Positions 1 to 64,000 of a stretch of 64,000 nt of DNA are shown here, one piece after another. The number at the start of each line of letters is the position of its first letter. Position 1 is the first letter of the stretch. The DNA comes from Pedobacter sp. ISL-64 (GTDB taxonomy: Bacteria > Bacteroidota > Bacteroidia > Sphingobacteriales > Sphingobacteriaceae): contig NZ_JAGGPU010000005.1 of the NCBI RefSeq assembly GCF_018613605.1, forward strand, positions 1 to 64,000, in the 5' to 3' direction. The notes below the pieces were generated by a model. It was not told where the DNA came from. It ran no database searches and saw nothing but the letters and a program-made list of their open reading frames with translations. A program made the position numbers and the translations under genes.

Positions 1-1720
1 CGGCTAAGTGACCCGCTAAAGTTGTCACCTGTTACCAGTGCCGGAGCAAAAGCATAGGTTAATGCAGGATCCACATCACCATAGGTTTTGTTTTTCGCTG
101 CTGCTGTAACCGTTATTGTTTTCTTGCCAATGGTAAGATCAGCACCAACGTAGGTCAAAGTATAGTTAGCATTTAAGGCTAATGTACCCTGGCTGATTGC
201 ATAGGTACCGATATTCTCTCCCGGCAACCTGTTCAGGCTTCCGCTGAAGCTATCGCCCGACTGCAGTGCAGGACTGAAAGTATAGGTCAACACCGGATCA
301 GCATCACCATAGGTTTTGCTTTTTGCTACTGCGGTTACCGTTATTACAGTTTTTGAGGCAATGATCAGATCAGCCCCAATATACGTTAAAATATAGTTAG
401 GGTTCAACGCCAGTGTGCCCTGGGTAATGGCATAGGTACCTGCTGTTTCACCAACAGCCCTGCTCAGGCTTCCGCTGAAACTATCACCTGTTACCAATGC
501 AGGAGCAAAAGTATAGGTCAGTGCAGGATCGGCATCACCCTGGGTTTTACTCTTTGCCGCTGCTGTTACCGTTATTATCTTTTTGCCAATAGTGAGATCT
601 GCGCCCACATAATTTAAGGTATAATTGCTGTTCAATGCAAGTGTACCCTGTGCAATTGCATAGGTTCCAACATTTTCACCGGGCAACCTGGTCAGTGCTC
701 CTGTAAACGTATCAGTGCCTGCTAACGCCGGACTGAAAGTATAAGTTAAGGCTGGATCTGCATCACCATAGGCTTTGCTCTTCACTACAGCGGTTACCGT
801 TACTATTCTTTTGCCAATGCTGAGATTGGCTCCGGTATAACTCAGGGTATAATTCCCATTCAGTGCAAGTGTACCCTGACTAATGGCATAGGTGCCAAGG
901 TTTTCACCAGGCAATCTGCTAAGGCTCCCGTTAAAGGTATCAGTGCCAACCAAGGCCGGATTAAATGTGTAAGTTAACACAGGATCGGCATCACCGTAGG
1001 TTTTGCTTTTTGCTACCGCGCTTACCATTATCATTTTCTTGCCGATGGTAAAATCTGCATCAACATAACTTAAGGCATAGTTGCTGCTCAATGCAAGTGT
1101 TCCCTGGGTGATTGTATAATCGCCAACATTTTCACCTGGCAGTCTGCTTAAGCTTCCACTAAAGGTATCGGCAAAGGCCAGACCTGATCCACCAACCGTA
1201 AAAGTCAAGAAAGGATCAACATTACCATATGTTTTTGACTGTCCGGCATTGGCCGTAACCGTAACCGCTCTTGGATTGATGGCAAAGGTTATACCCGGGG
1301 TAAAAGTGATTGCATAATTGCTGCTCAGTGCAAGCGTTCCCAGAGTGATTGTATAATCACCAATATTCTCACCTGCTGCACGGGACAACCTTCCGCTAAA
1401 TGTATCCGCAAAAGCCAAGGATCCGGTAAGCGTAAATGTCAGGAACGGATCAACACTACCATATATTTTTGATTGTGCTGAGTTGGCCGTAATGGCAATT
1501 GCTCTTTTATTGATTGTAAAATTTGTACCGGTGGTAAAAGTTATCGCATAATTACTTCCGGCCGAAAGTGTACCCTGGGTAATGGCATAAGTACCGATAT
1601 TCTCTCCCGCTGCACGGGTAAGCGAGCCGCTAAAGTTATCTCCGGTAGCTAAACCTGGTGTAGCGGTAAAGGTCAGTGTAGGGTCTACATTTCCGTAAGT
1701 TTTTGAATTTACATCCGGAG
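1..1720 (-). repeat. Tandem MBG-domain coding repeats (seven visible, 76-79 codons each)
   Basis: Anchored on the gt(a/g)ccct-like core that encodes QGTL, repeats sit at 184, 415, 643, 871, 1099, 1336 and 1570. The intervals are 231, 228, 228, 228, 237 and 234 bp, all multiples of three. Three successive repeats are exactly 76 codons. The array continues past the left edge. It is a protein-domain array and not a DNA-level repeat element, and would be prone to copy-number change by recombination. Confidence 0.85.
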
Positions 1721-4427
1721 TTATCGTAATCGTTTTGACAGTAATATTTGCTGTTGTTGATGCGGTTGTATTGCCCAAAGTATAATTACCCGATGCACCG
1801 CCGGAAATGGCAATGCCTGACACACTAACAGGTTTACCTGTACCAACCGTTGCTGTAGCAAATGAGGCGCTAGCGTAGCTTTCGGTAAATACATCACCTG
1901 CTACACGGTCATCGCTCAGGGTTACCGTGGCCGTTGTAGTCCCGTCGTACAGTTTATTATTCCCCGTTGCAGATACTGTTAATGGTTTTGGTGTAACTGT
2001 TAAAGCTGAGGCATTAGCTGCAGCCTGTACAAAATTATAGTTTGCTGCACTTAGTCCTCCACCATTAACATTATACGAACCCACAGCACTACTTATTGTA
2101 GCCGAGGTAGACCAATTAATAGTGCCAGTTGTTGCGGTTGCTATGGCTTCCGAATTCACAAAGCCTGTTACTGTTCCTGTTAAAACCGGAACACCTGCCC
2201 CATAAATTTTTCCTATCCCACTTGAAGTATAAGTTAATGTTGCTTTCGACACTGTACTTGATGGAATATTTATTGTCAGGCTATTTGCATTTGTACTTGT
2301 TAATGTCACATGCCCGGTAATATTTGTACCGGCCGGTGCATTTGCTTTAAGTCTTACGTACGCATCACCCAATATCGTGCCCGAAACACCAATGACAGCA
2401 GAAGGACCGAAAGTCGTACCGTCCGCACTCACCTCAAAATTGGCAGTTGATGATGGAGTGACCGTAATTCCCACTGATAAGCCAGTGCCGGATACAGTGA
2501 CCCTTGTTGAAGCAGATGCTGTGCCATAAGTAGTGCTTAATCCTGCGGGGAAGCTGGCAGGGGCAAAAATTGTACCTGCTGCCGTAGATGTAGTAAATGG
2601 TTGATCAGCTCCGTAGCTTGTTCCACCACCGTTGGTAGCATAGGCTCTTACATGATATAATGTAGAAGATGCCAAACCGTTTATGGTTCCTGAAAAAGTG
2701 CCCGTGCCACTGCCCGTTAAAACCTTTGTATTTGCAGTAGTGGGAATTTGTCCGATCGCATAAACGATCCCTCGCTCAGTTACCGCCGATCCACCTGCCG
2801 CCGTAACGTTTCCACTCATTACAGCAGAAGTAGTGGTAATACCTGTTACAGCATCAGTTGATACCGTTGGTAGTGCCAAAGTAGTGAAAGATCCTTGAAG
2901 CCCATTAGTTGTACCCGCACTGTTTACCGCTTTTACACGGTAATAATAGGTTGTACCTACTATAAGCCCACCTAAACTACCTGTAACAGCAGTACTACCT
3001 GTACCAGAAGAAACTAGATTTGGTGTTGCATTTATAGTTGACCCATAGGCATTTGATAAGCCCCAATCGAAAGTTACAGTAGTATTGGCATTATTGTCGT
3101 TTACTGTACCCGCCAATGTGGCTGTTGTATAAGAAGGTGTATTGCCACCAGTTGTTGCGGTTGGCGCTGTTACCGGCGCTGTATAGGTAAAAGCATACTG
3201 TAGCGCTGCTATATTTCCGTTTGTGGCGGCATCCTGCGCTACATTGGCTGCTATATTGATGGTAACATTACCACTTGAAGTTGGTGTTGCATTAAAAGTA
3301 TATGTTGTTCCACTACCTGCAAAGCTACTGAGCGATGCATTAGTGGATGTGATCTCACCTATTGTAAAACCGGTTACAGTCTGAGAAAAAGTAACGGTAA
3401 ATGGGATTACGGATGTACTGGTTGTACCGCCAGAAGCAACAGTACCACTGGTAATGCTCACTGTTGGGGGCGTAGCATCTATATTAAAATTATTGGTATT
3501 GCTGTTTGTACTTACCGTGCTACCACTAACCTGAGCCGTAGCATATGTGGTATGTGGGCCATCAACAAGATTTGTGGGTTGGATTAAGCTCCAGTTCCCA
3601 CCAACTGACGCTGTTGTGGTGCCAATGGATGAGCCATCTACATAAACATTTATGTTTGCATTACCAGGTGATGTACCGGTATACGTAGGTGTTCGTGTAT
3701 TCAGTAAACTTCCGTTGGCAGGTGTTACGGATACTGGTGTTGCAGTAACAGGCTGTGCCCTGGTTACAGTAATGGTATATGTTTTTGTGGTACCATTTTG
3801 TGCGGTTACCAGCACGGCGATACTATTCACTCCCACGCTTAAGGCTACGGCCGTGGCACTGCCACTTGTTACCGTATTGCCGTTAATTTTAATGGTGGCA
3901 TTGGCTTGGTTTCTGGTTGCTGTTACATTAATCGATGCCGTTACATTACTTACACTTGCAGTATAAGCTATTGTAGCACTGGCAAACGCGGGTGTCAATG
4001 TGCCCGCCGATATCGTCAGGGCAGATAATGTGGCATCATTGGATGAGCCACCTACAACTGTGCCTGCCAGCAGAAGTAAGTGATCTGGTCCAACATCTAC
4101 CCACGTTCCATTGCCTATTGCTGGTGGATTAGGTGTCGTATTGATTGTATTGTAGTATGCCGTCTGAAAGGTACCACCGTTAAAAAACTGGATTTCCCAG
4201 CGTCCTCCCGTAAAGAGGATTTTATAGGCCGTTGTACCCCCAGTAACGCTACCGGTACCCGTATAGGTGTTATGCCCTGCCCCATCGTTGCCGGTTACAT
4301 TCATCGTAACAACAAAATTGCCGAAACTCTGCTCATAACTGTCCTGAAACTGGATCTGGGCATTTGCTGCAAGCACGAGCAGTAAAAGAACGGTGGTAGA
4401 AAATAAAACGCGTAAAGCTTTTTTCAT
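1..4427 (-). CDS. Giant secreted Ig/YDG/MBG-repeat surface protein, C-terminus beyond the window
   Basis: An open frame of about 1475 codons starts at an ATG at 4427 and is in frame at both spot-checked ends; the C-terminus is off the left edge. Residues 1-23 form a signal peptide (MKKALRVLFS... ending in ANAQ). Then follow a globular N-terminal part, a cadherin-like beta-sandwich at about 130-220 (TLSALTISAG), Ig-like domains at about 225-410 (second starts PPTVSITSG), fibronectin-like repeats, a YDG domain near 810-890 (YDGTTTATVTLSDD), and from about 900 a run of MBG domains with the signature GENIGTYAISQGTL. Such proteins are exported and act as adhesins or surface structures in Bacteroidota; a C-terminal type IX sorting or anchoring domain is expected but not visible. 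It lies downstream of the tail-collar operon on the same strand, separated by a strong hairpin. The function is inferred from domains only. Confidence 0.85.
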   Translation of the reverse strand, partial: MKKALRVLFSTTVLLLLVLAANAQIQFQDSYEQSFGNFVVTMNVTGNDGAGHNTYTGTGSVTGGTTAYKILFTGGRWEIQFFNGGTFQTAYYNTINTTPNPPAIGNGTWVDVGPDHLLLLAGTVVGGSSNDATLSALTISAGTLTPAFASATIAYTASVSNVTASINVTATRNQANATIKINGNTVTSGSATAVALSVGVNSIAVLVTAQNGTTKTYTITVTRAQPVTATPVSVTPANGSLLNTRTPTYTGTSPGNANINVYVDGSSIGTTTASVGGNWSLIQPTNLVDGPHTTYATAQVSGSTVSTNSNTNNFNIDATPPTVSITSGTVASGGTTSTSVIPFTVTFSQTVTGFTIGEITSTNASLSSFAGSGTTYTFNATPTSSGNVTINIAANVAQDAATNGNIAALQYAFTYTAPVTAPTATTGGNTPSYTTATLAGTVNDNNANTTVTFDWGLSNAYGSTINATPNLVSSGTGSTAVTGSLGGLIVGTTYYYRVKAVNSAGTTNGLQGSFTTLALPTVSTDAVTGITTTSAVMSGNVTAAGGSAVTERGIVYAIGQIPTTANTKVLTGSGTGTFSGTINGLASSTLYHVRAYATNGGGTSYGADQPFTTSTAAGTIFAPASFPAGLSTTYGTASASTRVTVSGTGLSVGITVTPSSTANFEVSADGTTFGPSAVIGVSGTILGDAYVRLKANAPAGTNITGHVTLTSTNANSLTINIPSSTVSKATLTYTSSGIGKIYGAGVPVLTGTVTGFVNSEAIATATTGTINWSTSATISSAVGSYNVNGGGLSAANYNFVQAAANASALTVTPKPLTVSATGNNKLYDGTTTATVTLSDDRVAGDVFTESYASASFATATVGTGKPVSVSGIAISGGASGNYTLGNTTASTTANITVKTITITPDVNSKTYGNVDPTLTFTATPGLATGDNFSGSLTRAAGENIGTYAITQGTLSAGSNYAITFTTGTNFTINKRAIAITANSAQSKIYGSVDPFLTFTLTGSLAFADTFSGRLSRAAGENIGDYTITLGTLALSSNYAITFTPGITFAINPRAVTVTANAGQSKTYGNVDPFLTFTVGGSGLAFADTFSGSLSRLPGENVGDYTITQGTLALSSNYALSYVDADFTIGKKMIMVSAVAKSKTYGDADPVLTYTFNPALVGTDTFNGSLSRLPGENLGTYAISQGTLALNGNYTLSYTGANLSIGKRIVTVTAVVKSKAYGDADPALTYTFSPALAGTDTFTGALTRLPGENVGTYAIAQGTLALNSNYTLNYVGADLTIGKKIITVTAAAKSKTQGDADPALTYTFAPALVTGDSFSGSLSRAVGETAGTYAITQGTLALNPNYILTYIGADLIIASKTVITVTAVAKSKTYGDADPVLTYTFSPALQSGDSFSGSLNRLPGENIGTYAISQGTLALNANYTLTYVGADLTIGKKTITVTAAAKNKTYGDVDPALTYAFAPALVTGDNFSGSLS

Positions 4428-4511
4428 ATCAAATAGTTTATAAATCCTAATGTCAGCAGGCATCATAAACAGCTATGGGCGGCCGGGTGGCATTGTATTT
4501 GGTTTGCAGGA

Positions 4512-4543
4512 ACCACAGCTTTGGTTCGGAGCAAAGCTGTGGT
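4512..4543. terminator. Strong hairpin between the collar operon and the MBG gene
   Basis: A perfect 12-bp inverted repeat (ACCACAGCTTTG / CAAAGCTGTGGT) with an 8-nt loop lies 11 bases beyond the stop of the third collar gene. There is no T-run on either strand, so it may be a transcript-end stabiliser or attenuator and not a classical Rho-independent terminator. Confidence 0.55.
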
Positions 4544-4554
4544 AAAGAATTATG

Positions 4555-5070
4555 TTAATCTCTTGACGGGAATACCCCTTCTAATGCAATAACATAGTTA
4601 AGCGCTATATAGGGCTGCATTACAGGCACTGGCAAGCTATTGCCTGCAACACCTATTGTTCCGGGGTTCATCGTCATATTTGGTACATTTGGCGTATAAT
4701 CATTGTCACTTCTCCCCTTATTTGCAAAATAGTTTCCTGTTGGCGATGGAACTGTTCCACTTGCACTTACAGCCTTAACAGCATGTGAGTGTGAGGGTAG
4801 GTTATCCCTGGTAAGGGTTACGGTTTCTGAGCCATAAGCTGTGCCAAGCGGAAGAGGTGTCAATCCTGGGCCATTACCTGTGCCCACGGGTACAATCCCC
4901 TGTAAATTAGGTACTGCAAAAGTGGTTCTGCCATCGCCACCATAAGTGGTGCCGATAAGTGAAAATAGTGCGCTATATTGACTGATCGCCAAAAGCTGGC
5001 CACGGCAAAAAGCCCAACCAACAGACGCATAATTTTCTCCTACGAGTTTAATTTCTCCTATAAAGTTCAT
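4555..5070 (-). CDS. Tail-collar domain protein (microcystin-dependent protein family), third of triplet
   Basis: 171 residues. An N-terminal tail-collar domain occupies about residues 5-60 (FIGEIKLVGENYASVGWAFC, then LFSLIGTTYGGDGRTTFAVPNLQG), followed by the family's DNLPSHSHA motif near residue 93 and a C-terminal QPYIALNYVIALEGVFP. This is the usual length for stand-alone bacterial MdpB-like proteins, which resemble phage short-tail-fibre collars but occur in tandem sets on bacterial chromosomes. No classical signal peptide is visible. It is the last gene of a four-gene unit, 27 bp after its neighbour. Role unknown; export and assembly into a surface or extracellular structure is inference. 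Confidence 0.85.
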   Translation of the reverse strand: MNFIGEIKLVGENYASVGWAFCRGQLLAISQYSALFSLIGTTYGGDGRTTFAVPNLQGIVPVGTGNGPGLTPLPLGTAYGSETVTLTRDNLPSHSHAVKAVSASGTVPSPTGNYFANKGRSDNDYTPNVPNMTMNPGTIGVAGNSLPVPVMQPYIALNYVIALEGVFPSRD

Positions 5071-5097
5071 CTCTTTTATTTTTGATTTATACTTTGA

Positions 5098-5616
5098 TTA
5101 GTTTCTGGATGGGTAAATGCCGGTTGTGGCGATGATAAAAGTAAGTCCCAGGTAGGGCTGTTGCACAGGTATCGGTCCATTTCCGCCTGTTAAACCCAAT
5201 GCACCGGGCGCCATCGCCGTATTAGGTCCAGCATTTGAAAAATCAAGATCCGGTGCTACCGAATCAGCAAAATAGGCATTAGCAGGTGCGTTGGTTGTAC
5301 CAGGCGCATTATTGGCAAAAAACGCATGGTTGTGCGCAGGCAACTGGCTTGGTAAAACAGTAACATTCGGGCTACCGGCAACTTGTCCAATAGCATAACT
5401 TGAACCTGCCGGGCTTGTCCCAAAACCAAGGGATACACGCCCCTGTAGGTTTGGTAGCCCAAATGTAGTGGTTCCATTACCGCCGTACATGGTACCCAAA
5501 AGAGAAAATAAAGCCTGATTGGTTTGAATCGGCAAGATCTGCCCATTGCAGAGCGCCCATCCCTTAGGCGCAAAATTTATCGATACTATTCTGATATCTC
5601 CTAAATAAAAATCCAT
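5098..5616 (-). CDS. Tail-collar domain protein, second of triplet
   Basis: 172 residues, paralogous to both neighbours. It has the N-terminal collar segment (LGDIRIVSINFAPKGWALCNGQILPI, LFSLLGTMYGGNGTTTFGLPNLQG), the central LPAHNHAF motif that corresponds to PSHSHA in the others, and a C-terminal QQPYLGLTFIIATTGIYPSRN. The start at 5616 follows the previous gene by 33 bp. There is no sign of phage structural, lysis or integrase genes nearby, so a prophage origin is not supported. Precise function unknown. Confidence 0.85.
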   Translation of the reverse strand: MDFYLGDIRIVSINFAPKGWALCNGQILPIQTNQALFSLLGTMYGGNGTTTFGLPNLQGRVSLGFGTSPAGSSYAIGQVAGSPNVTVLPSQLPAHNHAFFANNAPGTTNAPANAYFADSVAPDLDFSNAGPNTAMAPGALGLTGGNGPIPVQQPYLGLTFIIATTGIYPSRN

Positions 5617-5649
5617 TTTTTTTCAGTTTTAAAGGTTTAAGATAATCCG

Positions 5650-6180
5650 TTAGCTCTGTGCCGGAAATATACCGTACAATGCTATGATATAGTTTATGGC
5701 CAATGACGGCTGGTTGATACTAATTGGCGTACTGCCCCCTACCGGCGATACCGAGTTAGTGCCCATCACCACATCTGGTGTAACAGTTCCCAGAGCAAAG
5801 TCTGGATCTGCGGATCCGGTATTTGCAAATATGTTATTGGCAGGTGTATTGGAATTGCCTTCGGCCAGTTGAGCCATCAATGGATGGGTGTGGGCTGGCA
5901 TCTGGCCTACCGCCATCGTAACAGACTCGGTACCTGATTTTTGCCCTAACACTACTGTTGGTAAGCCAGGGCCTGTACCTACATGTACCGGGACGCGCCC
6001 TCTTAGGTCGGGAATGGCAAAGGTCGTTTGTCCGTCACCACCATATGTGGTGCCAATAAGTGTAAAAAGTGCATCATTCTCACTGATCGGAAGAAGTGAA
6101 CCATCGCAGAATTTCCAGGATGATGGTGCATAGACGCCTGCATACATCCTGATTTCGCCGATGTAATTTGAATCTAACAT
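5650..6180 (-). CDS. Tail-collar domain protein, first of triplet
   Basis: 176 residues with the same plan as the next two genes: GEIRMYAGVYAPSSWKFCDGSLLPIS at the N-terminus, LFTLIGTTYGGDGQTTFAIPDLRG, MPAHTHPLMA near the middle and SLAINYIIALYGIFP at the C-terminus. The three copies differ mainly in the variable central region after the HxH-like motif, as expected for a receptor- or ligand-facing tip. It starts 23 bp after the stop of the formyltransferase-like gene, so the four genes look co-transcribed. Confidence 0.85.
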   Translation of the reverse strand: MLDSNYIGEIRMYAGVYAPSSWKFCDGSLLPISENDALFTLIGTTYGGDGQTTFAIPDLRGRVPVHVGTGPGLPTVVLGQKSGTESVTMAVGQMPAHTHPLMAQLAEGNSNTPANNIFANTGSADPDFALGTVTPDVVMGTNSVSPVGGSTPISINQPSLAINYIIALYGIFPAQS

Positions 6181-6203
6181 AGTATGTGGTTTATGGTTAA
6201 AGA

Positions 6204-7160
6204 TTAATTATATATTTCGTGGTATTCGAACATATTGTTTTCAAATTTTTCTCCCCGCTGCACACCCATTGCCGCCAGTTTAGCACCGGTTACAAAGCCT
6301 TCATTGAGTTTGATGATATTAATGCGCAAGATTTTGCGGTCGGCACATTGCACATATATTCCGCTGGCATCTGCATGTACTATTGTCCCAGCATCAAATG
6401 CCGCTTCCCCAGTGGCTTCAACAGGCGAAACTTCCAATACCCTTACCAATTGCTGTTTAAAAGTTGTTACAGCCCCGCCTGCGCCTGGATTACTGGCATT
6501 AACCTGTGCCTCTACCTGTGCGGCAGTTTGCACATCCCAATCAATAGCCACATCAGCAGCAGCAGCCCGTGGATAGTAGCTTGCTAAACTTTGATTTACC
6601 GGTAACGCTGTAATCTCCTCTCCGCTTTTCAGTTTCTCCATCAATTGAGCAATCAGATTGAGGGCCACCGCACCATGTCTGCCATCGGCTATGCCCCAAG
6701 TTTCGCCGGGTATAAAAGGTACTGGCTGCTGCATTACTACTGCGCCGGTATCAAAACCTGCATCAACTTTATGGATACTTACCCCTCCACTGGTCTCGCC
6801 GTTTTTCATTTGCCAAAACAGCGGATCTGCCCCCCTATAAGCAGGCAACATACTAAAGTGTACATTAAAAAAGCCAAGTGGCGGAAACTCATAAAGATTG
6901 GCCGGGATCCGGTAAGAAAAACCAAACATCAAAACTACATCGGGCTGTATTTCAACAAACAGCTTTTTAATAGTTATAAGTAGATCTTGTCTGTTTACTT
7001 TGAAAAAAGATATATCATTATTGTTACAATAGTACTCAACACCTAAATGATGATCTTTAAGCTTATCCGTAGAAACAACAGCTTTTAATAAATCCTGTGC
7101 ACCTAAATAATCTAGTACAGGTATACACGAGAGATGAGTAGAAAATACGATTATTTTCAC
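6204..7160 (-). CDS. Methionyl-tRNA formyltransferase-like protein
   Basis: 318 residues. The N-terminal formyltransferase fold carries the catalytic triad of the family: Asn99 and His101 in FFNVHFSMLPAYRG, and Asp137 in VDAGFDTG. A C-terminal part (about 205-318) resembles the Fmt C-terminal domain (LNEGFVTGAKLAAMGVQRGEKF). The length fits genuine Fmt, which transfers a formyl group from 10-formyltetrahydrofolate to Met-tRNA. Leading three tail-collar genes is not the housekeeping setting (def/fmt/priA-type neighbours), so this is more likely a paralogue formylating another amine, for instance an amino sugar or a protein. The housekeeping fmt is presumably elsewhere. The substrate assignment is inference. 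Confidence 0.7.
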   Translation of the reverse strand: MKIIVFSTHLSCIPVLDYLGAQDLLKAVVSTDKLKDHHLGVEYYCNNNDISFFKVNRQDLLITIKKLFVEIQPDVVLMFGFSYRIPANLYEFPPLGFFNVHFSMLPAYRGADPLFWQMKNGETSGGVSIHKVDAGFDTGAVVMQQPVPFIPGETWGIADGRHGAVALNLIAQLMEKLKSGEEITALPVNQSLASYYPRAAAADVAIDWDVQTAAQVEAQVNASNPGAGGAVTTFKQQLVRVLEVSPVEATGEAAFDAGTIVHADASGIYVQCADRKILRINIIKLNEGFVTGAKLAAMGVQRGEKFENNMFEYHEIYN

Positions 7161-7242
7161 TAGGATGATGGTTAGAGTAGGATGTAATTTAGACTACGTA
7201 AATTTATTTAATTATTTCATTAACTCCAAACAAGAATAACAA

Positions 7243-7260
7243 ATACTTATTTTTAAGTAT
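7243..7260. promoter_or_regulatory. Inverted repeat upstream of the formyltransferase/collar operon
   Basis: ATACTTA and TAAGTAT form a perfect 7-bp inverted repeat with a 4-nt loop, about 85 bp upstream of the first gene of the collar operon in AT-rich sequence. It could be an operator or a small hairpin. No convincing -33/-7 pair was found next to it. Confidence 0.3.
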
Positions 7261-7319
7261 AGTTTATCTAATTTTTAGACTTAAATTAGTAGTCATAAAA
7301 AACTATTCTCACCTGCACC

Positions 7320-7592
7320 ATGGTCATTTATTCAAGGGCAAAGCAGAATATCCCCATTACTGATATACAAGCTGACCTACGGAGTATTACATACAATTGG
7401 ATGTCGCACTTCAATGTATCCCACTACAATGGCTCTTGGACAGTCCGGCCTTTGCGTACACCAGGAGGCACGGACAGCATTTTCCCTGATTTGATCAATG
7501 CAGATCGTTTTGAAGACCATCCAAATATGCTGCTGTTTCCATCCGTGAAAGCATTTACCAAGGGGATGCAATGCGAAATCTTGTCGGCAAGA
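7320..7592 (+). pseudogene. N-terminal fragment of an aspartyl/asparaginyl beta-hydroxylase-family protein
   Basis: About 88 codons from an ATG at 7320 match the start of the Asp/Asn beta-hydroxylase (Asp_Arg_Hydrox) family as found in Bacteroidota: SHFNVSHYNGSWT, RPLRTPGGTDSIFPDL, ADRFEDHPNM, FPSVKAF and CEILSAR. Intact members continue with the HRD...H iron-binding region, which is missing here. After CEILSAR the sequence changes abruptly into a copy of the GH30 gene found 3.8 kb away. It is therefore a truncated, non-functional remnant. Confidence 0.7.
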
Positions 7593-7845
7593 ATGCAGGA
7601 TGGAGTGCATATGTATGGTGGTACATCATAAGAAGTTACGGACCAATCAGCAAAAGCGGCAATATTCAAAAATTAGATTACATCATGGCACATTACGCCA
7701 GATATGTACGCCCGGGGTATACCAAAATAGTTGTACTTCAAATCCAAGTACTGGTGTTTATGTTACCGCATACAAAAGCAGAACAAAATTAGTACTTGTT
7801 ATCATAAACCAAAATACATCGGTTACGCAGTTAACGCCGAATTAG
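7591..7845 (+). pseudogene. Degenerate 3' fragment of the GH30 xylanase gene
   Basis: From the shared aatgcaggatgg onward, about 240 bases closely match the GH30 gene from 11439 (WSAYVWWYIIRSYGPIS, then MAHYARYVRPGYTK). A one-base deletion just after the GYTK codons shifts frame, so the match continues (TSNPSTGVYVTAYKS) in another frame. Beyond about 7830 the similarity fades. The fragment lacks both catalytic glutamates. It is joined directly to the hydroxylase fragment and its frame is broken, so it cannot be functional. Confidence 0.85.
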
Positions 7846-7910
7846 ATCGAGCAATGCTTCAACAGAAACAAATTCAAACACCTAACCCTGACCTAAAATA
7901 AGCTGCAAAA

Positions 7911-8237
7911 CTATTCCGCTACAAGTTTAAGTCCAATCAGGGATATCACCAATGTACTCAGGAAAAAGAGGCGCCAGAAAGTAGCTGGATCTTTAAACAC
8001 AAGAATGCCAACCACTACTGTACCTACAGCGCCAATACCTGTCCAAACAGCATAGGCAGTTCCAATAGGCATAGTCTGTGTAACTTTCATTAATAAAAGC
8101 ATACTAAGAGACATGGTTATAAAAAAGCCAAGGTACCATAGATAAACAGCGCTTCCGGTCGCTTCCCTTGCCTTACCGAGACATGATGCAAAAGCGACTT
8201 CACATAGGCCGGCGATAGCCAATAAAATCCAATTCAT
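7911..8237 (-). CDS. SMR-family exporter, SugE/Gdx type (guanidinium exporter-like)
   Basis: 108 residues with four predicted membrane helices, the standard SMR length. The essential glutamate is Glu13 (AGLCEVAFA). The GTAYAVWTGIGAVGTVVVGI segment and the GLKL ending are typical of the SugE/Gdx branch, which exports guanidinium, rather than the EmrE polyaromatic-cation branch. SMR proteins act as dual-topology dimers in the inner membrane coupled to proton influx. The 97-bp gap upstream contains no guanidine riboswitch I can recognise. It is alone, between the chimeric pseudogene and the NmrA-like gene. Confidence 0.85.
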   Translation of the reverse strand: MNWILLAIAGLCEVAFASCLGKAREATGSAVYLWYLGFFITMSLSMLLLMKVTQTMPIGTAYAVWTGIGAVGTVVVGILVFKDPATFWRLFFLSTLVISLIGLKLVAE

Positions 8238-8334
8238 AGTTAAATTATTTGCCTGTTAAGGTATTAATTAACCGTTTCCTCATCAGTAGGTGATCAAATA
8301 TATTGTGACCTAGGCGGATCGGTCAGTTTCTGCT

Positions 8335-9186
8335 TTATGCTTTTACCAGGTCATTGATATACTGCTGTAGCCTAATTTTTCCCTTTACAGCGTTTTTTGG
8401 CACCTGGATATCATTAGCTGCTATTTCGGTCATAGCCGCATACGACGCAGCTGCCTCATCAGAAAACCCCACTGATTTAAAAGCATCAGTCCATTGCTGC
8501 TTCGGAATTACTTTTACGCTTACCTTCTTGCCCAATGCATCAGAAAACGCGTCCGCCACATCCTGTGGCGAATAAAGTTCCGGGCCTACTATGGCATTCA
8601 ACTCCGGTCCGTTCTTGGTTGTCATAAACTTTGCCGCCAATTCCCCGATATCCCGAGGCGCGACCATCGGTATCTTAAGCGCTTTGGGAAAGAACGACAT
8701 GAGTTCGCCGGTTTCTTTTATGATAGGTAACGATGACGCCCAATTGCTCATGTAATAAGCGGATCTGATAATCTGATAAGGGTATCCAAGAGTCCCTATT
8801 CCTTGCTCCAGCTCATATAACGTATTGAGATCACCAATCCTGCTGCCATACCGTGCCCCTAGTGTCGAAGCAACAACTATCTTTTCTGCCTGCGTTCCTT
8901 TTAAGGCCTCCACTAAGGAAGCGACCGTTTTCCTTTCCTGAAGGTCCGTGTCCGTCAACGGATCAGCAGGCGGATTCAATACAAAAATGTTTTTTCCAGT
9001 TTGAAAGATCCCGCGCAAACCTTCGGTGTCATAAATATCTGCAACTGCAAATTTTGCGCCTTTAGCTTGCCAATCAGCTGCAGACTTCGAGCTTCGAGAA
9101 ATAATGGTTACCTCCTCGCCGCTTTTGAGCAAGGCATTAGCTAAGGCAGATCCGATCTGCCCTGTTCCTCCAGATATAATGTTCAT
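8335..9186 (-). CDS. NmrA-like NAD(P)-binding oxidoreductase (atypical SDR)
   Basis: 283 residues. The N-terminal Rossmann motif is GGTGQIG at residues 7-13, followed by a basic IISRSS that suits NADP binding. The rest fits the NmrA/QOR2-like atypical short-chain family (NPPADPLTD, VASTLGARYGS, and IRSAYYMSNW where the classical catalytic Tyr-x3-Lys would be). Such proteins are cytosolic quinone reductases or redox sensors. The WYL-type regulator 166 bp upstream on the same strand may control it, an arrangement common for this pair. Confidence 0.75.
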   Translation of the reverse strand: MNIISGGTGQIGSALANALLKSGEEVTIISRSSKSAADWQAKGAKFAVADIYDTEGLRGIFQTGKNIFVLNPPADPLTDTDLQERKTVASLVEALKGTQAEKIVVASTLGARYGSRIGDLNTLYELEQGIGTLGYPYQIIRSAYYMSNWASSLPIIKETGELMSFFPKALKIPMVAPRDIGELAAKFMTTKNGPELNAIVGPELYSPQDVADAFSDALGKKVSVKVIPKQQWTDAFKSVGFSDEAAASYAAMTEIAANDIQVPKNAVKGKIRLQQYINDLVKA

Positions 9187-9352
9187 AATGCTATAGGTTA
9201 AATTTCGTAATAGATCAAAACTACAAGCTACTGTGACAACTATCTGTCATAGGTGTTTTCAATTTCGGATTTTTTATTAACCGGTGTGCGCTTAGACAAA
9301 TTAAGAAGCTAAAATAACCTGACGGTTCAGGAAACAAAAAAAAGCTATAGCG

Positions 9353-10084
9353 CTAGGGATGTATGCTTTCTTCTGCCAGTCTGTTGAGGTATTGGGAGAT
9401 CGTCATTTTATGTGGCTCAAATCTTTCGTTAAGGATATGAAAAGACTGGAACCTGTCAACCCTAAAAAAACGGTAATCCTTGCGCAACCGGCAAAAGGCA
9501 AGTAACAACCACTTGTTTGCTGCATAAAATAAAGCAAAAGGTTCAACCACACGCTCTGTAATTTCATTTTCTTTTAAAGCACAGTATTGGATTTTAATGA
9601 GCTTATAATCGGTTAGTGCCTGTTGCAACTCTGCTAAATGACTGCTCGATGGCCTCTCATCGTTATTAACATACACTTTTACACGTTCAGAGAGGAGGTT
9701 CATTTTCTCTTTTTCCGCATAACGCAGTACAGCTTTTACCTTGTCTGTCGCATTGCGGTAATTTCTAACCAGTGAATCATCGTTATTACCGGCAACGAGT
9801 TTTTCAGCGGTGATAACAGCAGCTGCTTCGCTTTCTGTAAACAACAATGGGGGTACTTTATAGCCCTCTACCAACGAAAATCCTTTTCCTTCTTCTGTAA
9901 AAACCGGAACACCGGCCTCCTCCAACAGTTTGATGTCTCTATAAACAGTTCTTGTGCTAACTTTAAACCGGGTTGCAAGATCAGTTGCGTTTACAATTCG
10001 CTTGGTCTGCAAAACGGTAAGCAGGGCAATGAGCCTGCGTAAACGGGTAGCACTGCCAGATTGGTATTGGTTATTTGACGACAT
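9353..10084 (-). CDS. YafY-type transcriptional regulator (HTH_11 + WYL)
   Basis: 243 residues. A DeoR/HTH_11-type helix-turn-helix lies at about 13-65 (LTVLQTKRIVNATDLATRFKVSTRTVYRDIKLLEEAG). A WYL ligand-sensing domain lies at about 135-230 (LIKIQYCALKENEITERVVEPFALFY, KWLLLAFCRLRKDYRFFRVDRF). In this copy the W-Y-L triplet reads KWLLL. These proteins bind DNA in response to nucleotides or small ligands. The likely target is the adjacent NmrA-like gene. The gene abuts an IS3 remnant upstream. Confidence 0.8.
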   Translation of the reverse strand: MSSNNQYQSGSATRLRRLIALLTVLQTKRIVNATDLATRFKVSTRTVYRDIKLLEEAGVPVFTEEGKGFSLVEGYKVPPLLFTESEAAAVITAEKLVAGNNDDSLVRNYRNATDKVKAVLRYAEKEKMNLLSERVKVYVNNDERPSSSHLAELQQALTDYKLIKIQYCALKENEITERVVEPFALFYAANKWLLLAFCRLRKDYRFFRVDRFQSFHILNERFEPHKMTISQYLNRLAEESIHP

Positions 10085-10120
10085 ATGGACAAGACATAAA
10101 CTAAATATCTACATTATTGG

Positions 10121-10362
10121 CTATTTTAATATATCGCGTTCTATTTGGGCATCCTTCAACTCCTTTTGCAGTTTCCTGATCAGTTTCTGATCTTCTGGAA
10201 AAACTGAAGAGACCTGTTTGGATTCTGTTGCACCCGTTTCCATTTGCTCAGAAGGTTCTGACTGATGCCCAGCTCATCAGCAATCTCTTTTATAGCCCCT
10301 TGGCTATTGGATAAATCTATAGACGCTTTCTTAAAGGAATCATCAAACACTCGTTTGCTCAT
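10121..10362 (-). pseudogene. IS3-family transposase OrfA remnant
   Basis: The first 50 or so codons encode the OrfA helix-turn-helix (FDDSFKKASIDL, IKEIADELGISQNLLSKWKR). The original frame then hits TGA at 10180, but the typical OrfA leucine-zipper tail (EDQKLIRKLQKELKDAQIERDILK) continues in another frame until a TAG at 10121. A frameshift therefore splits the gene and no OrfB follows. It is a dead fragment of an IS3-group element next to the GH30 gene and marks past insertion or rearrangement here. Confidence 0.8.
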
Positions 10363-10562
10363 CTATTCAAATTTAAAAGTTTCTGTTCAAATTTTACACA
10401 TAAATCCCTATAGTTAATGTAGCAACTCCAATCCTCTTGATGTGGGAGGGTAACAAAACCTCGGTCTTTCAACATATGTGTCAGAAAAAAAACCATATGA
10501 AGTATTCGCTAACACTTGATTTATTTAAAATTGATTAATTAAATCACTAACCAAATCTACTT

Positions 10563-11834
10563 ATGAGAAACAAAATTTCATGTGTGCTCACTGCAGCACT
10601 ATTATTTGCCGGCTGCTCAAAAAATCAAATCAACGATGCAGAACTGTTAATTCCGCAAAAAACGATCACAGCGCTCAGATCGGACTCCGTTAAGGGAAGC
10701 ATGGCAGCGCTCGCCGTACAAGGTACTGCCGAAATTAACGCCTCGACTGTACAACAGTCCATAAAAGGGTTCGGTGGAGCCAATATTGTGGCATGGACGG
10801 GAGACTTGACAAGTACCCAAAGAAGTACAGCATTTTCACCAACAAACGGCATCGGTTTAAGCATCGTCCGCGTACGTGTTCCAAATTCCTCCACAGAGTT
10901 TGCTGCTGAAAAAGCAACTGTCGATGCATGCAAGTCATATGGGGGCTCTGCTATCGCCTCAGCATGGTCAGCACCCGCATCGATGAAGACCAATGGAAGC
11001 GTAGTAGGTGGCAAAATCAAAACAGCTTCTTATTCTGCCTATGCCGCACATTTAAATGCGTTCAATAGTGCAGTTGGTGGCCTCGCTGCCATTAGTCCTA
11101 CGAATGAGCCGGATTATCAGGTCAACTACGAATCTATGGAACTTACCGCTCCGGAAGTAGCCGACTTTGTTGCTGCACAAGGCAGCAATTGCGGCGCACC
11201 GATTATGGCACCTGAACCATTTCAAATGAACCAGACTTATATTAATACCTATCTCAGTAATGCAACTGCAAAATCAAAAACCAGTTTTGTATGTGGCCAC
11301 ATTTACGGTAAAACACCTTATAACCTGGGGAATATTGGCAAACCAGTGTGGATGACCGAACATTATACCAATTCGAGCATAAGTGGGGAAGATTGGCCAA
11401 ATGCCATGACAGCAGCAAAAGAGATCCATGACTGCATGAATGCAGGATGGAGTGCATATGTATGGTGGTACATCAGAAGAAGTTACGGACCGATCAGCGA
11501 AAGTGGCAATATTCAAAAATTAGGTTACATCATGGCACATTACGCCAGATATGTCCGCCCGGGATATACCAAAATCAATTGTACTTCAAATCCAAGCACT
11601 GGTGTTTATGTTACCGCATACAAAAGCGGAACAAAATTAGTACTTGTTATCATAAACCAGAATACAGCTGTTACTTATCAGCCCTTTAGCTATACTGGGA
11701 TTTCAGTTAATGGATTCAACCGCTATTTTACAACAAGCGCGACAAACCTTAGTTCAAACAGCTTCGCGGTTTCGGGCGGAAGCTTTGGCATTAACCTTTC
11801 TGCATCAAGCATTACAACACTTGTATCTTATTAA
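10563..11834 (+). CDS. GH30 glucuronoxylanase-like endo-xylanase, lipoprotein
   Basis: 423 residues. A lipoprotein signal ends at Cys19 (LLFAGCSK). The catalytic (beta/alpha)8 domain carries the acid/base Glu182 (ISPTNEPDY) and nucleophile Glu266 (WMTEHYT). The YVWWYIRRSYGPI segment supplies the arginines that bind the 4-O-methylglucuronosyl branch in subfamily 8, followed by MAHYARYVRPGY and a C-terminal beta-sandwich (about 335-423) that packs on the barrel. The expected reaction is endo-cleavage of xylan next to glucuronic-acid substituents, at the cell surface. It stands alone, without SusCD, beside an IS3 remnant, and a broken 3' copy lies 3.8 kb upstream. Acquisition by transfer is plausible. 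Confidence 0.88.
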   Translation: MRNKISCVLTAALLFAGCSKNQINDAELLIPQKTITALRSDSVKGSMAALAVQGTAEINASTVQQSIKGFGGANIVAWTGDLTSTQRSTAFSPTNGIGLSIVRVRVPNSSTEFAAEKATVDACKSYGGSAIASAWSAPASMKTNGSVVGGKIKTASYSAYAAHLNAFNSAVGGLAAISPTNEPDYQVNYESMELTAPEVADFVAAQGSNCGAPIMAPEPFQMNQTYINTYLSNATAKSKTSFVCGHIYGKTPYNLGNIGKPVWMTEHYTNSSISGEDWPNAMTAAKEIHDCMNAGWSAYVWWYIRRSYGPISESGNIQKLGYIMAHYARYVRPGYTKINCTSNPSTGVYVTAYKSGTKLVLVIINQNTAVTYQPFSYTGISVNGFNRYFTTSATNLSSNSFAVSGGSFGINLSASSITTLVSY

Positions 11835-11840
11835 ATTTGC

Positions 11841-11868
11841 GTTTCCCTGGCCAAATGGCTAGGGAAAC
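11841..11868 (+). terminator. Hairpin after the GH30 gene
   Basis: GTTTCCCT-g-GCC pairs with GGC-t-AGGGAAAC around a 4-nt loop, starting 7 bases after the stop codon. The stem is strong but no T-run follows, so it may act as a weak or Rho-assisted terminator. Confidence 0.55.
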
Positions 11869-11964
11869 TCCATTCATTTATTAAATCAGGTCAGGATATT
11901 CTGGAAGGAGCGGTAAGAAATTACGTTTTAATCACATTATTGAAGGAGATTGATATCACAAAAA

Positions 11965-12888
11965 TCAGTTTTTGGAAACCTTTATAACCTTACTTGCAAC
12001 CTCAAGCAGATAACTTTTAAAATCATCTGAAACAGATGCGGGTTTAAATCCTATTTTTTTCGGGGAATCTTTAAAAAGTATCCCATACCAAATCAAACCG
12101 CCTAAATATTTCCCCGCATCATTCGCATGGTTTGGATCGAAGGCTAATTCTTGTTTGTTCCAAAAATAGCCCACATTGATAGAATGAGTTTGATCAGGTA
12201 AATTGGATGCAACAGGATGTTCAAAATCGAAAGCTGTATCCTTTTTATAGCCATATTTTTTATTGGTCGCCACTTCTTCAAACGCATCGCCAACAGGTAA
12301 AAGCCTGGCATTAAACTGTTTTGCTAGTTTGCGGTATGCTTCACGAGATTTTTGCCACATTTCCAACTGATTTTTAGCCAATTGCGCTGGCCCAACTTTC
12401 CCAAATTTCTTTGCATCAGCACGGTAAGCCCAAGTTTGGTGAATCACGATTTCTGCATTTGGTTGAAGCTTTTTGATATAGTCTACAAGTTTTTTCGCGT
12501 ATGGGTTGTAGCTTGATGAATCACTGGAAAGGTATGAATATTGTTGAATGGTCACTACATCCCAAATACCTTGCGACAATAACATTTTCAACGATTTGCC
12601 TCCGTACGGCTTTCCTTTAATATCGGTTGAATCCTTTTCAAATTTTTCTACATAACCCCAATGTTGCTCCAAAGAATGACCGCCGAGTTCTGCCCTACCA
12701 ATAATTAAATTTCTACCCGTTTCTTTGGCCATTTGAGGCAGAAAAGCAGTCGCATTTTGCGAAAAACTATTTCCAATTACGAATAAGTGTAATGTATTGT
12801 TATTGGTTTGACTGAAAGCATTAAGACTAAAAACAAGCAAAAAAATGAATAATCTGCTGCCTTTGTACTTTAAAAATAATCGTATCAT
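11965..12888 (-). CDS. DUF4886-family secreted SGNH-like protein
   Basis: 307 residues with an N-terminal signal peptide (about 1-27, ending SLNAFSQ). The mature part matches the DUF4886 pattern: FVIGNSFSQNA (block I serine), GGHSLEQHW, DVVTIQQYSY, IHQTWAYR and a late DPNHAND with the Asp/His pair expected of an SGNH hydrolase. Family members are found in polysaccharide loci and are thought to be carbohydrate esterases, but none of the substrates is clear. It is 109 bp downstream of the symporter gene and may be the last gene of that operon or separately transcribed. Confidence 0.7.
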   Translation of the reverse strand: MIRLFLKYKGSRLFIFLLVFSLNAFSQTNNNTLHLFVIGNSFSQNATAFLPQMAKETGRNLIIGRAELGGHSLEQHWGYVEKFEKDSTDIKGKPYGGKSLKMLLSQGIWDVVTIQQYSYLSSDSSSYNPYAKKLVDYIKKLQPNAEIVIHQTWAYRADAKKFGKVGPAQLAKNQLEMWQKSREAYRKLAKQFNARLLPVGDAFEEVATNKKYGYKKDTAFDFEHPVASNLPDQTHSINVGYFWNKQELAFDPNHANDAGKYLGGLIWYGILFKDSPKKIGFKPASVSDDFKSYLLEVASKVIKVSKN

Positions 12889-12997
12889 ATTAATATATTT
12901 TTGTTTTTACCTCGCCTTTGGACGGGCTTTCATGTATTAGCGTTCTACTCCTAATAGTAAAAAAGCACCCATTCCATAAACTTCTGTACTGTTTGCA

Positions 12998-14677
12998 TTA
13001 AACAACCAACTTTTTACTGGCTACTCGCCATATTAACCCTGCCGATATCAGGATTAGGCCGCCAACAGTCATAACAGTGATTGAAAAATCCTTTGCGATA
13101 TATCCAAGTATTCCGATGCCTATCCCCACAATGCCCATTGAAAGTGCAATAACACCTATTCCGAATTTATTTTGTTTTGCAGCCTCAATATGGAGGGCCG
13201 GATCTACAACTCGAACCGCGGTAAGCTCTTTTTCCTGCTCCATTTCTTCTACCTTAATGGAAATATGCCCCTTAGCAGTATAATATATTTCGAAAAACAA
13301 AAGGACCGCTATTGGAATGCCCATCCCCATGCAGGTTTCCATGGTACGGTCGAGCTTTAAACCCCATATACCGGGCATAATCACCTTAAAGAACAGGTTG
13401 ATCAGCAATGATGCCACAGTGGCGGTAACGACTGAAAATCCGGTTTGACGTTTAGAAAAAAGCGTCCAGATGATCGGTGCAAACAATGCTCCCCCTGCAA
13501 TAGAGGCCGTACTTAAAACCACTTCAACAATTCCTCCCGCACTTGGTATCCAAATGGCAACAACAATTGTTAGTATGCCAAAAACCAGGGTAAAGAAACG
13601 GGCCATCCAGATCACCTCTTTTTCTGAAGCTTTCGGCCTGAGCAGGTTTTTATAAATATCCTGTGCAAAAACGGTTGAGGCCATATTGATCGTTGTATTG
13701 GCTTTACTGGATGTGGCAGAAACCATTCCGGCCAGCACAAGCCCTATCAAACCTGCCGGCATTACTTTTTGGATCAACATCATGTATGCATCTTCACTTT
13801 CCAGTCCCTGAAGATTTGGATTGATCACCCGGTAGATCATCGGTGGGATCATCCAGATAAAAGGGCTTACAAAATACAATATGGTAAATATACCTGCTAC
13901 CTTTTTTGAGTTTTTCTGGTTAGACACACTGGTATAACGTTGCACGTATGACCAGTTACCGCCGATATAAAACGTCTGATATACAATAAAAGCCAGCATA
14001 AACCCAAAGGTATAGTCCTGGTTAAAAGGCTCAAAAAAATGGGGCGGCGCTTTTGCCACAAGGTTGGCTGGTCCACCGATCTGGGAAAAAGCTATGGGGA
14101 TCACAATCAGTACCGCAGCTGTAAGTATCACAAATTGAACTACATCGGTTACCAAAACCGCCCATAAGCCACCAGCAGCGGTATATACCACAATGATCAA
14201 CCCGATCACAATAATGCAGGTTTCTAGTGAATAAGGGGTAGCTACATGCACCATTTTACCAACCGGATACAGTACAGCTGCAGTGGTAAAAAGGCTCAGC
14301 AGTAAGGTCATATAGGTATAAAACTGTTTTTCGGCCGCGCCAAACCGTTTGCCGATGTATTCGGCTGCTGTTGCAACACCTGTTTTTTTCCATCTTCCGG
14401 CAATAAAAAAGGTGACAATTAAGCCACTGATGGCCATTGTTAACTGTATTGCATTGGCAACCAGCCCATGTTTATAAGCGATAGATCCCCAAACCACAAA
14501 GGTTCCGGCCGAAAAATAGCTGATAAACAAGGATAAGCCATTAATCCACCAGGGTGTTTCTCCTCCGGCTTCGAAGAAGGCCTGTCCGCTTTTACTTCCC
14601 ACACGGGTAAATGTAAGTCCGATACCGAATATAAGTAAGGCAAAAACCGCCATTACCACAAAATCTAATTTTCCCAT
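12998..14677 (-). CDS. Sodium:solute symporter (SSS family)
   Basis: 559 residues, about 13-14 membrane helices and the SSS-family pattern (an early glycine-rich GVATAAEYIGKRFG, VYTAAGGLWAVLVTDVVQF, and a VSATSSKANTTINMASTVF segment in the sodium-site region). It imports a small solute with Na+ across the inner membrane. As the last member of the GH97-GH2-esterase-oxidoreductase series (22 bp after the preceding gene) it most likely takes up the released mono- or oligosaccharide, probably a sugar or sugar acid. Specificity cannot be read from sequence. Confidence 0.85.
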   Translation of the reverse strand: MGKLDFVVMAVFALLIFGIGLTFTRVGSKSGQAFFEAGGETPWWINGLSLFISYFSAGTFVVWGSIAYKHGLVANAIQLTMAISGLIVTFFIAGRWKKTGVATAAEYIGKRFGAAEKQFYTYMTLLLSLFTTAAVLYPVGKMVHVATPYSLETCIIVIGLIIVVYTAAGGLWAVLVTDVVQFVILTAAVLIVIPIAFSQIGGPANLVAKAPPHFFEPFNQDYTFGFMLAFIVYQTFYIGGNWSYVQRYTSVSNQKNSKKVAGIFTILYFVSPFIWMIPPMIYRVINPNLQGLESEDAYMMLIQKVMPAGLIGLVLAGMVSATSSKANTTINMASTVFAQDIYKNLLRPKASEKEVIWMARFFTLVFGILTIVVAIWIPSAGGIVEVVLSTASIAGGALFAPIIWTLFSKRQTGFSVVTATVASLLINLFFKVIMPGIWGLKLDRTMETCMGMGIPIAVLLFFEIYYTAKGHISIKVEEMEQEKELTAVRVVDPALHIEAAKQNKFGIGVIALSMGIVGIGIGILGYIAKDFSITVMTVGGLILISAGLIWRVASKKLVV

Positions 14678-14699
14678 TTAATTTATCTGCTATTTAATA

Positions 14700-16979
14700 T
14701 TATTGATAACAACGCACGGAGAACAAAGCTGCAGGTACATCACCTGAAGGATGTTCCAAATATATCGTTAGGCTCCTGGTATTTAAAGGCTCAGTTAGCT
14801 CAATGATGTTCCTGGTTTGATAATTACCGGTTTTAGTAAAAACAACGGCCCCTTTATCGTCTTTAATTACATAATTCCTTACGCAAAATGGCATCACATT
14901 TTCCGGGTGCCCCATCAGGACAGATTCCATCGGATGATCAAAATCGGTATCAAATAACAACTCGATCCGTTTAACAGTCTTGATTTCTTTCCAGCTAATG
15001 GTTAGTGCCGGATTTTTATCTTTCCAGTCGGCCACCCATGCATTTGGAGCAGAGACCGGCCTATCTATGCCGTTAGTAACATTTGCAGCACCAAAAGCAT
15101 TGATACCGGATTCGTAGTTAAATGCAATATTGTGCCCTTCGGGCCTACGCTTGGGGCACCAGAATTCAAACTCATCTACCCCTATATCCTCTGGCGGACT
15201 TTGTTTTCCATAATTGGATACGTCCTTATTAATGGCGTTAAATACGGATAATAGTCCCGTAACCCGTTTCGCGGAGAACTGCAGTTTAACATCAGGATTT
15301 TTCATAAAAGTAAGAAATGCATAACTTTCTTCGGGCATTTCCGCATCAAAGCTGATCTGCAGGCAATTGCGCCCGACATTTATTGGCAGTGAAACTTTAT
15401 CTATGGTCAAATCTGGCGTGTGGTTGCTCTTTTTACTGCTGATCCTAAGTTCCACTTCCAGCTTCGTTGCCATATCTCCTTCTGCATGTACAACAAAAGC
15501 CCCGATTGCACCTGCTTTTAAGGGGATCATCTGTGCAACAGAAAACTCAAGTGGCTTAAACAGTTCACTTTCGGGAAGACCTGTCAGCAATAGTTCTGAA
15601 GATGTTGTAACCTGCGCACTGCGTACAAGGTCGAGCGCATCATGAAGTACAAGATCCGGAATGTGATGCCCACTGCGCAGCAGCTCAGTCTGCAGTTCAG
15701 GTATAAATCCTCTGTGATAGATCTCCGCTGGCAACAGATTTTTGTCTTTACAGATTTTGGCTGCCATGGCAACTGCCTGTGCCGCATGGGCGGCAGTAGC
15801 CATAACCCTTGTAGAGCCAAAGGCAACATGTGTGGCACTGATAATCCTTCCCGCCAGAAAAAGATTCCTGATGTTGCGGCTGTACAAAGCGCGATAGGGA
15901 ATCTGATAAATGCCCTTGCTATGCCATTGATTACAACCGGGTTTCTCGCTGAACACCCCATCTGCCGGATGCAGATCTATGCTCCAGCCACCAAATGCGA
16001 CAGCGTCATCATGCAATTGCTGATTAACGATATCCTGCTGTTTGATGATGTATTCGCCTTCGAAACGGCGGCTCTCTCTTTTACCCGGTATGGTGCCTAC
16101 CCATTCTAGCGCAAGGTTTTCGGCTTCGGGAAAATTGCCAGAGTTTTTTACATAGTTCCATGCACCGTAGGCTACTTTCCAGAGTTCCCATTTTATTTTT
16201 TCGGTATCATGTACCGTATCCAGTCTTCCTCCATACTCCAGCCACCAAAGTTTACATCCATACTCCCTGGCATTAAAATTTTTAAACCTGGGGATTTTTG
16301 TAATATCATCCAGTGCATAGGAAGGGGCTACAAACTTTACGGGTTTGCCGGTATCCTTACTGTAAAAATACAGGCTATGGCCAAGCAGTTCCCCATATTC
16401 TTTTGTAGGCGCAAACTGTTCTCCAAATTCTTCTTTGGCCTCTGCTCCCATCCTAAACGCCGCACCAGCCAGAAAGGCCACAATGCCATCTCCTGATGCA
16501 TCGCAAAAAAGTGGTGCGTGTATGATATATTCAGTAGAATTCTGACTGCAAAAGGCTTTTACGGCGCTCAGTTCATCTGCGGCTGATTTCTCTACATCAT
16601 ATACCCCGGTATTAAGCAATAAGGTAATATTTGGCTCTAAAATAACTTTATCAAGCAAAACCGTATCAAAAATCAACGGATTTCCTTCGGGGTTCCTGTA
16701 CGTATTTTCAACCATTAACTCATCCACAACCCCACCTTCCCTTGCCCAGCGGTTATTGTTTCCCATATGTGATGTAGCGCCCAGCATCCATAACCTTACC
16801 TCACTGCTTGCATTTCCTCCAAGCACGGGTCTGTCCTGCACCAGTACAACCTTTAAACCTTGCCTTGCAGCGGTAATTGCGGCACAGGTTCCTGATACCC
16901 CGCCGCCTATAATGGCAAGATCTGCCGCGAGTTCGTTAGATCGCAGCTGCCTCTTTTCGCCTCCTTGATTTGTGATCAT
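14700..16979 (-). CDS. FAD-dependent oxidoreductase with C-terminal beta-sandwich extensions
   Basis: 759 residues from the ATG at 16979, chosen because the upstream alternative is a TTG inside the preceding gene; this start leaves 14 bp after the esterase stop. The N-terminal FAD fold has IIGGGVSGTCAAITAARQG at about residues 21-39 and a GGNASSEVRLWM motif typical of the FAD_oxidored family, with a second GRIISATHVAFGSTRVM. Beyond about residue 460 it carries two extra beta-rich regions, the last (about 630-759) resembling an F5/8-type discoidin sandwich (WVADWKDKNPALTISWKEIKTVKRIELLFD). No signal peptide is seen, so it is probably cytosolic. An oxidative step on the imported sugar is inferred from the operon. 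Confidence 0.75.
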   Translation of the reverse strand: MITNQGGEKRQLRSNELAADLAIIGGGVSGTCAAITAARQGLKVVLVQDRPVLGGNASSEVRLWMLGATSHMGNNNRWAREGGVVDELMVENTYRNPEGNPLIFDTVLLDKVILEPNITLLLNTGVYDVEKSAADELSAVKAFCSQNSTEYIIHAPLFCDASGDGIVAFLAGAAFRMGAEAKEEFGEQFAPTKEYGELLGHSLYFYSKDTGKPVKFVAPSYALDDITKIPRFKNFNAREYGCKLWWLEYGGRLDTVHDTEKIKWELWKVAYGAWNYVKNSGNFPEAENLALEWVGTIPGKRESRRFEGEYIIKQQDIVNQQLHDDAVAFGGWSIDLHPADGVFSEKPGCNQWHSKGIYQIPYRALYSRNIRNLFLAGRIISATHVAFGSTRVMATAAHAAQAVAMAAKICKDKNLLPAEIYHRGFIPELQTELLRSGHHIPDLVLHDALDLVRSAQVTTSSELLLTGLPESELFKPLEFSVAQMIPLKAGAIGAFVVHAEGDMATKLEVELRISSKKSNHTPDLTIDKVSLPINVGRNCLQISFDAEMPEESYAFLTFMKNPDVKLQFSAKRVTGLLSVFNAINKDVSNYGKQSPPEDIGVDEFEFWCPKRRPEGHNIAFNYESGINAFGAANVTNGIDRPVSAPNAWVADWKDKNPALTISWKEIKTVKRIELLFDTDFDHPMESVLMGHPENVMPFCVRNYVIKDDKGAVVFTKTGNYQTRNIIELTEPLNTRSLTIYLEHPSGDVPAALFSVRCYQ

Positions 16980-16993
16980 AAAAATATTCTGTA

Positions 16994-19006
16994 TTATTTC
17001 TTTCCTTCTGTTATACTTTTCCAATTGTCTGTTCTGAATGGCGACAAGGGAAATCCTTCTGCATTAAAAACATTGGCGCCATTACTTTCTACCGGACTGC
17101 CGGTCCAGGCATACCTTACGGCCACCGGTTTTACTTTCCAGAGCCATACCACGATCTCATCGCCATCAATTTTTGCATTTGCCCATACAAATTTTTTATC
17201 AGCGCCTGCGATGGCAAAACCTTTGGGCATGCCGCCCTTACTGATCAGATTTTTACCTGTATGGCTAAATTTGAGCCGGATGCTATCTCCGCTCAGCCGC
17301 ATAGATTCGTAAAGTGGGGATATTGCCTGATCCTGATCGTCATAAACCATGTGCATGGCCTGGGCAGCCAAACGTTTGCCAACTACCTGTTTGTTAAGCG
17401 GATGGATATCATACGGGTCACCCACATCAACGGTTACTGCCATACCTGTATTTGGCAGCGAAAGTGTTTGCGATTGTGCTTCTCTTAACTCAGCCCAAAA
17501 ATGATCTACAGGCTCACTGGTAATCGGTCCGTAACCCGAGAGCTGCGTAAAAATAAAAGGGAGATCGCCCTGGTCAAACTGTTTTCTCCAGTCGTTGATC
17601 AAAAGCGGGAATAAAGTTCTGTACTGAAAAGCCCTTCCGGCATTATTTTCACCCTGATACCATAAAAAACCCTTCACTGCCAGCTTTTTAAGTGGTGCAA
17701 TCATCCCATTGTACAATACCGAAGGCAGTGCGGATACGTTTACGCTGGTTTTAGGCTGCTCGGGATATTCTGCCGCCGCAAGTCCCTGGTTATACTTCCA
17801 TTCCCCGGCAAGCGGTACGGTAGTAGGATCGTTCGTTTCTACCATCTGCTCAAGCCTGATGATTGAAGCATCTTTTGCTTCAAAACCTGCCGGCCGATCA
17901 AATGCTTCCAGCCTGATGCTAATGATGTTTTCTCCTTTATTGATGATTTCCTTTGGGATCCGATATACCCTTTTCCCGCCGAAACCAAATACCCTGCCTA
18001 CTTCTGTACCATTAAAATAGGTAATGTCGCGTTCATTGAGTTTTTCCATTACCAGGGTCAGATCCTGACCGGACATAGCTGCAGGTATAATCACATGTTT
18101 ACGCAGCCATATGCTTCCTTTATAATCTCCAAGTCTCTGCTGTTCCAAAGTTCCGGGAACAACCAGCGTTTTCCATTCGGTATCATTGTATTGGGTTTTG
18201 TTCCAGCCTTCGATATAACCCTTGTCCTTTTCCTGTAGCTTTTTCAGGTATGGAAAACTGCGCTCCATGTATACCTGTTTTTGCAGTGCTTCTATTGTAG
18301 ATCCATTTTTAAATGCCTGCAAAAGACTATCAGCTTTTAGCTTAAAATCAGGATGGGTTGAAATGACCTCATTACTGATCCAAGATTCGGCAGGTGTACC
18401 TCCCCATGAAGCATGTATGATACCGACAGGTACTCTATAACGTTCGTTAAGCGTTCTTGCGAAGAAATAGGCCACAGCAGAAAATTCCCAGGCGTTAGCT
18501 GTAGTGCAGGTTTTCCACGAAGCATTTCTTATTTCTTCGGCTGCAAAGGAGGCCGCATTTTTGGGAACAGTAAGAAAACGTATGTCATTATAATTCGCTT
18601 TTTTTAATTCATAAGGCCCATTAAAGGCCCGTCTCAATACCCATTCCATATTTGATTGTCCGGAACATACCCATACATCGCCAATCAGGATATTTTTTAA
18701 GGTGAAGGAACTGTCGGATGTTACGCTTAGTTTATACGGTCCCCCGGCCTCCATCGCCGGAAAATCAATCTCCCATTTACCATTACCGGTAGCATTTACT
18801 TTTTGTTTTTTTCCTGCAAATTCAATATCGAATACTGCTTTAGCAGCTGCTGTTCCATAAAATTTGATTGCTTTCTGCCGCTGCAAGACCATATCATCAC
18901 TAAACAGCCCAGATAAACGCACGATGTTACCGGCTTTAGCGCAGGTAGCTGCAAAGCTTAAGGTGAACAACAGCGCAAAAGCTCTGGTATAATAAAAAGA
19001 CTTCAT
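16994..19006 (-). CDS. Sialate O-acetylesterase-type carbohydrate esterase (SASA/SGNH)
   Basis: 670 residues with signal peptide (MKSFYYTRAFALLF... to about 25). An SGNH serine lies in VCSGQSNMEW (Ser118). Later blocks are GIIHASWGGTPAESWIS, WYQGENNAG, FTQLSGYG and DVGDPYDIHPLNKQVVGKRLA, the last giving the catalytic Asp/His. A jelly-roll insert lies at about 250-390 (typical of this long form of the family). It removes acetyl groups from sugars; in non-mucin PULs the target is often acetylated xylan, pectin or galactoglucomannan. It starts 2 bp after the GH2 stop, so the two genes are translationally linked. Periplasmic. Confidence 0.85.
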   Translation of the reverse strand: MKSFYYTRAFALLFTLSFAATCAKAGNIVRLSGLFSDDMVLQRQKAIKFYGTAAAKAVFDIEFAGKKQKVNATGNGKWEIDFPAMEAGGPYKLSVTSDSSFTLKNILIGDVWVCSGQSNMEWVLRRAFNGPYELKKANYNDIRFLTVPKNAASFAAEEIRNASWKTCTTANAWEFSAVAYFFARTLNERYRVPVGIIHASWGGTPAESWISNEVISTHPDFKLKADSLLQAFKNGSTIEALQKQVYMERSFPYLKKLQEKDKGYIEGWNKTQYNDTEWKTLVVPGTLEQQRLGDYKGSIWLRKHVIIPAAMSGQDLTLVMEKLNERDITYFNGTEVGRVFGFGGKRVYRIPKEIINKGENIISIRLEAFDRPAGFEAKDASIIRLEQMVETNDPTTVPLAGEWKYNQGLAAAEYPEQPKTSVNVSALPSVLYNGMIAPLKKLAVKGFLWYQGENNAGRAFQYRTLFPLLINDWRKQFDQGDLPFIFTQLSGYGPITSEPVDHFWAELREAQSQTLSLPNTGMAVTVDVGDPYDIHPLNKQVVGKRLAAQAMHMVYDDQDQAISPLYESMRLSGDSIRLKFSHTGKNLISKGGMPKGFAIAGADKKFVWANAKIDGDEIVVWLWKVKPVAVRYAWTGSPVESNGANVFNAEGFPLSPFRTDNWKSITEGKK

Positions 19007-19008
19007 TC

Positions 19009-21012
19009 TTACCTGTTATTAATATTTGTTTTCATGATCATAAAGCCGCCCGGTTTGATCAGTTCTATGTACGCTGGCTTTTCGCCCGGGACGATATCGA
19101 TATTGACCTGCTGCGAAGCTCCGGGCGGCAATGTTTTAACCTGAACAGTTCTGCTCCCCGCTTTTAGCTGATAACCCTGCAGGTTGTAAGACGGGAAATC
19201 GCTTCTTGATTTTATATTCAGGATTAACCTGTTATCCTTAAAACTAATAACAGAGATCAGTGCAGGAGCAAATTCCTCTTGTAAAAGACCATAAACGTCC
19301 CTTGGTTCCCGCCTTGCATTAACCACTCCCCAAGACCGGTATCCATCTGCATTGGACAAAGGAAAACGGCTCAGATAATCGTTAAACGACCAGATGGAAG
19401 CACCGATCACATAATCCATTTTTCTAAAAGCCTCAATGGCATCTTTAAGATAAACTTCCCTGTCTTTCTCGGTTTTATTGGGGGTGAGCATCATACCAAA
19501 TTCACTTATATAGATGGGTTTAGAAGGGTACAACTCATGGATATGAGCTACCCATTTGGCATGGTTTGCATATACATTGGCACTGATAAAATCAACATAT
19601 TGAGAAGCTTCATCAGTTGGCTTTTTGATGTAGTCCCTAAAAACAATATTGCTTGCAAAGGTGATTAGCCTGGTATTGTCGATATTTTTCACAAATGCGC
19701 TCATATCCCTAACCCATGCCTGTCCTTCAGGTTTGTGGGAATAAAACTCATTGCCCAATGAATAGGCAAATACCGAGGGGTGGTTCCAGTCTCTTTCGAG
19801 CATTTCACGCATCTGCGACTGAAATTTGCCCCGCATTAAAGGGTCTGCCATTTGAGAGGAAGCCAACTGCCAGTTGCCCGTTTCGGTGATAATGAGCATG
19901 CCATGTTCATCGGCCCAATCCAGCAAATCGTTAGAAACTGCATGGTGTGCAATCCTGGATAGTTCCATTCCTGCAGACTTCATCAGGATGAGGTCTTTCT
20001 TCAATACACTATCCGGATCAATGGAACCAAAATCCGGATGGTCGGCAGGCCGGTTGCCACCGCCCATTCTAATGGGCTGTCCGTTAAGCAGCAACTGTGT
20101 TCCCTTAACTTCGATCTTCCTGATGCCGAAATTACTTTTCAGTGTATCGCTGCCTGCGCTTAGTGCCAAAGCATATAAAGAAGGGCTATCATGACTCCAT
20201 AGTTTTACATGCTTTGCAGATAGATAGGCCTGCAGGTTCAGCGCTCTGGACGAGTTGCCTGCAATATTTATTTTTACAGGCTTAAACAGGCCTGCAAACT
20301 TTTCTTTATTGTCAGAAACATCAGTATTGAGTATAACCGTGGCATCAACAGCAGATGTATTCTTAATAAACGCTTTGACCTGAATTATAGCACTGCCTTT
20401 TTTCAGGTCAGGATCGGCCTGGATCTTGATATTGCTGATGTACACGGCCGGTCTTATCTTTAGCTCAACAGGTTTGGTAATACCTCCATAATTTATCCAT
20501 GGATATACCTGCGCAGCGGCAGCATTGTAATTGGAATCAACAGCCCTTGCACCGGGAATGGTCGTTTTGTCCCACGAATTATCTACCATTACCGACAATA
20601 CATTTTTTTCTTTCAGCACAGTAGTTACATCGAGTTCAAAGGGGGTATATCCTCCTTCGTGCGCACCAACAACCTTACCGTTCAGCCATATTTTACACTT
20701 GTAAAAGACTGCATCAAATTTTATAAACGCCCTAAAACCACTACCAATGGGCCTGGTGTCGAATTTTTTAAAATACCAGGCCGTTCCTGTATAAAAGAAA
20801 TAGCGTTTGTCGACAGAAAAAGAGTGCGGTACGGTAACCTTATCCAGTTTATTATCGGGGAAAGCCGGAGCTGCCCAGCCTTCATCTGCCCCTATCTTTA
20901 AAGGATCAAGGGCAAAAGACCAGGCACCGGAGAGCGACTGTATATTCGACTGGCCAAATGCAGCCAGTGAAAATACAATCAATATTATAGAGAGGATATG
21001 TTTTTTCATCAT
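19009..21012 (-). CDS. GH2 family beta-glycosidase (beta-galactosidase/glucuronidase type)
   Basis: 667 residues, signal peptide to about residue 21 (LAAFGQ). GH2 N-terminal jelly roll (about 25-190), Ig-like domain (about 195-295) and TIM barrel (about 300-570) are followed by a short C-terminal sandwich. Catalytic residues: acid/base Glu422 (AYSLGNEFY) and nucleophile Glu504 (YISEFGMM). It retains configuration and releases non-reducing-end beta-sugars, galactose or glucuronic acid being the commonest. Five bp separate it from GH97. Periplasmic processing of oligosaccharides is expected. Confidence 0.88.
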   Translation of the reverse strand: MMKKHILSIILIVFSLAAFGQSNIQSLSGAWSFALDPLKIGADEGWAAPAFPDNKLDKVTVPHSFSVDKRYFFYTGTAWYFKKFDTRPIGSGFRAFIKFDAVFYKCKIWLNGKVVGAHEGGYTPFELDVTTVLKEKNVLSVMVDNSWDKTTIPGARAVDSNYNAAAAQVYPWINYGGITKPVELKIRPAVYISNIKIQADPDLKKGSAIIQVKAFIKNTSAVDATVILNTDVSDNKEKFAGLFKPVKINIAGNSSRALNLQAYLSAKHVKLWSHDSPSLYALALSAGSDTLKSNFGIRKIEVKGTQLLLNGQPIRMGGGNRPADHPDFGSIDPDSVLKKDLILMKSAGMELSRIAHHAVSNDLLDWADEHGMLIITETGNWQLASSQMADPLMRGKFQSQMREMLERDWNHPSVFAYSLGNEFYSHKPEGQAWVRDMSAFVKNIDNTRLITFASNIVFRDYIKKPTDEASQYVDFISANVYANHAKWVAHIHELYPSKPIYISEFGMMLTPNKTEKDREVYLKDAIEAFRKMDYVIGASIWSFNDYLSRFPLSNADGYRSWGVVNARREPRDVYGLLQEEFAPALISVISFKDNRLILNIKSRSDFPSYNLQGYQLKAGSRTVQVKTLPPGASQQVNIDIVPGEKPAYIELIKPGGFMIMKTNINNR

Positions 21013-21017
21013 CAGAA

Positions 21018-22862
21018 TTAATTACCTGAGGGACTGATTTCAATCACTAGTCCGGCATTGGGGCCAATTACTGTTTTTTTAACATCAGTTGCCCCAATTA
21101 TTGATGTTGTTCTCAAAAACCCGCCATCGGGCGCATCGTTTATCGCGATAGCCTTATAATTTTTCTTCTTCTTTAAAAAATCTGCATTGAAAGAGATTTC
21201 TTTATTTTTTGCTGAACCGTTAATTGCAGCGATATACCATTTATCTCCTTTCCTTCTTGCGAAGGCCGCAATTTCGCCGATAACGCTGCATTTAAGTACA
21301 AGTGTCTCATCCCAGGTAACAGGCAGTTTCTTCAGCAAGGGAATAACAGGTTTAAACTGGCTATCTACCAATAATTTTACTGGATTCTCTGCCATACACT
21401 GGAAGGGGGAATTAAACAGAAAAAACAATGCCAACTGGTGTGTATTGGTGGTATTGGCCTTATTGGAGAACAATCCAGGGGTATAATCGCCATGGCCGAG
21501 CACCAGCCTGGTAAAAGGTAGCGCAGCATTGTGCCAAGCTGGTATGGGTTCTTTCATGATATTCAGTTCCATCCCACGGATTCCCTCCCTGGTCATTTCA
21601 TTAGGATAGGTTTTACTTTCTCCTGTGGGCGCATGGCAGCCATGAAAGTTGACCATCAGTTTTCTTTTTGCGCAGGCTTTTAAAAATCCGATTTCAAAAT
21701 CGATCAGTTCTTTTGCCTCGCTGTCCATAAAGTCTGTTTTTATACCAACAGCGCCTGCATTGCGCACACTATCCAGAAAGCTGTCTCTTTTTGAAGGGTC
21801 TCTAAGTGCTTTTGAGTTCTTCCATACCCATACTCCAACCTTTTTACTTTCAGCGAAACTGCATATTTCAGTTAACTGTTTCCATTTGTCGGGCCATATC
21901 GTTTCCCATCCCTCATCTAATAAAGTATATTCAAAATTCAGTTCGCTGGCCGCTGTTATGAATTTCATTTCTTCCTCAGGCTGCATATAGTTTTTATCCC
22001 TGGTGATCCAACTCCAGACTGATCTTCCTGGTTTTATATAGCTTTGGTCAGTGTACAATTGCTTATCTGGTTCAGGGTTCAGGTCATTGATCATCGTACT
22101 ATTCACCAGCGTATTCAGGTCTGTGGCGTACAATAAAACCCTCCATGGTGTAATTAGGTTACCCATAACTTTAAACCCGTTCTTTTCTGTAAAATCAATC
22201 TGCAATACCCTATTGTTTAAAGCTTTGAAACGCATTCCACTATAATTATACAAGGCCGCTTCGGTAAGCATTACATATTTTTTGCCCGGAAGTTCGAATA
22301 ATAAGGGTTTTCCCTGTACCGGTCCCTGGCCTGATATTGTATTCAGGCTATCTGCCGTGGTATTTTGCCATAAACCTGCGTAACTTTTCAGCTTCCAATC
22401 GCTGTTCCGTTCAAAAAACCATACCTGCGATTTTGGAAGCACAAAGGCCGTAAGCTCTTTGGTAACATATTGTGCTGTTTTACTATCAAAAATATACCGA
22501 AAGGCAGCCCCCTCATTTGAAAGCCGAAATTCGATGTTATATTTTCTTCCTGCTTCTTCTAACAACAATGTATATATATGACACACTTTATTTCCCGTAC
22601 GGGCTGTACGCTTTGCTAAAACAGAAAGGCTGTTAACACGGCTCCCATAGGCAATGCTGTCAATCACCAGCCCCATTGTGCCATTATTGATCAGTAACTG
22701 CTGACCGGCTTTTATAGTATAAAATAAATGTCCATCACTTTGAGATATTTCAGCTGAAATATGACCAGCGGGACTGATCATTTTAATTTCAGTATTCAAA
22801 ACCTCCCCCTTCGCTGCAGATACAAGAAGAAGAAGATTGATAAATAATATCGCTTTTTTCAA
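21018..22862 (-). CDS. GH97 alpha-glycosidase (retaining, alpha-galactosidase-like branch)
   Basis: 614 residues with signal peptide (MKKAILFINLLLLVSAAKG). GH97 layout: N-terminal super-beta-sandwich (about 25-270), catalytic barrel (about 275-530) and C-terminal sandwich. The GIKTDFMDS motif places Asp377 as the nucleophile, as in the retaining (alpha-galactosidase) group; inverting alpha-glucosidases lack it. MVNFHGCHAPTGESKTYPN and GIRGMELN are further family blocks. It is the first gene of the operon facing the LacI regulator, and the paired LacI-type operators lie about 100 bp upstream. Confidence 0.88.
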   Translation of the reverse strand: MKKAILFINLLLLVSAAKGEVLNTEIKMISPAGHISAEISQSDGHLFYTIKAGQQLLINNGTMGLVIDSIAYGSRVNSLSVLAKRTARTGNKVCHIYTLLLEEAGRKYNIEFRLSNEGAAFRYIFDSKTAQYVTKELTAFVLPKSQVWFFERNSDWKLKSYAGLWQNTTADSLNTISGQGPVQGKPLLFELPGKKYVMLTEAALYNYSGMRFKALNNRVLQIDFTEKNGFKVMGNLITPWRVLLYATDLNTLVNSTMINDLNPEPDKQLYTDQSYIKPGRSVWSWITRDKNYMQPEEEMKFITAASELNFEYTLLDEGWETIWPDKWKQLTEICSFAESKKVGVWVWKNSKALRDPSKRDSFLDSVRNAGAVGIKTDFMDSEAKELIDFEIGFLKACAKRKLMVNFHGCHAPTGESKTYPNEMTREGIRGMELNIMKEPIPAWHNAALPFTRLVLGHGDYTPGLFSNKANTTNTHQLALFFLFNSPFQCMAENPVKLLVDSQFKPVIPLLKKLPVTWDETLVLKCSVIGEIAAFARRKGDKWYIAAINGSAKNKEISFNADFLKKKKNYKAIAINDAPDGGFLRTTSIIGATDVKKTVIGPNAGLVIEISPSGN

Positions 22863-22911
22863 ATTTGATGTTTTTGACCTTTTTACAGGTGAGATTTATA
22901 AATGGTTAATT

Positions 22912-22919
22912 CAAATATA
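22912..22919 (-). promoter_or_regulatory. Candidate -7 box for the GH97 operon
   Basis: On the minus strand the sequence is TATATTTG, a perfect TAnnTTTG Bacteroidota -7 box 49 bp upstream of the GH97 start. No TTTG is found at the usual 19-21 bp further upstream, so the -33 element is weak or absent, as in activated promoters. Confidence 0.4.
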
Positions 22920-22963
22920 AGGTACAGTAAAAGAACCTCGCAGCTTTCAAAAAAGTTATTGTT

Positions 22964-22999
22964 TTGGGAACGGTCCCAATATTTGGGAACATTCCCAAA
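22964..22999. promoter_or_regulatory. Paired LacI-type operators in the GH97/LacI divergon
   Basis: Two palindromes: TTGGGAACGGTCCCAA (22964-22979) and TTTGGGAACATTCCCAAA (22982-22999, 8-bp perfect arms). Their centres are 19 bp apart. They lie between the divergent GH97 operon and lacI-type gene, so the regulator probably controls both. An almost identical pair with the same spacing is found at 49547-49582. Confidence 0.75.
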
Positions 23000-23078
23000 A
23001 TCCTTTCCCCAATCAATTAATATGTTGTATATTGGAAATAATCAATTTTGTGATTGCATCCTACCAAATATTTTAACG

Positions 23079-24092
23079 ATGAAAAAGCACCAGGTTACCA
23101 TTATAGATATTGCCAGGGCACTTAACCTGTCGAAATCAACTGTATCAAGGGTTTTAACAGGCCATGCCAATGTAAGCCTCAAAACCAGGGAAGCGGTATT
23201 GGAACTGGCAAAAAAGCTAGATTATCAGAAGAACATGCTTGCCATAAGCCTAATCAGTAAAAAAACAAATACCATAGGCATCATCGTTCCCGAGTTTTCG
23301 AGTTCCTATTTTCCACAGGTAATCATAGCCGCACAGGAAGTAGCCACCCAGGCTGGCTATAATACCGTTGTCAGCCAATCAAACGAAACCTACGAAACTG
23401 AAGTAGCCAACACCAAAGTGATGCTGGCCAATCAGGTAGATGGTATAATCGTATCTATTACCCGCGAAACCAAGAACTACGACCACTTAAAGATCTTTGA
23501 AAGAAAAGGAATTCCAATCGTATTCTTCAACCGTGTATGCGATGAAATGAAAGTTCCGAAAGTAATTGTGGATGATTTTGAGGGTGCTTACAATGCCGTT
23601 GATTATTTGATAAAAAATGGCAGAAAAAGAATTGCCCATCTGGCAGGTCCGGTTTCGTTGAGAATAAGTGAGCGCAGGTTGGATGGCTATAAGTCTGCAC
23701 TTAAGAAAAACAACATAGAAATAGATGAGGAACTCATCATTTCCTACGACCTGGGCCTTTCAAAAGTTAAGATTTATGTAAACCACCTGTTAAATCTGGA
23801 AAACCCGCCCGACGCAATCTTTGCTGTAAACGATCCAACGGCAATAGAAGCCATTCAGGTCATCAAAAAAAGAGATTTAAAAATTCCTGAAGATATTGCC
23901 ATTATCGGCTTTAGCAACGATTATGCGTCGGCACTGATGGCCCCTTCCTTAACAACTGTTGCTCAACCGATAGCAGAGATCGGGATGACTGCAGCCCAGT
24001 TGTTGATTGACCAGATCAACAGGGATGTGAGTGACTGGAAGGCAGTGACAAAAGTATTGAAAACAGAACTGATTATCAGGGAGTCAACCTGA
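23079..24092 (+). CDS. LacI-family transcriptional regulator
   Basis: 337 residues from the ATG at 23079, which begins MKKHQVTIIDIARALNLSKSTVSRVLTGHANVS, the normal LacI N-terminal helix-turn-helix and hinge. A longer in-frame extension upstream runs across the operators and is not family-like. The C-terminal periplasmic-binding-protein fold (about 62-337) includes NTIGIIVPEFSSSYFPQVI, VDGIIVSITR, RIAHLAGP, PPDAIFAVND and IAIIGFSND. The gene is divergent from the GH97 operon. It probably senses a sugar released by that operon and binds the TTGGGAA-type palindromes here and upstream of the GH16 gene. Confidence 0.9.
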   Translation: MKKHQVTIIDIARALNLSKSTVSRVLTGHANVSLKTREAVLELAKKLDYQKNMLAISLISKKTNTIGIIVPEFSSSYFPQVIIAAQEVATQAGYNTVVSQSNETYETEVANTKVMLANQVDGIIVSITRETKNYDHLKIFERKGIPIVFFNRVCDEMKVPKVIVDDFEGAYNAVDYLIKNGRKRIAHLAGPVSLRISERRLDGYKSALKKNNIEIDEELIISYDLGLSKVKIYVNHLLNLENPPDAIFAVNDPTAIEAIQVIKKRDLKIPEDIAIIGFSNDYASALMAPSLTTVAQPIAEIGMTAAQLLIDQINRDVSDWKAVTKVLKTELIIREST

Positions 24093-24256
24093 GGGATAAT
24101 TTATTTTATAAAAATCAATATGAGTGACGTACAATTGTTTTCTTTTTCCATACACCAGGGGCTTGCCTCGGCTCGCCACCGCCGAAGGGCTCTTTCTTTT
24201 TGGCATCAAAAAGACCAGCATAGCTAGCTTGAATGCCGTTGAAAATATAAAGACCC

Positions 24257-24409
24257 ATGAAAAAACAAAAAATGCCGGCTGAAAATTTTTCTTTTGAAGG
24301 CAGTTATGCGGACAGAACAGTACAGCCCGAAAAATTTGTTAGGCCGGATTTAAGTAGAACGGAGATACCGTGCTATGGCCTAGCTGGATGGAAATGCGAA
24401 AGCAGTTAA
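24257..24409 (+). CDS. Possible small protein of unknown function (50 residues)
   Basis: An ATG-to-TAA frame encodes 50 residues with two cysteines and a mixed charged/polar composition; no signal peptide or membrane helix. It follows a hairpin-containing patch and is not part of a neighbouring operon. I do not recognise it. It could be a chance ORF or the remnant of a longer gene. Confidence 0.2.
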   Translation: MKKQKMPAENFSFEGSYADRTVQPEKFVRPDLSRTEIPCYGLAGWKCESS

Positions 24410-24577
24410 AATGCTGATTAATAATAATTGCAGACTAACGTTAATAGTAGGGGTTAGAATTTTTCAAATACATCAGAGTATTGATAACAGATTCGTAACT
24501 TTGTTAAGCCTTATACTGCCGACCAAAGAATCACACAAGGCACTTATTATCAATAATTTACAAAATTCATCATTAAT

Positions 24578-24598
24578 AGAACCTGTTGATATCCAAAA
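24578..24598 (-). promoter_or_regulatory. Conserved 3' element downstream of the 16-kb operon
   Basis: Starting 22 bp past the stop of the 947-residue gene, the minus strand reads TTTTGGATATCAACAGGTTC. The same 21-bp element with one mismatch (20/21) lies beyond the end of the GH16-SusC-SusD operon at 41914-41934. It may be a transcript-end or processing signal. Confidence 0.4.
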
Positions 24599-24619
24599 GA
24601 CTGTTGTGGGAAATAAATA

Positions 24620-27463
24620 TTATTTTCCCAATTCCGTTTCTTTGGATCGCGTCAATTTCCCATTGACATCTGTTAATTCCAGGTGAAAACGAACCGCCTT
24701 ATCATTATCAACAGGCACTGTAAATTCAAATGGGTATTCATTTTTATCAATGCTCTTTTCCCTGCTTCCATTGATCTCGTAGACCAACCGGGCCTTCTTC
24801 CATTTGGTATCATCTTCCTGAAGAAATACAAAAAGCTTTTGCGCATAAGTGCCAAGTTTAAACAATAATGCCTTTGCATCTCCTTCAGGGATATTGATAT
24901 AATCACTTCTCCGGTCTTTTTTCACATTCAGGATCTGGTCCTGAAAAGCACTGCTGATTTTTACGCCCTGAATAGCCAGGGCAGTAATGCCGCCGGCAGG
25001 GACATTGATCTGGAAAGTGGCGTCTTTTAAATTTAAAACCTGCATTGATGGATACAAAGTCTGAACTCCAGTACTGCCTGAAAAATCTACCCTTGAAGCA
25101 TCTACAGAAACACGAGTGCTGATATCCTCTTTAGATTGGTTCATAAAAGCAAGTAGAAGTGTATCTCCTTTTTTTGCGCTAACATAGTTTAAAGCAATAT
25201 TAGCCGTGTTCAACAGGCGGGAAGGCATCCAGAGTTGCACATTTTTGAACTGAAAGAACCGACCTTTCTTAGCACCGTAAAACTTATTCTGCAAATAGGC
25301 ATATCCTTCAATATAATCGCTTGGAAAGTCAATCCTGCCACTACTTTTCACATAAGCATCTGAAACCAGGTAATCAACAAACATAGAAGCCATTGGCAGG
25401 ATATGATTGTAATGAAAGGAATTTACACTCTGGTCTTTATGCTCGTGGAGTGGAAAATCGGCCTTTTCATAGGCTGTAGTTCTCTCCGTATTGATATGAT
25501 ATCCCGGAAAACTTTCGGAACGGCCAACAATCGAAGCTTTAGCTACATTCATTAAAAATGGATCATTTGTATGATAGCCTATCCTTAACAACCAAGGTGC
25601 ATAGGTAGACATAAAAATCGCTCTGTGCCCGGTTGAAGTTCCTGATGATTCTGGTGTAAGCCCCATCTCAGAAAGCCTCCATGCAGGCACTTTTTCTTCA
25701 GGATAATACATTTGATGATGTCCTTTTGATTTGAGGTACCAATACATCGGTGCTTTCCCTCCCTTATTTACAGTAACCAGATCACTCGGTATCGCAGGTG
25801 TCATCCAGGTAAATAAGGTGTAATGCCTGGCTCCATCCTGCGCGGCTTCCAAATACCGACGATCGGCAGTAAGTTCATATAACTCCAAAAGTGCTGACCA
25901 GTTATTGGTAAACGTTGGCCAGAAGAAGTTGGAACTAAACAGGGGATCACCAAATTCCTTTAATCTTGTATTTACTCTTTCTTTCAGATATTTATCGGCC
26001 AGGGTCTTGCTTAAACTTAAATAAGCCGAATCGGATGTCAGTTTAAACATAAACATCGCATTGACCCAGTTGCGGCCTTTCTGCTCTTCATCAAGATTCC
26101 TGACACGCGCCGTTCCGAACTCTTTTTTCGCCATCGTAGCGTAAAAGGAGTTGTTACCGCCAAAAACATCAGACAACACCTGTAATTCGGATAATGGCGC
26201 AATAGGTCCCCTCAACTTCCTGGATGGAGATTGAATTTTTTGATTGCTGTCAATCGCAAACAGGAACTTTTCGCGCGACAACATAAACTCCATTAAAGGG
26301 TATGTCCTTTTATCAAACATTTCCTGATCATCCCTCACGATAGCCAGTTCAAGCGGGTTCAGACTTGAAACATTTTTTACTGCGCCAGGTACATCCGTAG
26401 CATAGGCAAAGCCTTTCAGGCTATCGATAAACCAGGCATAACGGGTCTTTGAATAATCAATCAGGTTATCGAGGGTTGTATTCATAGAAACGGTGGCATT
26501 GGTCCGGTAATCCTTAAATCCAAACACAGTTGTTGCGATTTGCTCATATGTTTTAGTGATGCTCAAAGGCTCAACAACAAGGTTCATCGAAAACTCAAAA
26601 GAATGCCCCGCCTTCATCTGAGAATTGAAACCACCTGGCATAGGAGCGAAAACCTGGGGCTGTAATTCTGATTTGTTATTTAAAAGTGCAATTCCGAACT
26701 GGCTGTTGGTTAAAAGCGGTAAAGGTTGAAAAGGCAAATACTTAGAAGCAGCCAGTACGCCTATTGAATTATACCCGTCATTAACCAGTGTAGTAGGGAT
26801 TGTTGCCATAAACGACGGCGTAAGATAGGGTTGCAGGGGAACCCGTTTTTCGGTCCAGATCAGCGGCTGCCATAGTTCATCAACATGATCACTCTTAAAA
26901 GATGGTGCCCCGATATACCCAACACTATAAAAACCGTTCTTTTTAGGTGTAAACAAAAACGCTATTTTAGGATAAGGCAGACTACTTTTAATCAGCCACG
27001 CTTTTAGCGTAAATAAGGCATGCTCCGGAAAGATAAAACGAATAGAATCTCCAGAACTGATTGTTTTGATTGCGGTGAGAAAATGTGTTTTTCCGGCGTG
27101 ATAGATATTGGCTGTTCTATCTTGCTTCGCACTTCTTAATATTTTATCGTCAAATCCATCTCCGGCAACACTGGCACTAACAATTTGCTGGTGATAATCG
27201 GCCAGACTACTGTATGTGGTTTTCCAGGTGGGAATATTGTAAGATACTTTTTTTAATCCTGAAGGTTTCAATGCCAGTTCAGGATCTATATCGTTACAGA
27301 TAACAACAAAATTGGGTTTAAACAGGTAAGTTTTGCCCTTTGATAAGATTTTAAATCCCTGACTATCTTTTACAGTTTGCGCATTCGATTGCATACATAA
27401 ACAACATGCAATTGAAAAGCAAACGAACTTAATATACTTTTTTAGTTTAAAAATCTGTCTCAT
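24620..27463 (-). CDS. Large secreted protein of unknown family, paralogue C of three (candidate glycoside hydrolase/lyase)
   Basis: 947 residues with signal peptide (to about 29, CMQSNAQ). I do not recognise a named family. The predicted plan is an N-terminal beta-rich domain (about 30-330), a long helical part resembling an (alpha/alpha) toroid (about 335-700) and a C-terminal beta part. Motifs shared with the 1136- and 862-residue genes of the operon include W-x-LSEMGL, FMSTYAPWLLRI (about 620), RIDFPSDYI (about 709), a following FYG...G-FFQF...LWM and NYVSA. Its last 90 residues also match the C-terminus of the 1136-residue protein (NEYPFEF versus KQYPYEW). ATGA overlap with the SGNH gene indicates coupled translation; it is the last gene of the operon. 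Polysaccharide cleavage is inferred from context and fold only. Confidence 0.7.
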   Translation of the reverse strand: MRQIFKLKKYIKFVCFSIACCLCMQSNAQTVKDSQGFKILSKGKTYLFKPNFVVICNDIDPELALKPSGLKKVSYNIPTWKTTYSSLADYHQQIVSASVAGDGFDDKILRSAKQDRTANIYHAGKTHFLTAIKTISSGDSIRFIFPEHALFTLKAWLIKSSLPYPKIAFLFTPKKNGFYSVGYIGAPSFKSDHVDELWQPLIWTEKRVPLQPYLTPSFMATIPTTLVNDGYNSIGVLAASKYLPFQPLPLLTNSQFGIALLNNKSELQPQVFAPMPGGFNSQMKAGHSFEFSMNLVVEPLSITKTYEQIATTVFGFKDYRTNATVSMNTTLDNLIDYSKTRYAWFIDSLKGFAYATDVPGAVKNVSSLNPLELAIVRDDQEMFDKRTYPLMEFMLSREKFLFAIDSNQKIQSPSRKLRGPIAPLSELQVLSDVFGGNNSFYATMAKKEFGTARVRNLDEEQKGRNWVNAMFMFKLTSDSAYLSLSKTLADKYLKERVNTRLKEFGDPLFSSNFFWPTFTNNWSALLELYELTADRRYLEAAQDGARHYTLFTWMTPAIPSDLVTVNKGGKAPMYWYLKSKGHHQMYYPEEKVPAWRLSEMGLTPESSGTSTGHRAIFMSTYAPWLLRIGYHTNDPFLMNVAKASIVGRSESFPGYHINTERTTAYEKADFPLHEHKDQSVNSFHYNHILPMASMFVDYLVSDAYVKSSGRIDFPSDYIEGYAYLQNKFYGAKKGRFFQFKNVQLWMPSRLLNTANIALNYVSAKKGDTLLLAFMNQSKEDISTRVSVDASRVDFSGSTGVQTLYPSMQVLNLKDATFQINVPAGGITALAIQGVKISSAFQDQILNVKKDRRSDYINIPEGDAKALLFKLGTYAQKLFVFLQEDDTKWKKARLVYEINGSREKSIDKNEYPFEFTVPVDNDKAVRFHLELTDVNGKLTRSKETELGK

Positions 27464-28869
27464 TTCGATAATGTCCCCCTTAATAAAATCCGGCCTAAAT
27501 AGATCACTGTCTGATCATATTTTTCAGGATGTTGAATAATATCCGCTCTCTTGTCTTCGGGCAGTATCATGAGTTTATCGGCTTTCTGGCCAGACAGGGT
27601 TACCGTTACCAAATGATCCCCCTGCGGTACTTTAATTACATCAAACTGTCCACGGTAGCGATTATAGCAATAGTTGTTGAACCTGTTCAATACATCCGCC
27701 GTAGTTGTATCTTTTGCCTGGTAATAAATAAAATTCCCCTCCTTTTCTCTGCTTAGTTTTACCAGTTTCCCATCTATGTTCCACTCCAGTTGCCCAACCT
27801 CTGGTCCGCCAATATCAAATACACCCAGCATATCTCCCTTAAAACGAAAACTAAATGTGGCCCCGGGCTTATTTGCAGAAAGTACATTAGAAAACCAGGG
27901 ACTGAATTTTTTAAGGTTTGGATCAGTATCTGCTGGTAACACCCTCCAGCCCTTATCAGGAACCGGTAAAGTTGATGGATCTACCATCATTGCCTCGTCC
28001 CATGCAGCAGTAATTAATGGCTTTGGCAGCTCCTTCTTTTTTAAAGGTTTTGCTGCCTCAATTTTTTTAAATGCACGGGCAATGGTGGCCGCATACAGGT
28101 TCCCGCCCGCTGTTGTCGGGTGGATTCCATCCTCAGAAAACAAAATCTTATTCGGATCAGCCTGGTTCCCTTTCCAGATCAGCTTTCTCGCTGCTTCCAG
28201 ACTTGCTGGCTCCACACCTAAATTTACAGAAGGCAGTTCGTAGTGTGCCGCAATCTGCTCCAGCCCCTTGATATTTGGTGGCAAGTCATTTTTTTGATAA
28301 AAGGCAGTTTGCCCAGTTAAAATGGTATACAGCAAACAAATAGCTGTATTGGGGTTCTTTTTGATCGTTTGACGGATCATCCCTTCCATCCCAGCGGCAT
28401 AAGCGCCGTTAACAGCAAATTCTATAAAAATAAGATCGGGCCGATGGCTGAGTACCTGTTCATCGATCCTAAATGCGCCAAGCTCCGTTCCCGTGCCAGA
28501 TACACCTGCGTTGATCCATTGAAAGCTGGCCTGAGGATAGGTTTGCTCTAGGTACTTGGCCGTTTGAAGGCGATAACCAAAATTTGCCTGAGTGATGCTC
28601 CCTCCAATAAAAGCAACCACCACCTTTTTACCCGCATTTACTTTTTCAAAGAAGCCCGGAAGACCTGCCCTAACATTGCATTCCAGCTCATTGTTAAAAT
28701 CACCCGCTTCAATTACAGGGATATTGGATGCAGAAACATCAAAATAAAGAGGAGAAGCCCCTGCCTGGGAGGCCGCAATCTTATCACTATCAGGCCTGGT
28801 TTGAGAAAATGCCGTAACAGACATTAATAAACAAGCAAGCAATGCAGTTTTCACACCTTTTTTATTCAT
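27460..28869 (-). CDS. Secreted SGNH/GDSL hydrolase (putative carbohydrate esterase)
   Basis: 469 residues from the ATG at 28869, where MNKKGVKTALLACLLMSVTAFSQ is a clean signal peptide; this start overlaps the preceding stop by 8 bases. The SGNH serine is Ser91 in VVAFIGGSITQANFG. The Gly and Asn blocks are INAGVSGTG and EFAVNG. The catalytic Asp247 and His250 lie in FSEDGIHPT. A C-terminal beta domain (about 300-469) follows. Likely removes acetyl or another ester from the glycan handled by the operon. It is the only gene here besides SusCD with a recognisable carbohydrate-active fold. Confidence 0.85.
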   Translation of the reverse strand: MNKKGVKTALLACLLMSVTAFSQTRPDSDKIAASQAGASPLYFDVSASNIPVIEAGDFNNELECNVRAGLPGFFEKVNAGKKVVVAFIGGSITQANFGYRLQTAKYLEQTYPQASFQWINAGVSGTGTELGAFRIDEQVLSHRPDLIFIEFAVNGAYAAGMEGMIRQTIKKNPNTAICLLYTILTGQTAFYQKNDLPPNIKGLEQIAAHYELPSVNLGVEPASLEAARKLIWKGNQADPNKILFSEDGIHPTTAGGNLYAATIARAFKKIEAAKPLKKKELPKPLITAAWDEAMMVDPSTLPVPDKGWRVLPADTDPNLKKFSPWFSNVLSANKPGATFSFRFKGDMLGVFDIGGPEVGQLEWNIDGKLVKLSREKEGNFIYYQAKDTTTADVLNRFNNYCYNRYRGQFDVIKVPQGDHLVTVTLSGQKADKLMILPEDKRADIIQHPEKYDQTVIYLGRILLRGTLSK

Positions 28870-31800
28870 TACCATTGAGTACAATCTTTTTTGATTTTGT
28901 TCTCCCATCATTACTCCTAAAAATGAGTTCAAGTTTTGCGTCCTCACCCATCGCCAGTTTGTTAAAACTCCATTCGTAAGGATATTGCTTTATTTCCTGC
29001 GTTTGATTGTTACAATTAACGGTTACGGAATATCCATTTAAAGGAGCCGTTTCTGCAAATCCATAACAGGTATCCCAACCAAAGGGAGAACGGATACGGA
29101 ACAAGAATACGGGTCCCCAGGGAGCCCCCAAATCAATCACCTTCATTCCATCTTTTACCGGCTGATATTTCTTTGCAACGGGAGCCGACTTTAACGGAAT
29201 AGCAATTGCTTTGAATCCTTTTGCAGGAACAACAACGTCAATCTTGGCCGCTTTAAAATCCTGTGAAACTGACTGATCGCTTTGTCCATAAACCAGGGCT
29301 TTCCCATCCATTAGCGCAGCTGTAGCATCAGTCCATTGTACAGCTACTTTTTGCTCAGACTCAGCTTCTGAGGAAAGCAGGATCCAGAAGTTCTTATCCG
29401 AAATTGCAGTAACATAATTGATCCCTGGATTCTGAATATTTACCAGGCCCTTATGCATCCACAGGGTGGCTTCCTGATCTCCAAAGATCTTTCCTTTTCC
29501 GCCGCCGTATACCCGATTGTTAAACCAGACAAATCCTTCCTGTTTGCTATAAGGGAACACTACATTTCCATTCGAACGCTGTATGCTTTCTGAGATCAGG
29601 TAATCGAGGCTAAAAGCGATGTGTGGTGGGATATGGTGATAATAAATGGAACTCACATCCGGCCCTTTATAAGGGAAATCAACCGACATAGGTATATCTG
29701 TAAAACCCGTACCGTAATACCCCGGATAGTTTGTATAACGACCGATCACTGCATTACGGGCATAGGTCTCATAGATAGGTTTGTTCTCGTATTGGAACAA
29801 ACGCAACAAATGGGGCGCCCAGCTACTCATAAATACCGGTCGGACTGTCTGATCTTTTACACGGGTAAAATAAGTACTAGGCTGCTCCAGGCCCAGGCCT
29901 ACTGGCGATACCAGCCATTCAGGCACTTTCTTCTCCTGTACATCTCCATTTTTCCGTGGAAAGCCTAAACGATAAGGCTCGGTGCCTTTCCACCAGATAT
30001 GTGTAACGCCATCATAATGATTATTCTTGTGAATTGTTTGCAGGCTATCTTCCACCTTCGGATAGCTGCGTATCCCCGCAATGGTGAAGTGTGCACCATA
30101 TTCTGCGGCTTTCAGATATTTTTTATCTTTTGTCGTTTCATAGAGATCCAGCAGGTCCCACCAGGGCGCATAAAAACTGGCATTGTAAAAAGGCACATGA
30201 CTCAACACTTTACTGGTATTGTTATATATTTTTTGCTGAATAAAAAGATCTGCATCTTTTTTTGCCTGCTGCAGCCATTTTGCCTGTCCTGTGAGCTGGT
30301 ATGCCCAAAGTGCTTGGTTCCATGAATGGAAATCTGTTGAATAGCCTTTTGCTACCCTTAGGCTATCTTCCGGTAGTGCTATATTTTTCAGCCAGGGATT
30401 CAACCCTCCCAATAAGCGATCCAACCCTACGTAATAAGATGTGGTGAACTGAGAAGTAAACGGGTTGAATTCCAGTGTTTTTCGTGTAGCATTATACGCT
30501 GTTGGAACAATATCGGTTGCCCATCGGTACCCGCTTCTGGAAAGCGTAAATTCTATGGTCGGCAATGACCGGCTGATGTAAAATTCTTCATCATTCTGCA
30601 ATACAGAAAGTGCGATGTTGGCCAATGGTGTGGCATTTACAACTGTAGGTGCTGTTTTAGGGTCGCCTTCAATATCAAAAAAACCTTTTAGCTTAGTTGA
30701 CCATCCCGCAGCATTATCATTTTTCACCAGCTCAATCATGTTGAATACTGCATCAGTAAGCGAAGCTTGTTCTTGTTTTCGATAATCCTTTACCTCAAAC
30801 ACTTCCTTCGATACATAATCCATGGCCGAATCCCAATTGCCCGATTTTACACCAATAATAAATCGTCTGTCAATCAACTCCCCTGCACGGTATTTAGAAT
30901 CTTTCATTCCCAGAATGGGAGAAAACATAACCGGCTGTATCTGGTTATTGTGGTTCTTTAGTGTAAAACCCGCAGGCGCATAATCTACAGAACCCCAGTC
31001 TTTTTTAAATAATTCAGGGCTTGTTGCAACATAACTTGAAACAATATTTTGTCCTGTTTTCGAAGAAACAATAGCCAAGGGTTGCTGCATCATAGCGGTA
31101 ATCATCATTTGCGGACCGTCAGAAAGCCGCTTATACTGAGACATGGGTGCCATCGATACGCTTTCCAGCTCCTGATCGGAAACAGGCTGAAAGGCTTCTA
31201 TCCCCATACTGTAATACCCTGGCTGGGCAACCTTGCAGATCAGCTGCAGATCAATATGTTGCAGCCCTGGATGTAATGTCCACAAACCGGTTATTGCAGA
31301 ACCATTCCTGGTCACATATTGAACTTTTATGGTTTGTTTATCTACAGCTTCTGCAGTTATGGGAATGGCTTCGCTGAGGTTACCGGCCTCAAAAGGATTG
31401 AGATCAGCTCCAGGCTGGTAAACTGCATATTTATTCCCATTAAAAACAAAATATGCTTTTGGTTTTTGGCTGTCCCAGGTTGGATAATATTTATTAAACT
31501 GGATGGAGGCAGCATTAGTACTGATTAAGAAAACCGTATGGTCTTCAATGTTTGCAGTACTTACCTGTTGCCAAGTCCCATCTTTTTTTATTTCTGTTTT
31601 ACAAGCTATAGCCTTGTGGTCAGCTCCCGTTCGTACAAACTGCACACGTACAGCCTCGTTTTCAATTCCTGCAATTACCTTATCCGTCTTGCCCAGTTGA
31701 AGTGCGGGGCTCGTGCTTTTCTTTTCCGCTGTAAGTGTTTCCTGCATAACAGTAAGCTTTTCCCAGGATAAAAGCGTTTTCTTGTCTATATCGTTTGGAT

Positions 31801-32272
31801 TGATGGTGCTGTCCTGCGTAAAAAGAATAGCATCGCAGCGGCCAAAATTAAAATTATGGAGGCGCAACAGCACATCAGCCTCCTTTAGGTCAGCACTTCC
31901 GAGTCGCTCCCAGGCATATCCTGGTTTTCCATGTCCCCCTGCTTTTTTTAACCTGGCATTTCCAACCGAAAGCTGGAATAACCGGGTACCAGGACGTGTA
32001 TCAAAATCGGGTGTCCTTATCCAAATGGCATAACGACCTGCTTTTCCAATACTCATCACTGTTAATGCATCAGATGTACTGTCCTGTTCTCCTTCTAAAA
32101 ACCTTAAAATGCTACCACTAATGCCGTCTTTATTGACTTCATTAAACCATTTGCCTTTAAACTGAAAATCAGTCCCCAGCAGTAGGCTTTTTTCTTGCTG
32201 GGCAATCACAGTTCCTGTTGTTAAAAACAAGAATGCTGTTAATAATAAACGTAGCCTGGTTTTCTGGTACAT
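28862..32272 (-). CDS. Large secreted protein of unknown family, paralogue B of three, with N-terminal CBM-like domain
   Basis: 1136 residues with signal peptide (about 1-24, GTVIAQ). Residues about 30-155 form a beta-sandwich (AGRYAIWIRTPDFDTRPGTRLFQLSVG, GYAWERLGSADL, RLHNFNFGRCDAILFTQD) that closely matches a domain in the GH16 protein of the next operon (YKLWVRSRDFTIGPGTRKFKVILNG). A second beta region (about 190-480), a helical region (about 500-900; DYRKQEQASLTDAVFNMIELV, FMSSWAPHLLRLF near 815) and C-terminal beta domains follow, the last shared with paralogue C. Eight bp separate it from the 862-residue gene. Family not recognised; catalytic residues unknown; a polysaccharide-active enzyme is inferred. 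Confidence 0.7.
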   Translation of the reverse strand: MYQKTRLRLLLTAFLFLTTGTVIAQQEKSLLLGTDFQFKGKWFNEVNKDGISGSILRFLEGEQDSTSDALTVMSIGKAGRYAIWIRTPDFDTRPGTRLFQLSVGNARLKKAGGHGKPGYAWERLGSADLKEADVLLRLHNFNFGRCDAILFTQDSTINPNDIDKKTLLSWEKLTVMQETLTAEKKSTSPALQLGKTDKVIAGIENEAVRVQFVRTGADHKAIACKTEIKKDGTWQQVSTANIEDHTVFLISTNAASIQFNKYYPTWDSQKPKAYFVFNGNKYAVYQPGADLNPFEAGNLSEAIPITAEAVDKQTIKVQYVTRNGSAITGLWTLHPGLQHIDLQLICKVAQPGYYSMGIEAFQPVSDQELESVSMAPMSQYKRLSDGPQMMITAMMQQPLAIVSSKTGQNIVSSYVATSPELFKKDWGSVDYAPAGFTLKNHNNQIQPVMFSPILGMKDSKYRAGELIDRRFIIGVKSGNWDSAMDYVSKEVFEVKDYRKQEQASLTDAVFNMIELVKNDNAAGWSTKLKGFFDIEGDPKTAPTVVNATPLANIALSVLQNDEEFYISRSLPTIEFTLSRSGYRWATDIVPTAYNATRKTLEFNPFTSQFTTSYYVGLDRLLGGLNPWLKNIALPEDSLRVAKGYSTDFHSWNQALWAYQLTGQAKWLQQAKKDADLFIQQKIYNNTSKVLSHVPFYNASFYAPWWDLLDLYETTKDKKYLKAAEYGAHFTIAGIRSYPKVEDSLQTIHKNNHYDGVTHIWWKGTEPYRLGFPRKNGDVQEKKVPEWLVSPVGLGLEQPSTYFTRVKDQTVRPVFMSSWAPHLLRLFQYENKPIYETYARNAVIGRYTNYPGYYGTGFTDIPMSVDFPYKGPDVSSIYYHHIPPHIAFSLDYLISESIQRSNGNVVFPYSKQEGFVWFNNRVYGGGKGKIFGDQEATLWMHKGLVNIQNPGINYVTAISDKNFWILLSSEAESEQKVAVQWTDATAALMDGKALVYGQSDQSVSQDFKAAKIDVVVPAKGFKAIAIPLKSAPVAKKYQPVKDGMKVIDLGAPWGPVFLFRIRSPFGWDTCYGFAETAPLNGYSVTVNCNNQTQEIKQYPYEWSFNKLAMGEDAKLELIFRSNDGRTKSKKIVLNGNE

Positions 32273-32280
32273 GTCTTAAT

Positions 32281-34869
32281 TTATTTATATGTAAATGCAT
32301 AAACCTGGAGACCATAAGGTGCTATTTTTATAGAGTCTCCTGTAGAAAAAGGAATTTTTGAACCCGATGCAGAAAAACATTTGACAGTTTTCATATCCAG
32401 GCTATGTCCTGGAATAAAACTCGACATGTTAAACTGAAAGGTACTTTCCTGTATTTCGTCATCGTTATTCAATACAAACAGGTAAAACACTTTATCCTGC
32501 TTATTCAGGGCGCATACATAATCCATATTGGGATTGTTCAATGAAACCAGTTTCTCCATCAATGTCAGGTCTCCCTGCTTATCAAATATTTTTCCCTGCC
32601 TGAAGCCAAACGTTTTGTGAGGGCCAACCTTAGGCGTAAGAAAGCCTGAAGGAAAATCAATCCGCCCCTGTGAACGCAAAGAAATCTCTGCCATCAGGTA
32701 ATCGGTGATCCAACCCACTTGCCACCAGGCGTGATGAGGAAAAGGCCCGGCTCCCTTGTTCATGGCGCTCCAGTAATAGGAAGCGACTCCTGTGGCTGGG
32801 TCTACAAAAGCATCTTTACTTAAAGCTGCTGTCCTTGCCATTTTAAGGTATAGCGAATCTTTTGTCAGTTGAAATAACCTTACAAACATGCCAGCATGGC
32901 TTGCGAGCATAATGGGGCCGCTGTTATTTGCAGAACCTAAAATCCCTCCATGTTCAAAGCTTAGCCCCACCTGGCTTATTTGCCAGTCTTCCAATTGTCT
33001 CGACCCAACTTTTTTACTTTCTTTATTCGGAATCGGATGAGAATAGATGGAGGTAGTATAGAATTGAGCAGTTTTAATAGCAGCCTGTTTAAATCGTACG
33101 TCCTTTGTAATTTCAAACAGATCGAGCAAAGCCTGGGCACTTTGTCCCGTTGCAAAATCAGGTGCAAACCTGGCATCTCCGCAAACACCTAAAAAGTATC
33201 CTTTATCTACAGCATTTTTGATATACCAGTCTGCCGCTTTTACAGCCGCTTCCAGGTATTTTATATCCCGAAGCGTCTGATATGCAACCAATAATCCGTA
33301 AAAAGTAGGCCTATAATCTTTCAGATCTTCAAACATTGGCTTTTGCGTGTCGTTATGATAAGCTACTTCCCAATAACCTTCTGGTTTCATCTTAGTCAAA
33401 AGCCAGTCGGCCGCCATACGTATACCTGATTTAAGCTGCTGATTATCTGGCTCAAATAAGGACACATTCCCCATATCCAGCAGCATATAATAAGTGGTTG
33501 CGATTGGCTCGGTATAAGGCCCCCACTCTTCGGTAAACCGTTTTGAATTGTAGAGGTAATATTGACCAGCTGCAGCTCCGTGAAAGAAGCCTCCAGCGGT
33601 ATTTTGCTGCGCCAATTTAAAGTTCAATGCATCTTTAAGACGTTTCTGAACCAGAATCGGGTCTTGGGTGATATTCGCCAACATCCACATGGCCCCATAA
33701 TCAGCATTTTTTACGGCGTCTTTTTCCGAGCCGTACACCCCACCCAAATATTCCTGGGCACCGATCGTCCGGCCGTGATAATCGAAAGTCCGCCACCGTG
33801 AAGTACTGTCCTTTTTCACATAGTCTAAAAGCTGCTCCATGCGATCAGATAAGGAAAGCCTGGTTTGCTTTAAATGCAACAGCTCATCAAAGCGGTAAAC
33901 ATCATTTACAACATGCTGATATGCCTGATACCAGCTTGAAGTATTGATGGTGTACCTGAAATCAAAAGAGATGCTTTCGCCCTTTTTTAAATACGACTTG
34001 TTCTGCCCAAGTACCGGATGATATAAGGTTGGGCTCAATTGTTCCTGCCTGTTGATCAGTGACAGGCCAAGCAGCCAGTTTGACTGGGTAGATTTATCAT
34101 ATTCCCATGGATGCCTGGCTGTTCCCGGTTCGGCCGTTACGGCGAGTGTAATTCCATCTCGATTGGTGAGCATGGCAGTCAATGCAGCTGCTGTTCTTTC
34201 TCTTACCACCACCGGTCTATCCGGAATTCCGTGTCCATAAGCATAGGCATCTGTAAAGTTATTGTTGATGGTACTGCCTTGAAACACACCGGGGATGCAG
34301 CCCCATTCAAAACTTTTTTTGTCGTTTGTACTCAATGCCGGAGTTGCTATGGAATAGTATCCATCCCTATCGGCTGTTAAATGAATGGAAACACGTAGAT
34401 CGTTTTTGTAAACAGGATCTAGTTTCCAGATTGCCTTTACAGTAGAGACATCTGTTTTTTGCTGAAAAACGAGTGTATTGCCAACCTGCTTATACTGCTG
34501 TGGATAAAATAAAATGGCACGTCCTTCTTTATTTAAGGAAACCGCAGAGGTATTCGCCTTCCAGGTAGGAATAATATAGCGGTATTCAGGTTCAGGAAAC
34601 TGAATTTCTTTTCCGTTTTTGTCCTTAGCCTCCGAATCCATCCTGGGTTGATCTGCACTGTAAAGCAAGGTATATTGCCCCAATGGGCCCGACAGGGAAT
34701 GCCATCCGTTTTGTCCTTTTACCGACAGCTGTTTTATTTGATATCCCTTACCGGTATCTTCCCAGTTCAGGCGAAGTACATCATTTGTTAATCGGGCTTT
34801 GGGCGCTAACTGGGCATAGCTGCTGTTTGCAAAAGCAAGCAGCAGCACGATTACAGGGTTTAATCTCAT
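32281..34869 (-). CDS. Large secreted protein of unknown family, paralogue A of three
   Basis: 862 residues with signal peptide (MRLNPVIVLLLAFANSSYAQ). N-terminal beta region about 20-320 (YRYIIPTWKANTSAVS; paralogue C has SYNIPTWKTTYS), a helical region about 325-740 with many repeated aromatic helices (DYRPTFYGLLVAYQTLRDIKYLEAAVKAADWYI, GQSAQALLDLFEITKDVRFKQAA) typical of an (alpha/alpha)6 toroid, and a short C-terminal beta domain. Motifs shared with B and C: WQISQVGLSFEHGG, MLASHAGMFVRLF (about 655), GRIDFPSGF (about 735) and NMDYVCAL. It lacks the extra C-terminal domain of B and C. ATGA overlap with the DUF5017 gene. Confidence 0.7.
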   Translation of the reverse strand: MRLNPVIVLLLAFANSSYAQLAPKARLTNDVLRLNWEDTGKGYQIKQLSVKGQNGWHSLSGPLGQYTLLYSADQPRMDSEAKDKNGKEIQFPEPEYRYIIPTWKANTSAVSLNKEGRAILFYPQQYKQVGNTLVFQQKTDVSTVKAIWKLDPVYKNDLRVSIHLTADRDGYYSIATPALSTNDKKSFEWGCIPGVFQGSTINNNFTDAYAYGHGIPDRPVVVRERTAAALTAMLTNRDGITLAVTAEPGTARHPWEYDKSTQSNWLLGLSLINRQEQLSPTLYHPVLGQNKSYLKKGESISFDFRYTINTSSWYQAYQHVVNDVYRFDELLHLKQTRLSLSDRMEQLLDYVKKDSTSRWRTFDYHGRTIGAQEYLGGVYGSEKDAVKNADYGAMWMLANITQDPILVQKRLKDALNFKLAQQNTAGGFFHGAAAGQYYLYNSKRFTEEWGPYTEPIATTYYMLLDMGNVSLFEPDNQQLKSGIRMAADWLLTKMKPEGYWEVAYHNDTQKPMFEDLKDYRPTFYGLLVAYQTLRDIKYLEAAVKAADWYIKNAVDKGYFLGVCGDARFAPDFATGQSAQALLDLFEITKDVRFKQAAIKTAQFYTTSIYSHPIPNKESKKVGSRQLEDWQISQVGLSFEHGGILGSANNSGPIMLASHAGMFVRLFQLTKDSLYLKMARTAALSKDAFVDPATGVASYYWSAMNKGAGPFPHHAWWQVGWITDYLMAEISLRSQGRIDFPSGFLTPKVGPHKTFGFRQGKIFDKQGDLTLMEKLVSLNNPNMDYVCALNKQDKVFYLFVLNNDDEIQESTFQFNMSSFIPGHSLDMKTVKCFSASGSKIPFSTGDSIKIAPYGLQVYAFTYK

Positions 34870-35765
34870 TGGGTAATGGTTAAATCTATTTCTTTTACAA
34901 CTGTAAGTGATCGTTCTACATTGGCATTGGTTGCCACAAACGACACTTTATATACGCCAGCTTTAGTATAAACCCTGGTATAATCTGTTATTTTCTGGGA
35001 AATATTCTTAATAGGTTCCCCTACATCTGGCAAAATACTATTAGGGTTGAACTGTTTGGTTACTACCCAGTCATCATCAAGATCGGTACTGTTCCTCACA
35101 GTAAGCAACTGTGCTGAACTGATACTCCAATTGGTTGCAGGACCACTAAAATTAAAAGCAGTCCAGCCCGCGGTAGCCATAGTGGCCAGTACCGTTTCTT
35201 CTCCCTGCTGATTGGTGCTTTTAAGGTCGAAAGAACGGACTACCCAACGGTTTTGCTGTGCTTCTGGTTTTATAACAGTGGTCTTATAAACCAAAGCCAG
35301 CGCCATATTTTTATTACGCGCGGCAAAAGTGTTCAGGCTGATATTTCCTGAAGGGGTCTGATCCAGGCCGGCAGATAATACTGCTTTATCTGTAATATCT
35401 TCCCAGGTGGCGGCCTTTACATTTGTAGCATCATATATTCCGTTGAAATTGGTAGATACGTACAATTTTATCACCGATTGATCGATGGGCATTAAGCCGA
35501 ACTGGGCATAAGTTTTAAAATTGAGGGAAACCGCATTTCCTTCCACGATCGTTCTTTTCCGGTATTCATATTTGCGTCCGGCTTCTCCCGACCAAAATAC
35601 AATGTTCTCCGGTTTACCATTAATTATAAACCTAACGGGTTCCCCAACTTTATAACTGTTTTTTTCCAACTCAACAGAAAAATCCTCCTGCGGAGCCAGC
35701 TCATAGGTTTTCTGGCAGGAAGCCAGGGAAAATAATATAACAGATGCAATTAATAGCTTATTCAT
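34866..35765 (-). CDS. DUF5017-type surface lipoprotein (SusE/F position)
   Basis: 299 residues starting at the ATG at 35765, giving the lipoprotein signal MNKLLIASVILFSLASCQ with Cys17. An upstream in-frame ATG at 35789 would bury this signal. The N-terminal PKD/Ig-like part (VELEKNSYKVGEPVRFIINGKPENIVFWSGEAGRKYEY) and the WEDITDKAVLSAG and WTAFNFSGP blocks match DUF5017 proteins that follow SusD in many PULs. It probably binds glycan on the cell surface beside SusCD. 17 bp after the SusD stop; overlaps the next gene by 4 bases. Confidence 0.75.
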   Translation of the reverse strand: MNKLLIASVILFSLASCQKTYELAPQEDFSVELEKNSYKVGEPVRFIINGKPENIVFWSGEAGRKYEYRKRTIVEGNAVSLNFKTYAQFGLMPIDQSVIKLYVSTNFNGIYDATNVKAATWEDITDKAVLSAGLDQTPSGNISLNTFAARNKNMALALVYKTTVIKPEAQQNRWVVRSFDLKSTNQQGEETVLATMATAGWTAFNFSGPATNWSISSAQLLTVRNSTDLDDDWVVTKQFNPNSILPDVGEPIKNISQKITDYTRVYTKAGVYKVSFVATNANVERSLTVVKEIDLTITQ

Positions 35766-35782
35766 CTTATACAATTTTGTAG

Positions 35783-37354
35783 TTACCATCCTGTATTTTG
35801 TTTAATATTAGGGTTAACGGCCAGTTCGCTGTTCGGGATGGGGAATAAAACTGCACGATCTGTTACGCGTTGTGCCTGTGCAACAGCTGCGTCTTTTAAA
35901 GCAGTTGGCATGTTGGTTTGGTATTCTCTTGCCTGTGTTTGCATTACGGATGGATAAATACCCCATCGTACAAGATCATGCTTCCGGATGCCCTCGAAAG
36001 CAAGCTCACGTAACCGCTCATTTCTGATCAGATCAAGGAAGTCTTGCTGAGACAAATTAGCGGCAGCATCGGCCGCTACATCAGGGATAAGTACATCTTT
36101 TCCATAGCCCCTTCGCCTCACCATATTTATCGCTTTATACGCATTTGCAGAGGGCCCGTTATTGGTATAATTATCAGCTTCTGCAAACATCAGCAATACA
36201 TCAGCATACCTTAACAGCGGCCAGTTTGTACCAGTATAGTTTTGATTTCTTGGTAAAAGGAGTTCATACTCGCGCCTCCATTTCCCATTACTACGGTCGT
36301 ATACCTGATCTGCTGCCCAATTGGTCCGTACAGCCGTTTGTCCGCTTGTCACATACCGGTAAGGAGCAACTGTCCAGTCCCTTCTCTGATCGCCATTCGC
36401 ATAAGCATTGTAAAGCTTCGCCGTAGCATGAACATAATCATAACCATACCCCATTTCAATATTTCCACAGGTAATGCCGTTATAACTGCCAATCATGCCG
36501 CCCTCTTGTATTTCGCCCTGGTTTACTCCTTTAAATTCTACTTCCCACATACTTTCCTTTGTATCGAAAATCTCCTGAACATGGTTAATATAGATTTGTT
36601 TAAAATCGGGATTAAGGCTGTGCAATCCTGACAGCATTACTTTTTCTGCATAAGTTCTGGCATCAGCATATTTTGCAACATCATTTAGCGGGGAGCCTGC
36701 CATGGTCAGATATACCCTCGCGAGTATACCCTGTACAGTAGTTTTTGTAATACGTGTATTATAGCCATAATCAGAAACGGATTTCACCAGGCCTTCTGCC
36801 TGTTTCATATCAGTAACGATACGTTCGTAAAGGTCCTTTAACGGAGTACCAGGAAGAGGTGGTTCTTCAGGTGATTTACTCGATTGAAGCTTTAAAGGCA
36901 CACCTCCAAACCCATCCGCTAGCAGAAAATAATAGTAAGCCCTTAAAAATAGCGCCTGCCCTTTTATTTCGTTGCGTTTTTCAGCAGTCACCTTATCGGC
37001 CTTATCTATGTTTTCGAGTAACATGTTTGCTCGCTCAATACCCGTGTAAAGCGTTTCCCAATGTCTGTTTAATTCCAGGGTCGAAGCATCTACAATATTG
37101 GCATTCATTCCCGATGTCTGGTTTTTCATGAAAAATTCGTCACTAAAAACCATATAGCAAGACATACCTTGTGAATAAACCCTGTTATCACCCAAACGGT
37201 CGTATACTCCGGCCAATGCAGATTGCAGTTCACTTTCTGTATTGTAATAATTTACTGGCGATACAAAATCCTGTGGGGTTGTATCCAGGATCTTTGAACA
37301 TGAGCTAACAACCAGTGCCAGCATCATCGCGATATATAATAAAGTTGTTTTCAT
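35783..37354 (-). CDS. SusD/RagB-family glycan-binding lipoprotein (first pair)
   Basis: 523 residues from the ATG at 37354 (MKTTLLYIAMMLALVVSSCSK, lipoprotein Cys19); a start four codons upstream is possible. The family blocks are visible: LDTTPQDFVSPVNYYNTESELQSALAGVYDRL, GQALFLRAYYYFLLADGFGGVPL, TKTTVQGILARVYLTMAG, LLRYADVLLMFAEADNYTNNGPSANAYKAINMVRRRGYG and FLDLIRNERLRELAFEGIRKHDLVRWG. It caps the SusC barrel at the outer surface and captures oligosaccharide. The specificity cannot be told from sequence. Confidence 0.93.
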   Translation of the reverse strand: MKTTLLYIAMMLALVVSSCSKILDTTPQDFVSPVNYYNTESELQSALAGVYDRLGDNRVYSQGMSCYMVFSDEFFMKNQTSGMNANIVDASTLELNRHWETLYTGIERANMLLENIDKADKVTAEKRNEIKGQALFLRAYYYFLLADGFGGVPLKLQSSKSPEEPPLPGTPLKDLYERIVTDMKQAEGLVKSVSDYGYNTRITKTTVQGILARVYLTMAGSPLNDVAKYADARTYAEKVMLSGLHSLNPDFKQIYINHVQEIFDTKESMWEVEFKGVNQGEIQEGGMIGSYNGITCGNIEMGYGYDYVHATAKLYNAYANGDQRRDWTVAPYRYVTSGQTAVRTNWAADQVYDRSNGKWRREYELLLPRNQNYTGTNWPLLRYADVLLMFAEADNYTNNGPSANAYKAINMVRRRGYGKDVLIPDVAADAAANLSQQDFLDLIRNERLRELAFEGIRKHDLVRWGIYPSVMQTQAREYQTNMPTALKDAAVAQAQRVTDRAVLFPIPNSELAVNPNIKQNTGW

Positions 37355-37372
37355 TTGTAAAAACATTTATCG

Positions 37373-40300
37373 TTAAAAAGTTAGGTTCATACCAAAGGTG
37401 ATGGTGCGCGCCCTTGGATATGGGCTCCAGTCGAAACCCGGTGTAAGTGCAGAATGGCGCACTGAAACTTCGGGGTCCAAACCGGAATAGTTGGTCCAGG
37501 TTATTAGGTTTTGTGCCGAAACATTAAAGCGGGCTGATTGTATTTTAAGCTTTTTCGTTACCGCAGAAGAAAGGTTATAGCCCAACGAGACCGTCTTTAA
37601 CCGTAGGAAGGAGCCATCTTCTATATTCCTGTCGGAGAACACATTAGGACCATAACCACCGGCTACAGGCAAATCGCTGTTCTGATTTTCCAGAGACCAC
37701 CTGTTCTCGTAGGTTTTAAACATATTCAGACTTGGCCTGGCTTCTGCGCCTTCAAATACAATCCGGTTCGCATTTAGAATGTCATTTCCGTAAGACCATT
37801 GTAAGAAAACATTAAGGTCAAACGGTCCATAAGTGAAATTATTGGAAAAGCCTCCAATGTGTTTCGGATTAGGATTACCAACAATCGTCTGATCATTTGC
37901 ATCTACCACCCCATCTCCGTTAATGTCTTTGTATTTAATGAAGCCAGGCTTAATGAGCGAGCGGGCGCTTCCATTATTCGGTACGTCAGGTCTCAGCTCA
38001 TAGCTACCGTTAGACAATACATTGAAATCACTTAAAGGATACACGCCATCAAAAACATAGCCGTAGAACAAGGCCACAGGCCGTCCTGGTAGGGCTATAT
38101 AAGGTAAAGAGTTATTGAAATTTGCGTTCCAGTTCGAAACACGTGTAATCAAACTAGGCTGATCACCATTCAATTCTTCAATCTTATTGGTATTAAAGGC
38201 AATGTTAAAATTGGACGTCCAGCTAAATTTCTTTGTACTCACATTTATTGTATTTAAGGTAAACTCCAAGCCCCTATTTACCACAACGCCAATATTTTTA
38301 AATGCGGTAAGATACCCCGTTGAAGTAGGTAATGAAGCATTCAGCAATAAGTCTGTAGTTCTTTTATAATAATAATCGGTAGTTAAACTGATGCGCTGCT
38401 TAAAGAAACTTAAGTCTATTCCAAGGTCAAGGTTTCCGGTCCGCTCCCATTTAAGGTTCTCATTTCCCAGCCCAACAGGTACAGTTCCTTTAATATATTG
38501 TCCGTTAAAATAATAGCCACTTCTGGTATTTCCAGTGTTGGCGCCTACTTCCTGATCCAAAATACTCAGGTACGCAAAGTCTGATACGCGGTTGTTTCCG
38601 GTAATTCCGTAAGAAGCCCTTAGTTTTGCAGAAGAAATGGCTTTAACAGATTTCAGGAAATTTTCTTCCCCAATATTCCAGGCAAAGGCCCCGGAAGGGA
38701 AATAACCCACTCTGTTATCACGGGCAAATTTTGAAGATCCATCACTACGGATAGAAGCCGTGAACAGGTAGCGGGAGTTAAACGTATAGTTCACACGCCC
38801 CAGGAAGGACACCAGCGTTGAATAACTACCTGAAGTTGTTTTTACCAAGACCGTACCCTGGTCAAGCCCCCTGACACCCAGTGACTCATTTGGCAATAAA
38901 ATAGATACAAATCCATCCCCCTCCATACTATTTCGCTGCATGGTAAATCCAGCCACTGCATCTAAACGGTGCTTCTTGTTAAATGTCCTGTTAAATGTGA
39001 GCAGGTTCTCGTTCAGCAAACTGCGGATATTTTGATTTTCGAGGGAACCATTAATGCCGTAGCTTTGCCCATAAACGGTCCGCGGATTTCCGGCTGCCGT
39101 ATTAGCGTTGTTAAAGCGCTCAAAAACCAAACGGGTATCCGTCATCCCGCCACTCACCTTGAACTTAAAATATTTCAGGAAAGCATACTCCGCAAAAGCA
39201 TTGGCAGTAAGTGATTTGTTAAAAGCATACTGGTATAAGTTGTTGGAGTTTACTACTGGATTTATCCTTAAATCTGTATTGCCCGCCACATCGTCGTCAA
39301 AAGGCTGATCAAGGAAATTTTCATCATCTGCATTGCCTGTAACAGGCCTGTATCCCCAGGTACTGTACATCAAATATGAGCTGGCGTTTCCGGCCGAGCT
39401 GCTGTTTAGGTTATCACTCGTTAGATTTGCTATCTGACCTTTTTTGATTCCGTATGTATAATTGGTATTAATGCCAATTCTCATATTTTTCCCTAAACGC
39501 TGGTCGATCTGAAAGCGTCCCTGGTATCTCTTATATCCACCATTAATCACAATTCCGTTCTGATCTAAATAAGAACTGCTTATCGAATATTTTGTTGCCG
39601 CAGTGCCACCCCTCATAGAGAAGCTATGATTTTGCATAAATGCATTCTGCAATACATTATCCTGCCAGTTTATCCCGCGCTCATTGCGGTACGCATCTAA
39701 AGTTTTGCCGTCTTTAAGATACAAAGCGGTAGCCGAAGTCTTATTCAAGTCCAGCTGGTATTTCACAAACTCATAAGGGCTCATCACTTCTATCTGCTTT
39801 GACGGATACTGATAGCCCAGCCAATTGTTATAGTTAACTACCGGCGCGCCTACCTTACCTTCCTTGGTCTTGATTATGATCACCCCATTGGCTCCTCTCG
39901 CCCCATAAATTGCGGTAGAAGATGCGTCTTTCAATATATCAATTGATTCAATATCATCCGGATTAATGGTATTGTTGTCGGGATTTTCCAAAGGAAAGCC
40001 ATCAATCACATAAAGGGGTGAGTTAGACTGGGTAATGGAATTTCCTCCGCGAATAGTGATGTTGCTAATACTGCCTGGCTGCCCATCACCAGAACCGACC
40101 TGCACCCCTGCCACCCTTCCTGCCAAAGCATCTTCAAAGGAAACCACTGGTGCCTTTTCCATATCTTTCATCACTACAGAACCAACCGAACCAGTAAGGT
40201 CCTTTCGTTTTACCTGGCCATAACCAACAATTACCACGTCATCTAAAGCAGTGTTGTTAGGTACCAGCTGAATTTTATACTGATTTTGACTGGTGATAAC

Positions 40301-40558
40301 CACAGTTTTGCTGATATAGCCAACCATGGAGACCACCAATAGTTCACTTTCCTTTGTATTAGAAAGGCTAAAGCGGCCCTGATCATCTGTTACACGGGAA
40401 ACTGTTTTCCCCTGGATGACTACTTTTGCACCCGGCAAGGGTTTCCCGGTTTCTTCTGTAACAGTTCCGGTAATGGTTTTTACCGCTTGTGCCAGACAGG
40501 AAAGCGGAACACCCAGAACCAATAGCACCGTTAAGAGTAAGTTTGGTTTCATATTCAT
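37373..40558 (-). CDS. SusC/RagA-family TonB-dependent transporter (first pair)
   Basis: 1061 residues. Signal peptide (to about 24), carboxypeptidase-regulatory-like domain (about 27-105, ITGTVTEETGKPLPGAKVVI), plug with DVVIVGYGQVKRKDLTGSV and the SusC signature NITIRGGNSI...PLYVIDGFPL, then a 22-strand outer-membrane barrel ending ITFGMNLTF with terminal Phe. It imports oligosaccharides with TonB-ExbBD energy. It is the first gene of the seven-gene operon; a good promoter and a tandem operator lie 160-220 bp upstream. Confidence 0.95.
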   Translation of the reverse strand: MNMKPNLLLTVLLVLGVPLSCLAQAVKTITGTVTEETGKPLPGAKVVIQGKTVSRVTDDQGRFSLSNTKESELLVVSMVGYISKTVVITSQNQYKIQLVPNNTALDDVVIVGYGQVKRKDLTGSVGSVVMKDMEKAPVVSFEDALAGRVAGVQVGSGDGQPGSISNITIRGGNSITQSNSPLYVIDGFPLENPDNNTINPDDIESIDILKDASSTAIYGARGANGVIIIKTKEGKVGAPVVNYNNWLGYQYPSKQIEVMSPYEFVKYQLDLNKTSATALYLKDGKTLDAYRNERGINWQDNVLQNAFMQNHSFSMRGGTAATKYSISSSYLDQNGIVINGGYKRYQGRFQIDQRLGKNMRIGINTNYTYGIKKGQIANLTSDNLNSSSAGNASSYLMYSTWGYRPVTGNADDENFLDQPFDDDVAGNTDLRINPVVNSNNLYQYAFNKSLTANAFAEYAFLKYFKFKVSGGMTDTRLVFERFNNANTAAGNPRTVYGQSYGINGSLENQNIRSLLNENLLTFNRTFNKKHRLDAVAGFTMQRNSMEGDGFVSILLPNESLGVRGLDQGTVLVKTTSGSYSTLVSFLGRVNYTFNSRYLFTASIRSDGSSKFARDNRVGYFPSGAFAWNIGEENFLKSVKAISSAKLRASYGITGNNRVSDFAYLSILDQEVGANTGNTRSGYYFNGQYIKGTVPVGLGNENLKWERTGNLDLGIDLSFFKQRISLTTDYYYKRTTDLLLNASLPTSTGYLTAFKNIGVVVNRGLEFTLNTINVSTKKFSWTSNFNIAFNTNKIEELNGDQPSLITRVSNWNANFNNSLPYIALPGRPVALFYGYVFDGVYPLSDFNVLSNGSYELRPDVPNNGSARSLIKPGFIKYKDINGDGVVDANDQTIVGNPNPKHIGGFSNNFTYGPFDLNVFLQWSYGNDILNANRIVFEGAEARPSLNMFKTYENRWSLENQNSDLPVAGGYGPNVFSDRNIEDGSFLRLKTVSLGYNLSSAVTKKLKIQSARFNVSAQNLITWTNYSGLDPEVSVRHSALTPGFDWSPYPRARTITFGMNLTF

Positions 40559-40719
40559 TATTTATATTTGGTTGTATTGTTACGACAGACATCTACATAT
40601 CTGCAGTACACTTAAATGACTTGTTAAAGCATTTAAAACCTCATCCAGATTCCCAGAATAGCAATTAGAGCAGTATAACAATAATTACTACGCACATCAT
40701 CAAATGCGCACAACATTAG

Positions 40720-40739
40720 TCTGGTCTGGACTGGACTGG
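40720..40739. promoter_or_regulatory. Tandem pentamer, candidate GntR operator
   Basis: Four head-to-tail pentamers read TCTGG-TCTGG-ACTGG-ACTGG. They lie immediately downstream of the -7 box of the SusC promoter, where a bound repressor would block early elongation. A related GGCTGGTTTGG is at 40844-40854 at the regulator's own promoter. Binding by the adjacent GntR protein is inference. Confidence 0.45.
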
Positions 40740-40747
40740 TTAGTAAA

Positions 40748-40778
40748 CAAATATAATATATTTTATTTCTTTACAAAA
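40748..40778 (-). promoter_or_regulatory. Promoter of the 16-kb SusCD operon
   Basis: On the minus strand a TTTTG at 40778-40774 is followed after 18 bp by TATATTTG at 40755-40748. This matches the Bacteroidota primary-sigma consensus TTTG-N19-TAnnTTTG with one base shorter spacing. Confidence 0.65.
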
Positions 40779-40849
40779 GATAAAAAAATAAAAAAAAGCT
40801 CCTTGCACTCAAAATGGAGAGATTATTAAATAATTGTTAGGTGGGCTGG

Positions 40850-40880
40850 TTTGGTTTGTATGGTGTATTAATTACATTTG
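40850..40880 (+). promoter_or_regulatory. Promoter of the GntR regulator gene
   Basis: TTTG at 40850-40853, then 19 bp, then TACATTTG at 40873-40880: a perfect Bacteroidota promoter. The start codon at 40897 is only about 10 bases beyond the expected transcription start, a very short leader. Confidence 0.7.
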
Positions 40881-40896
40881 CCTAAATAATATACCT

Positions 40897-41913
40897 ATGA
40901 CCTCTGAAAACACACTCCAGAAAGGCAATCAAGGCAAAATGAAATATCAGCAGCTTGCCGATCACATTATGTCACTGATTGAAATTGATCAGCTACGTAT
41001 TGGAGATCAGCTGCCTTCTCTTAAGCAGCTGCAGTTGCAATTAAAAATGAGTAAGGAAACTTTACTCAAAGGCCTGAATGAGCTTGTTGAAAAAGGTATC
41101 GTGGAATCTGTATACAGGAAAGGATATTACGTACGTAAAAAGGCCATTCATCATTCCTTCCGCGTGTTTTTGTTACTTGACAAAATGAATATTCTGCGTG
41201 AACAGTTTTACAGGACGCTTTTTAATCAACTGGAAAACCGAGCCGATATAGATATCTACTTTCACCACCATAATTATCAGGTATTCGAAAAATTGATCAA
41301 AGAAAATCTGGGATCATATACACATTACGTCGTTGCAACTTTTTTAAAAGAAAATGTAGCCCCGCTCCTGAACCTGATTCCCGACAAGAAAAGAATAATT
41401 ATTGATTTAAACGAGCAGGGTTTATCAGGCAATTACAGTAGTATATACCAGGATTACGGCTATGACATTTATAATAGCCTTCATAAGCTACAGGCTGAGT
41501 TAAAAAAATACGATCGGCTGATCTTGGTTGCCCATCCCGAAGCGGTACATGCCAGGCTGGTAATTGAAGGTTTTTTACATTATTGCACTGAAACTGAGTA
41601 CCCTTACCTGATACAATCTGAGATTGATGAAAAGACTTTTCAAAAAGGGAATGCTTATGTAACCTTCAGCAGGTACGACACCGATGATGTCATGTTAATT
41701 AAGCTCGCCCGAAAAAAGAAACTTAAGTTAGGGAAGGATATAGGTCTCATCTCTTATAATGATACGCTTGTGAAAGAAGTGCTTGAAGATGGTATTACGG
41801 TCATCTCAACTGATTTTGAGGCAATGGGTAAGACAGTCGCACAAGCCATCCTGGATGAAAAAATCGTGATTACGAGAAACCCGACAAAAGTTATCAAAAG
41901 ACATTCGCTCTAA
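40897..41913 (+). CDS. GntR-family regulator with LacI-like sugar-binding domain
   Basis: 338 residues from the ATG at 40897 (MTSENTLQKG), chosen because the promoter lies directly upstream and the longer frame would start within it. N-terminal GntR winged helix at about 14-82 (KYQQLADHIMSLIEIDQLRIGDQLPSLKQLQLQLKMSKETLLKGLNELVEKGIVESVYRKGYYV). C-terminal periplasmic-binding-protein-like effector domain (about 88-338; DIGLISYND near the end). This hybrid architecture is used by Bacteroidota to sense sugars, AraR being the known example. Divergent from SusC, so it most likely controls the seven-gene operon and itself. Confidence 0.88.
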   Translation: MTSENTLQKGNQGKMKYQQLADHIMSLIEIDQLRIGDQLPSLKQLQLQLKMSKETLLKGLNELVEKGIVESVYRKGYYVRKKAIHHSFRVFLLLDKMNILREQFYRTLFNQLENRADIDIYFHHHNYQVFEKLIKENLGSYTHYVVATFLKENVAPLLNLIPDKKRIIIDLNEQGLSGNYSSIYQDYGYDIYNSLHKLQAELKKYDRLILVAHPEAVHARLVIEGFLHYCTETEYPYLIQSEIDEKTFQKGNAYVTFSRYDTDDVMLIKLARKKKLKLGKDIGLISYNDTLVKEVLEDGITVISTDFEAMGKTVAQAILDEKIVITRNPTKVIKRHSL

Positions 41914-41952
41914 AGAACCCGTTGATATCCAAAACATATTGAGGATATCAAC
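41914..41952. terminator. Hairpin and conserved 3' element between the GntR and SusD genes
   Basis: GTTGATATCC (41921-41930) and GGATATCAAC (41943-41952) form a perfect 10-bp stem around a 12-nt loop between convergent genes, so it can serve both directions. No T-run follows. Bases 41914-41934 repeat the element at 24578-24598 with 20 of 21 matches. Confidence 0.55.
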
Positions 41953-41967
41953 AGGCAGCAGATCTTC

Positions 41968-43590
41968 TTATTTAATCAGTTTATTGGCATCGGTTTCCGT
42001 TTTTGGGATGGGCCATAAATATCCTTTAGAGGCGTCAAAGGGCGTCCGCTGCAATGCCGTGGTCATCTCATATACAATTCCGGTAGATGCAAACCTGGTT
42101 AATTTAGCAGGGTTAAAGCCTTTTAAATCCTTATAGGCGTCCGTACCGTTCTCCCAACGCATGATATCAAAAATCCTCAATCCCTCAAATGCAAATTCTA
42201 CCCTTCGCTCGTGCCTGATCACATTTCTTAAAACTTGTTGAGAAAGACCTAAACCCTCGGCAGTTTCAACCTTTGGCATCATCACGCTGGTGCGCTGCCT
42301 CACCTGGTTGATCAGCGAGTAAACATAAGCCTCATCGTAACCTCCTTTTTCTACAAGTGCCTCAGCCTCCATCAGCAGCACATCGGCATACCTGATGATG
42401 ATGGGGTTTACCCCAGAAATACCCGAAACATTGTAATTGGTATAATCTACATACTTCCTCACCCTGAAACTGGTTAGATTGGCTGCTTTTTTATCAGTCG
42501 GGTAAAATACACCTGGTGCTTTGGTTGTCGCATTATACGAATCGATAGTATAGGGAACAACAATCGAGAAATGCATCCTTGGATCGCGGTTTTGAAACCT
42601 ATTGTCGTAACCCCCATTTAATACATAGGTTGAAGGGGCAACCAGATCAGAAGTTCTTACTGCGGGATTGTACAGTTTATTTGCCGGATTGGTAATTGAG
42701 AGGCCATTGGTAGAATAATACTGTTCATACAGATCGTGAGAAACCTGATAACCAGAGAACAGATAAAACCTATCGTACCATGAATTTGATAGTCCTTGCG
42801 GTAGCGCATTGGTTTGATATTGCATATCGAAAATTGTTTCCAGGTTACCAGCCTCCCCTTCGGGCAAGAACATTGTTTTATAATCGGGCATGATCTTATA
42901 GTAATTCAAAGCCTTAACTTTAACACAATAGGCTGCCGCCTCTTCATATCTTTTATTGTATAACAGTACCCTTGCTTTTATGGCCAGCGCAGCACCTTTT
43001 GTTGCACGCCCTTTTTCAGAAGCGGCATAGGATACGGGCAATAATGCAGCTGCATCTTCCAGATCTTTAAGCACAAGCTCAACAATTTCTGCATTAGAGC
43101 TCAGTGCCTTATTCGCCTCTTCCAGTCCTTCTGGTTTTAAACGCATGGGAACGCCTCCAAAAAAGAAAGACAGGTCGGCATAGGAGAGCGCACGCAAAAA
43201 TGTGGTTTCTCCTTTATATTGTTTGTATGCAGATTCGGTAAGTTTCACTTTATCGATATAGGCAAGTACGGTGTTTGCCCTCAATATCACCTTATAATCT
43301 CTCGACCATTTGTTAACGATGTAACTGGTTTCGTTGTTGTAAGTTCTGTTCCACATGTCCCTGTAATCAGGAAAATAGCCATTATCAACAATGAAGTCGG
43401 TATAGATAGGCTCGTTTTTATCGGAAACGTATGCCCTGTAGATTCCATTTACAGCCTCTCTGATATCGTTTTCAGTTTCAAAATTATCGGGAGCGAGAAA
43501 ATCGATCGGTTTACGGTCTAGAAATTCTTTGGTACAGCCGAAGAGCAGACAGGCCATACAGCTTAAAAGTATATATTTTATCGTTCTCAT
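41968..43590 (-). CDS. SusD/RagB-family glycan-binding lipoprotein (second pair)
   Basis: 540 residues, lipoprotein signal MRTIKYILLSCMACLLFGCTK (Cys19). Family blocks: FLDRKPIDFLAPDNFETENDIREAVNGIYRAY, YKGETTFLRALSYADLSFFFGGVPMRL, GRATKGAALAIKARVLLYNKRYEEAAAYCVKV, IIRYADVLLMEAEALVEKGGYDEAYVYSLINQVRQR and RHERRVEFAFEGLRIFDIMRWE. Partner of the SusC-like gene 17 bp upstream. It is clearly divergent from the first SusD, so a different ligand is expected. Last gene of the GH16-SusC-SusD unit. Confidence 0.93.
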   Translation of the reverse strand: MRTIKYILLSCMACLLFGCTKEFLDRKPIDFLAPDNFETENDIREAVNGIYRAYVSDKNEPIYTDFIVDNGYFPDYRDMWNRTYNNETSYIVNKWSRDYKVILRANTVLAYIDKVKLTESAYKQYKGETTFLRALSYADLSFFFGGVPMRLKPEGLEEANKALSSNAEIVELVLKDLEDAAALLPVSYAASEKGRATKGAALAIKARVLLYNKRYEEAAAYCVKVKALNYYKIMPDYKTMFLPEGEAGNLETIFDMQYQTNALPQGLSNSWYDRFYLFSGYQVSHDLYEQYYSTNGLSITNPANKLYNPAVRTSDLVAPSTYVLNGGYDNRFQNRDPRMHFSIVVPYTIDSYNATTKAPGVFYPTDKKAANLTSFRVRKYVDYTNYNVSGISGVNPIIIRYADVLLMEAEALVEKGGYDEAYVYSLINQVRQRTSVMMPKVETAEGLGLSQQVLRNVIRHERRVEFAFEGLRIFDIMRWENGTDAYKDLKGFNPAKLTRFASTGIVYEMTTALQRTPFDASKGYLWPIPKTETDANKLIK

Positions 43591-43607
43591 CTTTGTATGC
43601 TTTGAGG

Positions 43608-46600
43608 TTAAAAATTAAGGTTAAGGCCAATAGAATAAGTAGCTACCTGCGGGTGGAAAGCGGCAGTAACGTTTGTAGAACGTCTTTCAGGATCAAAGCC
43701 CTTAGGAAAGTCAGAGATCAGGAAAAGGTTTTCACCACTTACAAAAACCCTGCACCTGCTTACATCAAATTTCCTGGTAAATGCAGAATTAAAAGTGTAG
43801 GATAACTGTAAGCTTTTAAGCCTGAAATAAGCAGCGTTGTATATGTTGTAACTTGTAATCAGCGCATCACGTCCTTTATCTACATATATCCTTTGATACT
43901 TTTCAGAAGGATTATCAATGGTCCACCGGTCGGTTACCGTACTGGTGAGCAAGGGGCCCGTGGTGTTGAAAAAAGGCCCAATCAGATTACCGTTCATATA
44001 GGCATCAGTACGTCCTGTGCCTTGTGCAATAACATTTAAGCCAAAATTCTTATAGGATACATTAGCCGAAAGTGAATATTGCAGTTTGGGGATAGGATTA
44101 CCGATCAGGGTTTTATCATCCGCATTAATCACCCCATCGCTTTTAACATCGCTGATTTTAATATCACCGGGCGCGGGATTGCTCATTACCCCTGATACAT
44201 TGGGCATTCCCGGTTTTAGGGTATAGGTCCTGCTGGCATGCGGAATAGAAGGATCACTACCGTTCTGCCAGGTAAAATCTGACACCTGATAGATCCCATC
44301 TACTTTATAGCCGTAAAATGAAGAAAAAGGCTCACCTACCACACTGCGGTTGGTTGTGCTATGATCTACATAAGGCAGACCGCCCAATGATGTTAGTTTA
44401 TTTGTGATATAACTGGCATTTACAGTAAAGCCATAGTTTATTTTCTTGTTGTTTACAGGCGAATTGTAACCGATACTCATCTCGATACCCTTGTTTACCA
44501 TATCTCCTATATTCTGATAAGGAAGCACTGTAACCCCTAGCGAAGGCGGAATGGTAACACGGGCAAGGATATCGTAAGTCTTTTTATTAAAGTAATCGGC
44601 GGTAATGCTCAGCCTGTTCCACAGGATCATATCAAATCCCGCATCAAACTGCTCTGTAGTTTCCCAGCGGGTATCTTTATTGGCCAAAATGATGGTACCC
44701 CTGCCTGGTACAATTGCATTGCCAAAAGCATAATATTCCGAGCCGCTCATCTGATCGGCAAAGGCATATTGGGTAAAGATGTTCTGGTTGCCCAGCTTAC
44801 CCCACGATCCCCTCAGTTTTAGATATACATCTTTTTTAATTCCTTTAAAAAATCCCTCTTCACTGATTCTCCATCCGGCAGAAACCGAAGGAAAATTACC
44901 CCATTTTCTTCCATCGGCAAAACGCGAGGAACCATCCCTTCTCATGTTCAGCTCGAGCAGGTATTTACCGGCATAGGAATAATTGAAGCGGCCGAACAGA
45001 GATGCCGTAGCGGTTTCGTTTGCTGCACTGCTCAAAAACGGCGATGTTGGGTCACCATAATTGAATATTGGCTGATTGGAAGAAAGGTTTTTCACACTGC
45101 CCATATCGTAATTATAGATCATTTCCAATCTTTCGTGGGCAGCCAGGAATTTAAACTCGTGTTTGCCCTTTTTTAAGGCATACTCCAAGCTTGCCAAAAA
45201 CGTATTCAGGTTACTTTCCGAATTTCTTTTCTCCAGGCTCGACTCCCTGAGGTTGATTGATGTTTCTTCGTAAGTACCGGAAGTGTAAAACCGGGGTGTG
45301 AAATTAACATAATCTGTTTTTAGTTTATTGTTGCTCAGCAAAACCTTTCCGATTAAACCTTTAATCGGCTCTATCTCTACACTTGCTCTCGAATTGAGGC
45401 TGTTCTGTTTGTTTTCTATGCCGCCACCCAGATCCATTGCGCCCAAAAACCTTCCCGGATAACTGTATAAATTGGCATTGCCCGTAAGGGTATCAATAGA
45501 TTGAACAAATGCAGTTGGTAAAGATCCTGAGATCTCGGCAAGCACGGTACTTGAAGGGGAGATAAGCTCCTTCCCTTTTTCATTATAACCCACCAGACCT
45601 AAGTTAACCCTTACTTTATTCTTAACAAAACTGCCACTTAAACTGCTGTTGAAAGAAAGCCTTTTAGATGAGGTTCCAACCAATATGCCCTGCTGATCTT
45701 TATACCCTACCGAATTGGAAAATTTATAATTCTTTTCGCCGCCCCTTAAACTCACATAGTGGTTCTGCATATATGCTTTGTTATAGTACACATCATACCA
45801 GTTGGTATTGGGATAATTTGGGTCTGCCCCGCTTTTAAACAGATCAAGCTGCGTTTGGTTATATATTGGCGCCAGTGCAACATTTACCCTGGCCTCATTC
45901 AATAAAGAAGCATAAGTGTAAGAATCAACTGTTTCGGGTAGCCTGGTGGCATCCACCATTGATCCGGTTACATTATATTCAACCTGCAACCCTTTACCTG
46001 TGAAACCTTTTTTGGTTTCAATAATAATTACGCCCGCCGAGGCACGCGAACCATAAATTGCCGCAGAAGCCGCATCTTTGAGCACGGACATGGATTCTAT
46101 ATCATTGGGGTTCACATCGTTGATATTACCTTGAACGCCATTGATGATAACCAGAGGATCATTATTGTTGTCGATTGAAGAAACACCCCTGATCCTGATT
46201 TCCGAATTATCATCACCCGGACGCCCGGAGTTTTGAACAATGGTTACACCCGAAAGCTTTCCCTGCAAGATCTGATCTGCGGAAGTTAAGGCCCTGCCTT
46301 CAACCTCCTTTACCGACACACTGCTTACTGCACCTGTGAGATTTGCTTTGGTCTGTGTTCCATAACCAATCGCCACAACCTCTTCGAGTTCAGTAATACT
46401 TTCTTTCAGGGTTACATTGATTACACTTTTACCGTTGATGCTGACCGTTTGCTGCACATAGGAAAGAAAAGAAAAAGTTAAAGTTTTTGTCGTATCCGCT
46501 ATACTCAATGTGTAATTTCCCTGAAGATTGGTAACCGCCCCCCCATTGGCCTTGCCTGCCTTTACAACAACGCCCGGTAAAGGCTTGTTCTGTTCATCAA

Positions 46601-46685
46601 CTACTTTTCCGGTAATGGTTCTAAGCTGCGCAAAGGTGTTGATGCTGATAAATGAAATAAAAATAATGAATAACAGTTTTCTCAT
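43608..46685 (-). CDS. SusC/RagA-family TonB-dependent transporter (second pair)
   Basis: 1025 residues: signal peptide (to about 19), carboxypeptidase-regulatory-like domain (ITGKVVDEQNKPLPGVVVKAG), plug (EEVVAIGYGTQTKANLTGAVSSV; SEIRIRGVSS) and outer-membrane barrel ending YSIGLNLNF. It starts 114 bp after the GH16 stop and is followed by its SusD. No strong Bacteroidota promoter was found in the 114-bp gap, in keeping with transcription from upstream of GH16. Imports oligosaccharides produced outside the cell, probably by the GH16 enzyme. Confidence 0.95.
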   Translation of the reverse strand: MRKLLFIIFISFISINTFAQLRTITGKVVDEQNKPLPGVVVKAGKANGGAVTNLQGNYTLSIADTTKTLTFSFLSYVQQTVSINGKSVINVTLKESITELEEVVAIGYGTQTKANLTGAVSSVSVKEVEGRALTSADQILQGKLSGVTIVQNSGRPGDDNSEIRIRGVSSIDNNNDPLVIINGVQGNINDVNPNDIESMSVLKDAASAAIYGSRASAGVIIIETKKGFTGKGLQVEYNVTGSMVDATRLPETVDSYTYASLLNEARVNVALAPIYNQTQLDLFKSGADPNYPNTNWYDVYYNKAYMQNHYVSLRGGEKNYKFSNSVGYKDQQGILVGTSSKRLSFNSSLSGSFVKNKVRVNLGLVGYNEKGKELISPSSTVLAEISGSLPTAFVQSIDTLTGNANLYSYPGRFLGAMDLGGGIENKQNSLNSRASVEIEPIKGLIGKVLLSNNKLKTDYVNFTPRFYTSGTYEETSINLRESSLEKRNSESNLNTFLASLEYALKKGKHEFKFLAAHERLEMIYNYDMGSVKNLSSNQPIFNYGDPTSPFLSSAANETATASLFGRFNYSYAGKYLLELNMRRDGSSRFADGRKWGNFPSVSAGWRISEEGFFKGIKKDVYLKLRGSWGKLGNQNIFTQYAFADQMSGSEYYAFGNAIVPGRGTIILANKDTRWETTEQFDAGFDMILWNRLSITADYFNKKTYDILARVTIPPSLGVTVLPYQNIGDMVNKGIEMSIGYNSPVNNKKINYGFTVNASYITNKLTSLGGLPYVDHSTTNRSVVGEPFSSFYGYKVDGIYQVSDFTWQNGSDPSIPHASRTYTLKPGMPNVSGVMSNPAPGDIKISDVKSDGVINADDKTLIGNPIPKLQYSLSANVSYKNFGLNVIAQGTGRTDAYMNGNLIGPFFNTTGPLLTSTVTDRWTIDNPSEKYQRIYVDKGRDALITSYNIYNAAYFRLKSLQLSYTFNSAFTRKFDVSRCRVFVSGENLFLISDFPKGFDPERRSTNVTAAFHPQVATYSIGLNLNF

Positions 46686-46799
46686 GTTTTTGTATTTATG
46701 TATGGCCCTTCTCCTTCAGATTAAGTTTCTGGCACCATCTTGCTTATAATTGGTTAGTAATTAACTTATGCGTTTGCAGTTTGATGAATAATACAAACA

Positions 46800-49472
46800 T
46801 CATTGGTAGGAAAATTTACAGTAAATCAGCCCCAAACTTGTAGTATAAGCGGCCGAATAATATCCTGGAGCTAAATTTCTCACCTTGATTATACTGGACG
46901 ATTTTTCGGCCTCAGTTTTCAGATTACCGGTGTACACAATATTTCTTGTTATTAAATTAACAATCCTGAGCGGTCCCTGAAGCTTTGTTTTGGATGTTAC
47001 AACAATCTGTAGATCATCACTGCCACTGGAACAGAAAACCCTTAAAACAGCAGCCTTTTCCTGTTGTGTTTTTACAGGAGACCTGAGCATAATAAAAGTT
47101 TGTGCCGTAATGGTATCTGGAACCAGGGCTATTCCCCTAAAGATTGTATTTACCGGTGCCGAAGCCACCAAAACCACTTGAGGTGTGGCAAAATTCACAT
47201 TATAGCCTGTGGTATCTGTAATGGAAACAACCTCGCCTCCTGCTGTTAAACCACTGTTTTTACGGGTGGCATACAAAACAACTTCAGCTCCATTCTGCTT
47301 GCCAGTTAGCCCCCTGTATAAATCAGTCGCCGTTCCAATTTTTCCGTTTAGCACCCAGGTTCCTCCAACCAGCGAATATTTAGATAAAGCATTTGTGCCA
47401 TCGTCTGCCACATACATTACATCTACTCCCGGTACCGAGCTGCTCAGGTCTGCCATGTAAATACCATAAGGACTTCCACTTGTTGTTGCAATTCCAGGTA
47501 AATTGGTCATTGTCTGTCCTGCAGTTACCGGCATGCCTGTTCCTATTTGCGCAATCCGCAGGTTCGTTGCTGTTGTAGAAGCATACAGCTGGTCATTAAA
47601 TATATTAAGGCAACGTGCTGTAGGTGTTGTAATTGCTATTGAGGTTGCCGATCCCAAGGCGGTATATCTTATCCCATTATTTCCGCCAGTAGTCCAGATA
47701 TCGGTTCCGTTACTGGTTACAGCAGATCTGATGGCCACGCCACTGAAAGTATTCAGGCCTGTTGATGTATTTACAATGCCGTCTGCATCAACAATACCAA
47801 TAGTCCGTTTAACTGTTGCGCTCGCAGAAGTACTCACCCCAGCCAGCCCGGGTGCAGCATCATATCCCGCCAGGGCAAGAAATTTCCCATCAGGAGAGCG
47901 GGAAAGATAACCCTCTGTTTTGTCGGCAGCAGATACAGATAATGTCAAACGCTTGTTCGTTCCCGTTGCTGCTACAGGCATGGGGATACTTCTCACCAAA
48001 GCCCCGCTACTGGTATATTCGTCAAGGAAAACGCTCGTTGCATTGCCGGAGGTTAATGCAGTCAGTCCATCACCAATTCTTAACACAACAAGGTTACCCG
48101 AAGTAAAGGGTTCACCGCTTCCTGATGGTGCAACATGTTGTACATTACTATCGGCACCTATTCCAACAGGGATAAAAGAAGTGTCGCTTGTAAGCAGGAA
48201 TTTATCACATCGCGCAAAATTCTGTGAACTGTCAAAAAGTTTAAGCGTAGCTGTGCCCTGAGGCAAGTTGTAGGTACCTGCACTTTGCCATGCATAACCA
48301 TTTGCACCATGGTTGCCAAACTCACCTGGCACCTGCTGTCCATTCAAGATTACTTTAAATTTTCTTGTGCCCGGTCCTATCGTAAAATCCCTCGACCTTA
48401 CCCAGAGTTTGTAATTACCTGCACTATCGATCTTGATTCCGGTAACGGCAGTGAGCTCAGTACTGTCTCTGGTGGCATCCCGCTGGGTATAGCCCTTCAG
48501 CACCACCATATTCTCATCGAGCTCTTTAGTCCAGTTTTGTTTATTTTTGAAATCTTCGGCTTCAATCCAAAGGTCCTTGGCTGCAGAATGAAGGGGCAGT
48601 TTTAGGGAGTCGAGATGTGCAATAAATGGCCCCTTACGCAGGTTATAGTTTGCCGGTGATATTTCATAACATTTTAAATAATCAAAGAAAACTGCTCCAG
48701 AATCTGTTGCATTAGGTTTATTGGCGATACAGGTAAGCCATAAATACAGGTCGTGACTGGGAAGTTTCCGGGTATCTACCGTTTTAACCAGTTGCCCGTT
48801 GTAAAAATAATTAAGGTAATCTGGCGTATATTCAAAACCGAATACATTATAGGCGGTGCTTAAGTTTTCTGCTACAGTTTTGTAATCTCTGTTGGCATTA
48901 CCGGTAAACGGCGACCACTGTATGGCACCATAGGTATAATAGTTATTGGCATAATCGGCATAGTGTTCAAAACAGTCGATCTCCAGCTTATCCATATTAT
49001 CGTAAGTGGGGTTCAGGTCATCAAAACCACTTTTCCATGAAGACCAAAAAGCCTCATGCCAGCCATAACCACCATCAATTTTAACGCTCACTTCATAGTA
49101 GCCGTACCGCCTTGGTGTTTTGGTAATTATTCCTCCGGCAGTATAAGCTTTGCCGCCGTAAGTTTCCTTTTTTAAATCGATGCGTATCTTTCCGTTTTCT
49201 AAAACAACATTTTCTGGTTTTAAATAACTGGTTCCGGCAACACCAGTGCGGTATTTCCAAAGTGTAGTATCAAGTGAAGCCGTGTTAAATTCATCAGACC
49301 ATGCAAGTGAATATCCTGTGGGCGCCTGGGCATTAACGGAAAGTGCGGAGAGCAGACTAAAAGCCAGAATTAAACAGAAAACAATGTTTTTATAGGCCTT
49401 TATCGCAATTTTACTATAAATTTCATAAAAGGGCCAATGGTCCCCAAGAGGTAATAGTAAAGTTCTTTTCAT
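46800..49472 (-). CDS. GH16 endo-glycanase with CBM-like and beta-propeller-like C-terminal parts
   Basis: 890 residues. The signal peptide lies unusually far in (about residues 28-49, FCLILAFSLLSALSVNAQ), so the true start may be later than 49472. GH16 catalytic domain at about 53-275 with the EIDCFE motif: nucleophile Glu164, Asp166, acid/base Glu169, plus GYGWHEAFWSSW and VFGFEYTPDYLNYFYNG. A beta-sandwich at about 305-435 matches the N-terminal domain of the 1136-residue protein in the neighbouring operon. The rest (about 440-800) looks like a repeat-containing propeller-type domain, then a short C-terminal domain. Cleaves an internal beta-linkage of a glucan or galactan; the substrate is not readable. 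Probable LacI operators lie 75-110 bp upstream. Confidence 0.85.
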   Translation of the reverse strand: MKRTLLLPLGDHWPFYEIYSKIAIKAYKNIVFCLILAFSLLSALSVNAQAPTGYSLAWSDEFNTASLDTTLWKYRTGVAGTSYLKPENVVLENGKIRIDLKKETYGGKAYTAGGIITKTPRRYGYYEVSVKIDGGYGWHEAFWSSWKSGFDDLNPTYDNMDKLEIDCFEHYADYANNYYTYGAIQWSPFTGNANRDYKTVAENLSTAYNVFGFEYTPDYLNYFYNGQLVKTVDTRKLPSHDLYLWLTCIANKPNATDSGAVFFDYLKCYEISPANYNLRKGPFIAHLDSLKLPLHSAAKDLWIEAEDFKNKQNWTKELDENMVVLKGYTQRDATRDSTELTAVTGIKIDSAGNYKLWVRSRDFTIGPGTRKFKVILNGQQVPGEFGNHGANGYAWQSAGTYNLPQGTATLKLFDSSQNFARCDKFLLTSDTSFIPVGIGADSNVQHVAPSGSGEPFTSGNLVVLRIGDGLTALTSGNATSVFLDEYTSSGALVRSIPMPVAATGTNKRLTLSVSAADKTEGYLSRSPDGKFLALAGYDAAPGLAGVSTSASATVKRTIGIVDADGIVNTSTGLNTFSGVAIRSAVTSNGTDIWTTGGNNGIRYTALGSATSIAITTPTARCLNIFNDQLYASTTATNLRIAQIGTGMPVTAGQTMTNLPGIATTSGSPYGIYMADLSSSVPGVDVMYVADDGTNALSKYSLVGGTWVLNGKIGTATDLYRGLTGKQNGAEVVLYATRKNSGLTAGGEVVSITDTTGYNVNFATPQVVLVASAPVNTIFRGIALVPDTITAQTFIMLRSPVKTQQEKAAVLRVFCSSGSDDLQIVVTSKTKLQGPLRIVNLITRNIVYTGNLKTEAEKSSSIIKVRNLAPGYYSAAYTTSLGLIYCKFSYQ

Positions 49473-49901
49473 AAAGTTTATTATTTGGTCAGCTAAATTT
49501 GTCCATTAAAAATTACAAAAGCACAAATTTTGGATGAGTTTTATCCTCGGGAAGGTTCCCAACTCTTGGGAATGTTCCCAAGAATATCCCGCCGTGATAT
49601 GCCAATCAGGCTGCAGATCACTTTCTTTTAATCATCAAACGCTACCGTCTGAAAGCAAAGGCGATTTTTATAATGAACTTGTATAATGATGCGAAAATCA
49701 CATTTAGTTCAAATCAAACAAATTTTTATTTTTGCAAAACACCAGCTCAGCGTCTACGGATTTAATCAAAAAAGGCTAAAATTGGCAGTCCAAGAAGGGA
49801 TGCATTTTTATATTCTTAAAACTATTATCGCTCAGGGTTGTTGACATAGATCAGGTATTAATGTGAATGTACCTTCTTTAATTAAATAATTACCGCCCAG
49901 T
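49473..49901. other. Divergent intergenic region between GH16 and the histidine kinase
   Basis: This 429-bp AT-rich gap contains the paired LacI-type operators at 49547-49582. I see no ORF of note, no RNA gene and no convincing -33/-7 pair for either gene. The kinase start at 49902 has no clear Shine-Dalgarno sequence. Confidence 0.5.
49547..49582. promoter_or_regulatory. Paired LacI-type operators upstream of the GH16 operon
   Basis: TCGGGAAGGTTCCCAA (49547-49562) and CTTGGGAATGTTCCCAAG (49565-49582, perfect 8-bp arms). Centres at 49554.5 and 49573.5 are 19 bp apart, exactly as in the pair at 22964-22999. The nearest regulator of the right family is the LacI gene at 23079, some 26 kb away, so it is likely to act here as well. 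Confidence 0.72.
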
Positions 49902-52244
49902 ATGGACTTAACTTCCCTAAATCAACTGTTTACCTTTAAGTCGATTTTTGAAAGCTTGGAAGACGCAGTAATCTGCCATGACATTGATTTTAAAATTACA
50001 GATATAAACCCAGCGGCAGCGCGACTGTTCGGTTTTACCGGGGAGCAGGTCGGAAAGACAGTTTCCGGAATAATGGAAAAAACCGTTTTTGAAGAGTATG
50101 AGCGCTTAGTGGATACTGTACGGAGCGGTGCAAAGGTCCAGGGTTTCCGTACTGTATGCCGATCGATAACAGGGAAAGACCTGCATGTTTCCATTACCAT
50201 CTCTCCAATTACTGATGCTGAGCAAAAATTGATAGGCATTTCCCAAATGATCCGTGACATTTCGGATGAGTATACCGCTGAAGAACAGCAAGCTACACTG
50301 GCGGCCATTATTGAAGGATCCGAAGATGCAATCGTCTCTAAAACGCTGGATGGTTTCATTACCAGCTGGAATAAGGGAGCGCAAGGAGTTTTTGGTTATG
50401 CTGCACCAGAGGTAATCGGGAAGCATATTACCATCCTCATCCCTCCAGACCGGATACATGAAGAAGATTACATTATCAATAAGGTAAGGGCAGGCCAGAA
50501 AATCGAACATTACAAGACAGTACGCCTGGCCAAAGACGGGACTGAAATACCCATATCGCTTACTGTGTCGCCCATAAGGAACAAGCAGGGCCGCATTATT
50601 GGGGTAAGTAAGATTGCACGTAACATTACTGCCCAAAAACTTGCCGATGAGAAGCAGGCCGCATTGGCCGCCATAGTTGAGAGTTCCGATGATGCCATCG
50701 TAAGCAAAACGCTCGCGGGCATAATCACCACATGGAATAAAGGGGCTGAAAATATTTTCGGCTATAGCGAAAATGAAGCCGTTGGCCGCCACATCTCTCT
50801 ATTGATTCCGCCAGACCGCCTTGATGAAGAAGAACGTATCATAGGCAGTATTAAAAGAGGTGTAAAAATAGATCACTTTCAAACCATAAGGATCAGCAAG
50901 GAAAACAAGGAAATCCAAGTCTCCTTAACAGTTTCCCCGATCAAGAACAGTGATGGGATAATCATTGGCGCTTCAAAGGTAGCCAGGGATATCACTGCCC
51001 AGAGAGAAGCAGAAAACGCCTTAAAAAGCAACTCACAAAAGCTCATGATCCTGAATTCGATAGGTAAGAGCATCAGTGAACAACTGGATGTTAATGTCAT
51101 TTTGCAAAAAGTGACCGATGCGACAACAGAACTTACAGGGGCGGCGTTTGGCGCTTTCTTTTACAATAAAACCAATGAGGAAGGTGAATCTTATATGCTC
51201 TATACGCTCTCGGGCGCTCCCCGTGAGGCGTTTGAAAAATTTGGCATGCCCCGTAATACAGCAGTATTCCACACCACCTTCAGCGGTGAGGGGGTCGTGC
51301 GTGTAGACGACATCAGAAAAGATGAACGTTATGGCAAAATGGCTCCCCATTTTGGGATGCCCGATGGACACCTGCCTGTAGTCAGTTATCTGGCCGTACC
51401 TGTAATTTCCTCCACAGGGAGGGTAATCGGTGGGCTTTTCTTTGGTCACCCAGAACCTGGCATATTTCTGCAGGATCATGAAGACCTGGTGGTTGGGGTT
51501 GCTTCGCAGGCAGCCATAGCACTCGACAACTCTAAACTTTTTGAAGAGGTCAAAACCCTTAGCCTTAAAAAAGATGAATTTATAGCCTTGGCTTCTCATG
51601 AACTCAAAACACCACTTACCTCTATGAGCGGCTTTCTTCAGGTGCTCCAAAAAACAGCTTCAGATGGAATGAACAAAGTTTTTTTAGACAAGGCGATCAA
51701 GCAGGTAGACAAACTCAATATCCTTATAAACGACCTGTTTGACATTTCCAAAGTCCAGGCTGGCAAATTACAGTTCAATTTTGAACGGCTGGACCTTGGT
51801 GCACTGATCGGTGATATCTGTGAAACATTTGAGCAGACCGTTCCCGGACACAATTATATTTATGTCCGCGAGGGAGATCTTGTATTACAGGGGGATAAAA
51901 TGAGGATGGAACAGGTAATCACTAACCTGATTGGCAATGCAGTAAAGTATGCGCCCCACTCCCGGGATATTAATATAACGGCTGTAAACCATAACCATGA
52001 AATAATTATTTCCGTAATAGATTATGGCGCAGGGATTCCTGCCGCCGAACAGGCCCATATATTCAGCCAGTTTTACAGGGTAAGAGAAAAGGACCGGAAT
52101 ATATCCGGACTTGGATTGGGCCTTTACATTACCAAGGAGATTATTGAACGCCACGGAGGACGGATATGGGTAGAAAGCGAACCTGGTAAAGGTGCTGCAT
52201 TTAAATTTGCGGTCCCTGTATGCAACACACACATTAACATCTAA
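49902..52244 (+). CDS. Cytosolic sensor histidine kinase (PAS-PAS-PAS-GAF-HisKA-HATPase)
   Basis: 780 residues, no membrane helix. PAS domains lie at about 12-125, 132-250 and 256-375; the second and third are close duplicates (SEDAIVSKTLDGFITSWNKGA versus SDDAIVSKTLAGIITTWNKGA, period about 124 residues). A GAF domain is at about 390-540, HisKA has the phospho-acceptor His566 (ALASHELKTPLTSM), and HATPase_c has NLIGNAVKYAPHS, DYGAGIP and GLGLGLYI. It senses an intracellular cue (a redox, light or small-ligand signal is typical of PAS/GAF). Its partner is the receiver gene 14 bp downstream. Confidence 0.92.
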   Translation: MDLTSLNQLFTFKSIFESLEDAVICHDIDFKITDINPAAARLFGFTGEQVGKTVSGIMEKTVFEEYERLVDTVRSGAKVQGFRTVCRSITGKDLHVSITISPITDAEQKLIGISQMIRDISDEYTAEEQQATLAAIIEGSEDAIVSKTLDGFITSWNKGAQGVFGYAAPEVIGKHITILIPPDRIHEEDYIINKVRAGQKIEHYKTVRLAKDGTEIPISLTVSPIRNKQGRIIGVSKIARNITAQKLADEKQAALAAIVESSDDAIVSKTLAGIITTWNKGAENIFGYSENEAVGRHISLLIPPDRLDEEERIIGSIKRGVKIDHFQTIRISKENKEIQVSLTVSPIKNSDGIIIGASKVARDITAQREAENALKSNSQKLMILNSIGKSISEQLDVNVILQKVTDATTELTGAAFGAFFYNKTNEEGESYMLYTLSGAPREAFEKFGMPRNTAVFHTTFSGEGVVRVDDIRKDERYGKMAPHFGMPDGHLPVVSYLAVPVISSTGRVIGGLFFGHPEPGIFLQDHEDLVVGVASQAAIALDNSKLFEEVKTLSLKKDEFIALASHELKTPLTSMSGFLQVLQKTASDGMNKVFLDKAIKQVDKLNILINDLFDISKVQAGKLQFNFERLDLGALIGDICETFEQTVPGHNYIYVREGDLVLQGDKMRMEQVITNLIGNAVKYAPHSRDINITAVNHNHEIIISVIDYGAGIPAAEQAHIFSQFYRVREKDRNISGLGLGLYITKEIIERHGGRIWVESEPGKGAAFKFAVPVCNTHINI

Positions 52245-52258
52245 TCTAACAAACACAA

Positions 52259-52618
52259 ATGAGCAAAAAATTAGTTTATGTCCTGGAGGACGACGCGGAT
52301 ATCAGTGAGGTGGTCAGTTATATCCTGTCTGAAGAAGGCTATGAAGTAAATGGCTGCCCTACCGTCGCAGCGTTCAACCATATGATCTCGCAGCGATTGC
52401 CTGATATAGCGATTCTTGATATCATGTTGCCCGACGGTAACGGACTCGATATCTGCAGGCAATTGCGCATGGATGAGCGTACCTCAGTCATTAATATCAT
52501 CATGATGTCTGCCAACACGACCAAGAACGAAATTATGGGTTCGGGATGTGGCGCAGAATTTATAGCAAAGCCCTTTAATATCGACCATTTCGTTGCCCGG
52601 GTAAACCAGTATGCATAA
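52259..52618 (+). CDS. Single-domain response regulator (CheY-like)
   Basis: 119 residues, receiver domain only. Acidic pocket at Glu10-Asp11-Asp12, phospho-acceptor Asp54 (AILDIMLPDGNGLD), Lys104 (IAKPFN). No output domain, so it must act by binding another protein or in a phosphorelay. Fourteen bp after the histidine kinase, its likely phosphodonor. Confidence 0.92.
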   Translation: MSKKLVYVLEDDADISEVVSYILSEEGYEVNGCPTVAAFNHMISQRLPDIAILDIMLPDGNGLDICRQLRMDERTSVINIIMMSANTTKNEIMGSGCGAEFIAKPFNIDHFVARVNQYA

Positions 52619-52738
52619 ATTGGCTTAACACCATTATAGATTTTGCTGTAAATGATATGCTGATTTTTAAAGACATCTTGATAAATCTTGCGCAGGCCTG
52701 CGTGGTATAGTTGATGGAGGTTAATTATATTTCCGCAG

Positions 52739-53800
52739 TTATCGAACGGAAACCGTTACTGCCAAAATCTCCGCGATAGAAAATTCAGCGCCGCAGACAA
52801 ATTCGTCTGCTGCTCCGTAATAAATGGTGAGCTTATCTCCTTCAACTACATGTCCGTTGGTAAAAACTACCTCTCCGAAAAACCCGCTTAACTCATATGG
52901 CTCGCTTGGAACCATAATCGGATCAACCGATCTTCCCAAAACAATTGAAGGGTTCAGGTGGTCGAGCAGAAAGGCACCCAGGCAGTAACGGTGGGTCTCA
53001 TCTGCCCCGTGGTATATTGCCAACCATCCTTTTTCGGTCCATATAGGTGAAGCCCCGGCACCTACCCGGGCACTGTCCCACATGCCTTCCCTGGTCTTGA
53101 TAATGCATTTATGGTTTCCCCACCGGTTAGCGTCAACCGAATCGCATAACCAAATAAAATTACCTCCAATTTCTTTCGAACTTGGACGGTGAAGAGCAAA
53201 AAATTTTCCGTCAATTTTTCTCTCGAACAGCGCGCAGTCCTTATTGTGTGGAGGCAGGATCATGGTTGGCAGAGAAAAGTTTTCCCAATCCCTGGTGGTG
53301 CGAAGCCCCACTCCCACACCAGAGGCCGATACAGCGGTATAGGTTAGATAATACACTCCTTCAATTTCAGTAACCCTGCAGTCTTCTATCCCAAAACGCT
53401 CCAGTTCACCCATTCCAAAAAGTCCTGGAAATCCGTTGCTTTGTGAAAAATGAACACCATCATCACTATTCAGCAATCTGAGATGGGAGACAGTGGTAAG
53501 ATAATCCAATCCCCGGTAATTCATAACCCTGGCATCTGTAGAAATCAGATCAGGATCGTTAATGGCAACTTCGATAATTTCCAGCTTGCCCAGTTCGTTC
53601 ATAACGGGAAAAAACACAAAGCCCTCTTTCTGCGCCTTGTTTTCTGCTACCCTTACCAGTAGGCATGTTTTTCCCTTAAAACGGAAAACGCCTGGATTTA
53701 ACAGGCAGATAACCTGAAGGGAACTATGACTGGGTGCGATATCTTTGGGCAATAAGATCGGATTTGATAAAAATCTTTTAGCAAGGTCTTTCATAATCAA
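52739..53800 (-). CDS. GH130-family beta-mannoside phosphorylase/hydrolase
   Basis: 353 residues, no signal peptide, so cytosolic. Five-bladed propeller typical of GH130: LLNPGVFRFKGKTCLLVRVAE, FGIEDCRVTEIEGVYYLTYTA with catalytic Asp140, DCALFERKIDGKFFALHRPS, WDSARVGAGASPIWTEKGWLAIYHGAD, FLLDHLNPSIVLGRS and a final FGEVVFTNGHVVEGDKLTIYYGAAD. Family members phosphorolyse beta-1,4- or beta-1,2-mannosides, releasing mannose 1-phosphate; some are hydrolases. Divergent from an uncharacterised 730-residue gene, probably part of the same pathway (intracellular mannoside use or cell-wall mannan turnover). A start two codons later is equally possible. Confidence 0.88.
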   Translation of the reverse strand: MIMKDLAKRFLSNPILLPKDIAPSHSSLQVICLLNPGVFRFKGKTCLLVRVAENKAQKEGFVFFPVMNELGKLEIIEVAINDPDLISTDARVMNYRGLDYLTTVSHLRLLNSDDGVHFSQSNGFPGLFGMGELERFGIEDCRVTEIEGVYYLTYTAVSASGVGVGLRTTRDWENFSLPTMILPPHNKDCALFERKIDGKFFALHRPSSKEIGGNFIWLCDSVDANRWGNHKCIIKTREGMWDSARVGAGASPIWTEKGWLAIYHGADETHRYCLGAFLLDHLNPSIVLGRSVDPIMVPSEPYELSGFFGEVVFTNGHVVEGDKLTIYYGAADEFVCGAEFSIAEILAVTVSVR

Positions 53801-53930
53801 AAAACAATCATCACGTGGCTAAAGTTTTTATATAACATGGTTATAAGACCTGGCCTACCGGAAAAGCAAAAAAATTAAACCATTTCTGTTTTAAGACTGT
53901 TTGCTTTCATATACCAGATATCATTAGCCT

Positions 53931-56123
53931 ATGAACGGAATTTCACCTTGGCAAGTGGCAGCCTCTGCTGAGCTTTACCAAGATAACATGCATGTGCTGT
54001 TTAACATAACCATTAATAATTACAGCTTCTCGGTGAGCGCGTCACCCTCCTCGCTCTATATCAAGGTCAAATGGAATGAAGGAGATGTAGTATTCCGTGC
54101 GGTATATTCGCCGGACGGGAAACTGGAAGTAACCAGAAAAGCAATAACAAAAACCGGAATAACAGTTTCCATGAAATCAACAATGGGAACATTTAAATCC
54201 CATATTGATGTTTTGGAGAGGGACTATCCGCTATTGAAATTTACCACGACATATATTCCCTTGACAGACACACATATACCGTTCTGGCCAAGGGATATTA
54301 TTTTCCCCCAAAATAAAAACCAGAAAAAACAAGCTGGCACCGTCCACCTCAAGCAGGTCGGTACCCGTTCAGGTATTCTGTACTTTTCGTTTGAAAAAGA
54401 AACCGGGGGCAGTGTATTTTATTTCCAGAACCTAACCAGCCTTCAAAATTACAATCAGGATACCCAAACTTCTGCCGCAGAGACCGTAGGCGGCATCTGG
54501 CCGGAGATCGGTTTTTCCCTTCCGCCTACAACTGATCTTGCGCTAAAGAAAAAAACAGCGTATATCATCAGCGATGCTATAATCGCTTTTGATGAAAAGA
54601 CTCCCACTACAGAGGCAGCGCTAAGCGAACAATACCTAAATATGCTGGCTTCGGTTTACCTGGAAATTCCACCACGCAAAACCAATTATATCCACTGGCC
54701 AGACATTTTGGAAAAAGGGCTCCATGACCTTACCGAATCTCCGGGCTGCTGGTGCCAGGTAGATGGCAAGCACTATTTCAACGCTTACATATCTGATTAT
54801 GAAACGCCTCCGGAAATCATGGTGCAATTGGCAGTGCTATTGCCCCTGATAGACTATTGCAGGTGGGATGGCCGCGAACTGCCCGTAATACAAAAGATAA
54901 AAGAAGGCCTGGGGGAATTTTACGATGATAAACTGAAAACAATCGTTCGATGGCTTCCTGCCGCGCAGGACAGGCTCAAGGGAGAAGAAGAACAGAAAAA
55001 GCCTAACGTTATGGATTCATGGTACCTACATCATCCGCTTTTAAACCTTTCCAGGCTTGCACTGCTAGGGGATAAACATGCAGAAAAGCTTTTCCTCGAT
55101 TCCCTTCCCTATGCCATGAAGGTTGCCAGGCATTTTAGGTACAACTGGCCGGTATTTTATGAAATGGATACCCTGAAAGTTGTAAAGGCTGAAACCAGTG
55201 AAGGTGAAGGCGGACAACATGATGTAGCCGGGCTTTATACCCATATATTGCTGCAGGCTTATGAATTGACCAAGAAGGTTAAATATTTAAAGGAAGCTGA
55301 AAAGGCTGCCAGAACTTTGAAGGGAAAGGGGTTCAAACTTTTTTACCAGGCAAATAATACCGCATTCTCAGCTGGCGCACTGCTAAGGCTCCATAAGCTT
55401 ACCGGCAAAGAGATCTATCTGGAACTTTCAAACCTTTGCATGGCAAATATCTTTCAGAATGTTCAGCTGTGGGACTGTCAGTATGGATATGGAAAAGACT
55501 TTCCTTCATTCTTTGCACTTTTTCCACTTTCTGATGCGCCCTATACCGCGGTTTATGAAGAGCAGGAGGTTTTCTGTGCTTTCCACGACTATTTAAGGCA
55601 TGCAAAAGACATTGAAATCCTTCCCTCTATCCGTACGCTCTGTTCTGAATACATCCGCCATTTGGTTGACCGTGCACCATATTATTATCCACCTATGTTG
55701 CCTGAAAACCTGCTTTCTGAAGAAGTTAAGGTCGGTGAGGTGGATAGAAAGCTATGGGTAGCCCTGGAGGATCTTCACGATGGGTGGGAGAAAAGCGGCG
55801 AAGTTGGACAAGAAGTCTATGGAGCGGGAAATGCCTTTGGGATTTTGCCCCGGCATTACCTAAAACTCGACAATGGATGTATGCTTTATTGTGACTATCC
55901 GGTCGAATCGGTAAAAAAAACAGGGCAGCGGAAGCTTGAAATTATTTTATCGGGCGATAGCCGCATCATATGCCGTTTACGGTTGATTGGCAATGGCAAT
56001 TCTAAACTTCCAGACTATAGGGTGCAGGGCTCGGATGGAAATCAACTGAAACTTCAAAAAACAGATGAAGGACATTTAGAGTTTTTTTCAGCCGGTGCTC
56101 AGCGCCTTCAGTTACATTGGTAA
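53931..56123 (+). CDS. Uncharacterised cytosolic protein of 730 residues beside GH130
   Basis: No signal peptide. I do not recognise a named family. The first 230 residues are beta-rich (HIDVLERDYPLLKFTTTYIP, SGILYFSFEKETGGSVFYFQN); residues about 250-620 are helical with repeated aromatic motifs resembling an (alpha/alpha) toroid (WYLHHPLLNLSRLALLGDKHAEKLFLDSLPYAM, VAGLYTHILLQAYELTKKVKYLKEAEKAARTLKG), followed by a C-terminal beta portion. A conserved-looking SEGEGGQHDVAGLY lies near 420. This layout resembles GH families with an N-terminal beta domain and a helical barrel. Divergent arrangement with GH130 suggests a mannoside-processing role, but this is inference. Confidence 0.7.
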   Translation: MNGISPWQVAASAELYQDNMHVLFNITINNYSFSVSASPSSLYIKVKWNEGDVVFRAVYSPDGKLEVTRKAITKTGITVSMKSTMGTFKSHIDVLERDYPLLKFTTTYIPLTDTHIPFWPRDIIFPQNKNQKKQAGTVHLKQVGTRSGILYFSFEKETGGSVFYFQNLTSLQNYNQDTQTSAAETVGGIWPEIGFSLPPTTDLALKKKTAYIISDAIIAFDEKTPTTEAALSEQYLNMLASVYLEIPPRKTNYIHWPDILEKGLHDLTESPGCWCQVDGKHYFNAYISDYETPPEIMVQLAVLLPLIDYCRWDGRELPVIQKIKEGLGEFYDDKLKTIVRWLPAAQDRLKGEEEQKKPNVMDSWYLHHPLLNLSRLALLGDKHAEKLFLDSLPYAMKVARHFRYNWPVFYEMDTLKVVKAETSEGEGGQHDVAGLYTHILLQAYELTKKVKYLKEAEKAARTLKGKGFKLFYQANNTAFSAGALLRLHKLTGKEIYLELSNLCMANIFQNVQLWDCQYGYGKDFPSFFALFPLSDAPYTAVYEEQEVFCAFHDYLRHAKDIEILPSIRTLCSEYIRHLVDRAPYYYPPMLPENLLSEEVKVGEVDRKLWVALEDLHDGWEKSGEVGQEVYGAGNAFGILPRHYLKLDNGCMLYCDYPVESVKKTGQRKLEIILSGDSRIICRLRLIGNGNSKLPDYRVQGSDGNQLKLQKTDEGHLEFFSAGAQRLQLHW

Positions 56124-56261
56124 CTGCACAGATAGTTAAGCACTGCGGTTGTCAGTCTGTCCAAAGGACTCCTGTGGAGAGTGTAGTCGAAGACTTCCTA
56201 AGATTGATTATCGTTCAGGAATATAAAATTAACAACTACCTATAAATATCAGACCAACGAA

Positions 56262-56318
56262 CTGAAAACTTTTCAGTTCAAAGCTGAAAAAAGTTCAGAA
56301 TTTATGAAAATTTTTCAG
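56262..56318. promoter_or_regulatory. Three-palindrome array, candidate upstream activator sites
   Basis: CTGAAAACTTTTCAG (56262-56276), CTGAAAAAAGTTCAG (56284-56298) and ATGAAAATTTTTCAG (56304-56318) share the pattern CTGAAAA-n-TTTTCAG. Centres are at 56269, 56291 and 56311, that is 22 and 20 bp apart, on one face of the helix. They end about 43 bp before the sigma-54-like promoter. Confidence 0.5.
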
Positions 56319-56360
56319 CCAGGGTTTCTAAAAAGTATTTGAATATTCTTAAAAGTACCA

Positions 56361-56377
56361 TTGGCACAGCACTTGAA
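56361..56377 (+). promoter_or_regulatory. Sigma-54-like promoter for hsp20
   Basis: TTGGCACAGCACTTGAA matches the RpoN consensus TGGCACn-N4-TTGCW at every conserved position except the C of the -12 GC, which is A. It lies about 95 bp upstream of the hsp20 start. Confidence 0.45.
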
Positions 56378-56469
56378 GTTGATATTTCAAAACCGTTTAA
56401 AAAGGGTTTTAGAGAAAATTAATTGATTAATAGTCTATTTTTTTAAACCATAAAAAAGGAGAACACACT

Positions 56470-56910
56470 ATGACATTGGTTAAATTCAATCCAGAAAAGA
56501 AAAACAGTACATTATTGCCAGGCTTTAATGACATTTTCGAATCGGTACTGGGCGACACTTTTTTTTCAGACCGCCGAATCAACAGCCTTCCTGCTGTAAA
56601 CATTTTAGAGTCCAATGAAGAATATCATATCGAACTTGCCGCTCCCGGCCTGAAAAAAGAAGATTTTAAAGTTTCGGTAGAGCGGGATATGCTTACTATT
56701 TCTACCAGGCAGCACAGTGAAAACAATACATCGGAAAAAACCTACAACAGACGTGAATTCAGCTACTCGGCTTTCACCAGGGCATTCACACTTCCTGAAA
56801 GTGCCGATGTAGATCGCATCCAGGCAAGTTATACCGACGGCGTACTTAAGCTCACACTTCCAAAAAAAGAGGAAGCAAAGGCAATTTCAAGACAGATCGA
56901 GATTCGCTAA
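56470..56910 (+). CDS. Small heat-shock protein (Hsp20/alpha-crystallin family)
   Basis: 146 residues. N-terminal arm about 1-40, alpha-crystallin beta-sandwich about 42-135 (LPAVNILESNEEYHIELAAPGLKKEDFKVSVERDMLTISTR; YTDGVLKLTLPKKEE), short C-terminal tail with the IXI-like IEIR. An ATP-independent chaperone that holds unfolded proteins in oligomers. A strong AAGGAG site sits eight bases before ATG, and a good Rho-independent terminator follows 8 bases after the stop, so it is monocistronic. Confidence 0.93.
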   Translation: MTLVKFNPEKKNSTLLPGFNDIFESVLGDTFFSDRRINSLPAVNILESNEEYHIELAAPGLKKEDFKVSVERDMLTISTRQHSENNTSEKTYNRREFSYSAFTRAFTLPESADVDRIQASYTDGVLKLTLPKKEEAKAISRQIEIR

Positions 56911-56917
56911 TAAATTT

Positions 56918-56948
56918 GAAAATGCCGCACTAGGCGGCATTTTTTTTT
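56918..56948 (+). terminator. Rho-independent terminator of hsp20
   Basis: ATGCCGC-actag-GCGGCAT (7-bp GC-rich stem, extended by A/T pairs) is followed by nine T residues. It directly follows the hsp20 stop. Confidence 0.9.
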
Positions 56949-56988
56949 AATTCCGGAGTTACTGATATAGAAATAAAACCTAAACGAA

Positions 56989-57297
56989 ATGGAATCTACA
57001 TTAGCAATAATAGTGGTGCTTCATTTAAAGGGCACCAAAATTACTTATGGAAAATTTACGCTTGGAACAGACCGGGAATCTGCACTTGAAACCTTTAACA
57101 TGCTTAAAGGAAAAAAGGAATCTTTAGGTGCCTGTATAATCCAGATGGAGCTTATCCAGGAAATTGCAGGTCTTCCGGTACCATTAGGAACAATATCCTG
57201 CAACCTGGAGCAACTAAAGGAAAACGTAGCGATTATTTCGAAAGAAATCTTCCGGATTGCGCAACTCGATGACTTGGAAATCAAGCCATTGCAATAG
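56989..57297 (+). CDS. Hypothetical protein of 102 residues
   Basis: Starts MESTLAIIVVLHLKGTKITYGKF and has no membrane helix or signal peptide; the N-terminal hydrophobic stretch is short. Mixed alpha/beta composition, two cysteines. I do not recognise it. It lies after the hsp20 terminator and 98 bp before a receiver-domain gene, so it may be cotranscribed with the latter. Base composition and codon use look like the neighbours, which supports a real gene. Confidence 0.6.
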   Translation: MESTLAIIVVLHLKGTKITYGKFTLGTDRESALETFNMLKGKKESLGACIIQMELIQEIAGLPVPLGTISCNLEQLKENVAIISKEIFRIAQLDDLEIKPLQ

Positions 57298-57375
57298 GCA
57301 AAAAAAATGATGAACTTTTTAGAGGGTATTAGCACCTATCCGACCGGTGATTGAAGGATTTTCAAAAAATATCTG

Positions 57376-57843
57376 ATGTTAACAAGGAGAAGATTATGGA
57401 TAACAAAAAAAATATTTATTGTAGAGGATGACCTGGTGTTACTGGAAACGCTGCAAGAAATTCTTAAGTTGTACGGTTGTCAATGCCAGGGCTGCCATGA
57501 TCCGGAGAAAGCGGTTAAACTAATTGAGCATTACCGTCCGGATCCGGTCATTTTGGACTATATGTTGCCCGAAAGGAACGGAGGAGAGCTTTGTAGTGCC
57601 ATCCGCGTTATCGATGGATTTGAGTACATCCCGGTCATCATCATTTCTGCCTACACTAAAATACTATTTTCACTGTCTGATTATGGTTGCGATGCGATAT
57701 TGGAAAAACCATTTTCGATTCAGGAAATCACTCGTCTCATCAGCATCCTGCTTTCAGAAAAACGCAGCAACAGCGGTCTTCTTCCAAAGATCAAAACCGT
57801 AATAAAAAATGTGTTGCAAGAGGTAAAAGCCAAAAATATATAG
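57376..57843 (+). CDS. Receiver-domain protein with a start/frame anomaly
   Basis: The body encodes a CheY-like receiver (IFIVEDDLVLLETLQEILKLYGCQ, VILDYMLPERNGGELC with the phospho-acceptor Asp, ILEKPFS with the conserved Lys) and a basic tail to 155 codons. In this frame the only ATG is at 57376, giving the odd leader MLTRRRLWITKK. A much better start, ATG at 57396 with AAGGAG at 57384-57389, reads MDNKK and then runs out of frame at an eight-A tract (57405-57412); with seven A it would read MDNKKIFIVEDD. The gene is therefore either frameshifted, read by slippage on the A tract, or affected by a base-call error. Confidence 0.7.
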   Translation: MLTRRRLWITKKIFIVEDDLVLLETLQEILKLYGCQCQGCHDPEKAVKLIEHYRPDPVILDYMLPERNGGELCSAIRVIDGFEYIPVIIISAYTKILFSLSDYGCDAILEKPFSIQEITRLISILLSEKRSNSGLLPKIKTVIKNVLQEVKAKNI

Positions 57844-58014
57844 TGGCTTTATTTAGTTGCTGAAACGGGATAAATTAACAAATTGTTAAAAAGCAATGCA
57901 GCAAAATAGTACCCTTTCAATGTGTTCTGTTGAAAACATGGAACAATCAGCGCTGCATTATATATATTTGGATAATCTCCAGATCAAGAAATTGTTGTAA
58001 CCCAAACCCCCCGA

Positions 58015-58647
58015 ATGACAAGAAAACCTACAAGCGGCCCCATCAGAAATAAAGAATGGACAAAACAAAAACTGCTGGCCGCTGTTGGTAAAATCTTAAA
58101 AAATGACGGTTTTACCGGCTTAAACGTTAGCAAAGTAGCATTAAAAGCCGAAGTAGACCGGAAATTGGTTTATGATTATTTCGGCAGTATGGAAGGCCTG
58201 GTAAAGGAATACCTGAACAATAGCGATTTTTATACTGCAAATATTGATCAGTCCAAAGAAATAATCGAGCAAAACAGAAGCGATCAGGGCAAAGAAATGT
58301 TGTATCATTTATTGGAAGATCAGCTCGATTCTTTAATTGCAAATGAAGAAATGCGAAAGATCATCAGTTGGGGGGTGTGCGAAAGTTCAAAAGTGCTAGA
58401 GGAGTTGAATGAGAGACGTGAATCTCTTGGAGAGCAGTTTTTTAGTGAACTTACTGACGAATACTTTAAAGATAAAGACAAAAACATCAGGCCGGTTGCT
58501 GCCCTTCTAATTGGGGGTATATATTACATTACCTTGATTGCCCATACGAATAATGGCCTGATCTGTGGAGTTGATATCAGGAAAGAGGAAGCGCAGGCCG
58601 AAATAAAGAAGACCATTAAACAAATCATTGAATGGGCATACCTGTAG
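58015..58647 (+). CDS. TetR-family transcriptional regulator
   Basis: 210 residues. TetR helix-turn-helix at about 15-62 (WTKQKLLAAVGKILKNDGFTGLNVSKVALKAEVDRKLVYDYFGSMEGLVKEYL), then an all-helical ligand-binding domain. A TATATTTG box at 57963-57970 lies 45 bp upstream, without a good -33. No obvious target gene is adjacent, so its regulon is unknown; it may repress itself. Confidence 0.85.
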   Translation: MTRKPTSGPIRNKEWTKQKLLAAVGKILKNDGFTGLNVSKVALKAEVDRKLVYDYFGSMEGLVKEYLNNSDFYTANIDQSKEIIEQNRSDQGKEMLYHLLEDQLDSLIANEEMRKIISWGVCESSKVLEELNERRESLGEQFFSELTDEYFKDKDKNIRPVAALLIGGIYYITLIAHTNNGLICGVDIRKEEAQAEIKKTIKQIIEWAYL

Positions 58648-59034
58648 CCATTTCTAAATAAGCTTGTAGTTGGGTATTTCGGTAAAAGTGTACGCGCATT
58701 CCGCGTTTAAGCTGACACCCTGTTTCGCTGCAAACTGACGTTCCGGGTCAAACTGTACGTGCTGATTTATGGATCAGGATTTTCCTAACAAGTAATTCCC
58801 TTTAATTTTTTAAGTTCAGGCCAAAATAAAGGCCCAAGCGTTAAAATTGTATTCGATATGATCTTCAGTCATTGAGATGGAATTTAAGCGTTTCAGCGCG
58901 TCTTTTGGAGATATTCAGCTTTGCTTTTCAGGTGCAATGCCGGCTGCTACTGATCAAATTCTCTGAACAGCAATTAACCCTGGAAAGCGACAATTACTTT
59001 GCCGCTTTTTTTGTACAAAACAATTCCTTTTACA
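58648..59034. other. Gene-poor region with short tandem repeats
   Basis: A 387-bp stretch between convergent genes. Its left part (58684-58765) holds repeated AAnCTGACG-type units. The remainder contains only a 29-codon frame at 58876 (MEFKRFSASFGDIQLCFSG) that I do not recognise; it could be decayed coding sequence. No RNA gene seen. Confidence 0.4.
58684..58765. repeat. Short tandem repeats resembling an IS21-type terminus
   Basis: Units AAGTGTACG (58686), AAGCTGACA (58709), AAACTGACG (58732) and AAACTGTACG (58750) recur at 23, 23 and 18 bp, interleaved with cattccgcg/ctgtttcgc-like spacers. Multiple terminal repeats of about this size mark the ends of IS21-family elements. No istA or istB is present, so at most a solo end remains. 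Confidence 0.4.
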
Positions 59035-59853
59035 TTAATTGCCCTCCAGCCCGTAGCATCTCTGGTAATTCAGCATCGAATTACGGAAGATCTGCATGGC
59101 ATTCCCCTTTATCTCCTGATTATCAAAAGCCCCATAGACAGTATCGAACTCAAGGTCTGCCGTCCTTTCAAAGAAGACATGGAATTCATCCCTGCCAAGA
59201 AGGATCTGATTGGGATAACTATACATCACGGCGAGATGCTTCCTACTCCGGGATACATAAAGGCTATCACCGCACAAAACACTACCACCTTCGCTCATGC
59301 CGGGGACATGAAGTATACAGCTTCCCGGAAAGTGCCCACCGGTATGGACGATCCTGATCCCATCCCATAAAGAAAACTCGTGTCCCTCCCAAAACCTGAT
59401 GTTTCCGGTCGGGTAAACCGGCCACCGGCGGTCTTCCGAATGGATGTAAATTGGGCAGCCGAATTCTCGCGCCCATTCGTTCATCGAAGTATAATAATGT
59501 GGGTGAGAAATTACAATAGCCTTTAGCCCGCCCATAGCATTGATAAACCCAGCTGTCTGCTCGTCCAATAGAGAAATACAATCCCAAAGAAGGTTTCCCT
59601 CGGGTGTATTGACCAAGAGCGCGCGGTTGGCAAGGGCAAAATCAGGCTGGACCTTTAGACAGTAAAGAGACTCATTAAGGCTGGTAATATTGACAGTATA
59701 TTTTTCTTTAAGTCTATCCATGCCAATCCAACCTTGCCCCGTGGGTGGGATATACTGCCTGTCGTCCTCACAGATGGGACAAAATTCTGGCAACCGCCTG
59801 TCCGGGGCGTACTGCGTTCCACAGGCAGTGCATAAGTTCGTATTGTTGGTCAT
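59035..59853 (-). CDS. MBL-fold metallo-hydrolase with N-terminal zinc ribbon
   Basis: 272 residues from the ATG at 59853 (MTNNTNLCTACGTQ). Four cysteines in two CxxC pairs (Cys8, Cys11, Cys25, Cys28) form a zinc ribbon. The metallo-beta-lactamase fold follows: ALLVNTPEGNLLWDC, the metal-motif equivalent SHPHYYTSM (His117, His119), TGGHFPGSCILHV and GDSLYV. The canonical HxHxDH is reduced to HPHYYTS, so one metal site is altered. Cytosolic; substrate unknown. It lies downstream of the EamA gene on the same strand with an 84-bp gap. Confidence 0.8.
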   Translation of the reverse strand: MTNNTNLCTACGTQYAPDRRLPEFCPICEDDRQYIPPTGQGWIGMDRLKEKYTVNITSLNESLYCLKVQPDFALANRALLVNTPEGNLLWDCISLLDEQTAGFINAMGGLKAIVISHPHYYTSMNEWAREFGCPIYIHSEDRRWPVYPTGNIRFWEGHEFSLWDGIRIVHTGGHFPGSCILHVPGMSEGGSVLCGDSLYVSRSRKHLAVMYSYPNQILLGRDEFHVFFERTADLEFDTVYGAFDNQEIKGNAMQIFRNSMLNYQRCYGLEGN

Positions 59854-59937
59854 ATTATTTTTGTGGTTAGCACCTACCCTGAGCAAATGAGCCTCGGCCA
59901 GATTGATGTTGATCGTTGATACGGTGAGTTATTAAAC

Positions 59938-60975
59938 TTATTTGTACACCATTACAATTGGTTTGAACCTTTCAATATTCATACTTCTGCGCTTCGGTCC
60001 GGATATCCCTTCTGTTTTTTTTCCAAGAGCTGAATAGGCCCGCTTCCCAAAGGAATAATTTTTAAGATTGATCAAAAGCACACTTGCCAGTATCACAAGC
60101 AGGCCTAATACCTGAACAATTGAAATATGCTCACCGGCAAAAAGAAAACCCAATAGTACGGCGATCACCGGGTTCACATAAGAATGGGTGCTCACCTGGG
60201 TGGCTGGCCTCACAGAGAGTAGCCATACATAGGCGCTAAACGCAGCGATTGACCCGAAAATCACCAGATAACCGAGCGCGAGCCAAGATGAGAGCGGCAC
60301 CATGGCAAAATGAAATGTATGATATTCCGAACGCAACGCACTTGCAAGAACAAACGCAAGACCCGCAATAAGCATCTGCCAGGCGGTACCCACGCGTGAG
60401 GTAAGGGTCCGCTCTCTCTTTTTTGAGTACAACGAACCCAGGGCCCAAACTACCGGTGCAGCAAACAGCATGATTAGCGCAATGAGACTGCTGTTGCCCA
60501 TAGCACCCGAAATTGATCTGGTCAGTGCCTCGCTAAACAACAGGATGACTCCCGAAAAACCGATGATGATGCCTATTATAGTCATCTTGTTTCCAAAAAT
60601 ATTTTTCCGGTTTGCCCTGTCCAGAATTGCAAACCAGATCGGATTTGCCGAAACCATAATTGCTACCAGCGCACTTGGAAGGCTCTGCTCGCCCCATATC
60701 ACAATACCGGTGGACACGAACAATAATAAAAGCCCTGTGATTCCAGAGGTGATAATGTCTTTCCTTACCCACAAGCGGTCTCCTTTAAAAGCACACCAGG
60801 CCAGTAGCAGTATACCTGCCAGAGAAAAGCGGATTGCCCCCATCATCATTGGCGGGATTCCCTTGATTGCCATTTGGATAAAAAAATACGTTGAGCCCCA
60901 TACAACATAAACTATTGCAAAGGCGACAGCTACCCATATAACTTTTGGGCCGATAGATTTTTTAGTGTTCATCAT
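59938..60975 (-). CDS. EamA/DMT-family transporter
   Basis: 345 residues from the ATG at 60975 (MMNTKKSIG); the next codon is also ATG. Ten predicted membrane helices in two EamA repeats (FAIVYVVWGSTYFFIQMAIKGIPPMMMGAIRFSLAG; IALIMLFAAPVVWALGSLYSKK). Members export metabolites such as amino acids or nucleobases. A 55-residue C-terminal tail with a basic GPKRRS stretch is longer than usual. 93 bp after the DoxX stop, possibly the same transcript. Confidence 0.85.
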   Translation of the reverse strand: MMNTKKSIGPKVIWVAVAFAIVYVVWGSTYFFIQMAIKGIPPMMMGAIRFSLAGILLLAWCAFKGDRLWVRKDIITSGITGLLLLFVSTGIVIWGEQSLPSALVAIMVSANPIWFAILDRANRKNIFGNKMTIIGIIIGFSGVILLFSEALTRSISGAMGNSSLIALIMLFAAPVVWALGSLYSKKRERTLTSRVGTAWQMLIAGLAFVLASALRSEYHTFHFAMVPLSSWLALGYLVIFGSIAAFSAYVWLLSVRPATQVSTHSYVNPVIAVLLGFLFAGEHISIVQVLGLLVILASVLLINLKNYSFGKRAYSALGKKTEGISGPKRRSMNIERFKPIVMVYK

Positions 60976-61068
60976 TTTGATTTTTATATTGTTAAACCAT
61001 AGGTAAAGTGCATTGTGTCTCTTGATCACTACTGACCGTTTTTGGAATGCCCGGCGTTTTTTTACTTT

Positions 61069-61560
61069 TTAATCTACCCCGGTTGTGCCCGACTGTTTAA
61101 GAACGTGGCGGAATAAAGAGGATCCGTCCAGGCTCCAAAAACAGTTGGGCTGAAGAGCAAGAAGGAAACTCGCCGCGCTCAGCGTAAAAACAGAATAGCC
61201 TATCGGAGATTCAATGCCAAATGAGAGGGCCATACAAAGCGCAAAGCATAAGCTCAACAGTCCGCTCCCCATTGCAGCAGCCCGAGTAAACAAACCGGCC
61301 AGTAAGAGCAGTCCGAATAATCCTTCCAAAATGGTGGCAATTACCGCAAGTACCGGCACAAAGTGATGCGGAAGCATCGACATCACCTCCCCTGCGTACT
61401 TCATAAAATGATCCCAATCGCCCCAGCCCACATGCGCACTGCCATGTTTCCCAAGAAAGCCGAGCCTATCGGCCACTTCCCAGATATAACCAGCTGAGAT
61501 TGCCAATCGGAGGGCTAAGGATACAAAGTCGGTAAGATTTAATTTTTTCATCTGTTTCAT
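61069..61560 (-). CDS. DoxX-family membrane protein
   Basis: 163 residues with four membrane helices. DoxX pattern: LALRLAISAGYIWEVADRLGFLGKHG, HHFVPVLAVIATILEGLFGLLLLAGLFTRAAAMGSGLLSL. These small proteins are linked to redox balance or quinone pools but their reaction is unknown. Divergent from the MocR regulator with a shared operator region, so the regulator likely controls it. Confidence 0.85.
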   Translation of the reverse strand: MKQMKKLNLTDFVSLALRLAISAGYIWEVADRLGFLGKHGSAHVGWGDWDHFMKYAGEVMSMLPHHFVPVLAVIATILEGLFGLLLLAGLFTRAAAMGSGLLSLCFALCMALSFGIESPIGYSVFTLSAASFLLALQPNCFWSLDGSSLFRHVLKQSGTTGVD

Positions 61561-61586
61561 TGTTTAGCATAAAAATACGGAGCGAA

Positions 61587-61630
61587 TGGACTATATTAGT
61601 AGTCCATTTATTGCAAACTAAGTAGTCCAT
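61587..61630. promoter_or_regulatory. MocR-type operator between DoxX and MocR genes
   Basis: AGTAGTCCAT occurs twice in direct orientation at 61598-61607 and 61621-61630 (23 bp apart). TGGACTA at 61587-61593 is inverted relative to TAGTCCA at 61600-61606. The second direct copy overlaps the MocR start codon. MocR regulators typically bind direct repeats plus an inverted half-site, so this fits autoregulation and divergent control. Confidence 0.7.
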
Positions 61631-63116
61631 GATAAAACTGGTTTTACAGTACCTGAAGATTGATCGCTCAGTCCAGTTTCCAATATACCTACAGGTGGCT
61701 AACGGACTCATCGACTTAATGCGCCGTGGCATCCTAAAACCTGGCGGGGCCCTTCCCCCTACGAGGATATTGGCAAAAACACTTGAAATTCACCGTAAAA
61801 CCGTTATCGCCGCCTATCAGGAACTTTATGCACAGAGTTATACTGATATTTTAAAGAATAGAGGGATGTTCGTTTCAGCGGTACTTCCCGATATCGCGCC
61901 AAGGCCTGTACACAAAGGAACAGGCCCATCAGGGGTAAACAAGGAAACCCTTTTCCCTGTTAAAAGAAAAATAACTAACATCGCCCCCTTCCTTCCCGCA
62001 AAACAGGGAAACCTGATCTTTAATGATGGCTTTCCCGACACCAGGATCGCTCCACTGGAACTATTGGCCCGAGAGTACCGCCGGATTGCATCTTACCATT
62101 TTACTGATAGATTCCTGATGTATGGGCCCGAACAGGGATCAGAAAACCTACGCAGAGAACTGGCGTCATTCCTTTACGAAACAAGAGGGCTAAGGGCCGC
62201 ACCAGAAGACATCCTGATCACCAGGGGTGCACAGATGGCGATCTTTTTGACCGCGCAGATCCTGCTCTCGGCAGGCGATGTAGTTATTGTAGGGGACCCA
62301 GGCTACTCGGGTGCCAATGAAATTTTCCTGGAGGCCGGGGCAAAACTAGCCCTGGCCCCAGTAGATGACCATGGTATTGATATAAACAGCATTGAGGATA
62401 TCTGCAAAAAGGAAAAAAAGGTGAGAATAGTTTATGTAATTCCGCACCACCATACCCCCACAACAGTAACCTTGAGTCCAGAGCGCCGTATGAGGCTACT
62501 GGAGCTTGCCAGAAAATATAAATTTGCTGTTATCGAAGATGATTATGATTTCGACTTCCATTACGCAAGCAGTCCGATAATGCCTTTAGCAAGCGCAGAC
62601 GATTATGGAAGCGTGATTTATATCGGTTCTTTCTGTAAAACCATCGCCCCAGGAATAAGAATGGGATTTATGGTTGCTCCAAAAAACCTTTTGCAGGAGG
62701 CTTCGCTTTTAAGGAAACTCATCGACAGGCAGGGAGAACAATTGATGGAAGAGGCAATGGCCAACCTCTTAGCTAGTGGCGATATTAGTCGGCACCTCAA
62801 AAAAGCAAACCGGCTTTACAAGCAGAGAAGAGATACCTTATGCAACCTTCTCGACGAACATTTAAAGGGCTATATGACCTTTAGGGTCCCTGATGGAGGT
62901 TTTGCTGTCTGGATTACCTTCATGAAAGGAATTGACCCCATGCGGGTTGCCGAAAATGCATCTGAAATGGGGCTCACCATCAGCTCTGGCAAAGATTATT
63001 ATCATGATAAAACCAATTGGCAACCAAGCATCAGGTTGGGGTTTGCATCACTGAACAACGAAGAACTGTTCGAGGCTGTGATGCTTTTAAAAAAGGCAAT
63101 ATTCAAATTATCCTGA
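61629..63116 (+). CDS. MocR-type regulator (GntR DNA-binding + aminotransferase fold)
   Basis: 495 residues. GntR winged helix at about 12-80 (PIYLQVANGLIDLMRRGILKPGGALPPTRILAKTLEIHRKTVIAAYQELYAQSY). Then a fold-type-I aminotransferase domain (about 130-490) with the PLP lysine Lys337 in IGSFCKTIAPGIRMGF and VIEDDYDFDFHY. These use PLP or an aminated ligand as effector. The start codon lies inside its own operator repeat. Divergent from DoxX-EamA, its likely targets; no pdx genes are present, so a PdxR role is not supported. Confidence 0.9.
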   Translation: MIKLVLQYLKIDRSVQFPIYLQVANGLIDLMRRGILKPGGALPPTRILAKTLEIHRKTVIAAYQELYAQSYTDILKNRGMFVSAVLPDIAPRPVHKGTGPSGVNKETLFPVKRKITNIAPFLPAKQGNLIFNDGFPDTRIAPLELLAREYRRIASYHFTDRFLMYGPEQGSENLRRELASFLYETRGLRAAPEDILITRGAQMAIFLTAQILLSAGDVVIVGDPGYSGANEIFLEAGAKLALAPVDDHGIDINSIEDICKKEKKVRIVYVIPHHHTPTTVTLSPERRMRLLELARKYKFAVIEDDYDFDFHYASSPIMPLASADDYGSVIYIGSFCKTIAPGIRMGFMVAPKNLLQEASLLRKLIDRQGEQLMEEAMANLLASGDISRHLKKANRLYKQRRDTLCNLLDEHLKGYMTFRVPDGGFAVWITFMKGIDPMRVAENASEMGLTISSGKDYYHDKTNWQPSIRLGFASLNNEELFEAVMLLKKAIFKLS

Positions 63117-63314
63117 GCGCTCAAATATAAAAATATAGAAGTAAAGGATTTAAATAGCAATTTACTTGCCGATGGAGATTCGGTTGTAGTGATGAAAACA
63201 TTGAAAGTCAGGGGCTCTTCCCTTCAGGTCAAAAAGGGCACAGTTGTAAGAAGAATCCGCCTTATGGAAAATGATGAAGAGGCTGACTGGTTACGCACCT
63301 TTTTAAAAGCATAA
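63117..63314 (+). pseudogene. PhnA/YjdM C-terminal domain fragment
   Basis: In the same frame as the MocR gene, directly after its stop, 65 codons encode a PhnA-domain core: [27 protein letters not shown], then [12 protein letters not shown]. The N-terminal zinc ribbon of YjdM is absent, no proper start codon precedes the conserved part, and the last residues (DWLRTFLKA) diverge from the usual KLKSEFVKK. It is a truncated remnant and not a functional gene. Confidence 0.7.
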
Positions 63315-63496
63315 AATTCTTCAGGGCTCAACATTTTAGGCATTTTCGAGATATTGTCAACGGCATAAGAAACATCATTAAAAATCGCCGCAAGGGTATA
63401 TTCCTGTGTAAAAAATAATAGATTATACGAAAAATACATGAATACAGACCTGCTATCGATCTTGCCCCGCCAACTTAACCAGTCAAGATCAGTCAA
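63224..63496 (-). CDS. Doubtful hypothetical protein of 90 residues
   Basis: A frame that starts [25 protein letters not shown] and includes [28 protein letters not shown]. The middle part looks protein-like, but the last third runs antisense to the PhnA fragment, so the C-terminus is probably chimeric or the gene broken there. I do not recognise the family. No promoter or ribosome-binding site stands out. Confidence 0.3.
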
Positions 63497-63609
63497 CCGA
63501 TCCGTTATTGACGCAAAGCACCGCTAATTTTATGCAACTGGTGCAACCTTACTTTTTTAAACCTGGTATAGTATAAACATGCGTATAGTGATATCAAGAT
63601 AGGCAGAGT

Positions 63610-64000
63610 CTATTTTCGCAGGCACCATGTTGTCATACTCCGCATGTTCTGCACAACAGTGGTCTTGATCGGCTCATGCAATGTAGCGCCAAGTTTCCGC
63701 GTCAATGTAAGCAGCGTTTCCTGATTGACCAGAAACCGCTCAGACCCATCGGGCAGGATATACCTGCCATTGCCCACAAAATGCAACGATGACTCAATGC
63801 CAATGTCTGATGCCAGTCTACAGAAAAAATAACCATCCTTTCTCAGCACCCGCCACATAGAACCCAACATCTTCTCGAAATGTTGCAGATTTCTGGCAAA
63901 GTGCAGTACTGCGCTGCTTATCACCAGATCAAAACTATTGTCCTCGAAAGGCAGCTCATCAATTTCTGCCACGACAAAATGATCAGTGGCCAAACCTTGT
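63610..64000 (-). CDS. Class I SAM-dependent methyltransferase, N-terminus beyond the window
   Basis: The frame is open to the right edge; 130 C-terminal residues are visible. VVAEIDELPFEDNSFDLVISSAVLHFAR is the post-I/motif II region of Methyltransf_11, and MWRVLRKDGYFFCRLAS the motif III region. The SAM-binding motif I (GxGxG) is outside the window. Substrate unknown. It is 113 bp from the doubtful ORF and convergent with the MocR gene. Confidence 0.8.
   Translation of the reverse strand, partial: QGLATDHFVVAEIDELPFEDNSFDLVISSAVLHFARNLQHFEKMLGSMWRVLRKDGYFFCRLASDIGIESSLHFVGNGRYILPDGSERFLVNQETLLTLTRKLGATLHEPIKTTVVQNMRSMTTWCLRK

Follow-up and report, generated by a model that had tools for sequence, protein, structure and literature searches.

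The window, a 64,000-nucleotide stretch of a Pedobacter sp. ISL-64 contig (NZ_JAGGPU010000005.1), contains seven consecutive minus-strand open reading frames from SusC to C947, which an ORF check returned at the coordinates originally predicted. With a susC/susD pair, co-directional secreted genes and a regulator, the region is a polysaccharide utilization locus (PUL). Its genes are as follows.

11965..12888, minus: DUF4886 protein (PF16227, 1.9e-39)
12998..14677, minus: sodium:solute symporter (PF00474, 2.3e-46; TIGR00813 over cut-off)
14700..17024, minus: FAD-dependent oxidoreductase (PF12831, 1.5e-95)
16994..19006, minus: SASA carbohydrate esterase (PF03629, 1e-18)
19009..21012, minus: GH2, beta-glucuronidase/beta-galactosidase type (PF02836, 5.3e-28)
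21018..22862, minus: GH97 (PF10566, 1.2e-55)
22902..24092, plus: LacI-type regulator, separating the two gene blocks (PF00356, PF13377)
24620..27463, minus: C947, clade-C toroid protein (homology to B1136; tree clade)
27460..28869 (ATG) or ..28947 (GTG), minus: SGNH/GDSL esterase (PF13472, 1.1e-11)
28862..32272, minus: B1136, clade-B toroid protein (AlphaFold2 pLDDT 88.3; VIA matches; partial PF07944 match at cut-off)
32281..34869, minus: A862, clade-A toroid protein (AlphaFold2 pLDDT 93.2; fold matches; no family over cut-off)
34866..35789, minus: DUF5017 lipoprotein (PF16409, 5.3e-63)
35783..37366, minus: SusD-type glycan-binding lipoprotein (PF07980, 1.8e-36; PF14322, 1.7e-29)
37373..40558, minus: SusC/RagA TonB-dependent transporter (TIGR04056, 900 bits, cut-off 368)
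40834..41913, plus: GntR-type regulator with a sugar-binding domain, divergent from susC (PF00392)

The tight packing of the seven genes claimed in the original prediction holds, although its gaps of 8-18 bp do not: the spacings are -4 bases for C947/SGNH, -86 for SGNH/B1136 (-8 with the ATG), +8 for B1136/A862, -4 for A862/DUF5017, -7 for DUF5017/SusD and +6 for SusD/SusC. For the SGNH gene we prefer the ATG at 28869 over the GTG at 28947, and the ATG gives a signal-peptide-like start. The SusC, SusD, DUF5017 and SGNH identities proposed from the sequence all scored over their cut-offs, and the DUF5017 lipoprotein is probably a surface glycan-binding protein. The SGNH esterase carries GGS, NGA and DGIH motifs and matches the GDSL-like protein of PDB 6hfz at 5.1e-19 over 230 residues. 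We take 6hfz to be a CE17-like acetylmannan esterase; the resemblance concerns the SGNH gene of the operon alone and implies no substrate. The seven-gene operon is, as claimed, devoid of recognisable glycoside hydrolases, but this does not extend to the wider locus, where GH97, GH2, the SASA esterase, the FAD oxidoreductase and the symporter lie on the same strand (22862-12998), starting 1.8 kb downstream of the operon; we therefore rejected a hydrolase-free locus. Among NCBIfam models, GH97 comes closest to a retaining alpha-galactosidase, scoring 203 bits where the cut-off is 800, and the top match for GH2 is beta-glucuronidase (225 bits; cut-off 544).

The three large proteins, A862, B1136 and C947, all appear secreted and, as the original prediction held, could not be placed: in hmmscan none matched a Pfam or NCBIfam family over cut-off. 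PDB sequence searches with the three returned weak partial matches and no full-length relative, and no account of such proteins was found in the open-licence PubMed Central literature, where some queries addressed neighbouring families. The claim of shared motifs is borne out as homology, with pairwise blastp E-values of 8e-64 for B/C (710 columns), 7e-33 for A/B and 5e-22 for A/C. The first shared motif reads W-x-x-S-x-[VM]-G-L-x-x-E, but not every motif is common to all three: FMSxxAPxLLR occurs in B and C only and GRIDFP in A and C only. In hhalign, A1 against A2 gave 100% over 709 columns and the toroid profiles of the clades matched one another at 98.9-100%; five unrelated families reached 0.0-0.5%. 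Three clades, each with an SH-aLRT of 100, were resolved in a tree built from 36 of the 74 aligned rows. By sequence, then, A862, B1136 and C947 are one family in three clades; novelty relative to the searched libraries stands, and we rejected the notion of three unrelated novel enzymes, since the blastp, hhalign and toroid-profile comparisons establish homology.

AlphaFold2 models of A862 and B1136 confirm the predicted order of beta domain, helical toroid and C-terminal beta part, which for C947 is assigned by homology to B1136. A862 comprises an N-terminal beta-sandwich (~25-330), an (alpha/alpha)6 toroid (~338-735) and a C-terminal beta domain, while B1136 comprises a CBM6/CBM35-like domain (25-155), a beta-sandwich (~195-495), a toroid (~500-900) and C-terminal beta domains; the sandwich of both models is of the mutarotase type. 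The suggested Foldseek and structure comparison shows that both proteins resemble (alpha/alpha)6-toroid families. In the VIA lists, where the absence of a family is no evidence against it, the A862 N-domain matched GH/mutarotase sandwiches (9awt, Z 16.4, rmsd 3.1, 233 aligned), and its toroid matched cellobiose 2-epimerases (9l8i, Z 13.6, rmsd 3.6, 341 aligned) and GH76 (4v1s, Z 12.8, rmsd 4.3, 327 aligned). The CBM6/CBM35-like domain of B1136 matched 3zm8 (Z 13.8, rmsd 2.2, 123 aligned); a domain of this type is also present in a neighbouring GH16. The architecture of sandwich, toroid and C-terminal beta part recurs in many glycoside hydrolases and phosphorylases and in the PL26/PL27 lyases. 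A hydrolase or lyase role is the natural reading for the toroid proteins.

The top Foldseek match of A862 is the Bacteroides enzyme PL27 (L-rhamnose-alpha-1,4-D-glucuronate lyase, BACCELL_00875, 5no8/5nok), with an E-value of 1.4e-11 for 5no8 and TM-scores of 0.29/0.34. Published work describes PL27 with an N-terminal beta-sandwich and an (alpha/alpha)6 barrel (PMC8377490), both present in the A862 model, although this fold is common to many other families. The highest-Z VIA rows spanning sandwich and toroid belong to the PL26 exo-rhamnogalacturonan lyase (5xqo, 5xqg), at Z 14.3 for A862 (5xqo, rmsd 27.2 over 536 aligned) and 16.1 for B1136; the rmsd of 25-28 over 483-545 residues implies a different domain arrangement, and identity is 7-10%. 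These matches, and an invariant His, Tyr, Arg and Glu that could suit such an enzyme, allow for a new polysaccharide lyase family acting by PL27/PL26-like beta-elimination next to a uronic acid. We nevertheless regard a lyase as unlikely. The GH65 Foldseek score for A862 is nearly equal (8.0e-11), and for B1136 PL27 ranks only 15 (2.2e-6), below dextran dextrinase and alpha-galactosidases. PL27 is also ~200 residues shorter, its TM-scores are low, and 5no8/5nok were absent from PDB profile searches up to E 10; we did not accept PL27 membership without sequence similarity. Lyases usually work alongside unsaturated-uronyl hydrolases, which are nearly absent from toroid-family loci, and this counts against a lyase: a GH88/GH105 partner occurs in 1 of 80 named loci, where the unlabelled partner genes form 42 clusters, of which 25 were scanned against Pfam (the 17 with at least two members and 8 of 25 singletons).

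Glycoside hydrolase families gave resemblances of their own. GH65/GH94/GH116/GH52-type enzymes matched along the whole of A862 in Foldseek (E 8e-11 to ~1e-6), whereas none of their Pfam models matched to E 0.1 among 17 clade-A and 19 clade-B/C members. The GH127/GH146 beta-L-arabinofuranosidases share the toroid, and their PF07944 model matched partially in 12/17 clade-A and 10/19 clade-B/C members (E <=0.1, best 1.1e-6). B1136 scored 22.9 bits in hmmscan and 25.7 in the genome search against a cut-off of 24.9, so that the latter match lies 0.8 bits above it and covers profile positions 134-227 of 376 (a quarter); C947 scored 11.3 bits, A862 gave no match, and some relatives passed the cut-off (27.1 bits over positions 72-201 in L128). 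These matches span a quarter to two-fifths of PF07944, near the cut-off and short of a full catalytic domain. GH127/GH146 enzymes use a Cys nucleophile and a Cys-rich zinc site; this Cys set is absent, as clade A conserves C563 alone (98%), clade B only C146, which lies in its CBM part (87%), and clade C no Cys at all. On account of the cut-offs, partial coverage, shifted register and missing Cys we rejected GH127 membership, notwithstanding the partial PF07944 passes. The GH88/GH105 unsaturated uronyl hydrolases gave a weak toroid match (PF07470) in 16 of 17 clade-A members (E <=0.1), with hhalign values of 93% for A, 3.4% for B and 55.5% for C. Against a cut-off of 26.6, A862 scored 17.9 bits, and the best of the 17, a GH97 fusion, 24.1 bits (E 2.2e-5). 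Membership was rejected given the sub-threshold scores, partial coverage and shifted register; the toroid proteins also carry extra beta domains. Because the weak GH88 and GH127 links fall in shifted registers, catalytic residues cannot be transferred from either family.

Five residues in A862 numbering (E639, R664, Y698, H713 and D723) are invariant in 74/74 aligned rows and, from this conservation, are candidate catalytic residues. Invariants of any kind are enriched in the loops before the inner toroid helices in clade A (92/230 versus 38/168, p 1.7e-4; clade B, p 0.055), while charged invariants show no significant excess there (A, 17/25, p 0.20; B, 19/26, p 0.20), and loop clustering of the latter was therefore dropped as proof of an active site. 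Few charged invariants are common to A, B and C, such that the three may differ in chemistry or not all be active. Clades B and C lack many of the clade-A invariant acids, and among three paralogues in one operon a binding-only copy is conceivable; a decayed enzyme fold that, in some or all of them, merely binds glycans or serves as a scaffold without catalysis is nonetheless very improbable, given the invariant E, H, D, R, Y set and the fusion of a clade-A protein to GH97, seen in one genome (Parapedobacter).

A genome scan of GTDB confirmed 296 related stretches, including some in Bacteroides. Gene context was counted over the nearest 80 named relative loci, with flanks of up to 10 kb and several short contigs, so that a hydrolase farther away could be missed; the NCBIfam scan among relatives covered four partner proteins. 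SusC like that of the operon is present in 76/80, SSF in 60, DUF5017 in 54, the FAD oxidoreductase in 49, SGNH in 48, clade B in 45, a relative of the GntR-type regulator in 29 and the DUF4886 protein in 12. The operons of relatives take in GH97-, GH2- and esterase-type genes, close relatives (for example L083 and L084) having GH97 placed between the SGNH and C947 genes, and other loci hold GH3, GH31 or GH92. The recurrent SusC and the appended or fused carbohydrate modules accord with the enzyme-operon reading originally proposed.

Alternatively, the toroid enzymes might modify sugars without cutting chains, in the manner of an epimerase or dehydratase. The A862 toroid shares the fold of cellobiose/N-acylglucosamine 2-epimerases (9l8i), and the D-glucuronyl C5-epimerase model PF06662 matched in 14 of 17 clade-A members (E <=0.1), the best at 3.1e-6, which may exceed the cut-off; A862 itself reached 17.1 bits against a cut-off of 23.3, over 30 residues. 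Surprises of this kind do occur: PMC12269599 reports two former GH154 members as glucuronate dehydratases and proposes reclassification of the family. Solved GH154 members were not among the PDB sequence matches, in a searched set that may not include 8OI4, and the N-acylglucosamine/cellobiose 2-epimerase Pfam family gave no match to E 0.1 in 17 clade-A and 19 clade-B/C members. Epimerases of the toroid fold have no large N-terminal sandwich, and their substrates are free cytoplasmic sugars, in contrast to the apparently secreted toroid proteins. Moreover, 37 of the 80 operon runs have no separate GH97, GH2, GH16, GH3, GH31 or GH92 gene within the flank, and ~33 remain hydrolase-free once fused or other hydrolase-like genes are excluded. 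We consider sugar modification improbable.

The FAD oxidoreductase shows a strong genomic association with the toroid family, and where the two are linked a sodium symporter usually lies next to the oxidoreductase gene. Among 151 related genomes, 19 encode toroid proteins, 41 the oxidoreductase and 18 both (Fisher p 3.5e-11, kinship ignored), and in 17 of these 18 the two lie on one contig within ~11 kb. The likeness of the oxidoreductase to solved proteins is limited to the FAD-binding motif, NCBIfam gave no assignment, and a signal peptide was not evident by eye. In 23 genomes the oxidoreductase occurs without a toroid protein (in four, G026, G064, G083 and G090, the match is only to a shorter ~635-residue relative over ~450 residues), and a symporter relative is present in 10 of 13 regions examined (12 of the 23 genomes). 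Ten scanned partners from these toroid-free regions include LacI, SASA, GH53, GH35 and GH115, a variety implying that the substrate of the oxidoreductase is not tied to one polysaccharide.

With no family match in Pfam and NCBIfam and the look of enzymes that cut sugar chains, the toroid proteins may well constitute a new enzyme family. Our best reading is a CAZyme family that is new relative to Pfam, NCBIfam and the PDB, CAZy/dbCAN lying outside the comparison, and likelier hydrolase than lyase. The family might instead already be classified in CAZy without a matching entry in the three libraries; its presence in a genus as well studied as Bacteroides (L089, L090) would fit, yet the absence of any match over cut-off, of a full-length PDB sequence relative and of a description in the open-licence literature makes this unlikely. 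Taken as a whole, we favor undescribed secreted (alpha/alpha)6-toroid CAZymes, most likely glycoside hydrolases, acting on an acetylated heteroglycan, at a probability of about 0.55. On this favored explanation, the toroid proteins and the SGNH esterase would break down an acetylated heteroglycan that the SusCD system would bind and import. A862 would be the core member, with B1136, which has the CBM-like domain, and C947 perhaps cutting further linkages, and GH97/GH2 (elsewhere GH3, GH31 or GH92) would take off common side sugars. The symporter may then take up the released sugar for oxidation by the FAD oxidoreductase in the cytoplasm. A bolder version, which we offer only tentatively, is that the three clades form a new CAZy family or clan with at least two activities and feed an as yet undescribed pathway, in which a rare or modified sugar freed in the periplasm is imported by the symporter and undergoes FAD-dependent oxidation instead of the usual isomerase/kinase route.

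Substrates cannot be assigned to PULs while their key enzymes belong to no family. The toroid family is ready for testing, with defined boundaries, high-confidence models, candidate catalytic residues and its many stretches in Bacteroidota; if active, it would give function to dozens of loci at once and tie polysaccharide breakdown to a recurrent FAD oxidoreductase. Among the minor partners, a 3-keto-disaccharide hydrolase is found in 5 of the 80 loci and ApbE in 3, a hint of oxidised sugars or flavinylation too rare to build on.

The operon and the genes that follow it on the same strand are:

37373-40558, reverse strand, SusC
35783-37366, reverse strand, SusD
34866-35789, reverse strand, DUF5017 protein
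32281-34869, reverse strand, A862, secreted protein of 862 residues
28862-32272, reverse strand, B1136, secreted protein of 1136 residues
27460-28869, reverse strand, SGNH protein
24620-27463, reverse strand, C947, secreted protein of 947 residues
21018-22862, reverse strand, GH97
19009-21012, reverse strand, GH2
16994-19006, reverse strand, SASA esterase
14700-17024, reverse strand, FAD oxidoreductase
12998-14677, reverse strand, symporter (SSF)

The tight packing of the seven genes from SusC to C947, as described in the original prediction, was borne out, with spacings (read from C947 back to SusC) of -4, -86 (-8 if the SGNH gene starts at ATG 28869), +8, -4, -7 and +6 bases. Judged by eye, six of the seven products have a signal-peptide- or lipoprotein-like N-terminus from the first start codon, and the SGNH protein acquires a signal-peptide-like one from ATG 28869. 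SusC, SusD, the DUF5017 protein and the SGNH protein pass curated cut-offs. As the original prediction had it, A862, B1136 and C947 could not be placed: none reached a curated cut-off in hmmscan, single-sequence searches of PDB sequences with the three proteins returned nothing better than E 0.2, and no paper on proteins of this type was found in open-licence PubMed Central. Among proteins of solved structure, the SGNH protein is similar to the GDSL-like 6hfz (5.1e-19), an acetylmannan esterase; this likeness and the presence of the SASA esterase suggest that the substrate is acetylated. Uronic acid and alpha-galactose as side chains of that substrate are only guesses, because GH2 and GH97, nearest to beta-glucuronidases and alpha-galactosidases respectively, both score far under the equivalog cut-offs.

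A862, B1136 and C947 represent clades A, B and C of a single family that is real, not a product of chance, and well defined. Pairwise blastp gave E values of 7e-33 (A862/B1136), 8e-64 (B1136/C947) and 5e-22 (A862/C947), and a clade-A profile (17 rows) matched a joint B and C profile (19 rows) with 100% probability over 709 aligned columns. Profiles restricted to the helical toroid matched at 98.9% (A/B), 99.7% (A/C) and 100% (B/C), against 0.0-0.5% for control profiles of GH97, GH2, SGNH, SusD and SSF. Each clade forms one side of a branch with an SH-aLRT of 100 in the tree (36/74 rows), the branches for A, B and C measuring 1.44, 1.2 and 1.05 changes per column. A profile search of the Pedobacter sp. 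ISL-64 genome found three such proteins, all within this operon.

AlphaFold2 models reached a mean pLDDT of 93.2 for A862 (74 rows) and 88.3 for B1136 (50 rows). The A862 model agrees with the beta, helical toroid and C-terminal beta layout guessed at the outset, with beta structure at the N-terminus, twelve longer helices at 340-732 and a C-terminal beta domain. By VIA, mostly residues 20-330 of A862 superpose onto sandwiches of the GH/mutarotase type (9awt, Z 16.4, rmsd 3.1, 233 aligned), residues 338-735 onto cellobiose 2-epimerases (9l8i, Z 13.6, rmsd 3.6, 341 aligned) and also GH76 (4v1s, Z 12.8, rmsd 4.3, 327 aligned); the B1136 core superposes onto 9ayu (Z 18.3, rmsd 2.9, 231 aligned). 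Foldseek ranked PL27 first for A862 (E 1.4e-11), yet with TM of 0.29/0.34, followed by GH65 (8.0e-11) and, at lower ranks, dextran dextrinase and GH94; for B1136, dextran dextrinase ranked first (3.1e-10) and PL27 fifteenth (2.2e-6). When PDB sequences were searched with the A and B/C profiles, PL27 was absent up to E 10, and GH76- and GH88-type toroids were reached weakly, at best 4mu9 (A, 5e-4; B/C, 3.1e-5). Residues 25-155 of B1136 resemble CBM6/CBM35 domains (VIA; 3zm8, Z 13.8, rmsd 2.2, 123 aligned). This N-terminal domain of B1136 (28862-32272) recurs in the GH16 encoded by the SusCD locus next to this one (46800-49472; 60 bits) and is also present in ~600-residue proteins of other genomes.

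Among the 17 clade-A members, matches up to E 0.1 were obtained to PF07470 in 16, PF06662 in 14 and PF07944 in 12 (best E 2.2e-5, 3.1e-6 and 1.1e-6), and PF07944 was matched at this level by 10 of 19 B/C members (best 5.2e-5). The top-scoring members for these last two families, PF06662 and PF07944, are likely to exceed the cut-offs. Against 24.9 bits for PF07944, B1136 scored 22.9 in one search and 25.7 in another, and the clade-A protein of locus L128 scored 27.1, with the model covered in part only. In hhalign comparisons with GH88 and GH127 profiles built from the ISL-64 genome, the A toroid matched at 93% and 90%, although the register was displaced around the ring of helices (A 63-239 aligned to GH88 196-376), the B toroid at 3.4% and 30.7% and the C toroid at 55.5% and 85.0%; GH88 and GH127 matched each other at 15.7%. 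These weak profile matches support shared toroid ancestry with GH88 and GH127 rather than membership. The toroid proteins are probably a new family built on a familiar architecture, and not a new kind of system.

Residues E639, R664, Y698, H713 and D723 of A862 are invariant in all 74 rows, and correspond to E796, R824, Y852, H880 and D890 in B1136 and to E605, R627, Y655, H687 and D697 in C947. E639 lies within the motif W-x-x-S-x-[VM]-G-L-x-x-E, spotted in the first reading of the sequence, and H713 starts the last toroid helix of the A862 model. Clade A has further invariant acids (D390, E448, E454, D465, D518, D565 and D571), which, D465 excepted, sit in loops preceding inner helices. With loop limits that we chose, these loops were enriched in A when all invariant residues were counted (p 1.7e-4), and the result for B was borderline (p 0.055). 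For invariant charged residues no significant enrichment was seen (p 0.20 in both A and B), and the mechanism of the toroid proteins therefore stays inferred.

Full-length relatives of A862 were found in 4 of 395 phylum genomes, ISL-64 included, with partial toroid matches in 8 more; the B1136 query gave some match in 20 of 151 same-family genomes, part of them through the CBM-like domain only. A GTDB pattern scan returned 310 candidate stretches, of which 296 were confirmed (a single gene possibly being counted more than once) and 80 loci kept. The matches are from Bacteroidota, for example Pedobacter, Niabella, Chitinophaga, Sphingobacterium, Spirosoma and Bacteroides, the closest named relatives being Pedobacter (94-96%). 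Within flanks of up to 10 kb, the 80 loci contain SusC like the operon's own in 76 cases, SusD in 74, SSF in 60, DUF5017 in 54, the FAD oxidoreductase in 49, SGNH in 48, clade B in 45, clade C in 19, GH97 in 13 and GH2 in 12. Co-directional runs with the A862 relative include GH3 (17/80), a 477-residue protein remotely similar to an alpha-galacturonidase model (10/80; 39 bits, cut-off 800), 3-keto-disaccharide hydrolase (5/80), ApbE (3/80), GH92 (3/80), GH31-type (2/80) and GH88/GH105 (1/80) proteins, where partner-gene counts come from scanning one member per cluster and assigning the remainder by blastp clustering.

A separate GH97, GH2, GH16, GH3, GH31 or GH92 gene was absent from 37 of the 80 runs, a count that includes several short contigs and for which other hydrolase families were sought only among scanned partner genes. 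These 37 include a GH3-SGNH fusion (L143), a GH97-A862 fusion (L151) and GH2- and GH26-like frames (L125); L110 is, from its length, probably a GH3-SGNH fusion like L143, and removal of these four leaves ~33/80. On the simplest reading, the toroid proteins would be the missing glycan-cleaving enzymes of their loci. Cleavage is preferred over a non-cleaving chemistry because ~33-37 of 80 runs (flanks up to 10 kb) have no common hydrolase, and hydrolysis over elimination because unsaturated-uronyl hydrolases were found, among the partner genes scanned, in one of 80 runs. We hold this predicted glycan-cleaving function with moderate confidence.

Several loci carry joined or extended open frames. 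Parapedobacter tibetensis, the genome of L151, encodes a complete GH97 and a clade-A toroid protein in a single frame of 1461 residues (L061:5220-9605), and a 1423-residue frame of Niastella (L136:8324-12595) joins a sodium:solute symporter to a clade-A protein, by fusion or a lost stop codon. The ~1500-residue frames L143:15934-20418 and L110:15991-20508 combine SGNH esterase and GH3, with the domains confirmed in L143 only. The clade-A protein of Chitinophaga japonensis (L128:9959-14473) has a ~640-residue C-terminal extension that opens with a CelD_N-like match under cut-off, and L125:20200-22592 is one open frame in which a GH26-like part is joined to a part like a family-2 glycosyltransferase/cellulose synthase.

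The ISL-64 genome has 56 or more SusC genes (56 scored out of 165 candidates), a single oxidoreductase of the operon-linked type (1797 bits; next 27) and a single symporter of the operon-linked type (1202 bits; next 83), both less than 10 kb from the toroid operon. Across the 151 same-family genomes, toroid proteins (E <= 1e-20) occur in 19, the oxidoreductase (E <= 1e-100) in 41 and both in 18 (Fisher p 3.5e-11, uncorrected for relatedness); the sole toroid genome without the oxidoreductase is G085, with a completeness of 87%. The two lie on one contig, at most ~11 kb apart, in 17 of the 18 genomes, and on separate contigs in G025. Clade-C proteins also adjoin the oxidoreductase and symporter in G012, G084 and G003, which have no clade A. 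The 3.6 Mb genome G012 has four clade-C proteins in two loci (L058-L060), each with its own oxidoreductase and symporter. The oxidoreductase occurs without toroid proteins in 23 genomes, four of them with only a shorter relative; 13 such regions from 12 of these genomes (L161-L173) contain a symporter relative in 10 cases, and their scanned partners include LacI, SASA, GH53, GH35 and GH115. Because the oxidoreductase and symporter also occur in toroid-free loci, they look like a module that serves several PUL types, with the toroid proteins as one regular partner.

Elsewhere in the window, positions 1-4466 encode a large protein with nine MBG_2 repeats and cadherin-like and YDG domains that extends beyond the window edge, and three tandem genes at 4555-6180 carry a phage tail collar domain.
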